From contig JAACJO010000031.1 in NCBI GenBank assembly GCA_013368445.1, positions 186,001 to 250,000 of the forward strand: DNA of 64,000 nt, read 5' to 3'. The stretch comes from Leucocoprinus leucothites. Taxonomy: Eukaryota > Basidiomycota > Agaricomycetes > Agaricales > Agaricaceae. This document shows, piece after piece, positions 1 to 64,000 of this stretch (within the stretch, counting starts at the first letter, position 1; each line of letters begins with the position of its first letter). The notes beneath the pieces are model-generated. The model had not been told where the DNA came from, searched no databases, and worked only from the letters and a program-made list of their open reading frames with translations. Made by a program: the position numbers and the translations under genes.

Positions 1-671
1 CCACCGATAGCAGCTCATCCGAACGAGGCGGCACAGATAAGATCATCGCCCACTTACAAGACGGAACCATCTTGACCGATATCGACTTTGTATTCATTGC
101 GACGGGGTACGAGCCCAATCCTGACTTTGTCCATGTCTTCGATCCGAATACCACCTCTCACTCACCTTCCACTGAGGCTTCCAAAGGGAGGGATCTCATG
201 CGTCTCATGGACCAAAACCCAGACTTAGAAACCGGCACTCGCGTCCCATCTCTCCACCAACACATTTTGTACGCCCACAACCCCACCCTCGCATTCATCG
301 GTTCCCCAATGTCATTCACACCTTTCCCCATCAATGACATATCCTCACTCTGGCTCTCCCTCATTTGGTCTCTCACCATCCCTCTTCCAGAGGACTTACT
401 CCATTATGAAACAACCAGACTAGAGAAAATAAAAAAGTGGAGAGAGAGTGTAGATAACCCATCTGCGTTGTATGCGTATAGAGTGTTAGGTATAGAGGAG
501 GAAGAATATGCGGAGAGTTTGAGGAGGGAGGTTATCAGTGTGAGACCTGAGATGGAGGAGTGGTTTGAGATGAGGTGGGCGCCGAGGGAGTTGAGGAGAA
601 CGTGGAGGGAGAGGATGTATCCGATGAAATTGGAGGCGCTGAGGTATGCGAGGGATCATGGGAGGAATTGA
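1..671 (+). CDS. Flavin-containing monooxygenase, C-terminal part (5' end outside window)
   Basis: The frame is open from base 3 to the stop at 669-671 (about 222 residues). The motif FIATGYEPNPDF near the start is the ATG(Y/F) motif found in the C-terminal half of class B flavoprotein monooxygenases. It is followed by a stretch like HNPTLAFIGSP, where other FMOs have their conserved 'NPTLAFVN' segment, and by a charged helical C-terminus. The FAD and NADPH Rossmann motifs must lie upstream of the window. It differs clearly from the three complete FMOs further right: it has no run like SYPFLPEYHNPALGR, so it belongs to another subfamily. The substrate cannot be inferred. The final exon looks uninterrupted here. 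Confidence in the family is good; the gene start is not visible. Confidence 0.82.
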   Translation, partial: TDSSSSERGGTDKIIAHLQDGTILTDIDFVFIATGYEPNPDFVHVFDPNTTSHSPSTEASKGRDLMRLMDQNPDLETGTRVPSLHQHILYAHNPTLAFIGSPMSFTPFPINDISSLWLSLIWSLTIPLPEDLLHYETTRLEKIKKWRESVDNPSALYAYRVLGIEEEEYAESLRREVISVRPEMEEWFEMRWAPRELRRTWRERMYPMKLEALRYARDHGRN

Positions 672-1552
672 GGGAGAGTATGAGCGTGGGATTGTTTAAT
701 CGTGGTATGCGTGGGTCGAAGTGATGCGGGTCGAGGAACGGGAGGATAGAGGGTCAAAGGTTGAAATCAGGGATAGAAACAATAGATTCGGAGAGACGAG
801 AGTCGAAGATCGGGGTGCTACTGTTCTTGCTGTTGTATGATAGGCGTAATATGCCAAGTGGTATCCAAGTCCCTATGGGTCGGCCCAAAGTCCTGATGAT
901 CTTCAACTGAGCAACCTCCAGTGCTTTGGATATCTACATCGCCCCTCCATACTCCGTCCGTTATGATAGCTTGGAAGACAACCCAGTTATCCCAAGATTA
1001 CCAGCCCTTCGGGTTTATCGGCCTTGATAATCTTATCTTCGATGATGGAGGATCAACCCATCCAGTTTCTATCGAACGAATCGCCTGGAAGGGCAGCCCC
1101 AGTATAAGTATCACCCAAGCCTAGTATTGTCTCTAGTTAAAGCATTAAAGGGTCGAACAAAAACAACAGTAGTCCGGGGGTCGGGACAGAATACCACTCG
1201 GTCACACTTGGCAGCTAACTTGCCTGCTTGGTCTCACGTGGTCAGACTCCTGTGTCTCTTTTGTGAACTTGATTGGGACACACTCAGACCCGCTCATAGC
1301 AACTCAAATATTGTACAACATTTGCGAGCTGGAAGGAACATGAGACTGGACGGAAAGTCTCATCTCGTCCTCCACATACCAAGGAGAGTCATGCTTAATC
1401 TTCGCAAAGAAATTTGGCGAATTAAAGTCGTCAAAGTATGGTAAACAAGATAGGCATTCTGGATTTAACACGCGTAATAGCAGATAGATGAAATATTCAA
1501 ATGAACAGACGCCTGGAAGGATAAAAAAAAGGTACATGGTTCTTCACCTCTT
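672..1552. other. Intergenic, no supported gene
   Basis: Only short open frames without homology, codon bias or a start context are present. It holds the 3' flanks of the monooxygenase (plus strand) and of the small secreted protein gene (minus strand), which converge here. Confidence 0.5.
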
Positions 1553-1580
1553 TCAGCTTTGGCGCTTGTGAGTGCCACCG

Positions 1581-1787
1581 TTAATTGCCGGGGTTGGGGA
1601 CGCAGCAGGTCCAACAATCACCAATCTGAAAGGGAAGATTCGCAGGGCCCATGTGCGAACAGGATTGCTTCTCGGGAAAGCAGAAAGCGAGGCAATCCAT
1701 AAGTGATGCGTCATCCTGAGGAGCTGGGGCAGCGCTAACAACGGCGAGCAACGCAACAGATGCAATTACGGCAAAGAAAGACTTCAT
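1581..1787 (-). CDS. Small secreted cysteine-rich protein, CWTCC family, member 1
   Basis: A 68-residue single-exon reading frame. It opens with a classical signal peptide (MKSFFAVIASVALLAVVSA, cleavage expected near AAPAPQ). The mature part of about 48 residues has six cysteines spaced C-x3-C-x6-C-x14-C-W-T-C-C, with a G-D just before the fourth cysteine. The same signature recurs in six other genes of this window (9444, 15306, 20442, 24144, 26284, 30880). The start is supported by the identical signal peptide in member 6. Upstream lie a 5'-UTR intron and a TATA-like box shared with the other members. This is the only member on the minus strand and has the longest C3-C4 spacing. I recognise no described family. 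A secreted effector or antimicrobial role is inference only. Confidence 0.85.
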   Translation of the reverse strand: MKSFFAVIASVALLAVVSAAPAPQDDASLMDCLAFCFPEKQSCSHMGPANLPFQIGDCWTCCVPNPGN

Positions 1788-1863
1788 ATCTAGAGCAACA
1801 AGTCAAGTTAGCCACACCTGCAACTCATAGGCTCAGCTTGAACGTGAAAGACGTCGAACAAAC

Positions 1864-1942
1864 CTGCGATGTGATCACTGATATCTATCTGTGTGTATAT
1901 GCGTCAGTGCCATTCTCTAGTAGGGAAACTAAGACTACTCAC
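1864..1942 (-). promoter_or_regulatory. 5'-UTR intron of member 1
   Basis: On the minus strand a GTGAGT donor (at 1942) follows CCTCTT, and a CAG acceptor (at 1864) precedes GTTTGTTCGACG. Both exon edges are nearly identical to those upstream of members 2 and 6, which supports a real intron of 79 nt in the untranslated leader. The TATA-like ATAAAAGGG lies further upstream, on the minus strand at about 1991-2002. Confidence 0.7.
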
Positions 1943-2159
1943 AAGAGGCAAAGAGAGAACGACTCTGAGGAGAGTTTCGTTTACAGCCTGCCCTTTTATG
2001 AGTCTCTGGATGCATGCCATGCTTTCGTACAACCTCGCAACTTCCCGATGCTACTCGGCACTCCGAATAAATTGCTGACCTCCTCGTTGAAACGTTCAAG
2101 CTTCTAGCTTGACATGCTGTATTCTTGAAGTAGCTGTTCTTGTCGACAACCAGTCCATC

Positions 2160-2425
2160 CGCCATACATAATTCCTCCTGCCTTAGGTGATTTCTCTTGT
2201 CATACCCAACTGTCGGCTTTCACGAGGTTTTCATAGCGTACTATGTACTCGCTGTGCGACGTGTGAGCCGCTGTCATAGTCGAGCTTATTCGTAATCGGT
2301 AACGGACCTATGTAGTTTTTTCTCTCAAAATGGCTCGGGAGTCGTGTCCCCCCCGGAATGCTAGTACAGTCCACTGCGGAGCATGGGTTTACTAAATCAT
2401 TTCTGGACCCGTAAGAAGCAGCGTG
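2160..2425. repeat. Diverged direct repeat, copy A
   Basis: This stretch matches 3470-3705 in the same orientation. Shared runs include CATACCCAACT, CGGCTTTCA, ACTCGCTGTG, AATGCTAGT and CCACTG.GGAGCATG, separated by substitutions and small gaps. No coding capacity is conserved between the copies. It could be an old duplicate of a regulatory region or a decayed mobile element; no terminal repeats are visible. Confidence 0.6.
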
Positions 2426-2750
2426 ATAACCGAGTTGTGGGGGCCTCTCATCTTGAGAGGATATTAGGGTGCACGCATGATAGACGTCATGATGCCCAGT
2501 CAAAACTCCATTGGCCGATATGGAAGTCCAGAGAGGTCTGATGAAAGCCATCTAAAATCAAAAGTTGACACCACATTTGAGGCTCTTGGTGATTGCTAGT
2601 GATGGTGATTGATCATTTCGGTCTCAGTCTATCAATTTCTATAATATTCAATGTTGCCTTTTAGATCCTCCTTGATGTCCACTGGTGCACATTGATTATT
2701 TTCTACCTCATTCTATGAGAATCAATAGGCTCAACAAATCGTTGATTCAT

Positions 2751-2790
2751 CAGATCAATGTATATCATTACAGATCAATGTATATCATTA
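2751..2790. repeat. Perfect 20-bp tandem duplication
   Basis: CAGATCAATGTATATCATTA occurs twice head to tail with no mismatch, in AT-rich intergenic DNA. It is probably a recent slippage product. Confidence 0.9.
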
Positions 2791-3469
2791 CGGCTCAGGC
2801 TAAGCTACGAATATCTATGTTTTTCTAGTTATTTTCTGGGCTATTCGGTACTGTTTATTCGCATCAGTGCCATTCTGATGCCATGTAATGATACTACTCA
2901 CTGTGAGGCTATTATATAAGTTAGTTTCTGTGAGCTATGAAGTCAGCGGCAAAGTCGCAGTTGTAGTAACTAATGGGTGACATACAATCTAGACTGGCGA
3001 AATCTGCAGTGAAAAATGGGTATGAGAGGTTTTACGAGAGCAAATGTAGGTCCAAGAGCGATATTAAACATAGGAACTTCCAAATAAATGATTGACCAAT
3101 AATACTGTGCAGTAAATCAGTCATTACATCTGAGAATTCTAGAACAGGAAGGCAATCTCTCACCTTAAAGAAAGCATGTGCAGCAGGAGGAACGAGCAGA
3201 TTGAGTCAATCTATAACCGTATTAGCACTAGAAACTGAAAAGGATAACGAACTTACTTTTTTTCTTCTTCTTTTGTTCAGCAGTGAGTTTCTAGAAGCGA
3301 GTCAGCTGATGAAGCGACAACAGTATAATATTTAACTCACAGAGTCTACTGAATAACCCAGTTTGCGTCTTGGAGAGTGCTGGATGACCCCGACTAGACA
3401 CCTTTTCCTTGAACATTGGTACCCTCTAATTAATTGCGGTTCCAGGCTTCCAGCACAGAGTGGAGTTTA

Positions 3470-3705
3470 TCTGCCGTACATAATTCCTCTTGCTATACGT
3501 GATTTCTTTTGTCATACCCAACTCTCGGCTTTCATAGTGCACTACTCGCTGTGTGGCGTGTGAGTTTTTGTTATAGCCGGGCTTGTTCGCGATCGTTGGC
3601 AAGCCTAATTTTTTCGCTCGAAATGACCCAGATCTCTCCCGAAATGCTAGTGCACTCCACTGTGGAGCATGAGCATACTAAACCATTTCTGCACAAAACC
3701 ACCAC
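3470..3705. repeat. Diverged direct repeat, copy B
   Basis: Partner of 2160-2425, same orientation. Copy B lacks the segment near TTCATAGCGTACTATG that copy A contains. The rest of 2430-4790 shows no supported gene, only short frames without homology. Confidence 0.6.
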
Positions 3706-4933
3706 GGATATCACAAGTTGAAGTAGGGTTGTAAACAATAATCATCACAAGAAAGTGCAGTGGGACTGGGACATTTCCCTTGAAATGCCCCACGAGTAAT
3801 TGAGTGTGACCTTTTAAAGATTGTAGGCTCACTTGTTGCCCATGAAAACGGCGACTCCACAAGGCCTCATCATTCTCCGGCTTGTTATCACCAATTTCTG
3901 ATCATGACGTCCGTCGATCCCCAACATTCAGTGTCAATATACGAGGAGCAGCTGAACTATCTGGATCTTTGTTGTGTCACCCTCCTGATTGTTTCACCAG
4001 TCGACTCAGAGTTTATTGTACTCTTGTGTCACTTGACAATTTCGGGCTCCATCTCTAAAACAAAGCCTGGAATCGCAACCAACAACTCACGCAGTTCCTG
4101 GAATTAAGGCTTCGTTTAGTGTCCAGAGCTTTCGCAAAGCAGAAGCTATTATCAAACTAACTGCCTGTAGCCGTTGGCTCATTATTAAAGGGGCCCTATT
4201 GCCGTCTAGCGGCTAACCACGAAACCTCATCCAGTGAACCTCTTAGTCTATCAGTCACGATTGCCTGAGTATTACCCCCAGCTTTTCTTCTCCTCTCTCT
4301 GTAAACGGTTCTCTCCACCGTCTCGTTCTTCTCTTAATCCTGGACTTGCACCTCGGAACCTTGCTTCATAAATGTTCACCATAGTACTTAACAGAAGTTC
4401 GTGCCCTACCTCGTTCTCCAACCAGACACTACAATCTGACGTTATCCCTTATGCAGACGATAGCGAGAAAGGAGGCAAGGGATTTTAAAAACATGTTGAT
4501 GACTACTAAATCATACAAAGACTAGCCTCAGATAACTAGATCACAAATCGTTCGTGGGTGCACCGCAGAGTACTCCTGGTTACTATAACCGTAGAGCAGC
4601 ATTGAGAGTCCGGTGATCATGCACAAACGAAACGACAATACAGTTGATGACATTTGCCGATCAAATTGTTGCGTAGGAGGATGTACTACTGAGTAGATAC
4701 AAAGTCATCTGTGGGCGAGTGTTGAGAGCCATCAGTTGAAACTTGGGCACGAGTTCCTCTGTCTTTAAATAGATTTATGATAACTTAACAGCAACCATGT
4801 CCTTGTTTGAGCGATCAAATCTCCGAGAGGAGCATCAACATAGCATCTGCCCAGAGTACATCAGAAGTTTGTATACGCGCTCTCTGCTCTGCTCTCTCCC
4901 TTCCCCCACCGAGCGCACCAGAACCAAGAAGCC

Positions 4934-5797
4934 ATGGACATTGACTCTAACAACGACATGGATGTCGACGTTGACCACGACGTCACCATCACATCCTCGC
5001 TACTGCCAGCCCACATGCAGTCCATATCCTGGGTAGCACCACCATCTGCAGCTGAATCCTCTTCTACTGGCGTATATGATATCTGCAACAACTGGATCAC
5101 ATACAGCTGGGGAAAAGACAAGCCCAGCGCGAACATCGAACCATTCTGCAACCGTTGGCCACCCAGCTGTACAAGCTCACGATGGTGTGCATGGATTAGT
5201 GTTAATTGTGGGTTGTCCCCTGCTGCGAGAAATTTAGGTACGGATGAGTATGGGGCAAGGTTTAAGAGGGATTATAAAGGGTTGGAGAAAGAGTTCGATG
5301 CCATTACCAGAGGAGGGGAAGTGAAAGTGACGCCAGAGGTGATCGACGCGTTGGCGGTCAAGTACGGAGTGCTGAGTGGGAAGTGGATGGTTTATTCAAA
5401 ATCGGAGAGTGTCGACCAGATGTGGAGGAAGATCGTGCGCCTCGTAGCGCTTGATAGGGGCTATGGACAAGCAAAGGTGTCTGCCCGCAAGGTCCTCGAT
5501 GATCCGCAATATTATGCCAAGCTTAGCATTAACAGCGAAGAAAATCTGGATGGTGGTGCACCCGCACCAGGTGAAGACCATGTGATATGCGTCTACGTGG
5601 ATGATTATACGAATAAACAGGAGGTGGACGAGCTGAGGAAAGCTTTACGGTTTCGTGCGGGCGTGTTTTGGAAGATTGGGTTCAAGGCGGATGTGTATAC
5701 GCGGTTGAATATTTATAAGGGAAATGAGTGGGGGTTGAGGCCGAGTAGATATCATGACTTGGATTACCAAAGTGGAGGCTTGGGTAGAACTCATTAG
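4934..5797 (+). CDS. DUF1917 (BLES03-like) protein, copy 1
   Basis: An uninterrupted frame of 287 residues. It starts with an Asp-rich N-terminus, then has a Cys-containing middle (WPPSCTSSR.C.W), and then the conserved C-terminal part from about residue 150: KWMVYSKSESVDQMW, then GQAKVSARK, then HVICVYVDDY with a following LRKALRFRAGVFWKIGFK, and YTRLNIYKGNEWG. That order matches DUF1917, the family of human BLES03/C11orf68, a small single-domain protein of uncertain function. The start lies in GAAGCCATGG and aligns with the start of copy 2. A TATA-like TCTTTAAATAG at about 4764 lies in a promoter region that resembles the one before copy 2. UTP7-derived sequence follows, as it does after the other two copies. 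Confidence 0.78.
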   Translation: MDIDSNNDMDVDVDHDVTITSSLLPAHMQSISWVAPPSAAESSSTGVYDICNNWITYSWGKDKPSANIEPFCNRWPPSCTSSRWCAWISVNCGLSPAARNLGTDEYGARFKRDYKGLEKEFDAITRGGEVKVTPEVIDALAVKYGVLSGKWMVYSKSESVDQMWRKIVRLVALDRGYGQAKVSARKVLDDPQYYAKLSINSEENLDGGAPAPGEDHVICVYVDDYTNKQEVDELRKALRFRAGVFWKIGFKADVYTRLNIYKGNEWGLRPSRYHDLDYQSGGLGRTH

Positions 5798-5918
5798 AGT
5801 ATGTTGTATCTAGCGATCACAAAACATATGGGCCCGGAAAGCGGACCGATAATTCTCACGGCCTTCCATCAGCATCGTAATTTTGACTTGCCGGGCGTTT
5901 GTCGCGAGCTCTGATCTC

Positions 5919-6190
5919 ATGAACTCAATGTTCGCAAAAGCCGATGCGATAAAACCACTAGTAAAGCACCGCAAGTCAATACACAACGACTCTAGCTCAT
6001 CGACCAAAAAGTCTCAGGACAACCTCAACACCGCGAAACACACCTCCATACCCAAATCTCTCCATCCAACAGCAGTTGAACGTTCACGTTCAGAGCTCGG
6101 CAACCAATCGATCATGTGTGAACAAAGCGATAGCACTTGTCAATACACGATGTATATCATTTATGCATTACCGTGTTGTGTAAGAGTGTG
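5919..6190 (+). pseudogene. UTP7 5' fragment, relic 1
   Basis: Translation from 5919 gives MNSMFAKADAIKPLVKHRKS, closely matching the first residues of the complete UTP7 at 11882 (MDSLFAKADAIKPLAKRRK). It continues through a region like STKKSQDNL and KHTSIPKSL, then diverges after about 60 codons. None of the WD40 body is present; DUF1917 copy 2 promoter sequence follows directly. It is a truncated duplicate left by the tandem duplication. Confidence 0.8.
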
Positions 6191-6443
6191 TATTATTTAA
6201 TAGATGTGGAGTCGTTTGTGGGTGAGTGGTGAGGGTAATTATCAGTCGAGGGTTGGGTATTAATCCTTCTGTCTTTGAATGGATCCATGATAGACGCAGC
6301 CACGTCCTTATTCGAGCGAGCGAATTCTGCGAGGAGACAAGCATCCGTGTGGCACCTGTCACATCCGTTGAGATTAGATCAAAATTCATCGGATCCATAT
6401 ATGCACATTTTATTCTGCTCTTTCCCCTTTCTCTAGAACCACC

Positions 6444-7277
6444 ATGGACATCGACTCTAACGACATGGACATGGATGTCGACCGCGACTTTAACCTCACC
6501 ACTTCTGTAGCCTGGGTTGCACCACCATCTACAACTGAATCCTCCTCTACTGGTATATACGACCTCTACAACGACGGTGAAGGCGTCCGGGTTGTATACA
6601 ACTGGAAGAAAGACGACCCTAGCGCACGCATCGAACCATTCTACAACCGTTGGCCACCTAGCTGCACGAGCTCACGATCGTGTGATTGGATTTGCATTGA
6701 TTGTGGGTTGTCACCTTTTATGAAAAGTTTAGGTCCAGAGGAGCTTGGAACGAGGTTTAAGATGGATTATCTAGGATTGAAGGAAGAGTTCAATGCCATT
6801 ACGAGAGAAGGGGGAGTGAAAGTAACACCGGAGATGATCGACGCGTTAGCGGCCAAGTATGGAGTACTGAGTGGAAAGTGGATGGTTTATTCAAAACCGG
6901 AGAGCGTCGACCAGTTGTGGAGGAAGGTTGTACGCGTTGTGGCGTTTGATAGGGGATATGGACAAGTGAAGGTCTCTGCTCGCAAGGTCCTCGACGATCC
7001 ACAGTGTCATTCAGAGTTTAGTGCTAGCAGTAAAGAAGGGTGGAATGGTGGAGTACCTGTACCAGACGAAAGTCACGTCATGTGCGTCGACTATACGAAT
7101 AAACAAGAGGTGAATGAGTTGAGGAAGGCTTTACGGTTTCGTGCAGGCGTGTTTTGGAAGATTGGGTTCAAGCCGGATGTGTATACATTGCTGGGTGTTT
7201 ACAAGGGGAATGAGTGGGGGTTGAGGCCAAGTAGATACCATGACTTGGATTACCAAAGTGGAGATAGAGCTTACTAG
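6444..7277 (+). CDS. DUF1917 (BLES03-like) protein, copy 2
   Basis: An intact 277-residue frame, highly similar to copy 1 along its whole length. It has an Asp-rich N-terminus (MDIDSNDMDMDVD), then WPPSCTSSR, KWMVYSKPESVDQLW, GQVKVSARK, VNELRKALRFRAGVFWKIGFK and VYKGNEWGLRPSRYHDLDY. It lacks the VYVD insertion-like residues before DYTNKQ seen in copy 1. The start context CACCATGG is good. The upstream region (6120-6430) aligns with that of copy 1. No frame break was seen, so both copies may be expressed. The biochemical role of the family is not known to me. Confidence 0.78.
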   Translation: MDIDSNDMDMDVDRDFNLTTSVAWVAPPSTTESSSTGIYDLYNDGEGVRVVYNWKKDDPSARIEPFYNRWPPSCTSSRSCDWICIDCGLSPFMKSLGPEELGTRFKMDYLGLKEEFNAITREGGVKVTPEMIDALAAKYGVLSGKWMVYSKPESVDQLWRKVVRVVAFDRGYGQVKVSARKVLDDPQCHSEFSASSKEGWNGGVPVPDESHVMCVDYTNKQEVNELRKALRFRAGVFWKIGFKPDVYTLLGVYKGNEWGLRPSRYHDLDYQSGDRAY

Positions 7278-7393
7278 GAGTACACGATCACAAACATATG
7301 AGCTCGGAAAGCGGACCGGTAGTTCTCACAGTCCTCCATCAGCACCGTAATTTTGATTTGGTTTTATGAGCACCTGTCGAGAGCTCTGATCTT

Positions 7394-7640
7394 ATGGACT
7401 CACTATTCTCAAAAGCCGATGCAATAAAACCACCGTAAAAACGCTGTAAAACAACACAAAACGGCTCTGGCTTATCAACCAAAAAAGTCTCAGGACAAAC
7501 CTAGCGCCGACGACACAGCACAACTCTTCACGAAACACTGCCCAATATCCAAATCTCTTCACCCCACAGCAGCTGAACTTTCAAACGACTCGACACCAAG
7601 ACTCTCACACATAGCAAACCAGTTACATGAAGAACTACAG
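7394..7640 (+). pseudogene. UTP7 5' fragment, relic 2
   Basis: Sequence equivalent to the first UTP7 exon (LMDSLFSKADAIKPP then a stop) with later matches to TKKSQDNLS, KSL and SNDS, broken by stops and indels. It ends near ACATGAAGAACTACAGAG, which corresponds to about codon 80 of UTP7. SSP-type promoter sequence follows within 20 bp. Confidence 0.75.
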
Positions 7641-7655
7641 AGGGTTGTCTCAGAC

Positions 7656-8540
7656 TGAAGGATGTCTATGTAGACTTCTCGTTCTCGCACAAAGTTTTAA
7701 GGCGAGGATTTTTGGATTAAAAGGCCAGTCGTACCACAATGTTTTCTGCAGAATCATTCTCCCTTCACACTTATAAATGAACTTAACATTCTTCCTAACA
7801 TTACAACAACATTCCAACGGGTCCCCCAAACAGATGTCAACGATAGCAGCATGCTCTTCGTTTATCCGCTCCATTGAAATTGAAAACAGCTGAGAGTACG
7901 AAAATATACTTGAACCAATGGTATAAAATGCGAGGCAGATAGGTAGATCGCACTGGCGCAGTCGATATAAAGTGGGCTTATAAAAATAGTTCCCTGCGGG
8001 TCCATCGTTGTCATCAGGGACGTGAGCTACAAGTTTATCAACTTAAAACACAACATGGAGGTTGTCTGTGCGCCGCGTATTACAATACTCATTTTCGTGC
8101 TTATGAGAAGTGGAACTCGAGTTTAGATGAATCATTCAGTCTTGGAGTACTATCGGACGACCATTAGGAACATTGCTCCGCTATGATTATGGCCGTACTT
8201 GACTCCACCTCGAGCTAGGCAATCTGTAATATTTAGTTCCAAATAGTAGGTCTCTTTGTGGGGCTCCCACAACTTTGTAATTCACTGACTAGTAACTGTA
8301 CAGGATATAATAAAAGGCCAAGACTGCCCGTGAATTCTTCAGACTGACAGGTAATCTTGCGTCCGGCCCGTACAAAATAAAATACCCGCGTTATTCGCAA
8401 TCGGCCAGATGCTTTCTCGAGAAAAGCATGAATAACCCAGGCTGTAGGTGTTGAAGCGCAAGCGAAGATACGATAGGTAAACATCCTGTCATGGAACCGG
8501 GAAGGAAAGATAGCCAAAAAAATAGATTTAACGCTTGTCA
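7656..8540 (+). pseudogene. Ghost of an SSP locus: promoter fused to 3' flank, coding sequence deleted
   Basis: From 7656 to about 7843 the sequence aligns with the promoter and leader of members 3 and 4 (GTCTATGTAGA, GGCGAGGATTTTTGGAT, AACATTCTTCCTAACATTAC). From about 7846 (CATGCTCTTCG) it aligns instead with DNA lying about 1 kb further downstream in those loci (16210 onward and 21265 onward: TTCGCTCCATTGAA, AATGGGCTTATA, GGAACATTG). The signal peptide, proline-rich and cysteine-coding parts are absent. The simplest reading is one deletion of roughly 1 kb that removed the gene. Confidence 0.75.
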
Positions 8541-9238
8541 GAAGTCTGCACCCTGAACATGACTAGAGACCTGGCTGAGAGTCACAATTCAACAGTTGAA
8601 TGTTTGCCAAGTCCGGACCAGAGCCTTCCGGAGTCCTCACAGTCCCCGCTCATCTGACCACATTTATTTCGGGGATGGAGGAAGCCTGTCAATCGGTAGT
8701 AGAAGTAGTCTTCCTCGAAACCGAGAAAGAACGGCTACGGTGCGGTAGCGATAATCTTTGTCAGAAGTATTTCGGAAGCGAATTTGGCTCCGCAAGAAAA
8801 TGGTGTACAAGCCGCTATTAAGAACCATCAAGGATTCTTAACTTTCGCCCGCAGAAAGGTGCTGAGCACTTTATGATCCCTTACTGTAATGATATTTATA
8901 AGGCTTCCCAAATTTCCTGACGAACCAACCATGAGGCCTTGTAAGGCGTGGAGGAACTCGAGAATCTCAGAGTGACGTGCATCGACCTCACGCTTACTGT
9001 GCTTTTGGAGCGGCACTAGTTATTTTTCCTCCAAGCCGAGAAAGAATGGTCACCCGAATACAGCCCGTCGAACTAGAACTCTGGCTAGGATGGAAGAACC
9101 GACCTCGTTAATGACGACTGTCCTAAGCTCCACAGCAGTTAGAACCCCGATCCGAGTTGATGATGAGCCTGGCCATTTCGGAGTGATATTTATCGAGAAG
9201 CCTGAGGTTCTTACGAGAGCTCTAGTGTGAGAGGGAGG

Positions 9239-9379
9239 GATAAAAGGGCCACTCAGATTCCAGTGCTACCTCAGAGTCGTCTTCCCATCGTCTCTTGTAA
9301 GTAGACTTGGTCCTTTAACTTTTATCACGCTGACGGTTCGCCCAGGCCCAGAACGTCTTTGAACTAAATCATCTTGCAG
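9239..9379 (+). promoter_or_regulatory. Core promoter and 5'-UTR intron of member 2
   Basis: GGATAAAAGGG at about 9239 is a TATA-like box. CAGAGTCGTCTTCCC follows about 30 bp later, a plausible initiator zone conserved in members 1, 5, 6 and 7. A GTAAGT donor at 9297 and a CAG acceptor ending at 9379 bound an 83-nt leader intron, followed by GTTTGTGCGACG. Confidence 0.7.
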
Positions 9380-9443
9380 GTTTGTGCGACGTTGAGCATC
9401 CAACCGGCATTCTGTAGACTGCTACTGACTGAAGGGCCTAGAC

Positions 9444-9644
9444 ATGAAATCTTTCTTCGCCATTCTTGCCTCCGTTGCTCTGCTCGCTGTCCAAAATGTT
9501 GTTGTCAGCGCTGCTCCGGCACCCCAGGACCAACCTACCTTCTGCTTTATACCCTGTACCGCTGAAAGGCCGGACACATGTCCCTTTGAGAATACTAGCC
9601 CAGTAAACCAAGGCACATGCTGGATGTGCTGCGGGACGGCCTAA
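9444..9644 (+). CDS. Small secreted cysteine-rich protein, CWTCC family, member 2
   Basis: 66 residues in one exon. The signal peptide MKSFFAILASVALLAVQNVV is followed by VSAAPAPQ. The mature part has the family signature C-x3-C-x7-C-x12-C-W-M-C-C; Met replaces the usual Thr before the final CC. It pairs with member 5 (24144), which has the same extra QNVV in the signal region and sits in the matching duplicated block. The start is supported by that pair and by the leader intron. Function unknown; export by the secretory route is the only firm inference. Confidence 0.85.
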   Translation: MKSFFAILASVALLAVQNVVVSAAPAPQDQPTFCFIPCTAERPDTCPFENTSPVNQGTCWMCCGTA

Positions 9645-10412
9645 ACCATGCAGAGCCCTATTCAGATGGCGCTCAACAATGAGCGCAGGAAGTTTGTTAT
9701 GTAGTAGTATTGCCCATGCCAGCGTGTTGGATTTGTCTATACCGTTTCCTTGTCTTGTTTGACTTCGATCTGATATACGCTCCATGTATCGAAAACTTTA
9801 TAAATGGCCATTCAGATCCATAATCAGTGGTGATGTAACATCAACTTTTCTCAGTGCTTCCCTTTCGTCTTAACTTCGGATCATAATCGAACCTTGACCA
9901 GAATTAGGTCAGGGTGACTGATCTGAGTGAGAAAGGTAGTCATCGGTCAAGCAACAAGTGGTACAAAACTGGTAAAGTATCAAGCCTGGCCACTTGGTAT
10001 TTCTATCTTCAGAACAGGGGTTTCCACGCTGAGTACTGAGAGATGAATCCTCATAACGGTCAGGGAACCCTTGTTTAAACCAATGGATATATTCGGCCTC
10101 TATAGAGCCGAGCCGAGTAAGTTAGTTCGAAAAATAGCAGATTAGAACCTGTGGCGCATGACCGCATAGCGTCGATGCCGAAGAAAGGATGCTAACAGAG
10201 ATACCGGAGCAGAGATTCTCTTGCCGTGGTCATCCGGTATGTCCGAATGGTTCTCATTTTCTGGGTTAGACGGTATTTGATTGTCAATCTCGCGGTTGAC
10301 GGAGCCCCGCCATGATCCGCCCAACTTTCTTCAAGAGGGTTTGTCCAAACCTCTTGTATAGCATACATGGTATGCCGATTCGGATAGTCATCACAAACTT
10401 AAAAGCCTTGCT

Positions 10413-10878
10413 TTGATTCCTGTGTCAGGCAAACATCTAAATGAACACTCAGTAGCAGAGTCCGTCAATAGAACCAAGAGACCTAGGGAATCTGGTGACA
10501 GCATGAATGCAGGATCCCGATGGACAAATGACGAGAAGTCTTCTATTCCATCGAACAGCACCGAACTCTGGATCGAGGAGTCCGCTCGGAGCACCTGTGC
10601 TTCCATTCTGGTTTATACTAGCACCGATACATGTGCCGCAAGTAACTGTTTCAGCGAGACGATTCATATAACAAAAACGCGCACGGCGAGCCATGCCCTA
10701 CGAAGAACCAAGCCGAGACTGCAATACTATGGCAGGAGGAAATTTGTATGGCAGATTGACGCCCTATAGTGGGACCGAGATCAATCACAGAGTACAGATG
10801 TTCAAGGAAAAGTCCCCCGTCGGTGTCATTAAACACCCTCCAAGAAAGCGCAACATAGACGCGGCAAAAGGTAGCTGA
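10413..10878 (+). pseudogene. Duplicated open-frame segment of unknown origin, left copy
   Basis: A 118-codon frame here shares amino-acid runs with the frame at 25436-25813: DEKSSIPSN, IEESARS.CAS, DTCAAS, TRTA, KPRLQY. The tail RKRNIDA.KGS is also conserved, but sits in a different frame here (10801-10878). Downstream of the SSP, same strand. Conservation of the peptide across a diverged duplication hints at an old gene, but no start, domain or splice model is convincing. Most likely a relic. Confidence 0.35.
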
Positions 10879-10984
10879 GTCGTTCAAACAAGTACAAGTT
10901 GGCACTGGGAGTAGAGCGAAACTCCGCATCCTTCAAGAGGCATTTTGATCAAATTCATATTGGCGAGAAGCAGGCCGCCCAGCA

Positions 10985-11745
10985 GCTGGAGTTAATTTCC
11001 CTCAATGAGGCACCACCATCCGCAACGAAACCCTCTCCCACAGGTATACATTATCTCTACAGCGACGAGGAAGGCCATCGGGTCGTACACAACTGGCAAA
11101 AAAGAAACCCAACGCCCGCATCGAACCACTCTAAAATCGTTGGTCGCGTAGCTGTACCAGTTCACAATGGTGTGCTTATATTTGCGTTGAGCGCCTTTAT
11201 AAAAAAAGTTTCAAGTCCGGAGCAGTGTGGTATACAAGTTTTAAGAGCAATCATGTAGGGTTGGAGGACGAGTTCAATGCCATTACAAGATGAAAGAAAA
11301 TAAAAATGACACTGGAGGTGATTGATGCGTTAGCGGTCAAGTATGAAGCGCTAAGTGGAAATTGGATGCCTTATTCAAACTCGGAGGGTATCGATCGTCT
11401 ATGGAGGAAGATCGTGCGCGTTGGGGCGTTTGATAAAGGCTCTGAACAAGTGAAGGTCTCTTCTCGCAAGGTCCAAGACGAGCCGCAATTGGATCTCGAG
11501 CGTAACGTACACAGTAGAGAAGAGCGGAATGGTGAAGTACCTATACAGAATGAAGGCCACGTCGTGTACGTCTACTTGGACGATTATATGAGTGAATAGG
11601 AGGTGGGTGAGTTGAGGAAGGTTTTACGGTTTCGGACGGGCGTGTTCTAGAAGAATGGGCTCAAGCCGGATGTGTATCTATCGTTGAACAATTATAAGGA
11701 AAGTGAGTGAGGGTGGAGGCTGAGTAGATACCATGCCTATGATGA
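10985..11745 (+). pseudogene. DUF1917 protein, copy 3, degraded
   Basis: Similarity to copies 1 and 2 starts at APPSATKPSPTGIHYLY and runs to the C-terminus, with recognisable equivalents of NALAVKY, GIDRLWRKIVRV, EQVKVSSRK and YVYLDDY. It is broken by stop codons (for example after VYLDDYMSE at 11597-11599 and in the GVF segment near 11646), frame changes and loss of the Asp-rich start. It sits directly before the complete UTP7, so this block keeps the ancestral DUF1917-UTP7 order. Confidence 0.85.
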
Positions 11746-11881
11746 TCAAGGTAGAGGCTTAGGTGGGGCTCGCCAGGGTACTATGTCCGCTTTCACAAAA
11801 CATATGAGCGGGCCGGAGTTCTCACGGCCTTCCATCATCGCAATTTTGATTTTCTGAGCGCCAGTCGGGAGCTCTGATCTC

Positions 11882-14007
11882 ATGGACTCACTATTCGCAA
11901 AAGCCGATGCCATAAAACCACTAGCAAAACGCCGCAAAACCGCACACAATGGCTCTGGATCATCGACCAAAAAGTCTCAGGACAACCTCAGCGCCGACTA
12001 CACAGCGCAATCCGTCGCAAAACACACCTCGATACCCAAATCTCTTCTCCCAACAACAGCTGAACCTTCAAACGACTCTGCACCTAAACACTCACACATA
12101 GCCAACAAAAAGCTACGTGGAGAGTTACAAAGACAATCGGCGCATAATGCGAGGGCGAAAGCGTTGGTGGATGATTCGGCGGATATGTTGTTGTTGGAGG
12201 ATGTTGGGAAGATGGAGGTGGAGGGTGAGATGGATAGGACGTGGAGAGCTGGGCAAAGTGAGATTGTGAAAGTTTCTGGGCAAGAAGCGGCGAAGGGGAG
12301 GAAGGAACTGAAGTTGGATGGTGGTCCGTATAGGACAAGATATACCAGGAATGGTCGGTGCGTTTAGTCGCTCAAATTTCTTCTTTGCGAGAGAGGCTGA
12401 TGTTTGATAATGGGCGTTAATTTAGGCATTTGGTGATTGCAGGTCGTCATGGACATGTCGCTGCGTTTGACTGGCAGACAGGTACACTACACACAGAACT
12501 TCAACTCCAGGAAACATGCCGCGATATCACATTCCTACAAGATCATACATTCTTCGCCGTCGCGCAGAAAAAATTTGTCTACATATATGACAGAGACGGC
12601 GTAGAACTTCACTGTCTAAGATCTCACGTCGAGCCTACACGGCTCGAGTTCCTGCCATACCATTGGCTCCTAGCATCCGTTGTGCGTCTCTCCTCAAAAC
12701 TAACACATTATATTCTAACGGAAAACTCCCTTTCATCCTAGGGAAATTCCGGCTATCTCAAATACCAAGACACCTCCACCGGCCAACTCCTCGTCGAACA
12801 CCGCACCAAACTCGGTGCCTGCACCACCATGACCCAAAACCTACACAACGCCGTCATCCACCTCGGCCACCAAAATGGCTGCATCACCCTCTGGACACCC
12901 AACCTCCCACACCCTGCCGTCCAACTCCTAGCGCACTTGGGCCCTGTATCAAGTGTGAGTGTTGATCCGAGTTCGGGGGGACGCTATATGGCTAGTGCTG
13001 GGAAAGATGGGACTGTAAAGGTTTGGGATTGTAGGAATTGGAAGGGAGCGGTGAGGGAATGGAGTGTTAGAGGGAGTGGATCTGAAACGGAGGTTGAGTG
13101 GAGCCAGAGAGGATTTTTGGGTGTTGCGAGTGGTGGGAGTGTGAATGTGTATTCACCTCCGACGATTCAGCAGCAATTCAATGGTCACGTTCAACCACCA
13201 CTTTACCTCACACATCCTATTCCAAGTCGTCCACTCACCTCTCTCCGCTTCACACCTTTCCAAGATGTACTTACTATCGGCCATAACGCCGGGGTCTCAA
13301 GTATCCTCGTACCGGGTACTGGAGAACCCAATTTTGATTCATCAGAGGCAGATCCATTTGAGAGCCGGAAAGCGAGGAGGGAGAGGGAGGTTAAAGGATT
13401 ACTCGACAAGGTAAATTCAACCTTCATCGGTGATATCGGATGCTGACTACTTCATTTCGATTTTAGATTCAACCAGACCTCATCACTCTCGATCCAGAAT
13501 TTATCGGCACCCTCACCGAACCTTCCAAACTCGTCACATCGGACGGTAAACCAGCAACAGACACGCCATTCGCGCGATTACCCCGTTTCGATAGATTACG
13601 CGTTTCTGGCAAGGTTGATACGACTGAGGATCCGCACTCCTCTGACGATGATAATAATGACGAAAGAATAGCAGAGGGAGGGATAGACGAGGAGAAGAAA
13701 GCAAAGCTGAGAGAGGAGAGAGAGAAGAAGAGAATGAGAGGGAAGAATAAGAGTATGAAGAGATATTTGAGGAAGCAGAGGAAGAATGTTATTGATCCTG
13801 CTACGGTATGTTTCTTACACCGACAACGATACTCAGTCCACGATTGCTCATGCTCGTTTATTTGAATACAATACAATATAGGTTGCGATTAGAGAAAAGT
13901 TGGAAAAGGTGAAGGAGGAGAAGAGACGGGCTGTGTTGGTGAAGAAAGGGATCATAGAGGAGAAGAAGAAATCGTCGGCTTTGGATCGGTTCAAGCACAG
14001 GACATGA
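11882..14007 (+). CDS. UTP7: UTP7/WDR46 (BING4), small-subunit processome WD40 protein
   Basis: Five exons (11882-12357, 12426-12681, 12742-13410, 13467-13805, 13882-14007) join in frame to 621 residues. The N-terminus is basic. The WD40 part has GRHGHVAAFDWQTG, FFAVAQKKFVYIYD, VEPTRLEFLPYHWLL, NAVIHLGHQNGCITLW, MASAGKDGTVKVWD and PFQDVLTIGHNAG, then the BING4 C-terminal region with ADPFESRKARRE and KQRKNVIDPAT. These match UTP7 of yeast and WDR46 of animals, which bind the U3 snoRNP/SSU processome in the nucleolus and are needed for 18S rRNA maturation. It is the only intact copy here; 17417-19216 is a dead duplicate and 5919 and 7394 are stubs. The start is fixed by the same MDSLFAKADAI start in the stubs. 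Confidence 0.92.
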
Positions 14008-15099
14008 TCTAGGATCACTGGATGAGTTCGAGTACGATAATGCCGATTCGGAAATGTACAGACGAGATTATTCTCTTAGCCCGGCTGCCTCGGCGAGTCG
14101 TGTGTCCTCGGCTTTCATTGATATTTGAAAACAAACACGACTTGACGATACGATCGAATTTTTTTCTTTGTTTACCTGAAACATTGCTGCTTGCCAGATG
14201 GTCCACCGAGTTTGACGAAGGGGTGAACTTTACCTGACATCTTCCCTTGTCCTTCTACTCTCAAATTAGCTGGAGTTCCTGGTCTAACCTCGTTCGGTAT
14301 ATCCAGAAGTGGGGTATTTTCAGAAGGTCCACGAAAACTCAAGGACGTCTTGCAAAAGTCAATGAGAGCGTTTATGTTATGTAGTGTGCAGGCACGATGT
14401 CCACGGAATTGAAATTCGAATTGTGTGGGAGTACTATTTGCAGCTCCTTGGCAGATGGTGATATGTGCCGCATTATTTCAGCGAGGTCGAGGCACCTGGG
14501 GGATCAACGCCACACGGCTTTTGATGGCCTCGAGGGAATGATCGGAGTCGATATTTTAGTATGGCGAGAAATATACAAGAGGATAGTAAACTGTATGGAT
14601 CGGAACCGAGGTTGAGAAGGAATAGTTGGAGCTCTTGAGAGCTTAATAGTAGATTATTACGTTCTTGAGCTTGAAGCATACTTGGTCAGAGATTAACGTT
14701 CATCGTATTCATCTAGCGCCGTAACGTCGAGTCATCAGATATAGACACAAGGTAATCTAAAATGAGAGTTGTATGAATACTTCTCAAGTCCACTCAAGGT
14801 CCTTGTCAGGACTTCATATATCAACGGAATTTTATCAGGCGAACGTCTATTCAATCTTTCTGATGGATCGTTCCATGATTTCGACGAAAGAAATAATAGA
14901 CTTGTTCAATCGCATGCACACACATCTATGTGCAATCTACGTCTCAGTCACCCCCTTTGTGTCCGGATGTTCAAGGTTCAACTGCAGCGTGCGAGCTCTG
15001 GGAAGTTAGAATGACATTGATAGAAGGCGGTCGTTTCAGATTGAAGGACGTCTATGTAGAATTCTCGTTCTTGCACGATCCTATTTCGAGGCGAGGAAT

Positions 15100-15247
15100 T
15101 TTGGATAAAAAGCCAACGGTATCTCAGTGTTTTCTCCAGACTTGTTCTCTCTTCGCATCTGTGAGTGTATACAACCTTCTTCCTAACATTACACCACCAT
15201 TCTTACCACCGTTTCGAATAGATCTCAACGATCACCTGAAATCGCAG
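15100..15247 (+). promoter_or_regulatory. Core promoter and 5'-UTR intron of member 3
   Basis: TTGGATAAAAAGCC at about 15100 is the TATA-like box. A GTGAGT donor at 15161 and an acceptor ending at 15247 (ATCGCAG) bound an 87-nt leader intron, followed by GTTTGTTCTCGGACAAGCG, which is the family's conserved exon start GTTTGT. Confidence 0.7.
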
Positions 15248-15305
15248 GTTTGTTCTCGGACAAGCGATTTGTGCGCTCGTACTCATCACAAATTCTGGTT
15301 TAGAT

Positions 15306-15569
15306 ATGAAATTCACCTCCGTGATTATTGCCTCGATCGCTTTGTTCGTTGCTCAAGTCGCCGCGGAGCCTGTTCCGGGTGCGGTTAAGCCCACACCACC
15401 AGCTCCTCCCGTCTATAAGCCTCCTACCTACAAGCCTCCCCCTCCCCCTCCCCCTCCCAAGCAGGAGTGCCTCAAGTCCTGCAGCTACGGGAAACCTACC
15501 TGTAGCTATGGCTGGAGCGCTGTCAAGAAAGGAGATTGCTGGACCTGCTGCAAGGATATCAAATACTAG
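15306..15569 (+). CDS. Small secreted cysteine-rich protein with proline-rich linker, CWTCC family, member 3
   Basis: 87 residues. The signal peptide is MKFTSVIIASIALFVAQVAA. A proline-rich spacer follows at about residues 25-50, built of YKPP-like units and a run of prolines. The C-terminal core is C-x3-C-x6-C-x11-C-W-T-C-C with GYGW-like and KKGDCW residues, ending KDIKY. The core is nearly identical to that of member 4. Proline-rich YKPP spacers are common in wall-linked proteins, so attachment to the wall or to polysaccharide is conceivable but not shown. The gene lies about 1.3 kb after UTP7, on the same strand. Confidence 0.87.
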   Translation: MKFTSVIIASIALFVAQVAAEPVPGAVKPTPPAPPVYKPPTYKPPPPPPPPKQECLKSCSYGKPTCSYGWSAVKKGDCWTCCKDIKY

Positions 15570-17416
15570 GATTAAAGGGAATGAAGGGCTTCCAAGCCGA
15601 TGACCAGAATGTTTGAAGTGTTTAGTTTGTGTGCTCAGGTCGTGTATGATCGATTGTCTCGTTGTTTGTGTTCGACTCGCCTATAGGGAAAAAGAGAGAA
15701 AATTTATGACGATTGTTGTATCGTGTATGCAGTATGGAGCCTGTGTGATTACTATGATGACTGATATACAACGTATGTTGAGATACTCGATCAGGACTAG
15801 GGTTCCTCACAGAAGCCTACACCTCCAATTTCCCGGGACATGTAGGCGCAACGATAAAAATAGTTGGGACTCGCCCGTATAGTATATGCCCGGGCCCTTT
15901 GGTGCTGGTTGCTGATAAGTCTATATTACGCATGAGCGCTTTCTTCTTTTTGCAGTTCGCCTCTTCAACCCTGTTTCAGAAGCGCTGTTCACTGATATCA
16001 CCAGTGTTGAGTGCTCAAAGTTTCTGTCCATTGCTTATTGACTGCTATATGACCTGTCTTTCATCTCAGACAGTGTTCCAATCTGAGCTTTAAGAATGTG
16101 GTCTGAATCAAACTTTTACTTCTTTTGTTTACTTTTTTTTCGAAAGTCCTCCTAAACTTCGAACACCAAGGAATGTAGATTGGATTTGTATCATGCGATA
16201 TGGTCGAAACATGCTCTCCATTTATTCGCCTCATTGAAAATTAAAAAGCAATTGAGCATAATAGTAGAAAAAGCGCAACATCATCATATCCTGACTCGTG
16301 GATAAGCAGATCACTGTGGTGCAGTTGATCCATAATGGGCTTATAACAATAATAGTTTCTCTGTGGGTCGACCATTAACACCAGGGAATGAGCGACGAGT
16401 TTATCAACCCAAAACACGGGCCTGAACAATCTCGCGAGACAAGACCACTGAAGCTGACACTGTAAAGACGGTTTCTCAAAGTATCATAATGGTGAACGCG
16501 AAAATGGCCTCTGGAATTGAGCACCTAATAAGTAGGAGAGTCGGCGTAATACCCACCAATTCAAAAGGAAAATAATGGGACCCAAAACACCACCAGCAAT
16601 GTGTGACAAGACGCCTTTGTACATTGTGGAAAACAGCCAGAAAGAAGAGGTACTGCACCAAGAAAGTCGGTGCAAGCCCAAAACATCATAGCTGCTCGTC
16701 GCAGTTATCCATTCCATCTGGCCTTGAAGATTTGCGTGACTCATGCCAGATAGGATAGGGGGAATAAAGTAGAAACTCGTTGACGGGGAACAGACTGAGT
16801 AAACCTGCTGGTCTGCGAGCAGGTATACTGTTTCTACCGTGACTCCAATAGATGAGCAAGGCAACCTGGAGAAACTGAGGCCCTAAGCGTTCGAGTCGGC
16901 TCACTAGCGCCGGTTGGCCTAGGAACTGTCCTGTGATGCAAGGGTCGATCTGACCTCAGTTATGATGGTCAATCAAAGAAAGCATTGTTGAATAATTGTG
17001 AGATGCCCTTCACCATCCAGAAAGACAGTCAATATGATTGGAAAACAGGGAATGATACGCTCATCAGTGCAACTCATCAAAAGACTCGCGTGACTGATCA
17101 ATAATGCCTGCTTACTAATACCTGAATTCCATTATCTTCCTCCGCGAAGGGCAAGAACAAGATGTAGCACGGCACCAGCAGTGACGTTCGAATCCCTAAC
17201 GGTCTTGTCGTTTGCAGGCCTGGCATGGAAATCAACCTTCATGCCTAGACATAACGCGATTTTTCGCTTACATTTGTCGACCACTGAAGATTAATCGTTG
17301 TTGCGATGGAGGAACACCGGATTGCTCTTCGGCCTTCTCCTTGATGCGAATAATCTAGTGAAACTCTTCACAGCAAAATAGGATAAGTGGCAGGATTGTT
17401 CGTAGACTGATATGAC

Positions 17417-19216
17417 AGAGGTGAAGGTTGAGATGGATAGGACATGGAGAGCTGGGCAAATTGAGGTTGTGAAAGTTGCTGAACAGGAAGTTGCGAAGGA
17501 GAGGGAGGAGCTGAGGTTGGATGGTGGTCCGTATAGAACACGGTACATGAGGAATGGTCGGTGCGTTCACTCGTTCGTTTTTTCTTTGTGAGAGACTAAT
17601 TGGGTTAGCTTCAGGCATTTCGTGATTTCAGGTCGCCATGGACATGTCGCTGCGTTTGACTGGCAAATGGGCACACTACATACAGAACTTCAGCTCCAGG
17701 AAACATGTCGCGATGTCACATTCCTCCATGATCACACATTCTTTGCCGTCGCGCAGAAAAAGTTTGTCTACATATATGACAGAGACGGTGTAGAACTTCA
17801 TTATCTAAGATCTCGCGTAGAGCCTACACTGCTCAAGTTCCTACCATACCATTGGCTCCTAGCACCTGCCGTACGTCTTTCCTTCCCAAAACCAATACTT
17901 TAAGATTCTAACAGAACGCTCCCTTTTATCCCAGGGAAACTCCGGCCACCTCAAATACCAAGACATCCACCGGCCAACTCCTCGTCGAACACCGCACCAA
18001 ACTCGGCACCGGCACTACCATGACCCAAAACCTACACAACGCCGTCGTCCATCTCAGCCACCAAAACGGCTGCATCACCCTCTGGACACCAACCTCCCAC
18101 ACCCTGCCGTCCAACTCCTAGCACATCTGGGTGCTGTATGAAGCGTGGTGCTGATTGGAGTTCAAGGTGGCGGTATATGGCTAGCGCTGGGAAAGATGGG
18201 ACTGTGAAGGTTTGGGATTGTAGGAATTGGAAGGGAGCGGTGAGAGAATGGAGTGTTAGAGGGAGCGGATCGGAGACGGAGGTTGAGTGGAGTCAGAGAG
18301 GATTGTTGGGTATTACGAGTGGTGGAAGCGTAAATGTAAGTGTCTAGATTGATCTTTTCTCCGCTCTGCAACTGATTTGGTGGTAGGTATATTCCCCTCC
18401 GACGATTCAGTAGCAGTTTAACGGTCACATCCAATCGCCAATATACCTCACACATCCGCTTCACTCCCTTCTAAGATGTGCTTACTATTGGCCATGACGC
18501 TGGAATTTCAAGGATCCTCACAACGGGCTCTGGTGAACCTAACTTTGATTCGTCGGAAGCCGATCCGTTTGAGAGTCGGAAAGTGAGAAGGGAGAGGGAG
18601 GCTAAAGGGTTACTCGGCAAGGTAAATTCAACCTTCATCGGCGATTTTGGGTGCTGACTACTTCATTTTGTTTTTAGATTCAAACAGACGTCATCACTCT
18701 CGATCCAGAATTTATTGGACTCCCTGAACCCTCTAAACTCGTCACATCGGACCGTAAACCAGCAACAGACATGCCATTCGCGCGATTACCCCGTTTCGAC
18801 CGATTACGCGTTTCTGGAAATGTTGATACGTCTGAGGATCTGCACTCCTCCTCCTCCTCTGATGATGATGATGATGATGGTGACAAAAGAATAGCAGAGG
18901 GAGGGGGAGAGACAGATGAAGAGAAGAAAGCAAAGTTGAGAGAGGAGAGAGAGACGAAGAGGATGAGAGGGAAGAATAAGAGTGTGAAGATATATTTGGG
19001 GAAGCAGAGGAAGAATGTTATTGACCCTGCTACGGTGCGTTTCTTACACCAACAACGATATTCGGTTCACGATTACTCATGCTCGTTTATTTGAATATAT
19101 TATAGGTCGCAGAGAAAAGCTGAGGAAAAGAGACGGATAGTGTTGGTGAAGAAGGGAATCAAGGAGGAGGAGAAGAAATCGTCGGCTTTGGATCGGTCCA
19201 AACGCAAGACATGATC
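17417..19216 (+). pseudogene. UTP7: UTP7 duplicate, truncated and frameshifted
   Basis: It begins within the equivalent of the first exon (VEMDRTWRAGQ) and lacks the start and the first 110 or so codons. The second exon is still readable (GRHGHVAAFDWQMG, AVAQKKFVYIYD). In the third, GACACCTCCACC has become GACATCCACC, a 2-bp loss that shifts the frame; a further 1-bp loss lies near 18089, an in-frame TAG near 18410, and about 30 bp are missing near 18455. The acidic/basic C-terminal exons remain similar. It is a non-functional copy of the gene at 11882. Confidence 0.88.
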
Positions 19217-20238
19217 TAGGATGACTGGATGAATTCGAGTACGATAATGCCGATTTGAAAATGTACAGACGAGATTATTTTCTTAGCCCTGCTGCCTTGG
19301 CGAGCCGTGTGTGCTCTGCTTTCATTGATATTTTGAAAACGACTTGATGATAAGATCGAAAGTGTTTGATCTGTTTACGTGAAACGCCGCTTGCTTGCCA
19401 GATCGTACACCGGGTTTGACGAAGCCTGACATCCCCCCTTGCTCTTCCACCCTCAAATTAGCTGGGGTTCCTAGTCTAACCTCTTTCGGTATATCCAGAA
19501 AGCCCAAGAAAAACCAGAGTCGTGTTGAAAAAGTCAATGAGGGTGTTGCTTTCTGTAGTGTGCGGCCACGATGTCCACGGAATTGAAATTCGAATGGTCT
19601 GGGGTACTATTTGCAGCTTGTTGGCAGGTGGTGATATGTGCCGCATTATTGCAGCGAGGTCGAGGCACATGCGGGATCAATGCCACACGGCTTTTGATGG
19701 CTTCGAGGGAATGATCAGAGTCGATAATTTAGTATAACGGGAGATTACCAGAGGATGAGCTCTGTGGATCGGAGCCGAGGTCGAGAACTGGAGCTCTTGA
19801 AAGCATAATAGCAGACTATTACGTTCTCGAGCTTGAAGCTTACTTGGTCAGAGATTAACGTTCATCGTAAAGTTCGTCTAGCGCTGTAACGTCGAGCCAT
19901 CAGATATAGACGCAAGGTAACCTAAAATGAGAGTTGTATGAATACTTCTCAAGTCCACTCAAGGTCCTTGCCAGGATTTCATATATCAACGGAATTTCAT
20001 CAGGAGAACGTCTATTCAATCTCTCTGATGGATCATTCTATGATCTCGACCAAAGAAATAGACTTGTTCAACCGCACACAGCTGTAAGTATGCCTGCCCC
20101 CCTTTGTGTCCGAATATTCAGCTGCAGCCTGCCAAATTTTGAAGTTAGAATGACATTGACCAGAGCGGTCGTTTCAGATTGAAGGGCATCTATGTAGAAT
20201 CCTCGTTCTTGCACGAAGTCTTGAGGCGATGAATTTTG

Positions 20239-20393
20239 GATAAAAAGGCCAACTGTATCCCAGTGTTTTCTCCAGACTCGTTCTCTCTTCGCATCTGTGA
20301 GTGTACACAACCTTCTTCCTAACATTGCGCCGGCATTCTTATCAATCTTTTGAATAGATACCAACGATCACCTGAAATCGCAGGTTTGTTCTC
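20239..20393 (+). promoter_or_regulatory. Core promoter and 5'-UTR intron of member 4
   Basis: TTGGATAAAAAGGCC at about 20236 is the TATA-like box. A GTGAGT donor at 20297 and CAG acceptor ending at 20393 bound a 97-nt leader intron that aligns with the one of member 3. Confidence 0.7.
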
Positions 20394-20441
20394 GGACAAG
20401 CGATTTGTGCGCTCGTACTCATCACAAATTCTGGTTTAGAT

Positions 20442-20735
20442 ATGAAGTTCACCTCCGTGATTATTGCCTCGGTCGCTTTGTTTGCTGCCCAAGTCGTCGC
20501 GAACCCTGCTCCGGGTGCTCCAGCGGTTAAGCCCCCGCCACCACCACCTCCTCCCTATAAACCTCCCGTCTATAAACCTCCTGGCTACAAGCCTCCCCCT
20601 CCCCCTCCCCCTCCCCCTCCCCCTAAGCAGCAATGCCAAAAATCCTGCAGCTATGGTAAACCGACGTGTAGCTATGGTTGGAGCGCTGTCAAGAAGGGAA
20701 ATTGCTGGACTTGCTGCAAGGATATTAAATACTAG
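20442..20735 (+). CDS. Small secreted cysteine-rich protein with proline-rich linker, CWTCC family, member 4
   Basis: 97 residues, with signal peptide MKFTSVIIASVALFAAQVVA. The proline-rich spacer is about ten residues longer than in member 3: extra YKPP units and longer proline runs. The core (C-x3-C-x6-C-x11-C-W-T-C-C, tail KDIKY) is almost unchanged. So after the duplication the linker changed length while the cysteine core was conserved, which suggests the core is under selection. Same strand, 1.2 kb after the dead UTP7. Confidence 0.87.
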   Translation: MKFTSVIIASVALFAAQVVANPAPGAPAVKPPPPPPPPYKPPVYKPPGYKPPPPPPPPPPPKQQCQKSCSYGKPTCSYGWSAVKKGNCWTCCKDIKY

Positions 20736-21989
20736 GATTACGGGGAATGAAGGGCTCCCAAGCTGAAGATCAGAATTTTTGAAGTGTTTGGTTTGTGTGC
20801 TCGGGTCGTGTATGATTGATTGCCTGGTTGTTTGTTCGACTTGTCTACAGGAAAAAGAGAGAAAATTTATGATGACTGTTGTACCGTTTGTATATGGAGT
20901 CGATGTGATTACTATGATGATTGATATACAAGTTATGCTGAGATATATGATTGGAGCTAGGATTCCTCAGAGAAGACACCTCGAACTTCTCGGGACATGT
21001 AGGCGCGACGATAAAAATAACGGGACTCCGTCCGTATAGTATTCGCCCCCTGATGTTAGGTGCCGAGTAGCCTTGATAGACGGACTTTATGTCCGAGGGC
21101 ATTTATTTTTGCACAGTTCCCTTGTTGCTTATTCATCCCTTTTTCAGAATCGCCGCAGTCATTCGATTTCTCTGTTTCCTTTCTTCCATAGAGAACCCTC
21201 CTGAACTTCGAACACTAATGGATTTAGAGCCCATTCGTATCACATGGCATGGGCGGCCTAAACATGTACTTCATTTATTCGCTCCATTGAATTTCGAACA
21301 GCTGAGCGTATGAAGATATGCATAAAAAAGCGCGGCATCGTCATATTCTGACCCGTGGATAGGCAGATCATTGTGGTGTAGTCGGTACAAAATGGGCTTA
21401 TATTATAACAATAGTTCTCTGCGAGTCCATCATTGACACCAGGAGGTGAGCGGCGAGTGTATCAACCCAAAGGACAATACAGAATTTGTCTATGCGCGCG
21501 GCACTACACAATCTTCATTTTTGTACTTATTAGAAGCCGAACTCGGGTTCACTTGGATCATTTTGGTCTTGGAACGCTATCAGTTGGTCATACTTGGGGG
21601 GCATTGTTCAGCTAAGCAATTTGAAATTTCCAATCTTAGTTCCGAATGGTAAGGTCTCTTCAAGGGGCTCCTGCAGGTTTGACTTTCACTGACCAGCAAC
21701 TGGACGGGATACAAAAGATCAAGGCGGCCGTGGAGCCTTGGAACGAACGGGTACTAAACTCCGCATCCAGCCGCTCGAAAGTAAGATATCTGTCGTCGCT
21801 TCTTCACTTTCTCTCGTATAGCGTGAGTGCCCCAGACTGTTCTGCTGTCAACATAAGCGCCAACTGCCCTACGTTTCAGCCTGAGGCTGTCTTACTATTT
21901 CCGCCACATGCTCAATCGGTCGTGAATAACTTTTGCCCTTCTCCGCCTTGCATTCTACATCATAACCTACTCCATTTCACCAGCTATAT

Positions 21990-22860
21990 CTAGACTGAAG
22001 CCCCTGAGCTCAAATTGGACTACAACCATAACGTTCACCGCCATCATTACACATATCCAAGGTAGAAAACACCTTGAGAACGGTTGGGGCCATTTCTGTG
22101 AGGCATTCAAGGCTCGGCGTGCCTCCTCAGATTCCGGACAAACCGTGGCATGATATGAGATAATTGAATTGAATATATCCATTGATTGGAAAGTAAGCAC
22201 AAGTCAACCTCCTGATACCGCTCATTGGTTGTGAGTCACGGCTGGAAAGAAAACATTGGACATACCCGAATTGAGCTGGACACCCCCAGTGCAAGTGTCA
22301 GGGACGTTAAGTAGGCGTGATAACGTCATGGGAGATGTACAACAGCCTTCGTTTACACTTGTTTGTATTTCGCTTGGCGCCGACAATCATCTCCACCGAA
22401 GTTGATGCAGAAATCTCGCTGCCTCTGACCCACTCAGGACTCTCGCATCGAAGAACGAACTAATACTTGTTCGAATTGCTGCTCTCTAACTGTAATCAAG
22501 TTTCACTAATTCTTCGCGGTCCCCTCCGATGAACAAAGGTTTGGCTCTTCAAGTTATGGTCTCCTGCCATCCATTGGCAGGCAGGGACCTTGATTGGTAT
22601 CATCTGGGTTTGGTTGCATGAATGATAATATGCTGCTTACATCTACATTGTGACCCCAAGGGAATTCCTATGATGAGGGGTCAGGCTGTATTTTCTATTG
22701 AAGAAGCAACCATTCCATCGTACCTTATCCCCCCTCACTTCGACGAAAGGGAAAATGTTAACAAATCAATGATTTTGAATGTCATCATCACAGGACACGG
22801 CTTAAATGGCCGCAACCGATTGTCACCATGTTGAAAGTGATCCTTAGAATCTCCGCCCGC
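21990..22860. other. Intergenic, no supported gene
   Basis: Short frames only. A TATA-like CGTATAAAAATGG at about 22863 marks the promoter of the next gene. Confidence 0.45.
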
Positions 22861-22920
22861 TCGTATAAAAATGGTCACAGGTCACTTGGCGTTGTCCCAG
22901 CCCTCCTGAAAATTCTTATC

Positions 22921-23532
22921 ATGCAAATTTCTGGTCCACTTCTCTCGCTCTTGGCCCTGTCTGGATTTACGACGGCCACGATTCTTGAGCTCTATAACGG
23001 GTCTACTACCTGCGGTCAATACCCAGATAACACTTATGTTGAAACAACTACCATTGATGATATGGGAATCAATGTCTGCGCACCGTTGGATACAGAACAT
23101 GTATATAGTATCCATATGGAATTCCTCGCACCAGCCACGAGCTGTACATGTATGTTGATTTTAAGCTGTCGAGTCTGAAAAGGGGTTTCTAAATATTCTT
23201 GCCGATAGTCTGGGCCTACAATGCGACAACGTATGGTTTCTAGTCTTTCCCAGTACTCTATGCCCCTCTTTCTGATTTATGTTGTTTAGTGATCCCGACA
23301 ACGTTTGCCCACCTAATCCTCTGGCCAACATCTCCACCGTTAATACCAGGGGCCCTTGTTTCGTGTACCCGGGTTTCCCGATGAGTAAGCTGCCAGCTCC
23401 AGTCGCTCCTTCCGATCTACATATTCAATTATTCCTTTCAAGCTGCTTACAAAATTACCTGTGAGGTGCCAGATTCATGATTAGATATTGCATGTCATTT
23501 CAGACTTGGAGGGGAACGATATGATTGCATGA
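22921..23532 (+). CDS. Small secreted protein, unknown family
   Basis: Four exons (22921-23149, 23209-23230, 23290-23384, 23504-23532) join in frame to 124 residues. The start has a hydrophobic signal peptide (MQISGPLLSLLALSGFTTA) and lies 50 bp after TATAAAAA. The mature part has five cysteines, several N-glycosylation sites (NGST, NATT, NIST) and no repeat. The second exon is only 22 nt and introns are 59-119 nt, so the model needs transcript support; the last exon is the least certain. It has no CWTCC signature and is not part of that family. Located between the two duplicated SSP blocks. No family recognised. Confidence 0.55.
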
Positions 23533-23938
23533 GCAATCCATTTAATGCAAATATATCTTCAGCAATGACGAGGGGTCATTCTTCGCATATTGGGGCGCCT
23601 GCTACCAGTGCTAAGTTGGGGTTTGGAGTGAGGAAGTACTTCAGTTTCAACTCAGTTTTCGCAATTGAGTTTTCGCTGAAAATAGTCATTGATACATTCC
23701 AACTGAACGTTTGCCAAGCTAGAGACTTCCCCGCAGTCTCTGATTATTTGATCATATTTATATAGGGATGGAGCAAGTCTGTCAATTAATAGAGCTAATC
23801 TTCCTCGAAGCTGAGAAAGAGCGGCCACTCGAACACAGCCCGTCATACCAAGACCCTGGTTGAGGAGGGGGCAGGCGTTTCAGAGTGATATATATCGTGA
23901 CGCTCCACGTTCTTACGAGAGCACTGATATGAAAGGTA

Positions 23939-24110
23939 AGGATAAAAGCCCGCCCAAATTCCAGTACTGCTTCAGAGCCACTCTCTCTTTGTCTCTTGTG
24001 AGTAGACTTGGTCGTCTAATTATCATTACACTGACGGTTCATCCAAAGCTAGATATTTCTTGAACTGAATCATCTTACGGGTTTGTGCTCCATTGAGCAT
24101 CCAACGGCCA
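23939..24110 (+). promoter_or_regulatory. Core promoter of member 5, with altered leader splice site
   Basis: AGGATAAAAGCC at about 23939 is the TATA-like box. The GTGAGT donor at 23998 is intact. Where member 2 has ATCTTGCAG before GTTTGTGC, this copy reads ATCTTACGG, so the AG acceptor at about 24080 is lost. The next AG is in CATTGAG (about 24096). The leader must splice elsewhere or be retained. Confidence 0.6.
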
Positions 24111-24143
24111 TATTGTACTGCTGCTGACTTGAAGGGTCTAGAC

Positions 24144-24350
24144 ATGAAATCTTTCTTCGCCATTTTTGCCTCCCTTGCTTTGCTCGCTGTCCAAAATGTT
24201 GTTGTCAGCGCTGCTCCGGCACCCGAGAACCCGCCTCGCATCTGCCTTCTTATCTGCTACCTCGAAAAGCCCGACACCTGTGCTAAAGGCTATAGCCCTG
24301 TGAATCAAAACGGTTGTTGGACCTGCTGCAAGGGTCCTGTTTACACCTAA
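24144..24350 (+). CDS. Small secreted cysteine-rich protein, CWTCC family, member 5
   Basis: 68 residues. Signal peptide MKSFFAIFASLALLAVQNVV, then VSAAPAPE. The core is C-x3-C-x7-C-x11-C-W-T-C-C with NQNGCW before the last cluster, ending KGPVYT. It is the duplication partner of member 2, but the region between signal peptide and last cysteines has diverged more than the signal peptide. The start was chosen at the MKSFF methionine, not the longer in-frame extension, because the leader upstream is shared with member 2. Confidence 0.85.
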   Translation: MKSFFAIFASLALLAVQNVVVSAAPAPENPPRICLLICYLEKPDTCAKGYSPVNQNGCWTCCKGPVYT

Positions 24351-25435
24351 ATCATTGGAGGCGTGCTCCTAACGAAGAGTAAAAGAATCCAATCATGTAC
24401 TATTATTACTCCATGTCAGTCTGTTGGGTTTGGTCGTTACGCGCTCCAGTTGCCCTTGTCTTGTTTGACTTCAGCCTCCTGATAAATTCAATGTATCGAA
24501 AGCATCATGCAAATATGGACCACTCAGAACCATAATCGGAGGCGGTATAATGTCAACTTTCCTCAACGCTTCCCTGCCCTCTCCTTTTGTCAATCCCGGA
24601 TCACAATCAAGTATGGTCAGAATTGATCCGCTACTACATTGAGCGAGAAAAACTTTAGACTTCCGCAGAGCAGCAGGCAGAGGCGGAGTGATCCAGTGAT
24701 ATTGAGCCTCAAGGTTGCCTTGGAATTTCATCTCCAGAATAGAAATTTCCACAGTGAGAGATGAAGAGTCCTCGCAATGATTCAAAGACCGCTTTGTCTA
24801 TTTGGACAAGACTTTTACCCTCCGTTGGTCCTGGGGACGAGGAAGCAGTTCCAAGATTAAGTTGTAATTCAATATATCTTTCAAGTTGCGCACTCAATCA
24901 CTTGTGATAAAGGAAAGCGATAGGATACCATGTATCACATCTACACAGGTCCGAGACTTCTCTGGTTGGGGAACTTGACTTAGTGAAATAAAGGTGTCCT
25001 TTCCAGGCGGCAGTGTCGTACTCGGCCTCTATAAGAGCTGGGCAGAACAATTCTAGTGGTTCAGAATCATATAGCTGATTCGAACCTGTGGCGCATGACC
25101 GCATGGCATCGATGTCAAAGAACGGCTGCTAACAGATATGCCAGACCTGAGATTCTCTTGCCGTACACTTTCAGTACATCCGAATGATTCTTATCTTCTA
25201 GGCTGTACTTGATTGTCAACTTCTCGGTTGAGAGAGCCTCGTTATGATCCGCTCAAATTTCTCCAAGTGTGTTTATCTAAACTTCTCGTCAAGCAGACAC
25301 GGTATGCCGGTTTGGATAGTCATTGTAACTGGAAAGCCTTGCTTTTGATTCCTGTATCCGACAAACATCTAAATGAACACTCATAAGTAGGATCCGTCAA
25401 TAGAACCAAGAGACCTAAGGAATACCTGTGACAGC

Positions 25436-25813
25436 GTGGGTCCGCGAACTCAACGGAAAAGGGACGAAAAGTCTTCTATTCCATCGAACAATATAGAACT
25501 CTTGATCGAGGAATCCGCTCGGAGCATCTGTGCCTCTGTTCTGGTTTATCCTGGCACCGATACATGTGCCGCAAGTGACTATTTCAGTGAGAGGGTTCAT
25601 ATAACACAAACGCGCACGGCGAGAAATGCCCTACAAAGAATCAAGCCTAGGCTGCAGTATGGCAGGAGGGATTATGTAGGGCAGATTAACGCTCTACAGG
25701 GGAACCGAGATAAATCAGAGAGTACCAATGTTCAAGGGAAAAGGCGTCCAGTCGGTATCATTGAACGCCCTTCAAGAAAGCGCAACATAGACGCGGGCAA
25801 GGGAAGTCGTTAA
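25436..25813 (+). pseudogene. Duplicated open-frame segment of unknown origin, right copy
   Basis: A 125-codon frame matching the left copy at 10413. It keeps one frame from DEKSSIPSN through to RPSRKRNIDAGKGSR, whereas the left copy has a frame change before that tail. The tail is basic and looks like a nuclear or RNA-binding protein end. No start context, promoter or domain is clear. Hypothetical at best. Confidence 0.35.
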
Positions 25814-26076
25814 GTGGTTTAAACAAGCATAAGTTAGCACCTGGAGTAAAGCGAAACTCCGCATCCTTTGGTAAGTAAGAGGCACTCCGATCAAATTCAT
25901 ATTGGCCAGAAGCAGGCCGTCTAACAGCTGGAATTAATCTCCCTCGATCCGGAGAAAGTAACGTAACTTGAATACAACATGTTAAGCTAGAAGCGTGATC
26001 AAGGTCGGCGATTGTTTCAGAGTGGTAAGCCATCGAAAAGTCCCAAGTTCGTTCGAAATATGTCATGTATTCAGAG

Positions 26077-26213
26077 GATAAAAGGACTGGCTGAAAACGA
26101 AACTTTCCCCAGAGTCGTCTTCGCTCCACCTCTTGTGAGTAGACTTGGTTTTCCTCCGAGGGAACGACACTGACGAGTTGATATGCAGGCCCTTATCAAC
26201 AATCACATCACAG
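26077..26213 (+). promoter_or_regulatory. Core promoter and 5'-UTR intron of member 6
   Basis: AGGATAAAAGGAC at about 26077 is the TATA-like box and CAGAGTCGTCTTCGC lies 34 bp later. A GTGAGT donor at 26135 and CAG acceptor ending at 26213 bound a 79-nt intron, followed by GTTTGTTCGACG. Confidence 0.72.
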
Positions 26214-26283
26214 GTTTGTTCGACGTTTTGCATGTCCAAAAAACCAGTTGCAGGTGTCGCTAACTTGACCGGTTGATCCAGCC

Positions 26284-26523
26284 ATGAAGTCTTTCTTCGC
26301 CGTAGTTGCATCTGTCGCGTTTCTCGCTGTTGTCAGCGCTGCCCCGGGTTACGAGCCTGAACCGTATCACCCACCTCACCCAATTCCCACTGCCTGTCTC
26401 AAGATCTGTTATGCCGAGAAACCTGGACCGTATGTCTGTGGCGAGGGCTCTCATGCCCAGAAGTTTGGTGACTGTTGGACCTGCTGCAAGAACCCCACCT
26501 ACCACCATGCTAGTTATAATTAA
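26284..26523 (+). CDS. Small secreted cysteine-rich protein, CWTCC family, member 6
   Basis: 79 residues. Signal peptide MKSFFAVVASVAFLAVVSA, then a short His/Pro-rich stretch (EPEPYHPPHPIP). The core is C-x3-C-x9-C-x11-C-W-T-C-C with QKFGDCW, then a 13-residue tail rich in His and Tyr. Its signal peptide is closest to member 1, which is inverted at the other end of the cluster. The C2-C3 loop is the longest of the family. The His-rich spacer could bind metal; this is speculation. Confidence 0.86.
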   Translation: MKSFFAVVASVAFLAVVSAAPGYEPEPYHPPHPIPTACLKICYAEKPGPYVCGEGSHAQKFGDCWTCCKNPTYHHASYN

Positions 26524-26529
26524 CGGCAT

Positions 26530-27480
26530 CACACAAGCGCCAAACGAGGAATGAGGAAACCATGTACCTTTACTCCCTTCATGTGTCGGCTCGGATGTTT
26601 AGCTTTATCTGTAGTATGTGTGTAAATTCAGGATTTGTTGTTTTTGTTTTTTTTGACTGCGGCTGAAAGAAGTCTCCAGCATAATCTCATGCTCTTTCCA
26701 ATGTTTGGGGATCCTTCCAGCGCGAACATGCTGTACCGTAGTTCAAACGTCATAAGCAGGTAGGCTAGTTGCGGAGGTGGCCGATTGGTACAAGGTCTTG
26801 ATACCAAGTAGGACTGCCCTTATGAGTGGTGCACTCGATAGGCTTGGGAGATAACTGCCTTGGGTTGATCCTCCATCATCGGTGATAAATTATACAGGCC
26901 GGTGAACTCGAAGAGCTAGTAATGTTGGGATTGAGTCAACAGACGGTATCAATACTTATATCCAGAAGAATCCGAGTATCTTCTAAGCTATCGTAACGGA
27001 AGGAATAAGGAAGACTAGTGTACAATCACAAGCATTGGGAGGTTTATTGAGTTGAATCCACGTTTGAAATGGTTTAGGACGTACCTGAGCCGGCCTAGAC
27101 CTCAAACGGGTTTATTCCGACCTTCCTGTTCCGGCTCCCGGGCACAGCCACATTCTGATGAAATCGCGAATGTTTAAAGAGGAACGAACCCTGCTTAACC
27201 ACGCCGACCAAGGTTTCACAAGATGATGTAGTGAGAACATCGCAAGTAGGCTGTACTACGAAGAGAATCCAAATACCACAATGTGGCTGTAGAGCGCCCT
27301 GTAACTTTTCTGTCTGGAAAATACCGACTGAGCCGTGGAAAGCACGTGCATAAACCAGTGCATCGAAAATGGTCTAAATTAGGACCTTGTCTCTATCTTT
27401 GACCATTCTCTCTCCTCTTCGAAGTACCCTAACTCTTAATCATACCCAGTGTTGCTGGAAGCTAGTCACTCGTTATTGAT
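26530..27480. other. Intergenic, no supported gene
   Basis: 3' flank of member 6 and the presumed promoter of the kinase. A T-rich run lies at about 26640-26656. No gene seen. Confidence 0.5.
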
Positions 27481-29511
27481 ATGCTCAAACATCTCAGAGT
27501 GAAAGAATCGACCCTTTTCCAGCCACCCAGTTTCAGTAGGAAGAGGAATTACGAGCTCCAGGAAACTCTTGGCTTGGGCTCTTTTGGGAAAGTCGTGGTG
27601 AGTAATATATATCTGGTTTGTTAAATTCAATTTCTCACAAGCAATTCGATTTCTTGCCGTCCCTTTGATTCTTGTAATTCTACCCCTTAACTCCGCATTT
27701 GGAACGATTCCGACTCTTGGAAAAGCACGCAAAATGGCATGTACCACTAGATCAACTAGAAATCGCAGAGCACGGCGCTGCAGCAAGTTCTGGCCCTGTT
27801 TACCCTCCCTCGTCAATTGAGCGACACCTTTCTGCGGAGGAGCGACAAGCAATTCGCTCGCGCTCGCCATCACCTTCTCCCCCATCACCTTCTCGAAACC
27901 CACCAAACGAGACTGTGAAAGCAGCTTCTACCAACGCAGGCTCGGATGTGAATGCCACGAAAGAGGTCGCGCTTAAGGTGATACCGAAGAAGAAGGTTAA
28001 GGGAAACGAAGCCAGTGTCTGGAGTGAGATGGAAGTTCTCAAAGGTCTTGACCATCCAAATATCGTGCGTACTGTCTCTAGGCTGTGTCTGCCATTAAGC
28101 CGAATAATCACCAATATCGTTCTAGGTCAAATTCTACGAGTGGTTTGAGTCAAGATCCAAGTACTACCTCTCGTTTGAGCTGGCCATGGGTGGAGAGCTG
28201 TTCGAACAGATTTTAGCGAAAGGAAAATTTACGGAGAGAGACGCTGCTAGGGTTGTTCGCTCAATCCTATCGGGCGTCAAATATCTTCATGATCATGGTA
28301 TCGTTCACCGGGACCTGAAGTGAGCGACATTCTCGGCTCGCACCCATCATCTGTCCATTCATCATTTCGACAGACCTGAGAACATCCTCTATCGCACCAA
28401 AGCACATGACAGCGATATCGTCATTGTTGATTTCGGCATGTAAGGCTTCTCCACAGTACCCCACTCAAGTGAAGGTACTAATTCTATCCCCAGCGCAAAA
28501 CATCTGGAATCACCCGATGAACAATTAAATTCCCTTGCCGGTTCGTTCGGCTACGTCGCCCCAGAAGTCCTCAAGAAAGAGGGACATGGAAAGCCTGTTG
28601 ACATTTGGTCGACCAGTATCATCACATACGTCCTGCTTTGTGGTTATTCTCCTTTCCGCTCCGACGATACCAAAACCCTGGTACAAGAAAACACTGCTGC
28701 AAAGATCGAGTTCCAGAGTCGGTACTGGAAGAAGGTTTCAGAGGAGGCTAAAGCCTTCATCCGGCGGCTAGCCGCTATTGACCCAAATGATCGTCCGACC
28801 GCCCAGGAGGCATTGCGAGATCCATGGTTGACACGTGAAACTGGACCTGCAGATGAAGAAGAGATCGACTTGATCCACGGGTTGAGGGAGCACTTTGACG
28901 CGAAAACGAAATGGCGGAGTGTCCTTACGGGTATTAAGGCGGTGAATAGGTTTGGGAGCCTCGGCAGCCGAACAAGTACGAGCAGCAGCGGCGGATGGAA
29001 GGCAGTCAAGGAGGAAGCAGAAGCGAAGGAAAAGCCTGAGGTCGAACACGACGCAAACGCGAACATTACCGTCATACCACCCGACGACACTGGCGGCGGA
29101 GGGGGAAATAGTAACGGGGGGTTGAAATCCATTCACGATGCTGGTCATACGTTGAAAAATGGAGAGGAGATCACTACTCCTCCAATATCCACCCGTGCGC
29201 CCCCCTCATTAACCCTAGATACTGGATCTCAGCACTCAACTTATCGCCCCTCTCAGCCCCCCATCGTCGTTGAAGAACCTCAGTCAGCTTTGACTGCGGA
29301 CGAGCAGAAAGCGGATGAGGCAGCAATGCGGGAACGTGATGATTACAAGATGCCTGGGTCCTTCCATTGGCATGAGGAAGAAGTGGCTCCTGCCCCACGC
29401 CCGGCCGCCACTGCTACTCCGAATGCTCAGCACTTGGCTGCTGGTGAGAACCGAGGGCTGAGAGAGCGGCCTTCATGGACAGATTTATTCAGGAGGCTAC
29501 GACTGGTGTGA
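27481..29511 (+). CDS. CaMK-type serine/threonine protein kinase
   Basis: Five exons (27481-27597, 27726-28064, 28126-28319, 28374-28439, 28494-29511) join in frame to 577 residues. The glycine loop is [10 protein letters not shown] at about residue 30. A linker of about 75 residues rich in Ser/Pro follows, before the lysine in [11 protein letters not shown]. Then come [14 protein letters not shown], the catalytic [28 protein letters not shown] and [14 protein letters not shown]. The kinase domain ends at DPWLTRE, followed by a long disordered tail (Gly/Ser/Pro). Motifs place it in the CaMK group, like fungal calcium/calmodulin-dependent kinases; a calmodulin site is likely near [19 protein letters not shown] but not proven. 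All catalytic residues are present. The large insert in the N-lobe is noteworthy. Confidence 0.9.
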
Positions 29512-30680
29512 TCAGTGTGGATTCGGGATTTCAGACAAAGTGTAATGTGTGTTAGTCTGTATCGATATTATTCAATGTTTTACGATACTTTATCATAATA
29601 TAATGCTTGCACGTGTGGAATGTAGGAGGCGCACTAGATGAAGTAAAGCGAAGTGAACGAAGCGTAGATCATATTTGGGAGATCAGAACATCTTTCACCC
29701 TAATCCCACTCTCGCTCCTAGTAAATGGCCAAGTCAAGCTCAGCTAGAGTCGAGTGGACTAGCTGCATTTGTCGAGGATGTCTCCCAAAAAGTATAGGCA
29801 ATTTTCTAGTCATATCTATTCCGGTTCCTTAGCTGACTGGTTGGTTGTAGAGGGGTCCTAAGCCCTGGCTGCCCTCCTGGCTTCACTCATCACAAGTCGG
29901 TGCAATGGATAATCTGGTCAACCTCATGGAGCGTTGGAACATCATGAACAATGGAAGACCCCTAGAAACTTACTAGGATCCAGACGAACCGCATTCCTAC
30001 AACCGCAGCGGATCGCCAGAGATATCTTCCAACTTGCAACTCTAGTGGCACGTTCTTGGAGCAGAGTGTCAACCAAAAGTAGTGGAATCATCGAACTATG
30101 GCTTAGTCCTCGAGCTATGACGATTACGCAGTGATGTACAAAGTTATGTTCTCCACGAGATTTAGGTGAATGACCACCAAGGAGGTGTAAGAATCGCTAA
30201 AAGTTCACTACACTTGCCAGTGGCTTGACCCTCTCGCAGTGCAGAATCCATAATAGGAAGCTCTAAATGGGTACAGGACGGAAAGAAGATGATATAATGC
30301 ACTGCTACTATCGACAAGTGCTGTTTAAATTTGTGCCGCTGCGTCTACGAACTTTATGGGAAGACTAGGACGACTTTAGGGAGGACGAGCCCCAATATAT
30401 GACAAAACCCATCGTAGATAACCAAAGGACGTCTGTCAGGAGGTCTTGAGAAATGGGTGAACCACCACTTGGAGGATGGTCTGTGGAAATGAGAACCATT
30501 GAGGTTTCCTCCTTGTCGACCTCGATCTTGATTGTACCCATATGCTTAGGTGTGTTCCCAGTGAGTCGACTTTTCGCCGCACCCTATGCTAGAACTGGTA
30601 GTCACCAAAGTAGTAGAATGGTGGTTAGTTTATCTTCACTACTATACCCGATTCACATATTGGAACTGCGGGCCATGGCG
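29512..30680. other. Intergenic, no supported gene
   Basis: Kinase 3' flank and the region before the glycine-rich SSP. Only short frames without support. Confidence 0.5.
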
Positions 30681-30683
30681 AGG

Positions 30684-30838
30684 ATAAAAGGAAAGCAGAA
30701 GCGTGAATCCTCTCCAGAATCGTCTAACTATCGCTCCTTGTGAGTCACAGGACGTCTTTCCTACCTCTCTTCACCAACTAACTTAACTCTCTATAGATTA
30801 TATTAACTTGAGGGTTGGTCATCTCTAATTAACCTCAG
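30684..30838 (+). promoter_or_regulatory. Core promoter and probable 5'-UTR intron of member 7
   Basis: AGGATAAAAGGAAAG at about 30680 is the TATA-like box and CAGAATCGTCTAAC lies about 34 bp later, matching members 1, 2 and 6. A GTGAGT donor at 30740 and an acceptor ending about 30838 (AACCTCAG) give a 99-nt intron; an earlier acceptor at 30796 is possible. Confidence 0.62.
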
Positions 30839-30879
30839 CGGAAATCTTTCATATAAATCACAACGGGTGTCTTATAGTC

Positions 30880-31422
30880 ATGAAATTCAACGCTGCAGCC
30901 ATCTCTGCCTACATCGTCGTTGCGGCTAAACTCGCGATCGCGAGCCCTGCCGCTGTTAGTACCACCACTCCGGACACAACTACTGACGGTGGTTGGGGAA
31001 ACACTGGTGGCCAAGTTAATGGTTGCTACAACCTTTGCTACCCTAACTGGGAGCCCTGCGCAGCGGGATTGACCTCTCAGAAAGTCGGCAATTGTTGGAC
31101 TTGCTGCACAAATGGTGGCGGAAACTGGGGGAACGGAGGTAGTTGGGGAAATGGAGGAAGTGGGGGGAATTGGGGCAATGGAGGAAATGGAGGAAATTGG
31201 GGCAATGGCGGAAACTGGGGCACTGGTGGTACTGGAGGGAACTGGGGAAATGGTGGTACTGGCGGGAATTGGGGCAATGGCGGTAGCGGCGGAAACTGGG
31301 GCAATGGTGGTACTGGCGGGAACTGGGGTAACGGCGGGAGCTGGGGCAACGGGAATAATGGAGGAAATTGGGGCAACGGCGCGAACGGTGGCGGGAACAA
31401 TGGACAGTGGAGCCGCCGCTGA
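30880..31422 (+). CDS. Small secreted cysteine-rich protein with Gly-Asn-Trp repeat tail, CWTCC family, member 7
   Basis: 180 residues. Signal peptide near [21 protein letters not shown], then a short Thr-rich stretch. The core is C-x3-C-x6-C-x11-C-W-T-C-C at about residues 50-77, with QKVGNCW before the last cluster. The rest is a repeat of units such as GGNWGNGG and GTGGNWG, about 100 residues. The order signal - core - repeat differs from members 3 and 4, where the low-complexity part precedes the core. Regular Trp in a Gly-rich tail suggests a surface-binding or self-assembling segment; that is inference. It sits between the kinase and the laccase-like gene. Confidence 0.85.
31110..31410 (+). 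repeat. In-frame glycine-rich minisatellite of member 7
   Basis: Units related to GGNWGNGG recur about a dozen times, with Thr or Ser replacing single residues. Codon choices differ between units (GGTGGT, GGCGGA, GGAGGA), so the array is not recent. The same array is open on other frames and on the opposite strand. Confidence 0.88.
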
Positions 31423-31772
31423 AGCTTCTTTTTGAACGGAAGGCTAGCAGAGATTGAGTGTTTGGGTAAGGTAGCTTACCCATGTACTAGTATGCGTGAA
31501 GTGGTGTCGAAGAACTATGTGCTCCGTGCGTCCATACCTACTACTCTATGTGTTACTTGCTATGTGAACTGCGATATAAACCTTTGACGCCGATGGAAAT
31601 GCTGCTCGGATCGGCTATTGACTAAAAAGGATTTTAGGTTCCGCTCGATTTTGAATGGATGACACTGTTAGAAGAGCTTGATATTATGACTCAAAACGTA
31701 GAAGAAAGCACAAAGAATAGTAATAACAGAAATCGAGCCCAAAAGAGTACATATAGCCACAGGAAGACTTGC

Positions 31773-34163
31773 TTATTGAAGTTCGGCAGGGAGAGCGTTG
31801 TATCTGAAAACAACCCAATAAATTAGTATATAAGGTATATCTAGATCATAGAATACTGACGCAGGGCAGAGGGCTTCCCAAGCCTTGGATGGTTTGACTG
31901 TTGACTGGACAGTCGCGGGATCAACAAGCATGATCGTCGCAAGACCGGCTTGCTTGTGCCAGAAGATGTGGCAGTGGAAGAGCCAAGGCCCAGCGTTGTC
32001 GGTATTGAAGCGGATAGTGGTGCCGGAGCCTCCAACAGCTACAACCTATAGATCATACTCCAGTTAAAGAGTAAGAAAAATGGCTAATGCAAAGTATACA
32101 TACATCGCGCCTGATTGGGTTGACGGTATTATTGGCCGGGGAGCTCATCGATTTGATGACCTGGAAGTTGTTCTAGAAAATGTAAGTAATCAGTGTCTCG
32201 GTTGATTCGATACTTGACCACATGAACACTTACGCCATGGAGGTGAAGGGCTATTGATTCGGGTGGATTAGATGAGTTCTCAGTTTAGTGAAATGGACAA
32301 ATGCTTACGATGAGCGTCATCATCATCACTGAGAAACTATCATCAGAGCCAGCTTGATTGTAAACCTAGCGCATGCACTCACGTGGGGGGGAATACAATC
32401 TCGACCGTCTTATTTGCCGGCAGAACAAAAACGTTCTCTGTCGTATTAAAGTCACTTGGCTGAGAAGCACCTTCCATGACCCGCTCAAGGGTAGGGACTT
32501 TCTCGGGTAGATATGAGACTCCATTGACATTCCAGATGGCCTTTCCTGCAACCTGAAAGCCTCTGGGTTAATGAGGAGTGGATGGTATGATAATACGATA
32601 CATACGACTTCAAGGTCCATGGTAATAGTAATGTCTGGATCAGAAACCTTTGGAGGTGTTAAACTATCTGAGACTGAATACACAGATTGACTTACTGGGG
32701 TTGGGGTGAAAGGCTGCGAGGACAAATGAGCCACACATATGAAGATGAAATTTCAATACTTACGACAAGGTCTGCCTCAATAAGAGCTCCATCGTCAGGA
32801 CCCAGAGTCATCGGCCCAGTTGGGTCGGCTTCCGAAGCACCCTCGTAACGAATAATAGCACGGGAAAGCGTAGCATTTTCTGCAGAGCATGCGTTAAATC
32901 ATTCAAGAAGTAGACTTGCGGAGGATAACTCACGGTTTGGGTTGCGGGCGGGGGATCCACCGACGAAGGGAGCGTTGAACCAGTAGTTCCCAACTGGTTG
33001 ATTGGCTTCCAGGATAACGGAATAACGTTGACCAGCGAATATCTCGATCTTCTGAACTGTGAGTGGCTGAGTTGCCTCGCCATCCGCCTCAATGACAGCT
33101 GAAATTGGCTAAGCACAAAATTCTTAATCGAAAGCAGGGGAGACGTACTCAGGTTATGGCTATCGGCGGAGATGGTAAAGACATTGCGGGCCGAAGCGTT
33201 GATGACGCGAAGGCGGTAGCGCTTGCCTTGGACAACATTGATGACCGACCAGGGAACTTCTGGGCCGCCATTGAAGCGACCAGCGCCGTTGACCAGACCG
33301 GAGTCGGAGACTGGGACAATGCCAGTGGCAGCATATCCCTCCATGAGAGGAAGAGTAGAGTTCTGCCACCAGTCCGCAAGTTGAACTATCTATGAAGTAT
33401 ATTAGTAGTTTTAAAGTGGCCTCAAGCAGTTAAACCTACTGTAGATTTATCATCGACATCATAAAGACTCCGATGAGGATCTTCGGGGTCGTAAATAATG
33501 AGTGGGCCTCGTAAACCCTATGTATAAGTGAGAATGGATTAATCTCAAAAGAAAAAGCGTCTCTCACATCGACATATTGAACACTGAGTTCACTATGGTA
33601 CCAGAAAGTACCAGTCTGATCGTCAAGAGGGATTTCGTAGGTAAAGGTACCTTCCGGTGCAATCGGGCATGAATTAACAAATGGCTCGGCCTCATCATAA
33701 GCGTTCGCCGTGCGGAAGAAAATGCCATCGAAATTCTAGAAGGCCGTAAGATTCTATGTTCGTGCGCAAAAAGTATACACATGGACTTACAAATGCAGTA
33801 CTACGACGCATGGTGGAATCAGTCTGTGTGTGGTTATATAGACATGTGTGTCAAAAACTGCTTGCGGCGACTTTGGACAAAGAACTCACCAACTTGTTGT
33901 TAACGGTGACTCTGAGAGTCTCGCCCTTGTTGACAAGAATTGCAGGGCCAGGGAACTGGCCGTTCGCAACAACGGTACCTAAACCATGTCAGCGACTCGC
34001 GGCGATATCAAACGCCCCAATACATACTTCTGTTGAAGCCATCGGGCGCAAGGTTCGCATTGACAACGTCAATGTTGAAGTCCTTGACTGCGCGAGCCTG
34101 AACAGCTGCAGAGAGTGCAACCTTGAAGAGCGAGAAGAAGAGAGCTGCAGTGAATAGTTGCAT
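31773..34163 (-). CDS. Laccase-family multicopper-oxidase-like protein with degraded copper sites
   Basis: About 15 exons on the minus strand splice without a stop. The start is [20 protein letters not shown], a signal peptide, and the end is ALPAELQ. The three-cupredoxin framework is clear: [81 protein letters not shown] and [20 protein letters not shown]. Laccases bind copper through HWHG (L1), HSH (L2), HPFHLHGH (L3) and HCHxxxxH (L4). Here L1 reads NFDG (33724-33735), L2 reads HSE (33589-33597), L3 reads IALHLHGN (32234-32254, plus the next exon), and only L4 is intact (HCHIFWH, 31956-31976). The T1 His and several T2/T3 His are therefore missing. Classical laccase activity is unlikely. 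The long intact frame suggests it is still maintained. Confidence 0.85.
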
Positions 34164-36011
34164 CGTTGAAACTTTACCACCTGGCGAAAGTCTGAGCCTT
34201 ATTGCATCTCCTTTATATACCCATTTTTTGGGAATCCGTATGTACTCCAACTCGCTATATCTCCGTATATCGTGGGTTTCGTAGAGAGTTTTTTGCGCGA
34301 CACTCGACGAGGCAAATGCTCAATCGCTCGATGCGACCAGCCTGGTTGAGATTCGAGAAATATGATAGGCCAGCCAGGACAAGACTGAGGTGAGATCGCC
34401 GCGGTGGAACTGGACTCGATGGACTGAGGAATGCCAAGAGCAAGTCCGCGAGAAATAATCGACAGCGGTACCGATTGTCGGACGGGTTGCTGGGCGATGT
34501 ACACGCCTGCTCTGGGAAATCTTGTGAAAAATAAATTTAAGTGATTGGTCTACTAGAACAACAGGGCCATTTAAAATGAGCGCAGCGACAAATTGCTCAA
34601 ACATATTTTTAGCAAGCACGAGAAAGTGAGAGAAAATAACTTCTGTTGCTTAGGAGGCTCCATCATGACATTCGTGATCCCAGTAATCCGAACCCGTATC
34701 CCTTGCTGCTGTCGCTTGAGGTAAAACCCAAGCTTCACCTAAGAGGGCATGAGGACGGGGTAGAGCACCAAAGGCCATTCACATGAGGTGTCGCGACACT
34801 GGTATAAAGGCAAGGAGTCAGTTGCTGATGCAGGCAGTGTCATAGCCTGTGGTGCATGGGAGCTTGATTAAAACCGACTATGTAGATATGGTGGTTCTGG
34901 GCGGCGTGAGTGTGTGTGATGGTGGTCAAAGCCAAAAGGTCAAATTCTCATTTGTCAGTATTTTCCCATGATATCAGCCAGGGTCGATGACAACCTTGGA
35001 ACCTGCAACCCTTCCATATCGAACTCAACGCTCAACGTTCAGGTCTCAAGAATGGAGTTTCGTTAAATATGAATCACTTGGCTTACCCGGAATCTATGCA
35101 AGAACCGTGAGCTGTGTCCTCTAGGACATCCACCGGATCGCTGTCGCTGCATCTCTCTTGACGCCACATTGGCGAGCGACTCCTACTTGGTTTCGATCTG
35201 ATCAACTCGGGAAAATACTCCAATCACCGAGGTAGCGTACATGGGATCGACGCAGAGGTTTTTTCGTCCCACAGCGACCCACGATCCTGGTAAGGAGGCT
35301 TCTCTGCTTGGGAGTATGGGGAAATTCTTTCGGTCCCGCAAAAGTTTTCACATCGCTGCGGATCGCGAAGGTGTTCGGAACTCGTCTCTCCTTTCAGGAT
35401 CGAGGTATAATTGTGATGTAGTTGGTCAGCTGAGAACGGTACGCACATTGTTTCTAAATGCGTGCCGTCTGTTGGTGCCCCTTCAAAATTTCGTGGCGTC
35501 ATAGCATCATCAGTGTGTGTGTCCTTAAAGTCTGCGAAATACAGGTTGGTGTCGATAAGTACAAAAAGGAGCCATGTGTTAGGGGAGGGCAGGAGGCATG
35601 GCCCTGAGGATAGAATCCAAAGAGTAGTCAATGATGTGGGATTTTCAGGCACAAGTTTTAAACTCTGTTCCCAGGTGGGAAACAGCTCTCAATACATACC
35701 AGTTGCGATCTACAGTGATGAAAGTTCATTCCACCACTCAACTTTTTTGTTTCGCATAACGAAGGTTCATTGGAGGGCACCAATGGAAAGTTAAATATCA
35801 AAGACTCCACGTGAAGGTAACAACCGGGCAATTTGCCAGTCCGTCATATATAAGCAACAAAACAACGCCGTACGAGTATGTTATCCAGAGCTGATTAACA
35901 ATTACGAACAAGGACAGTCCTTCAAAATAACAGGGCCCAAAGATAAGTATAAAGATATCGCGAAACCGAGAGAATAAGACAGAAGAAACATCAAATAAAT
36001 AGCTCGAAATT
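34164..36011. other. Intergenic, no supported gene
   Basis: Promoter side of the laccase-like gene and the 3' flank of the Rab gene. Frames at 35224-35652 (minus) and 35462-35794 (plus) overlap each other and show no known motif. Confidence 0.5.
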
Positions 36012-37382
36012 TTATGTGCAACAACCGTTCCTGATCCTTTCAATAGTTTTGAGATGCAACCGATTGTCCGTTCCAAGCCTAATCGTCTCTACCCCACTCG
36101 CCTCGCGGTAATGTAGTCGCCGGGCTTCAAAATATTCTTCATATTCCATCTTCCGCACAACTCTTGCCGCAATATGCTCAAAGAGTTCGCTTACTCCTTC
36201 CCCCGTCTTCGCAGATGTGAAATGTAAACTTGGACCTCGCTCAGGAGGCAGAGGAGGCCCAGGGGCAGGACTGCCGTTTGGATCGGGTAAATCCAAAGGG
36301 TCGTCTTCTGGCGTCGTACTTGCCGTCTCATTCAAGCCGTTGCTGCTTGCTGCATTTTCCTGCTGCTCGCGTGCAAAGAGACTCGGGGTAATGGTTGCGG
36401 CACTACCGCTACTGGTACTCCCGGTCGATAAGGCTGTCGGCCGGCGCTGCCGAAGTGCAGGGGCTGTGCGAAGTATAGGTGTAGACGCCGAGGTCGACAG
36501 GGTAGATGATGGGGGCTCAGGTGAGGAGCGAGCGGTGTGGAAGGCGTCCGTGAATACGGATGAAGATGGAGTCAGGTATACTGAGGCGGTAGTGTTGATT
36601 GAAGATATACTGTTGAATTTGCCATTCATGGATTTTGTAGTTGATCGAAGACGGTCAACAGGGCTTTGTCTGGTACTGTCTGTAGGGGAGCTACGAGGCT
36701 TGATGTCAATGGACGGAGATTTGTGGACATGTATTGGGTATGAGGTTGGAGGGGTGGTCGATGTGGTAGAAGGTGGGGAATCCCGCGAGGGTATAAGCTC
36801 GGCCAGAAAATGATGGATTACGTCCAGGGATATCCGTTCGTCTTGAACATCCTCAGCAAGGTCTATCTTATTGCCGACCACAAAGCACGGATGTTCAAGT
36901 AGGTCCTCTTCGGACAGAGGTACCCCCACACAGAACTCCGCCCACCATTTCTTCAGCGCGTCCAGAGTTTCTGACTGGTGCACGTCGAAGGCTAGTATGA
37001 CTGCATCCGCTCCTCTGAAGAACGCAGTTGATAGGCTTGAAAATCGCTCTTGTCCAGCAGTGTCCTGTCTCCCTCGGTCAGCCTCGACAAGAAGAGCAGC
37101 GCTCAATAGTATCGAAAACGGACCCAAATTTGGATTGTAACACTCTGTTCTGGTTTTGTAGGATGAGGGACTGTTTTCGCAATAAAATCTGCACCAATGG
37201 TGGCCCGGTAACCACTTGAGAATCTGCCGGAGATGTACTGCAAGATCCTATATGAGAAGTGGTGGGAATGACATCAATACAACACAACTCACCTGTCCAC
37301 GTAAACTGGTCTTTCCAACACCTGAAGCGCCTATTATGACCAGCTTAATGGTGTGCATCGCCGTCGCCGCCGCTGTCGACAT
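36012..37382 (-). CDS. Rab7-like small GTPase with long insert
   Basis: Three exons (37382-37293, 37237-37124, 37064-36012) give 418 residues. The GTPase motifs are all present: G1 GASGVGKTSL at about 18-27, the switch I Thr in YRATIGADF, G3 WDTAGQERF, G4 NKIDL and G5 SAKTGEG. The C-terminus NGCCT offers tandem cysteines for geranylgeranylation, so it should sit on membranes. WDTAGQERFSSLSTAFFRGAD resembles Rab7/Ypt7, which directs late endosome and vacuole traffic. It is about twice the normal Rab size because some 160 residues rich in Ser, Thr and Pro lie between G4 and G5. The frame is continuous in the last exon, so the insert is encoded, not an unspliced intron with stops. Start chosen at MSTAAA, the first Met before G1. 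Confidence 0.87.
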
Positions 37383-37706
37383 TCACTTTGAAGCATGGAG
37401 ATGGAAGCTGACCAGAAGCAATTATATCACACTAGTGTCCAAACTCTTCGCAGATTGTGGCTGTGCTACGTGTGCTTGACAAACAATCAGCTGATCGGCT
37501 TTCCTTCGGACCGTCCGGGCCAGCTCTCAAATTATTTGAGCACTTCTAGCCCAAGTTCAATTCTAGAGGTAACTCCTAACAGCAGATCCCCTTTCAAGAA
37601 CTTAATTTATCTGGCAATGCATAGAAATTAAGTTACATATGTATATAATAAAACTCGATAACAGTGTCCGAACCCGAATAGAACAAGTAACAAGTTGACC
37701 AGCTAT

Positions 37707-39422
37707 TTATGCTAGGAAGACGAAGATATCGTCAAGGAAAGACCAGGCAGGAGCCGCTCCGCCATGGAAGGCAAGAGTGTCACCACCAGTCGCCACAACC
37801 TTGAGTTCATAATATTTCCAATCACTGAAACCTGGCTTAATGGTCTGGACAACCTTTCCATTCCAAAGGACATCGACAAAAGCGTTAGCTTCAGCGGCGG
37901 GGTCCGAGTTGAACGCGCTTGAATGGAAGAACGTAATCAAGTACGTCGCCCCTGGTATGGTGTCCAGTGTATGGGTGGGTGTGATTGTCCCAGCTAAAGA
38001 ATCCGTTCCGAACCCGGAACCCAACAAGGCAGCCGAGTCGCCCGAGTGGCCGTAACCAGCGTGATGGATTATTTCAGCGTCAAAGTTTCCACCCGCAGGG
38101 CTTGTTGCCGTCCAAAACTGGGTGGAGTTGGTCCAGCAAATATCGGTGGACCGACAGGCAGCATAAGACTCGAATCCGCCGTCCTGGAGGAGCGATTTGC
38201 GTTTGTAACCACGAGAATAAGTGACCTTGAGATCACCCTGACCGAAATTGTTGGCGGTGGACGCATCGGATACGAGGTAATACTAGTGGAGATTGGGTTA
38301 ACACATTCATCAAATAAGTGTTCTGCGACTCACGAAACTGCAGGTGTACGTTGTAGGATTACCGTTTACAACGGCACGCCAGATGTTGAAGTATTGACAA
38401 GCACCACCGTTTCCATCAGGTCCACGGGTATTGCACAGTTGAGCACACGCATCAACGTCATATCTGTCAATGAAGGCGAAGCCCATATACTACAAAGACT
38501 GAGTTAAGGATCGGAAGACCTATTAGACACTTACCCCAGGAGCATTGTTTGCACCACCCGTAGGACCAAATGTTAGCTCATAACCCTCAGGGGCAGGCGG
38601 ATCGAGAAGTGTCGTGGACGCGTATCCGCTGCTGTTCTGGATATAGACTAATGGGGCCGGAAGAGGTTCCAATTGCTGGCCGCCCATGTTTGTCTTCTCC
38701 GCAGCAGTGTGAACATCGCCGTATGCAGCACACTTGAGGTTAGACCCTGGGTTAGATGACCAATCCAAACCAGGGTTATTGAGCTCGTAATACAAGTTAA
38801 CGAAGACTAACGATTGACAAAAAATCAAATTTAGTATCATCTATTAATGGAAAGACAATCGACGTACCGCATTCTTTGATGCCACTGCAGAATTTGAGAC
38901 AGTCGTCAACGTTATAAGTGTGATTGGACACCACTGTGAAGGTCAGATACGCAGTTCCCTGGATGGAACCGTCGCGGTCAGTTAGACCCGTCCCACTTCC
39001 TTCGAAAACTACATCATATCCGTCAATCAAGCGCTTGGAAAGGTCCTGGGAATGCCTAGCAGTGGAATTGTTATCACTGGGAGGGATGGTACTGTTAGTC
39101 AGTTCGCCATCAACAGCAGTGATCGTGACAGGTGGGGGAGGCAAATCAGGCGGGGCATCAACTGGCGCGCTGGACTTCTGATCAACGATTTGCACGGTAG
39201 AGGCGATGGTGTCCGAGTCCGTATCAGTGCCGTCAAGAGTCAAGGAGTTGTTCACAGGAGTCGCAGGCTCAAGGAGAGTGTTCGGAGCTATTATTCTTCC
39301 AGAGGCTGCCGCTAGATGTAGCGGATTTAGTCAGCTCGTTATCGACGCGTCAGAAACGGATACATACCAGTTACAGATGTTGCAAGGGCCACGAGAGGGA
39401 GAAAACGAAGGAGGTTCCTCAT
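37707..39422 (-). CDS. Secreted two-domain protein (Apple/PAN-like plus DUF642-like)
   Basis: Five exons join in frame from MRNLLRFLPLVALATSVT (signal peptide) at 39422 to IFVFLA. A Ser/Pro/Thr-rich linker is followed by YDVVFEGSG and a cysteine-rich module with DDCLKFC, ACAQLCN and a CQYFN segment, which resembles PAN/Apple folds. The C-terminal part (QDGGFESY..., AALLGSG, IPGATYLITFF, FLDDI) resembles the galactose-binding-like DUF642 fold of secreted wall proteins. Together this resembles fungal proteins annotated as 'fruit-body specific', but I assign that only tentatively. It probably binds carbohydrate at the cell surface. Divergent from the FMO cluster beside it. Confidence 0.68.
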
Positions 39423-41777
39423 GGTCGCTGGGAGAAACTTCGTAGGCTTAGAGTTCACGAAGCCGGGTTTTATGCTACTCTAGATTCTTCGGGAACTTCT
39501 GCGGCCCGCCCTCGAAGGCTCGGAATCTAGAACTGTGATTCACGTTCCTCGCTTCCACGCGTTGTTTATTCCTGGCAGATAGGTACGCAATCCACGTTGA
39601 TTGATCGTTGTAGCAGCTACATGGAATACTTCGGTGACTTGCACACTTCACAGTAAACGTCAATCAAACGGGACATGGATGCCGCCGCACCCGCGTCATG
39701 AACGGGGGGTGTTTTTTGAGAGACATCCTATTGACAGCAAGAAGTTTGGGTGCTGGGCGAAAGGCTTGAGTGATTTCTGGGGTTTAGGACCACACGCGGT
39801 AGATTCGAAGCGGGGCTGTTGAACGTTAGATGTTTCATGAAGGAACCACGTGTAACTGGTAGATATAAGGTTCTCGGAGCAAGAAATTATTCCGTCTCCC
39901 GAATGGGTGCCGTCCAGAGTTTGTTCGAGGACAAAACATTGATTCGACGCGTCAAATCGAGAATATAGTAGTCGATAGTATGTTGTGATCACCATCAAGG
40001 GCTGAGCCTGGAACGTGGAGATTCGGCCTTCACTGCACGTATAGTAATACATGAGAATTTTGATTGAGAGTGCAGTCCAGTGTTCCCTGTCTTGAAGTGA
40101 AGTGGACGTGAAAGAGGAACAAGGTTGTGATGTGAAAAAAGCGCCCGTTACATGACGCATTCTCACGTGTCAAACCATCATCCTGAATATGATATCATAA
40201 AAAGGACTTGGCCTATCACAGGAATATACCTTCGTAACCAACTATTTATGTTTCCCTGAGCAACGGCTGCCATATAGTTTAGTCGACCACCCATTCCCTG
40301 CTGAAAAACTCTGGGAGACGAAAAGTTTGGTGTTTGATAATTCAGATGAACTGCCCTGACTCTTATCTTGTGCCTTGATCGTGCCATGTCACCGAAGTAC
40401 ATCATGCTCGACATGTTACTAGACGTCGCAGCTCATGTTTTTCGATTCTTGTTCCTCAAATGTATATCTCTCGGACTTTCATTCCCACCCGTCGAGTACT
40501 CCGACAGGGTCCCTCAACTTGACCTTCCAGGCCACTGTCGCACCATAGATGCCAACTAAATCAATACGTTGCTTGTCTTGTTGGACTGTCTACAACGTGA
40601 CAAGACCCGCTTCCAAGGACTGTTCTTGATACACACATGCGAGTAATCTTCGGAAGCACGACGCTCACGGCGAGTCTCTCAGTTCTATTCAAAGGCCACG
40701 TCAAGAAGATTGTTTTCCCGACGCTCTCACCTCCGGTGAACGGCGTCATTCGCACAGGCCGCAGAAAGTCATGTCTCAAAGCTATTAAGGTTATAAAAGG
40801 TGCGTCCTGGTGCCTGAAGGCCTGAAGGCTGGAATTCTGGAAGTTCAAACAGCGAGCTCTCAGCTAATGGCTGTTCATTCCTGTCTGTGGTTTTACCCTA
40901 CTTGGGTAACCTCAAGCCCGCGAGTACCTTCAACATTGAGGTCCGTTCAGCAAGCATCACAAGTTACAATCATATGAATGACTTCATCACATCAGACGCC
41001 AGGCGAAAAAAGCCGCTCATCATTTGATAGCGCTGACTACAGAGGAGATAGAGGGGCATACTCGGCCAGCATTCCGAAGTGCCAATTATATCCTCAGCTG
41101 CAGCCGTGGTCTATAGGTCACTCAGTGTCCTGTTCCGGCAGCTATGTTCCTCAGCTTAACGGCGAACTGATCTCCCTCGGCGGGTTTCCAACTTTAGAAT
41201 CATATTTCTTGAACCGGTCACTGACCTCGTCGGCAAGCAAGGGTGAGTCGAGGTTTCTCTGCCTGTTCTTCGCCTGTATCTTCTGCTAGGATTCACTCTC
41301 GTCCAGGCTTTACCCTCAAACCCCGACCCAGGTAGTCGGGCGACTGGCTTATCCCGATGCGGCTCAGAATTTCAAATGCGCAGATTAGGGTATTTCTCGC
41401 AGTCGAGAAGCCTCCGAGTCGGGGAATGGGTGATTGTCAAACGCTAAGCGGTCGCTTATCTTCTCAGGTTCCTCGACGGCAATCAATATAGCAGGTCCCA
41501 CGTATTTGGGTACAGAGCTTCACGGTTTGATGGGTATGTCGTAGAACGGGAGGTTATTATCCTCGCCCTAGCGAACTGGCGAACGCAAAGAAGATGCTGC
41601 GTCCTTGGGATTCTGGCTCGTTCTGGCTTCTATATCCTGGCTCATTCTGCTATCCCGTGCATTCCAGAGAAGGAACTACGGAGAAAGTGCGATAAGATCT
41701 ACAGTATAGTGTAAACATAGTAATCGACACCACCGCTTAATATTAGGCGCTTATGGCTCAAACGTCATTTAAGTCGT
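39423..41777. other. Intergenic, no supported gene
   Basis: A 2.3-kb gap. Frames at 39696-40166 (minus), 40561-40848 (minus) and 40978-41289 (plus) have no recognisable motif or splice partner. TATA-like sequences do not lead to a convincing start. Confidence 0.45.
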
Positions 41778-44134
41778 CTACCAATAATCGTTGTAAACAG
41801 CATCATACATGTCGGCCTCATCTATAGTCATTGGAAAGTCGGCATACATATTTTCAGCTCCGGGGATGGTAACATTGCGAACCAGCCACGGATCTCCGTA
41901 AAGGGCGCGGTACCATAGAGGGAGAATCTGAGAAAGCCTATCAAGGTTCAAGACATGAGAATGGCCGGAGGGGATGCAAAACGAATAGACATACTCAAAA
42001 GGTAATCCATTAATCTGGCGACCACCATATTTATCGGCGGCGGCGTTCAGCCAACCTCTGAAGAACCTCACCATGCCTATGAAGTGGCCGGGAAATTAGA
42101 AGGCTGTTCAGTGACTTATGTGGGAAGACGAACCATCCTCTCGTTTGCCGAGGAATGAGAAATGTTTTCCGTACCCGACTTCTTCTACTCTTTTGTTGTA
42201 CAACTTCCACATCTCTTCTCGAGTCGGCAAATGAGCTTTTTCTGCCCAAACCATGGAAATTGCCAATGATTGAAACTCGGCGTAGGTAAACGTTGATATT
42301 CCCATATTAGCTATAGATGAACCAGTCAGTTTGGATTGACCCCATCCGGTTACGTGTGACGCACAATTGACGAAAGCGAGCGTAGGATTATCGATGTAGA
42401 ACGTGTCGAGGTGAAGTGACCTAAGATGACTTCCGTCCGTGATGATAGGCTTGACTCCAGCATCTGGAGGTGCTTCGTCCGTCCGTCCAAGTGCAGGGTT
42501 ATGATATTCTGGAAGGAAAGGATAAGAGTAACGGAATCCAGTTGCAAAAAGTACGTGATCAATGCCAGAGAGTATAGTGCCATCCACTAGCTCAATTCTG
42601 GACTCTTGGATGGTTGCACTGGGAGAGTAAAATCGCTTGATCTCAGCGACAATAGAGACGTTTTGGGGAATTTGACGAATAAAGTCGATAAGACTTGGTC
42701 GTTGGGGGACTGTGGGTTCGATTCAGAGATACACAACCTAAGAAGCTTAGATCTCCGGTACCTTTCTCAGGCTAAGGGATAACGCAAATCAGCTGGAGAG
42801 CTGAAACCTGGGGAGCATTGGAACCACATACTCTGACGGATTGGTAGATTTTTGCAGCATGAGTGCTTACTTCCCGAGAAATCTGGGACCCGCTAGCCTG
42901 CAAAATACGTCAAATGGGATCAGTATTTGAATTATGGAATAGAATGTCACTGGCGTACGGCTGCACCAACAATCAATATCGTTTTTCCTGCATATTCCTC
43001 TGGATGGCGGTACTGTCTTGAGTGTAAAATATCCTCAGGAAACTGTTTCGCCCATTCCTCAAGCCCTGCAATTCGCGGGATGTTCGGCCCATTGTAGCGA
43101 CCAGTAGCAATGACTACTGCATCAAAGTCCTTGATTTTGACATTAAGCCATCTGTACTAGAGCCAACCAGAGCTACGTACCTGTTTATTCCACGTCACAC
43201 GGTTCAGGCCATCCTCAATCACTTCTATCTGCCTTGTTGTTAAAGTCCACCCAATCTGGTTGCCAGAGGAATCAAGGTGCTTCTGAATGAGTTCGACGCG
43301 AGTGTTGTATGAGACGTCTGGGCTGTTGTCGTTGGTATTGACACCATGCCAGGAGGCAAATGTACGGAGATAGCGGGCAACCTTGGCTTGCGGAACGGCT
43401 AAAGCAATCAGTTTGAGTCAGTTTCTTTTAGAAGATGAGAGAACCTCCGGGGAGACGCACCCCATTCAGTCCCGTCTGGCCAAGGAAATCCACGGATCTG
43501 CTGTGTGTTCAGAAACGCTTAATGGCGACTCAAGAAAGGATGTACCTCTTGAATAGGCTACCCATTCGTTAGCTCGACACTCTAGCATATTCAAAGAAAG
43601 TAGATACTCACAACAGGAGCATTGGTTTTCAGCCCATACCAAACCGGCTTAGGTGCCCTATGCAGTCTTCTCTGTAACGCACACAGGGTTCGGTTATCAT
43701 ATTCCTCGACGTAGGGCAGTGGAGCATCTTGAGGTGGAAGCGAGGGCTCAAAGTCCGCTACTGCGATGGGTGCATTAGGAATAGGTGGGCTGAGAGGGGC
43801 TTCTTCTGTATAATGCCAGACTCCGCCTGGGAGTGAGTCTCGTTCAAAGATGTGAACGTCAAAACCATCCTGCTTGAGCTCGCGATAGGCGATGATACCC
43901 CTATGTGATTCCTTCGTAACGAGTCCTCTTGCCATAGACGACCAACACGAAAACTTACCCTACACCGGCTCCAATCACAGCAACTCGCTTGACAGGCCAT
44001 CCGAATTCGTAACCCTTATAGGATAGATTTACCTCGCTGTCTAGAGGATATCTGAAAGTTGACTGCGAGGACAAGGCTACAGGTAGGATCGCCGCAAGCA
44101 GCAGGACAGAACTCGGGAGGTGCGGGCCTTTCAT
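41778..44134 (-). CDS. Flavin-containing monooxygenase A, with signal-peptide-like start
   Basis: A multi-exon gene that starts MKGPHLPSSVLLLAAILPVA, a signal-like stretch, and ends YNDYW. FAD motif GAGVGGGIIAYREL, then FERDSLPGGVWHY; the NADPH motif YAGKTILIVGAA with the next exon ASGSQIS; the FMO hallmark before it in SRQYRHPEEYAGK; and ATGFRYSYPFLPEY near 42520. It should oxidise N- or S-containing or ketone substrates with NADPH and oxygen; the substrate is unknown. A 12-nt micro-exon (43546-43557, PIQE) precedes IRGFPW. Next to FMO B on the same strand; the two are tandem paralogs. About 11 exons; boundaries of the smaller ones need transcripts. Confidence 0.85.
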
Positions 44135-45084
44135 CTCGGGACGATATGGTCAGGGTGGAAGCATACAAAGTGACAGGAATAACGTTTGATATACACCGAA
44201 CCGAGTTGATTGGCGCCCAGACGTAAAAATTAAGTGAAATGACGAAAGAAATTGCGCAATCTAATAGCCGACTCCTGCTTTCAAATGCTTTGAAACCAAC
44301 GAGCGCCTGGTAGACATGCTTACTGATTAACTCGATCTAAGTTGAAAGCCTGGAAACGAAAGCCCTGACTTTCCCTGGATCGAGTATCAAGCAAACCCCC
44401 TACACTCACCAAGAATAGTAATGTGACAGGAATAGAAGATCACGTATAAAGACGCGATGATGAGGCTATAAGAGAATGACCTCCTACTAACAAATCCAGG
44501 GCCTTGCCTCAGTCCAGTCGTAGGATTGAACTCCTGGCAGGCCAAATCTAGTAAGGGATACCAAGTGTAATCCCGGATTGGGGATAAACCGGTCAACTCA
44601 AAACTCAGATTAGACAGGTCAAACGTAACTAGGATTTCTAGATAGATTTTTCTTGGTCCCTACGGACTTTCCTACTTAGCTCGAGCTTGTGGACCCCTAA
44701 TTCCACCATTGGTGGCAGTCGATTTCAAAACGTCGCAAATTAAAAACGGTGACACGAATTTGGCAAATTTCCTTAATGGATCATGAATGAAATTAGCGTC
44801 TTACCTCAGTGGATCACTGACTGTGATCATCATAGTGCTATGTAGGTGAACGAAAGGCTTGATAGTATAGGAAGGGGAAGTTAGCGAGCTGACTCAAATT
44901 CTCCAGTCCGGCCTGCAAGCGGTGTAATACTGGGCTTTTCCCCCGAATATTCTGTTTGAATCCTGCTAATCCTTGTGTTCTACGGGAGAGTTTGCAGGGT
45001 AGTTACATATAATAGATAGCGCCAATCCGAGGCACAACGCCCTCGAACTTGGCCATTACATCAGCAACGATCCAGTATCCTACA
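44135..45084. other. Spacer between FMO A and FMO B
   Basis: Promoter of FMO A and 3' flank of FMO B. No gene recognised. Confidence 0.5.
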
Positions 45085-47491
45085 CTACCAATGGTCGTTA
45101 TACATATAATCATCCATGTCCGCCTCGTCTCCGGTCATCGAAACATCGGCGTCTACGCCGGGAATGGTGACATTACGGACCAACCACGGGTCTCCCACTT
45201 GAGCGCGGGTCCATACAGAGGAGATTTGTGTGAGCCTATCAAGATACACATTATAAGATCAGTCAGAACAAGATACTAACTTGTGACAAAGACGTACTCG
45301 AAAGGCAATCCATCAATCTGGCGACCACCGTATTTATCAGCGGCGGCATTCAACCAACCTCGGAAGAATCTCAACATGGCTATGGAAAAGCCAGGACGTC
45401 AGGTAAGCTAATGAAGATGAAACAAAGCACGCACGTTGCACCCGTTTCCCAAGGAAAGACAATTGTTTTCCATAGCCCATCACGTCCACCTTTTGGCGAT
45501 ACAACCTCCACATCTCTTCCCGAGTGGGTAGACGAGCCTCTCCCGCCCAAACTTTAGAAATCGCCAACGATTGGAACTCGGGATAAGTGAAAGCTGGTAT
45601 CTCGAAATTAGCTATAATGATAAGAAGAGTCAGCTTTGGGGTCATTCTCTAATGCAGTGTGAACGCACCATTGACAAACGCGAGTGTCGGGTTGTCAATA
45701 TAGAATGTGTCAAGGTGAAGCGACCGAAGGTGACTTCCATCCGTGATTATAGGCTGTAAAGTATCCTCAGGCGCTTCACCCGTGCGTCCCAATGCTGAGT
45801 TATGGTATTCTGGGAGGAAAGGATAAGAGTAACGGAATCCAGTTGCGAAAAGTATATGATCAATGCCAGAAAGGATGGTGCCATCCACTAGTTCAATAGC
45901 GGATTCTTGAATCGTCGTGTTGGGAGAATGGAAGCGCTTGATTTCGGCAACGACAGATATGTTGGAGGGAAGTTGACGGATCCAATCAGCGAGGACTGGT
46001 CTTTGAGAGGCGTCTGTCAGGACATAAATCAATAATGCACAACCTATGTGAGAAATCCACGCACCTCCCGCATTCCGCTCAGGCTTTAAGGACCGCAATA
46101 ATCAGGGCCCGAGATATCAGAAAAACAAAGGAAACCTCATACCCTAACAGACTGATAAATCTTTCCAGCACATCTACTCATCTCGCGAGATATCTGCGCC
46201 CCACTCGCCTAATAAACAAGCAACCAACGAGTCAGAACCCCACTCAAAGAAGCAAAAAAAACCTTGTCGACTCACAGCAGCACCAACAACTACAACCCTC
46301 TTCCCAGCATAATACTCTGGACGTCGATACTGCCTCGAATGCGAAATCGCCTCCGGAAATAACTTTCCCCAGCTCTCAAGTCCCTCAATGGGTGGTATAT
46401 ACGGGCCATTATATCGACCACTAGCAACCACGACGGCATCAAAGTCCTTTTAACAGAAAGTTCAGCCATCCACTCGCGAATCCCACAACCACAACTCACA
46501 TGTTTATCCCACGTCATACGACCCCGTTTATCCTTATATTCAATCCGCTCCGTTGTCAACAAAGTCCATCCGATCTGTTTACCAGAGGTATCAAGTCGCT
46601 TTTCAACGAGCTCGACGCGGGTGCTGTATGAGACGTCGGGACTGTTGTCGTTGGTGTTGATACCATTCCAAGAGGCGAATGATCGAAGGTAGCGGGCGAC
46701 TTTGGCTTGGGGAACAGCTGGGCGCAGTTAATCAGTACGAGGGTCGCATTTGAGCAAATCCTAGTATGGACGCACCCCATTCTGTTCCCTCTGGCCAAGA
46801 AAACCCACGAATCTGATACCCATAAGCAAGAATTCAACCACACCAAAAACAGAACCAGCTATACCTGTTGAAGCGGCTACCTCACCATCAACACCAATCC
46901 CACACTCAAAAACACTTCAAGAAAAAAAAAAAACTCACAGCAGGCGTATTCGTACTCAACCCAAACCAAATCGCTCTCGGCGCTCTATGCTCCCTCTTCG
47001 ACACCCTACACCCCCTCTCCCTCTCCCCACACTCCTCCACATACGGTAACTCCTCCCCTCTTCCCACCGGTGGCATCACCGGTTCAAAATCCGCCACCTC
47101 AACCCCCACATTCGGAATGGGCACATTCACAGGAACTTCTTCCGTATAATGCCACGTCCCACCCGGTAGATCATCCCTCTCGAAAACGTGAACGTCGAAT
47201 CCGTCTTGTTTGAGTTCGCGGTAGGCTGTCATACCTCTACATTCCTCAATGAGTAAAGATTGTTCTATATAAGAGAGTAAGTGAGAGAAGTACGCACCCG
47301 ACACCAGCACCGATTATAGCAACCCGCTTCACAGGCCACTCAAAATCAAAAGCCTTCCTCGGTAGAAACACATCACTATCCAGAGGATACCTAAACACCC
47401 CCTGCGATTCCGAGGCCAGTGTAACAGGCAGCAGTACTGCGACAAGCAACAGTCGACTCAAAGTCGAAGGAGAATATGCTGAACCTCTCAT
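45085..47491 (-). CDS. Flavin-containing monooxygenase B, with signal-peptide-like start
   Basis: Start MRGSAYSPSTLSRLLLVAVL is followed by VFRYPLDSDVF and the FAD motif AIIGAGVG. It has FERDDLPGGTWHYTEE, a micro-exon at 46865-46876 (PLQQ), then IRGFSWP; SRQYRRPEYYAGKRVVVVGAA; ATGFRYSYPFLPEYHN near 45830; and a C-terminus YNDHW. Close paralog of FMO A (41778) and C (57728), with the same exon plan. The N-terminal leader is hydrophobic in all three, unlike classical cytosolic fungal FMOs. The frame looks intact. The T-rich stretch upstream of the micro-exon (rc of 46920-46932) is a homopolymer where sequencing error is possible. Confidence 0.85.
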
Positions 47492-48110
47492 CTTGGCGTA
47501 AAGGAGGAGGAGGAGGGATGACAAAGTAGAAGCATTATAGCTGTCATGAAGGGTTTAGGCTACTTATAAGTAAACTAGCGCCCCTGTGGCAAAGTGCTTC
47601 CCGAGCCGAATAAGGGGCTATTTCCATCTCAATCGGGCGTTCATATCAGAAGTGCTATCATCATTGACAAGAGTCACAGAAGCAAGACGAGAGCACGAGC
47701 CAAAAGCCTCAATCTTAATCTAAAGAGGTAAAACCTCAGTTGATTAACCTCCTTCCTTCTTAATTAAGCCTGACTTCAATGAGAATGAGAATGAGAATGA
47801 AAAATTGCAAAAGAGAGACAAACGACAGAAAAAATACTTTACGTATGTAACACAAAGAAACTGGGGAAACACAAAAAAGCACAGAAAACCATGGCTTGAG
47901 AATACACTGATGTAGAGAAAGAAAAGAAAGAAAAAGAGCGAGGAAAGAAAAAACAACAACAATCGACAAGCTAGTCCAGCTGACGAAACACAAACGTGCT
48001 ATGGTATAGTAAGAGCGCAAACCAGTCACTCACTCACTCGTCCGACCGACCCAATCAAGCCACGAACGAACCAGCAAACGCGAGAGAGAGAGACAAAGAT
48101 AAAATAAAAA
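47492..48110. other. Intergenic, with short tandem repeat
   Basis: 3' flank of Atg4 and 5' flank of FMO B. At about 47778-47799 a GAGAAT hexamer repeats (AATGAGAATGAGAATGAG). The A-rich/T-rich composition yields poor-quality open frames only. Confidence 0.5.
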
Positions 48111-51100
48111 CTACCCATCCGTCAAAATCCCCTTCACACCACCACTCTGTGTCCTCCCCCCATCCCTCCCCTTCCCCGCAAACATCCTCAACCCACCCGT
48201 CCCACTACTCCCTCCACCACCCGTACTATTAACACCAGAACCAGGCCCAGGCCCAGCCCAACTCTGACTCTCATACCTCCCCCTCTCCCAACTCCTCGTT
48301 CCAGGTCCCACACCCGGTCCTGCACCACCACTCATCTCAACAGAACTCTCAGGCTCATCTAAATCCCCATCCGGTCCCGATCCGGGGAACGGGAAATGCT
48401 GCTGCTGCTGCTGTGGAGCCGTAGACGAAGACGAGGAGGAAGCAGAGCGAAGGGGAGGAGATATGATAGGAACAGGAACAGCCCTCTTACTCTCCTTCTT
48501 CTTCTTCTTCTGCCTCGATCCAGAATCCGATTTCGACTTCGCATGCGCCGACGACGACGAAGGTTTCGTTTTCGACTTTGCCTTGTTCGAACTACCCTTG
48601 ACCACTACCACCCCTTGTTCAGCCATCGACGACGACCCAGGCGATCTCGGTGTTCGAGGAGACGGAGGTTCACTCGCTGTCCTCGCCGGTCCTGCCGGCG
48701 AATTCGGATGGAAGGTCGGATTCGGATGAGTAGGAAGATGAGAAGGACGAGTGGGACCACCATTCCCCACAACAACAGTCGATCCAGCAAGTGGGGTAAC
48801 AACACCCGCCTCAAACTCTCCCTCTCCCTCCTCACCCTCCTCCTCACCCACAACAACTTCCTCCTCATCCTCCTCTCCAAAATCTACAGAATCAACCCAC
48901 CCATCTTCAATATCACTCTCCACGTCATCATCATCATCTTCGCCTCCTACAGGTTCATGCTGCTTCGCTTTTCCTTTCCCACTACTGCCCTTCCCTTTAA
49001 CACCGGCAGCAGCAGTAGACGATAAATCAAACTTCGAATTCGGCCCAGGCGTAAGCGCCTCCACCGGATCTTCCTCCGTATCCCCCTCTTCCGTCCCATG
49101 ACTAAACCCTCTACTATGATGACTCGAAGTCGACTCCGACGTCGACCGGGACACCGACCCCGGTGGTTCCGGCTCATAAAAATCTTCATCTTCATCGGCT
49201 TCATCACCAAGAAGACTCTTATTCGCTTTCTTCGTTCTTCTCCTCTTCCTCTCTCCTTCCTCCTCATCCCCAAGATCCATATCAAGCTCATCTTCATCAT
49301 CTTCATCTTCATTCCCCAACTCATTACTCTCCCCATCCTCTTCGTCGTCGTCTTCTTCTTCAGGGTCAGACATCGATTCAAGACCCATCATACTCTCATC
49401 ATCATAATCCTCTTTCGCCCACCTCGGATGATCATTCTGAATCGAGAAAATCGTCTTCGGAAGCTACAGCGAGAGAGAGAAACAACCATCAGCACATCAT
49501 CAACAACCCAAAGAAATAAACTCACCTCCTCAACCCTCCTCCTCAATCCCTCCCACTCCTCCCTCGTCCTACACAAAAACCCCAAAAGCATACTCGGATC
49601 AAGCCCACTCAACGGCATCTTCCTCACCCTCTCACAATGATACGTCTTCAACTCCGCAGCCCCATAACTCGTCACATAATGCTCCTGCAACGGCGTCAGC
49701 ATCGAACTACTATTCGACGCAGTCGACAGTGATGGGTTGTTGGTATTAGTGTTACTAGTTGAGGTAGTAGGAGCAGCAGAGGTTGTTGTGGACGTTGTGT
49801 TGGTTGAAGATTGCGAAAGGACGACAGAGATGGGTACAGCTTGCTCTCTATCCGATGTTCGTCGGGCCGTAGGCCTAGGAGGCCTCTGCTTCTCCTCAGC
49901 ACCAGCACTCGGACTCGGACTCGGACTCTCTTCTCCACTCCCAACGCCACCACTACTCCCTGCAGAATCACCACTAAAAGCCCTCTGCAACGGACTAGGT
50001 GACGTAGGCGACGTCGGTACCCTCACATGAGGTTGCTGTACATGATGCGCAGACGGAGGCGAAGAAGAGGGCACATGATACGACACCGACACCCTCTCTT
50101 TCCTATTCTGCTTCTTTCCTTTTCTCAACGACGAGGCTCCCGAATCGCGTCTCTCCAATCCTGCCCTCTGCCACGCACTAGGCGGTGCATTACCTGTTCC
50201 CGCTTCAGCGGAATGCGATGTAGAAATGTCCAACACTCCACCCTCATCCCCGCCCTCCTCTCTATCCCCCTCAAAAGGACTCCGTAAAGGTATGGCAGGT
50301 CTCGGATTATGCGGATCGAGATAAAAGAGGTTATCAGCTTGCGAGCCTACAAAGTAGTAGGAACTCGAGGGGCGACCGCCTGCAATGCCTATACATTGCG
50401 GGAACGTGAACAGGGCCTGTCATCATGTGAGTGAGCGAGTTTAAAAAGTAAGCGATAGTTGTACCTTGATAGTCTCATAGTAAATCGGGTTCACACCATC
50501 TATACCCAATCGCAAGCCAATCAAAACTAGAACGGGCCTATCACCCCACGTACTTCCTGGCGGCGGCTGGTGGGCGTGGGTTGGCTTGAGACGAGGCGAG
50601 TGGGAGTGGGAGGAGTGAGAATGGGAAGAAGAAGAGGTAGGTAAATGGGTATGCGAAGCGAGAAACACGTCCGTTTGGGATAGTGTCCCATCTTTAGCCA
50701 CTGAGACGCCTATCCCAGCTTGTGGGAACTGACTTGTTAGACGTCTGGAATGGAGTATGTGTTAGCGCCCAGCGCCACTAAGGAAGAGGGAGAGAATGCT
50801 TACTTGATAGCACCGGCAGCGACACTAGGACCAAACCACTGTCCTACATCGGTACCCAGCTCTTTCCCCGCCAAAGCCATTCTGTGTACCGAGAATGGCG
50901 CTTCTGGAGAGGGCGTGTCGAAGAACCAGGTTAAGATTTGAACATAAGTAGCATAGTCGGCTGTATACACCGGATACGGCGGTCTACGCCATTCTACAAG
51001 CGAAAAAAAGAGATCAATATCATTGAGTTTGCTACAACGAGCGAGTACGCACCTCGACCCAAGTGAGCATGAATGAGTGCATTGGCAAGCAAGGACTGGC

Positions 51101-52130
51101 CAGTCCTCAACATACACCCCCATCCCGAATCCGAACTCCAAGTCTTCTCTCCACCCCAATGCCATCTACTCTTCTGCGGCACAGGCTGAATCGATACCTG
51201 CTCCACCGTCATCCCGTTCTCAAACTGAGCACAAAGATCAACTAACGTCGTATCCTTGATCGGAGCACCAAAGTGCGAGCGATAGGTGAGCCATATCCTA
51301 GAGACAAAATCGATGTAAAAGACAGGTGGCCAGTGTGCAGCTGGGTTGTGACTCTTTGATGAGGAATAGGAGGAAGGAGGTGATGAATGCGATAAGGCGA
51401 GTGCAATATCGGTGTTGCTAGCCGCACTGCTGGTGGAGGATCGGATGCTCCCCGCATGCGTCGTCATCGGGGTAGGTGATACAGGGGAAGGAGGCTCATA
51501 TCCCGGGTGCTGGACACCCAGGAGCCATATCGGGTCTGTACACTTGTCTGGAACAGCATCACTATCCAACAAATACCTCATCGCCTTGTCCAAATGGCCT
51601 TTACCGTGTTTAGCGACGGTGAGGAGAGCACTGGCTTTGCTTCTTGGGCTGTTACCAGCGCTGATGAGAGAGGGAAGAGAAAGGTCAGTGGTGGATGATG
51701 AAAAGGTGTGTGAGAACCACCCAGAGAGACGCTCTCCTAGGCGAGAGGATGATGGCCCAACATCGGGTGCTGAGGTGAGCGGGTTCCCCATTCTTGCTGG
51801 TCGAGGAATCGCCACTGGCTCAACGACAACTGGACTTTCTTCTCCTCCACCTCCTCCTGTCTCTCCCTCCTTGTCCCGTCTTCCAAGAAACCTACTCCCC
51901 TTTCGAAACTTGCTCGGCGCAGGGGTGCTCAGCATTGCAGATTCCACTCTACTCCCATCATTACTCGGTAAACTCGTCGTAGAGACACTCTTCGATCGAC
52001 TACGGTCGTGGTTCTGCCTCTGCAGGAATTTCGGTAGCTTTGACGACGACGACGGGCCATTGTTGGTGTTGTTGTGTTGGGGAGAGGGTGAAGGAGGAGA
52101 CGAGTGTTTGTTGTTATTGGAAAAAGACAT
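48111..52130 (-). CDS. ATG4: Atg4-family cysteine protease with long acidic C-terminal tail
   Basis: Multi-exon gene starting [18 protein letters not shown]. After a disordered N-terminus come [30 protein letters not shown] and [21 protein letters not shown] with the catalytic Cys. Next exons give [59 protein letters not shown] and YLDPHNPRP with the catalytic Asp and His. [13 protein letters not shown] and [14 protein letters not shown] end the core. Atg4 cleaves and recycles Atg8 in autophagy. The core is followed by about 420 residues that start with an acidic run of Asp and Glu ([15 protein letters not shown]) and continue Ser/Gly/Pro-rich. Low-complexity inserts also split the core. Several hundred residues longer than yeast Atg4. 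Confidence 0.9.
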
Positions 52131-52369
52131 ACTGTGTACTCAAAAGTTCAAGTTAGAGGCATAATAAGTGGAGGAGGGACTGACGAGAGAATGGTATGTT
52201 TAGAGCCACGCTGAGAATGCGCGCGTGTGAGGTCGGTGCTAAACACGTCCAAATCACTTGTCACCGCAGATTTGTCAACCATACACAAACGCCACCAACT
52301 ACCAACAAGGCTATCTCTCCTTCTGATGCCCTTCCTGGCAAGTGCCTCACAGCCCCAGCGGATCATTGA

Positions 52370-52905
52370 CTCCAATCCTCCAACTCGGATCTCCTCTACT
52401 CGGCGCTCACATTCATAATACTCTCAAGGGTCGATGCTTGTGAATATTTACTCCGTTTCCGGCGGAGAAGGACTCGAGCTTTATATTATCATTCCACAGA
52501 TAATACATCCCTAGATAATAACACATTAATGAAAACCCACTCTACACAAACTCCTGCTACGGCTCCGTGTATGGAGAGTGTACTACGAAATGTTTGGAAG
52601 AAATTGGTGGGGCGAATCGCGCGACTCGCAATAAGGAGGTTAGTCCTACCATTGCGCAACTGCTGGAAGATATGGTAACAAAATGTTTAACTAGGGCCCG
52701 GATGCTGTCGTTGTGGTTAGTGGTTGTCGGAATGCGCCGAATGCACCGGAGATGGAAGGGCTGGAAGCCGCGTGGTCAAAATGATTTCCGGATAATATCT
52801 TGCACTCAAGACAATACCGCCATCCAGAGGATGCCGCCAGTAAAAATGCCTTGATTGTCTGTGCCTCTGTCAGTAGTAGATCTTCTGTGGCACTTCGTAG
52901 GACGC
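52370..52905 (+). pseudogene. Relic of a fourth FMO of the A/B/C type
   Basis: 52440-52560 matches the 5' flank of FMO C (57400-57595: TCCGG.GGAGAAGGACT, ATAATAACA.ATTAATG). From about 52580 it matches an internal region of FMO C (58650-58945: AATAAGGAGGTTAGTCCTA, GCTGGAAGATATGGTAA, AATACCGCCATCCAGAGGA). The first exons (about 1 kb) are missing and the frame is broken. A dead, internally deleted paralog. Confidence 0.85.
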
Positions 52906-53029
52906 TTCAACTCAACTGGTATTCTAGGCCAGTAACATAAACCGTCGCGCAACGAAAGTTTACAATCCAAAGAAAACTCGTTTAAGCCCTATCCTTTCGA
53001 CCGCCCGCGTCTTTGCGTTCTGATCTGAC

Positions 53030-54310
53030 CTCAGGTCAAGGGCTATGAACCACCAACGAAGATGACCCTAAAGCTTTTCATTGCCGAGGAACACGAAGAG
53101 GATAGCTATGAACATAGTTTGACTATCAAGCCCTCATTTTATTCTATGTACCAATGCAAAGTCAAAGCATGGGAGGAGCAAACCACACCCTACGAACATA
53201 CACCTATACTTCAACGAAGAGCTGTCTAATGCGATTCCTGCTTCTGGTAAAATCGTTCATCTTATCCTTCACCGAGTTTCTATTAACAGCTTTCCTTTTT
53301 CACCGGGATATACAGACCTCACACGTTGTCGATCTTATAATTGAAACGCAAATCTAGAGTTATGCGAGACTTGCCGTTCACTTGGTTGTGGTCGTCAATT
53401 GTACAGTGGATTAGTGGAAATGGACACCGACCAGCGCATTACAACGAGCTCGGGGCATGTGATTAGCGTGAAGCTCGGAACGATTACGCCGCAGGTGATG
53501 CAGGCACAGTTTTATTATCTGTGTTATATTGACAGAAAACGCCAGGGAGTCCGACACAAATAACCGGACATATTCTGCTACGTCTATGACGACACGAAAT
53601 AGGACCCAGAACGCGCATTTCACTTCTCTATGTTCGGAATCAACGTCCGAACACTCAACAAAATCAGAACAGCATGACTGAATTCGTAAGCCTCCCTCTC
53701 TCTTACCATCACCTTCATATTCTAATCACCTCGATGGCAAACACAAGAGCTCGAGCACAACCTCACATACGACTTTTCTCTTACTTCCGAAGGCATTATG
53801 ACCCTCGAACCACTCTTTGGTCCCAGCCTGACCGGTCTCCAAAATCTCGGCAACTCATATTACATGACATCCGTTCTCCAAACTCTCTTCTCACTCAAAC
53901 CTTCCAAGGACGCCACAAAAGGTCACACATTACCACTCATCACTGTCCATGCAAAAAATTGCCAACGTAGTGTTTGGAATGCCAGATGTGTAAAGTTGCG
54001 GACGGGCTGTTGAGTGGGAGATATTCTATACCCAGTACGCGCACGTCGAGTACTACTACTGCTGGTGGAGGAGGAGGGAGTGGGGAGCTGTTGCTTCAAT
54101 CCCGCCAGTGGTGTTTTAGGATGGTCTCCGGCCTGTCACGCTCAAGGGTGTGATTTAGAAAGGACGATCAGAGTTCTCGGAGTGGCTCCTGACGCATTTG
54201 GTATAGGCGCTCTGAAGGGACATGCAAAATCCCAAATCTCGAGGATTTGGTACATCATTTCCTCTCTCATCTCTCTATCCGCCCTTAACTCAGCCCTCAA
54301 CTGATTCGTA
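53030..54310 (+). pseudogene. Decayed UBP14/USP5-type deubiquitinase
   Basis: Successive fragments in different frames follow the order of UBP14 (USP5/IsoT). They are: TKMTLKLFIAEEHEEDSYEH; KVKAWEEQTTPYEH; a zf-UBP-like LCETCRSLGCGRQLYSG; VISVKLGTITPQ; FCYVYDDTK; FSMFGINVRTL; LTYDFSLTSEG; LEPLFGPSLTGLQNLGNS then YYMTSVLQTLFSL; CLECQMCKVADGLLSGRYS; and EWLLTHLV. UBP14 trims unanchored ubiquitin chains. Here the nucleophile codon of the Cys box (NLGNSCYM in the family) reads Tyr. Stops and frame shifts (for example TAG after DDTK and TGA after ADGLL in the other frame) break it. No intact copy is in the window. Confidence 0.82.
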
Positions 54311-55102
54311 TTATAGACATTCAAGTCTCAACGATGATATCTCCTACGTGCGAAAACGCCTTGTGTTGAGGCGTCGGAGTATGAGTGTCCAAACTCTTCC
54401 TTACCCCTCCTCACCGACGTTCCCGCACTCAGCATCACTCATACAATCCATTTTACCTCCTCTCCGACGCTTCTCAGTAACTCGAATACAACCTCGCCTA
54501 CCATTTCTCACTATAGTTCGAGAAATAATCGTTGGCATGCTTTCATCCCAAGGTACACACATGTCGGTGTCATGTTAATCTCAACCAGGCTCTGCGAATG
54601 AGCTAGTTCGTTACACAGGTGTAGCTTCTCCGAATGTATTGATCTCATTCAAACATAGCTCCGTCATAATGCTCTATCCACTGACACAGCCACGGGCCAA
54701 TGAGACATAGACATGCTAAGTAAGATGGCTCACCACTGTTCTCCGACTTCCGCTCTCCTATCATCCCAATCATCATGACCTTCCTCCAATACTTGTCAAA
54801 GATATTCAAAAGCGCAATATTGTCGACACACAACACAACTACCGAAGAAGGTCAGGGTTCTGAAGTGACTCGGATAGCTCCAACGACTAGACGCGATGGT
54901 GAGACAAGGCATTTCCATACGCCATCACAAACCTGTGAGAGAAATTTTGGCCGATGACCCAGGCATAATTCTGTTTGATGGTTTTGGTGAGTGTTAGGTG
55001 GTAGAGACGACATTCGAACGCTTACCCTTTGACTAGAGCCCGCCGACGACGGGAGTAAGCCGTATTGCAAAGTGTTTATGGTTTAAGTGCCCACCTTTAA
55101 TA

Positions 55103-55546
55103 GTGCTACACAACGTGGGATGGTGGGTAATAGGCACACCGCGACCCGGCTTCATTGTTCGGGAAACCGACGAGTCATCGTCCCGTCCTATTGACCCCCC
55201 GTCATATGCAAGTCTCCCGCCTCTATACACGCCTGGACCTCAGCCATTTGTTATTGAGGAAGCTCCAATCATCAGAAAGCGCCTAGATGCCCAGGAGGTG
55301 CGCAGACCTCCAAGTGATATTAAAGTTGTTGGTTGGCAGGTTACTAAAGTTGAATTTTAGAAAATGTTGGACGAACTGAACGTGATGTCGAGAGAACAAC
55401 TAAGCACATTGCATCTGGAGTTGGTTAATCTGGCTTGGAAGATTGTGAGTCTTGCTATCATCCTAGCGCTCTTTTACTCACCGGTATATCGCCCGAAGAA
55501 ACAAATCAGAAAGATCTGGTACAGGAATGCTAAATATCGTAACTAG
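55103..55546 (+). pseudogene. Partial paralog of the unknown gene at 56221-57083
   Basis: The frame 55103-55360 is Pro/Ser-rich (PPSYASLPPLYTPGP) and a following frame reads LDELNVMSREQLSTLHLEL.NLAWKI before a GTGAGT donor, then KIWYRNAKYRN. The inverted gene at 56221 has MRHEELNALPPELKTPAWKI before the same donor, so the 3' halves are related. The rest does not align. It may be a fragment or a diverged gene; no start is convincing. Confidence 0.4.
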
Positions 55547-56220
55547 GGTAGAATGAAGGGTAATTTCTCATCTCTCCGGTGCCACAAATTTGAAGCTAGA
55601 TTTGAGGATGCTATTAAATAGTATTATGTCAATACAGTTGTACTCGGATACACGTTCTGAAGAGTAATGCCGACTGTGCTGGCTCCCTAATTCCCACTCC
55701 GTAAAGCTGCCACTCGCCTTCTGTTAGTCCGCTAAGCCCCCCAACCTCTAAGTTGAACAATGCGATGAGGGTACCATGTCTCGTGCAAACATGATTTAAT
55801 AGCAAGCGCGAAGATAGTGAAGAGCTGTCTGAAGAGGTCCGTGCTCAGCACTATGTTAATCCTCCCAATAACTTCGTTCAGGTTTCTTCAGGTAGTGAAC
55901 ACTTTTAGTAGAAGAAAAGCGAACATATAGGGCTCTTCCGCGAGGGTACTTCCATGATCCTCGGCCGGACCAATCGACCACCAAACAAGCAACTGCGCCC
56001 ATCCCACCTACATCCTGATACCTAACAACCATATCCCCCCAGCCGTAGGCCCATCATAATTGTCACCTAGCTTATTTGTGGCGTGCAGGCTTCAAATTTC
56101 AGATCTCAATGCTCGCTGCACACCCATTCATGCGGTACTTACAAGCGAGCTTTTTATTTTATTTTACTAAACTTACTCCTATCGACTTTTACACAGCTAC
56201 CTATACCCACCATATGAGGG

Positions 56221-57083
56221 TTAGTCATGAAGTGCCGCAGAAACCCAGTATTCTGTTTCCATTTCATGAAGTATTCGCTTCAAGAGGAATAAATAAATGA
56301 GTGGAACAACTGAGTGATCAAGCAGAGGAAAAAGGCTCACGATTTTCCAAGCTGGAGTCTTGAGCTCAGGGGGTAATGCATTGAGCTCCTCGTGGCGCAT
56401 ACTCAGCATCAAGTGTAATAAGCCCTAGAGGTGAGTACTTGTAAAAAAGTAATTCTCGCAGAACATACAAAAGATAGGTGCACGTACCACGTGAGTTTCT
56501 TCCAGCATAAAGTTCACTGACATATAGTTTGGATCGAAAGGCATGGGATCCGGAGTAGCGTGTGAGGGTACGCCTGATGGAAGACTGTTCTCTGGGGCTG
56601 GCCAAGTGTTCCGGGATTGCCGTTCAGTACTCGGCCGGACGGGACTGTGCCTAGCTTCGCCACGGATTCCTGGGAAGATTAGTGGCATACAAACACCAGT
56701 TGTCGTGCTGGCTTACCAGTTGAGGCAGATGTATGTCGTGGGTCTCTCAAGAGTTCAAATTCTTGGTGATCTTCCTGAGGGTGCTGTGTGGTTGACTGCC
56801 AACCGACGTCTGAAGGTGCTCTGACGGCCCTCGGGAAGTGAGGGCTACTTTGGCCCTGATTCTCGACATTATCTATTACAGTGTCAAGTATCAGTATACA
56901 ATTTCCCTCGATGACTTCAGGAGGAATAGTGGATATTGTACCGTGAGAATCGTCGCCTGTTGCAAAACCTTCTACAACGACGGCGCCCCTTCCAATAGCC
57001 CGCAAATGTCTCGCATCGCTTTCAGGTCGAGGAGTTGATTGTGCCGGGACTGGCAACACAGGACTTTCTTCTAGTTCTGACAT
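56221..57083 (-). CDS. Hypothetical protein, no known domain
   Basis: A model of four exons. The first begins MSELEESPVLPVPAQS and runs to RHTSAST; the second holds IRGEARHSPVRPS to FMLEETHV; the third holds GLLHLMLSMRHEELNALPPEL to PAWKI; the last ends AALHD. Introns have GTAAGC, GTACGT and GTGAGC donors. The protein is polar, without a signal peptide or membrane span in the joined form. The third exon is conserved in the opposed fragment at 55364-55450. Function unknown. The splice model is plausible because frames agree at all three junctions. Confidence 0.5.
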
Positions 57084-57727
57084 TGTGTTGATGGAGAAAT
57101 TTCTGAACAAGTATGTACTAGCCGACGACGGTAAAAGGAAACACGTGCATAGTCATCGAGATAGGAGATCTGCCAACTTAGACTATGTATAAAAACGGTG
57201 CCACCAGAATAATAAACTTAATACAAACTTGAAACCCCAGTGAAAAATGCTCCAACCTGCAGGCGGCCCCCTTGTTGGCCAGAGGCTCAGAGGCTCACCG
57301 GATCACCGGATCACTGATAAGTACTAAACTCTCCAACTCGGAATTCTTCAATCGACGCTCACAGGGGTGTACCGTCATAAATACCAGTCCTAGATGATAC
57401 TACGAGGCTTGTGATAATAATTACTTTGTTTCCGGTGGAGAAGGACTCAAACCCTGGAGGAGAGAGTCACCTGGTAGCGCCTCGAAAAGGCTCCATACCA
57501 GACGCTGTAGATGATATACATTCAGATAATAACATATTAATGGAAACCCGCTCTACATATCCTCCTGCTGCGGCTTCATATCTGGACAGTAGTCGGCACT
57601 TGATTAAATTGCGTAATTACTCTCCCTCGCTTCACCTTCGAGCGCTAATCAACTTCTTGCTTGACATCATCACCACCGAAACTCGGTGCCGCCGTGAGTT
57701 TCATCCCGACTTCAGGCTCTCCCAAAG

Positions 57728-60110
57728 ATGAGAGTCCCAAAGTTCTTATTACTGCTCACAGCCTTAAATTTACCTTCCGTCTTATCCTCTCAATCAGCCT
57801 TCAACTACCCTCCAGTGGACAATGAACCGTCCCTGCCCCCGAATTCCTACAAATTCGAGTGGCCTATTCGACGTGTTGCAATCATTGGAGCAGGTGTCGG
57901 GTGCGCAACCTTTCAATATTCAATTCTCACTCCCAGGAGAGATATAATTCCTAACCCTCCGCCAATTTTAACAGAGGGATGATCGCATATCGCGAACTCC
58001 AAACCGCCGGCCTCAAACCGCACCTCTTCGAACGCGACAGCCAATCCGGTGGAACATGGCATTACACCGAACAAACTCCCCTCAACCCACCCATCCCCAA
58101 CGCTCCCATCTCCACTGCAGATTTCGAACCCTCACTTCCACCTCGAGGTGTCCAACTCCCTTATGTTGAGGAATACGACAATCAGACGTTGTGCGCTTTA
58201 CAGAGAAGAGAACATAGAGCTCCGAAAGCGGTTTGGTATAATTTAATTACAAATACGCCTGCTGTGAGTTGTCATGGTTTTTTTTTTCGTTTTTTCGTTT
58301 GGGGTGGTATGCTGATCCTAAAGTAGCCTATTCAACAGGTGCGTATCTGCTGTTAGTCGCGGATTAACGTGTTATTCAAGGTACGGCACTAGATTCGTGG
58401 CTTCCCTTGGCCAGATGGCACAGAATGGGGTACGTCCCCCCTCCCCCTATTCTCATTCTCTCGTTCTCATAAATCACGCTACATACACACAGCCGTCTCA
58501 CGATCTAAAGTCAACCGATACCTCCAAGCCTTCGCCTCCTGGCTCGGAATCAACACCAATGACAACAACCCCAGCATCTCCTACAATACCCGTGTCGAGC
58601 TCATCGAAAAACGTCTCGACTCTACTGGGAAGCATATTGGATGGACTTTGACTACGAAACGGTTAGAAGAGATGGGTGGTGGGTTGAATCGCGCGACTTG
58701 GAATAAGGAGGTTAGTCCTATCATTGTGCGACCGCTGGAAGATATGGTAAGAATGCCATCTACTATTAGGAATTTGATGCAGTTGTCGTGGTTAGCGGTC
58801 GTTGGAACGCACCGAATGTGCCGGCGATTGAAGGACTAGAAGCCTGGTCGAAACAATTCCCGGACAATATATTGCATTCAAGGCAATATCGCCATCCAGA
58901 GGACTACGCCGGTAAAAACGTCTTGATTGTTGGTGCCTCTGTAAGTAGACTATGGAAGGTGCCTCGCATAATGTTTTAGTTTAACCCATATTTCAGGCCA
59001 GTGGGTCCCAGATCTCACCCGAGATAAGCCGACATGCGGCGAAGGTTTACCAATCTGTTCGAGTACGACTTTTGTTCACTTCTTCTACTTCGGTTGTTTA
59101 CTTACACGTCACCCTAGCCCGATCCTTGTAAGCAAAAACTACAAGGTCCCTCCACGAGAATTGCATAGTAATCAATCTACAGATGCTACTCAACGGCCCA
59201 CCATCATTGACTGGGTCCGTCAAGTCCCCCTCAACACCACCCTCATCGCCGAGATCAAACACTTCCACCCCCCCAACCAAACAATCCATGACTCAACTAT
59301 CGAGTTGGTGGACGGTAGCATCCTCCGTGACATCAATTACATATTGTTCGCAACTGGATTTCGGTACTCTTATCCTTTCCTTCCAGAGTATCATAACCCC
59401 GCACTCGGACGTACAGATGAGGCGCCTGTGGATGGTCTACAACCAATAGTCACAGACGGAAGCCATCTAAGGTCTCTCCATCTCGACACATTCTATATCA
59501 ACAATCCAACACTCGCATTTGTCAATGGTGCGTCAAACAATTCGACTGTCGACTGAACTCACTCACTCGACTATACCATACGTATAGCCAACAAAGTAAT
59601 ATCAGCATTCACATACGCCGAGTTTCAAGCCCTCGCTATCTCAATGGTATGGGCCGGAAAGGCTCATTTACCAGCTCGAGATGAGATGTGGCGGTGGTAT
59701 CAGAAGAGAGTAGAAGAGAGCGGTGGATATGGGAAATATTTCTCTTCCCTTGGGAAACGCGAAGCGCGTACGTGGTTTTACTCGATACCCTCACTCTTCC
59801 CGAACACTCAACTTTTATCACTTTTGACAATTAGAAATGAGAAGGTTCTTTCAAGGCTGGTTAAATGCCGCCGCCGCCAAATATGGCGGTCGTCAGATTG
59901 ATGGATTATCCTTCGAGTAAGTACGCCCACTGCCTGACGCAGTCACTCTCATGCCTTAAAACCTCGATATGTAGGTCGTCTGAAATCCACACGCTGTGGA
60001 ATCGCGCGTTCTTCGGTGATTCGTGGTTGGTTCGTGATGTGACTATTCCTGGGGCTGAAAATTCGGGCTATGAAGCTGGGTTTGCGGCGGCAGTAAATGA
60101 CGATTGGTAG
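57728..60110 (+). CDS. Flavin-containing monooxygenase C, with signal-peptide-like start
   Basis: Exons 57728-57900, 57975-58263, a micro-exon 58327-58338 (PIQQ), then one from 58393 and further exons to the stop at 60108-60110. Start MRVPKFLLLLTALNLPSVLS; FAD motif IGAGVGGGMIAYREL; FERDSQSGGTWHY; IRGFPWPDGTEW; FMO hallmark and NADPH region FPDNILHSRQYRHPEDY, LIVGAS with ASGSQIS; ATGFRYSYPFLPEYHN; end NDDW. Homologous to A and B throughout, but on the other strand and 10 kb away. All visible splices keep the frame. NADPH-dependent oxygenation of an unknown substrate; location in the secretory pathway is suggested by the leader. Confidence 0.86.
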
Positions 60111-60490
60111 TCTAACGGATTATTATACTTGGATTCGATGGTATATGAGCTTTTCCTTGAGTCTCTGGCCACTCATCGTTACACTTCCACGATTATTTAT
60201 GAGATATTCCAGTGGGCGACTTTCCTCCCCTGGTTTATACGAAAACCCAAGTGAAAATCCTGCTCTGTTGGATGTTACCCTGAGCAAGATGATCCTTCTC
60301 TTGTATAAAACACCCAGAGACGATCGGGAATCGAACGAACCGCTGGTCAACCACTGCCTTAATCGGCCAATCCGGTCTCGGTCTTAATCAAGCGGCTTTT
60401 GTCTTGGGTCTTTCACGCCAGCTCTCTTCAGCACCTTGACCTCGTAACCCCCCATACTCGTATCCTCTTGCCCTACCCTCTTGCGCGCAA

Positions 60491-61840
60491 ATGACTAGTC
60501 CTCATGTCGAATCTGTCGGTCAAGACAGCCAACAACCAGTTACTTCAGACGCAATCGCCAAGTCCCCTGATCTTCTCCCGCGTGGCTATACCTTCGAGAA
60601 ACCGCCTGCATATACAGCACGCCCCAGCTCCGAGGGTATCCCTGAAATCAATAGTCTGGTTTACACCAGAGCCGACAACGGACGATTCCTCGATAAACTC
60701 AGTTTTTTTGCTCTTGATTGCCTGACGATTATCCTTCTCCTTTTTTCGAATTTGGTCTTACTAGGAAATGCGGCTGAAGTTGAGAACTTACTCGCCCCTA
60801 ATTTTGATAAACTCCCAATTTGTGGTGCCGTTCGTGATATGCTCATTGATATCAAGGCCCAATTCGAGAGCGCGAATGGTCCTGGGGCTACGTTTGATAT
60901 CACACAGTTAACGGCTCTCGACTTGGACAATTTTTGCCCCATTTGGCTCAAGGATAGCAAAACTTCGGATTACTACGTAGCGCGTAAAGCATACGAGCGC
61001 GCTAGAGAAGCGTTCTTCAACTTTGGTATCATCGTGATGTGCCTCCTGTTTGCCATTTGCTTGTAAGTGTACCCCTCGACTCTTCACTGTTTTGAAGAAT
61101 CTCACGGCCCCTTCTTGTCTTAGCACTATTACTCGTCCTGTCTCCCCCGATCGCGACTTTAGGCTCCCTCATCAATAAATGGTTGGTCACCACTGCGCTA
61201 CTAGGGTTGTTTTGTGCCCTGGTTTCCTTGCTGGCATGCGTCAATACTAGACATGTCCCTCATGGACTAGCCTTGTATCTAGTGAGTAGCCCTGTTATAC
61301 CACGAAGGCACTTTTAATATTCACACCCTGTTCGCTAGGAAAAACAAGATCCGAGGGAGAGGCGATTCAAGAGCCTCATCGCGTCGATCCCACTTCTATG
61401 GCTCGCCTTGTACAACAACTTTTTGTTGTATATCAGTAATAGTAGGTTGAAATGCTAATTCCCTCTACTAAAGGTTCGCGATCTGGACATTTGCGAAATT
61501 AATCATAAACACATGGAGTGACGGCAAGCTGACCTTTGGAGCAATGTTGGTAAACAATATCATTCATCCGGCTTTGATTATCATGGGTGTTCTTCATGTG
61601 CTGCTCGCATTTCGGGCTTGCCTGAGGAGCATAGGTGTTGTAGAGAGGGTACTGTATCCTGCGATCATGCAGGCGGTAGGAAATGCGCCTAGGTGGCAGG
61701 AGCTGTGGCTAGATTGTATTCGCTCTGTTTTTGCCTGGTACATCGATGTATACTATGATTTACACGAGTCTGCATTTATTTTCTCGAATTATGAGAGCAG
61801 CGATGGGCGAGCGACTAGCTCGAATCATACGATTGGTTGA
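60491..61840 (+). CDS. Multi-pass membrane protein, unknown family
   Basis: Exon 1 (60491-61061) encodes a polar N-terminus (about 75 residues), a first span (FFALDCLTIILLLFSNLVLLG), a loop with two Cys, and a second span FFNFGIIVMCLLFAIC. The next exon encodes ATLGSLINKWLVTTALLGLF and a following hydrophobic stretch; later exons encode FKSLIASIPLLWLALYNNF, then KLTFGAMLVNNIIHPALIIMG. End at 61840 (SSNHTIG). The first intron must be very short (GTAAGT at 61062 to TTTTGAAG, about 35 nt) to keep the frame, because the usual TTAG acceptor leads to a stop. A later one (about 61440-61474) also looks about 30 nt. This leaves doubt whether it is a live gene or a slightly damaged one. No family recognised. 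Confidence 0.5.
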
Positions 61841-64000
61841 TGCATCCCCCAAAGCGAGTAAGCTAGTCGCACAAGCCTATGAAACAGCGCGAAAGTCAAA
61901 TGTCATCCCGAGAGCTATCGTCGGCAGTTTAGATCTGGATCATAGCGTTGCGTTCATGGTCTACCATATCTCCTCATACGCCTCCTTCGGGAGGCCGAAA
62001 CTGAGGAATCCCTGCCAGTGCCTGGTGAAATTATTTGTGCTAAAGTTTGAGTGACATCTACCCAGGTTCAAGGTGTCAACAACGTCGATGATAACTGTGT
62101 TGGAGAAGCTACCATCCTCACGGACACTACTGTCCGGGAGTTTCTGGTTGAACACAAGCGGGAGAAGATCTCCGCCCTCTCTGTAAGACTGTGTCATCTC
62201 GAGACTGAGAGTACTTTCGGGAACGTCCGACATGTATCCTCAGGCTTACACCTTCGAAGAAAGGCTTGGCTCCAATTCTGTTCGGTACCTCACATCCCGA
62301 GGACGCCTGAAAGGCGTATACCATAGAGTATTTCCCCTCTCAATCATGGCAAACTTTGTACCGTTTCATGGAACACGTAAAAAAGCATCGGCTGTAGTCT
62401 CTTCCTCGGTAACAGCCGCTGGTCAGGAACGCACTGCACGAGGTCCTTAATTGTTTGCAGGGAGGGGAAATGGTGTACAGCAATCTCAGGGAATGTGACA
62501 TCATTATAATTGAAGTGGATAGCCGCGCAGGCTGGCCGAAGGTTCAGAATGGCAAAGCAACCATCAAGGTTGATTTTAATTGGGCAGCTAGAGCGGAGGT
62601 AGTGTTTTATCTGAGTCCGTTACTTAGTCTTGAAGTTATCTGGCTGGGGCAACTTGAGGCCCCAGTTCAGCAATTAGACGATCGAATTATGGTCAACGAG
62701 TGGATTAGGTCATGGTTCGGATGTAATTTTAGGGCATGGATAGCAGGCCCCAGGCTATTCTCTGTCTCTCATTTTAGAGTAAATGTGTTTTTTCCCTTCC
62801 TGTTATCACTGTACGATACTCTGTCCACGGTAGCAATCTCTTGGCATAAAATCTATATATCATTCCTGGATGATAATCTCCTCAGCTCAAGGGATGGAAT
62901 CAATGTTTGAGGAACTGAATTTCGAGCGATGAAAGAAAGGTCTTCTCAAAATGTGAAGCTTTCTTGGCTGATGCCTCACTGGATCTCACTAACAGGGGTG
63001 TCACTGGGTGAGGATTTGTGCTATCCACGTGTTTTGAGCGATCCACTGTGTATATGATTTTTTACCCACTGAGAAGATTGACGTAGTACAGCGTGGGACC
63101 GGGCTGAACTAAGACAATGATGAATATTGAATATCGATGAATATCAGTCGATACTCTGGGGTTACTTTCGATGATATTTTTGGCCATTCAACGAGTTGAA
63201 TGTAAATACAGTGCATCGCGCAACTAGCCGACGTGAGACTTAGCTAGGAACCACCTCGTCAAATCCCGTAGTAGTTGAAGCGACCTTTTTCAATGTATAC
63301 CATCTATTGGAAGCCTCTTTTCGTGCTTCTGTATACAATTGCTCACCACTGTCGTTAAGAGTCGGAATACATGATGCTTGCACTGTGAGGCGCAGGGAGA
63401 AAGCAACCGCATTGTCTTCCCTCGCCTGTCATTGTGTATGCGTTGGTTGTTTTTGGGGGCCTTGAGAGCTAAGTATTTCCGGCAGGAAATCGGACTTAAC
63501 CCATTCGTTCCATCCTATGTCGTTATTGGCCCCCACCCATACTCTTTCACTGGTTGGTTTGAAACGATAGCTAAACCTAGTAGTCCTCATTAGATTTTCT
63601 GCCTCTGAGGGGGAAAATGAATTTCAAAGTAAATCCGCTTGCGCATTGATCATCCCAATATAGCTGGAAAGGAATAGGTTAGTATGCGGCGGGAGAGTTT
63701 CTCGAACATGGCCCGGCATTGATAGAGAATGTAATATATTCATGATCAAGACTCTGAGCACTGGTAAAAAAAACACGCTTGAGAGAATTGGTGGGGTTTC
63801 GCTCACTTCATCCTTCTTGGGACTGTGAGACTGGAGGCGAAGGCCAGAGATTCTTCAAACCTAATCAACTATGAATATTGATCCCGAGCTTCACACTCCA
63901 TTTCGAATTGGCTGATCATTACACGACTTGGTTCAAGGATGCATGGCATTGAGTGAAAGAAGATAGCAAGTCGTAATGGCAACCAGATGATTTTAGGATG
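61841..64000. other. Terminal stretch, no supported gene
   Basis: Frames at 61961-62233 (minus), 62051-62326 (plus) and 62455-62910 (plus) show no recognised motif, no signal peptide and no consistent splice structure. The frame 62455-62910 is long (151 codons), but its composition does not suggest a known family. I leave it uncalled. Confidence 0.4.

What the first reader, a model, noticed from the sequence alone, without database searches (positions are those of the whole stretch)
1581..31422. A seven-member, clustered family of secreted six-cysteine proteins ending in C-W-[TM]-C-C
Seven genes (1581-1787 minus; 9444, 15306, 20442, 24144, 26284, 30880 plus) encode a signal peptide and a core C-x3-C-x(6-9)-C-x(11-14)-C-W-[TM]-C-C, usually with Gly and a polar residue before the fourth Cys. 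The core is constant while everything around it varies. The pattern does not match hydrophobins (two CC pairs, eight Cys), cerato-platanins, LysM or CFEM as I know them. Clustered, fast-duplicating secreted Cys-rich genes are typical of fungal effectors, antimicrobials or wall proteins. Novelty is inferred from my not recognising the family, not from a search.
Basis: partly seen in the sequence, partly recalled or inferred. Interest (0 to 1): 0.88.

Follow-up and report, generated by a model that had tools for sequence, protein, structure and literature searches.

The report
Uncatalogued fungal six-cysteine secreted protein family
A mushroom chromosome carries a cluster of small, apparently secreted proteins that share a six-cysteine domain also found in other fungi but absent from the family libraries searched here; what it does is unknown, and a defence or surface-binding role outside the cell is most likely.

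Summary
Seven reading frames match C-x3-C-x(6-9)-C-x(11-14)-C-W-[TM]-C-C; 60 simulated windows gave none. An eighth member and a divergent ninth lie left of the window. At least 23 genes sit on four contigs, five with two or three domain copies. All seven share a promoter and leader-intron layout, and the most similar duplicates have dN/dS well below 1: real genes.

The domain is not private to this species. Three searches returned 72 proteins, named ones from Agaricales, Aspergillus, Malbranchea and Conidiobolus; 68 carry one to four copies. No Pfam, NCBIfam or PDB-sequence match was found in the proteins scanned. AlphaFold gives a small beta-hairpin core without a convincing PDB relative.

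A correction: in six of seven pairs compared, the mature part diverged more than the signal peptide. This, tandem clustering and charge spread favour a diversifying extracellular binding or defence peptide. GPI-like, proline-rich or glycine-rich tails favour a wall-associated module. Function is inferred, not shown.

The parts
1581..1787 (-). member 1, 68 aa, one CWTCC domain
9444..9644 (+). member 2, 66 aa, one CWMCC domain
15306..15569 (+). member 3, 87 aa, Pro-rich PPVYKPPTYKPP stretch before one CWTCC domain
20442..20735 (+). member 4, 97 aa, longer Pro-rich stretch; copy of member 3 in a segmental duplication
24144..24350 (+). member 5, 68 aa, one CWTCC domain; structure modelled
26284..26523 (+). 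member 6, 79 aa, Pro/His/Tyr-rich stretch before one CWTCC domain; contained at 100% in public protein D9756_010058 (P0069), whose model starts further upstream
30880..31422 (+). member 7, 180 aa, one CWTCC domain followed by a long Gly-Asn-Trp repeat tail (tandem repeat 31116-31388)
15104..15305 (+). leader of member 3: TATA-type box about 202 bases before the ATG, GTGAGT donor at -145, TAG acceptor 2 bases before the ATG; the same layout lies before the other six
   Evidence: splicing inferred from sequence, no RNA
12215..15891 (+). segmental duplication carrying member 3, 82% identical to 17418-21048
17418..21048 (+). segmental duplication carrying member 4
7638..8310 (+). likely relic of a lost copy: matches the upstream (20161-20326) and downstream (21263-21581, 21610-21714) flanks of member 4, with no gene between

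Best explanation
The genes belong to an uncatalogued fungal domain family, called here the CWxCC domain: about 30 residues held by six cysteines, secreted alone or as two to three tandem copies. After export the domain should be locked by three disulfides into a small beta-hairpin fold and act outside the cell as a rigid binding scaffold. Tandem and segmental duplication make new copies whose surface residues, charge and tails diverge while Cys and Trp stay fixed. The most likely use is a family of diversifying extracellular binding or defence peptides, for example blockers of enzymes or growth of competitors or grazers, with tails deciding whether a copy diffuses or stays at the wall. Shown: the family, its spread, gene structure, selection and predicted core. 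Inferred: disulfides, secretion, target and use. The identity layer (uncatalogued secreted fungal domain family) I hold at about 0.9; the confidence below is for the defence/binding use.
For: Family and spread: own-genome searches with one member reach tandem-domain genes on contig C8 (E 9.2e-7, 64% identity over 35 residues); 72 database proteins, 68 with one to four domains; profile comparison of the seven with 13 relatives, probability 97, E 6.7e-11 over 34 columns. Real genes: dN/dS about 0.11 for members 3/4, 0.13 for the contig C1 pair, 0.30 for member 6 and the eighth; shared leader layout in 8 of 8 intact C31 members. Diversification: mature dN above signal-peptide dN in 6 of 7 pairs; domain net charge from -2 to +5 in seven members counted (member 7 not counted). 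Fold: mean pLDDT 79 and 82, core blocks 87-91.
Against: No target, expression or activity data. No pair shows dN/dS above 1, so positive selection is not shown; in one pair (9444/24144) the signal-peptide stretch is also low in dS, so gene conversion could mimic the pattern. Three of 72 relatives have GPI-like tails and several members have wall-protein-like tails, which fit a structural role better. Charge is not uniformly cationic, against a simple membrane-active antimicrobial. pTM is only 0.48-0.49. A permutation control with three equal-length domains did not separate window-type from CWGCC-type domains beyond the fixed Cys/Trp at 5% (302 of 5000 reach the observed similarity).
Confidence: 0.38

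Rival explanations
1. Wall or extracellular-matrix module: the CWxCC domain binds or cross-links wall or matrix polymers, and the Pro/Tyr/Lys-rich, Gly/Trp/Asn-rich or GPI-type tails anchor it at the hyphal surface.
For: Members 3 and 4 carry PPVYKPPTYKPP-like stretches, member 7 a Gly-Asn-Trp repeat, member 6 a Pro/His/Tyr stretch; 3 of 72 relatives end in a hydrophobic GPI-like tail after a Ser/Thr-rich stretch; tandem copies suit avidity; the Trp is present in 165 of the 168 hits that reach this position.
Against: Members 1, 2 and 5 have almost no tail. The canonical CWGCC copies have few aromatic residues beside the one Trp, unlike the aromatic face of fungal cellulose-binding modules (recalled). 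CBM_1 matches elsewhere in the genome (24 places at E <= 1), none at these genes. Strong divergence of the mature part is less expected for a structural module.
Confidence: 0.3
2. Protease inhibitors built like antistasin-type repeats: a disulfide-locked loop enters a protease active site, and tandem copies give multi-headed inhibitors.
For: Tandem copies with short linkers; spacing C-x-x-G-...-G-C-x-x-C resembles the C-terminal half of antistasin repeats (recalled, not computed).
Against: The Pfam Antistasin model finds nothing in the whole genome (0 matches at E <= 10) and does not hit any scanned member. No candidate reactive residue is hypervariable in an otherwise fixed loop, as judged by eye.
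Confidence: 0.12
3. Effector acting on a living host (plant or animal).
For: Clustered, fast-changing small secreted Cys-rich proteins are the usual look of effectors (general knowledge).
Against: L. leucothites is described as a litter decomposer (passages of PMC9469724); relatives include many mushroom genera and Aspergillus species without an evident shared host.
Confidence: 0.06
4. Secreted metal-binding or redox protein using CC and CxxCC thiols.
For: CxxCC cluster; several database names call relatives '4Fe-4S ferredoxin-type'.
Against: Those names come without a Pfam match in the relatives scanned (P0031, P0038 and P0049 among them); secreted cysteines are normally oxidised; no His/Asp-rich metal site is conserved.
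Confidence: 0.04

Closest known systems
P0003, 'small cysteine-rich protein' of Agaricus bisporus H97 (database name only) and other unnamed relatives
   Same: Same domain, three tandem copies, signal peptide; 71% identical to the contig C8 three-domain gene.
   Different: CWGCC rather than CWTCC, PxGxAxTGSxGC loop; no function published that I found (listings only).
Fungal hydrophobins, cerato-platanins, CFEM and LysM proteins
   Same: Small secreted Cys-rich fungal proteins in multigene families.
   Different: No match of any of the seven to any of their Pfam models at E <= 10; six Cys with one terminal CC instead of hydrophobin's eight (recalled).
Antistasin-type protease inhibitor repeats (PF02822)
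   Same: Tandem small disulfide repeats with a C-x-x-G...GC-x-x-C stretch (recalled).
   Different: Ends CC instead of CxC; no match in the genome.
Evasin-3, tick chemokine-binding knottin (PDB 6i31)
Conotoxin- or defensin-like diversifying peptide families (recalled)
   Same: Conserved signal peptide, fixed cysteines, fast-changing mature surface, clustered duplicates.
   Different: No sequence relation tested or claimed; dN/dS not above 1.

Membership tests
CWxCC domain family (defined here) | C-x3-C-x(6-9)-C-x(11-14)-C-W-x-C-C in a reading frame with N-terminal hydrophobic stretch | tested here: met
   7 of 7 window genes
CWxCC domain family (defined here) | sequence relation to tandem CWGCC proteins of other fungi | tested here: met
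   profile probability 97, E 6.7e-11 and single-sequence hits on contig C8; but the strict permutation control was not significant
Hydrophobin, cerato-platanin, CFEM, LysM (Pfam) | match to the family's Pfam model | tested here: not met
   no such match for 7 of 7 members at E <= 10
CBM_1 (PF00734) | match to the Pfam model | tested here: not met
   24 places in the genome at E <= 1, none at the family's genes
Antistasin (PF02822) | match to the Pfam model | tested here: not met
   0 matches in the genome at E <= 10
Antistasin (PF02822) | protease inhibition | not testable with these tools
   needs purified protein
Knottin (inhibitor cystine knot) | three disulfides I-IV, II-V, III-VI | tested here: inconclusive
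Secreted protein | cleavable signal peptide | tested here: inconclusive
   hydrophobic N-termini by eye; hydropathy maxima of 2.0-3.3 computed only for the first Met with its stretch in 15 relatives outside the window; no signal predictor run

The most novel reading that the evidence does not exclude
CWxCC is a fungus-wide disulfide scaffold, so far without a family entry, with its own disulfide pairing (possibly II-IV rather than the knottin order), which mushrooms duplicate and diversify as animals do with conotoxins or defensins: one conserved export and promoter cassette feeding a changing set of external binders.
Probability: 0.25. Interest if true: 0.72.

Novelty: new variant of a known kind. 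Interest (0 to 1): 0.45.

Why it matters
Small secreted Cys-rich proteins make up a large part of fungal secretomes, mostly without known domains (abstract start and passages of PMC7105643). A domain spread over Agaricales, Aspergillus and at least one Conidiobolus protein, with a clear cysteine signature and tandem architecture, would turn many 'hypothetical' or wrongly named proteins into one testable family. It also offers compact, stable scaffolds from mushrooms, edible ones among them.

Tried and rejected

Genome counts are lower bounds. Of 19 places with the string for CWTCC (control pattern 3), 12 belong to genes described here; four (L003-L006) lie in no frame with the full pattern and three (contigs C10, C26, C29) were not looked at. 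The wider CWxCC pattern gave 241 places against 122 for the control, listed only in part, and was not followed up. Literature: 'CWGCC' gave 88 papers, 20 listed, by title mostly microbiome surveys, none opened; six longer protein strings gave two papers, by title unrelated, not opened; 'small cysteine-rich protein' with Agaricus bisporus gave 11 listed, one looked into by passages and about cerato-platanins, hydrophobins and lectins (PMC4659598); 'cell wall cysteine-rich protein', part of a database name for P0034, gave none. The Pleurotus Ssp1 family (passages of PMC7105643) was not compared for want of sequence. The idea that the domain takes part in the unusual cellulose loosening reported for L. 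leucothites (passages of PMC9469724) has no support here. PHROGs, PADLOC, InterPro and expression data were not used.

Full report
What is there. The frames run from an MK start to a stop without interruption.

Where it is. The window is G000:C31:186001-250000 of a 47.0-Mb genome. Database protein D9756_010058 of Leucocoprinus leucothites contains member 6 and lies on a contig of 426,917 bases, the length of C31; D9756_005580 and D9756_001098/001099 lie on contigs with the lengths of C8 and C1. I therefore take the organism to be L. leucothites (Agaricaceae). Passages of PMC9469724 call it a litter decomposer.

The family in this genome. Searches with member 5, member 7 and an Agaricus relative, followed by reading of the loci, give 7 genes in the window, one intact gene at C31:173349-173585, 11 on C8 between 1,350,267 and 1,607,679, one on C4 and two on C1, plus a divergent gene at C31:179078-179251: at least 23. 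On C8, five genes have two or three copies of the domain. The C31 group spans about 44 kb. Expansion there is partly by segmental duplication: 12215-15891 is 82% identical to 17418-21048 and carries members 3 and 4, and 7638-8310 looks like the flanks of a lost copy.

Are they genes? An alignment of the seven upstream regions shows a shared TATA-type box, a GTGAGT donor and a YAG acceptor directly before the start codon. By pattern, 8 of 8 intact C31 members have the donor at -140 to -155 and the acceptor at -2, and 7 of 8 have the box at -197 to -208 (the eighth, member 1, has CATAAAA there in the alignment). Of the 14 other genes, 4 have a donor in the same range and 4 a box between -201 and -222. 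These are related sequences, so this is not an independent statistical test, but it implies one leader intron type shared across contigs. NG86 dN/dS is 0.11 for members 3/4, 0.13 for the C1 pair, 0.30 for member 6 and the eighth, 0.55 for members 2/5, 0.64 for members 1/6; no pair exceeds 1 where it could be computed.

What varies. In 6 of 7 pairs dN is higher in the mature part than in the first 22 residues; members 3/4 are the exception. Net charge of the domain runs from -2 to +5 among seven members counted. Tails differ in kind: Pro/Tyr/Lys-rich in 3 and 4, Pro/His/Tyr-rich in 6, Gly-Asn-Trp repeats in 7, almost none in 1, 2 and 5.

Relatives elsewhere. Three profile searches returned 29, 65 and 5 proteins, 72 different ones; 27 have one copy by pattern, 28 two, 12 three, 1 four and 4 none. 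Four are L. leucothites itself, and one metagenome protein ends in a sequence identical to the eighth member. Named sources include Agaricus, Macrolepiota, Leucoagaricus, Cyathus, Crucibulum, Galerina, Psilocybe, Gymnopilus, Agrocybe, Amanita, Pholiota, Phlegmacium, Crepidotus and Panaeolus; ten Aspergillus species; Malbranchea cinnamomea; and Conidiobolus coronatus. Many others are metagenome proteins of unknown owner. The CWTCC subgroup of the window found, in its own search, three L. leucothites proteins, the metagenome copy and one Macrolepiota protein, so it may be a local radiation; the search samples words and can miss relatives. Scans of bacterial/archaeal and viral contigs confirmed no relative.

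Homology between window type and tandem type. A window member hits a C8 domain at E 9.2e-7 with 64% identity, and the profiles align with probability 97 and E 6.7e-11. A stricter control that fixed Cys and Trp and permuted the other positions was not significant with the three equal-length domains available (302 of 5000). I take them as one family but note this.

Disulfide hint. Of 135 domain hits aligned at all six Cys positions, 134 keep all six and one, the divergent ninth gene, lacks the second and fourth together. If that gene works, the two may be partners. One case is a hint, not a result.

Function. The evidence fits a secreted disulfide-locked binding scaffold. Clustering, a faster-changing mature part and charge spread point to diversifying defence or competition peptides (0.38); tails, and GPI-like ends in 3 of 72 relatives, to a wall or matrix module (0.30). 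Protease inhibition (0.12), host effector (0.06) and metal or redox function (0.04) are less likely. None was tested.

Verdict. Real, under-described and wider than first thought; a specialist would find the family worth naming but not shocking. New variant of a known kind (fungal small secreted Cys-rich proteins).

Noticed in passing
window 4667-7583 and 11010-12106: Three related stretches; two open frames (4934-5797, 6444-7277) match PF08939 (Bles03).
   Followed up: partly
window 12829-13446: WD40/BING4CT gene piece inside the 12215-15891 / 17418-21048 segmental duplication.
   Followed up: no
window 41778-43854, 45085-46995, 58021-60062: Three diverged copies (66-69%) of a flavin-monooxygenase-like gene (PF00743; one over the cut-off, two weak).
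   Followed up: partly
window 46001-50000: Strong negative GC skew (-0.19 and -0.33); frames at 49388-50236 and 50994-52130 match Peptidase_C54, an autophagy protease family.
   Followed up: no
L053 / C8:1350267-1350692: Public model D9756_005580 (P0029) begins like this three-domain gene and then leaves the reading frame of the domain, so the annotation probably misses it.
   Followed up: partly
proteins P0028, P0030, P0032, P0067 (Aspergillus): Repeats break off after ...GSE or nearby, which suggests an intron inside the repeat that gene models miss.
   Followed up: no
protein P0025: A two-copy relative with a bacterial-looking N-terminus and an irregular first copy; owner unknown; no bacterial relative found.
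   Followed up: partly
proteins P0019, P0031, P0032, P0038, P0049, P0054, P0064: Database names such as '4Fe-4S ferredoxin-type' or 'CBM1 domain-containing'; the four of them scanned with Pfam (P0031, P0038, P0049, P0064) gave no family, so the names look wrong.
   Followed up: partly
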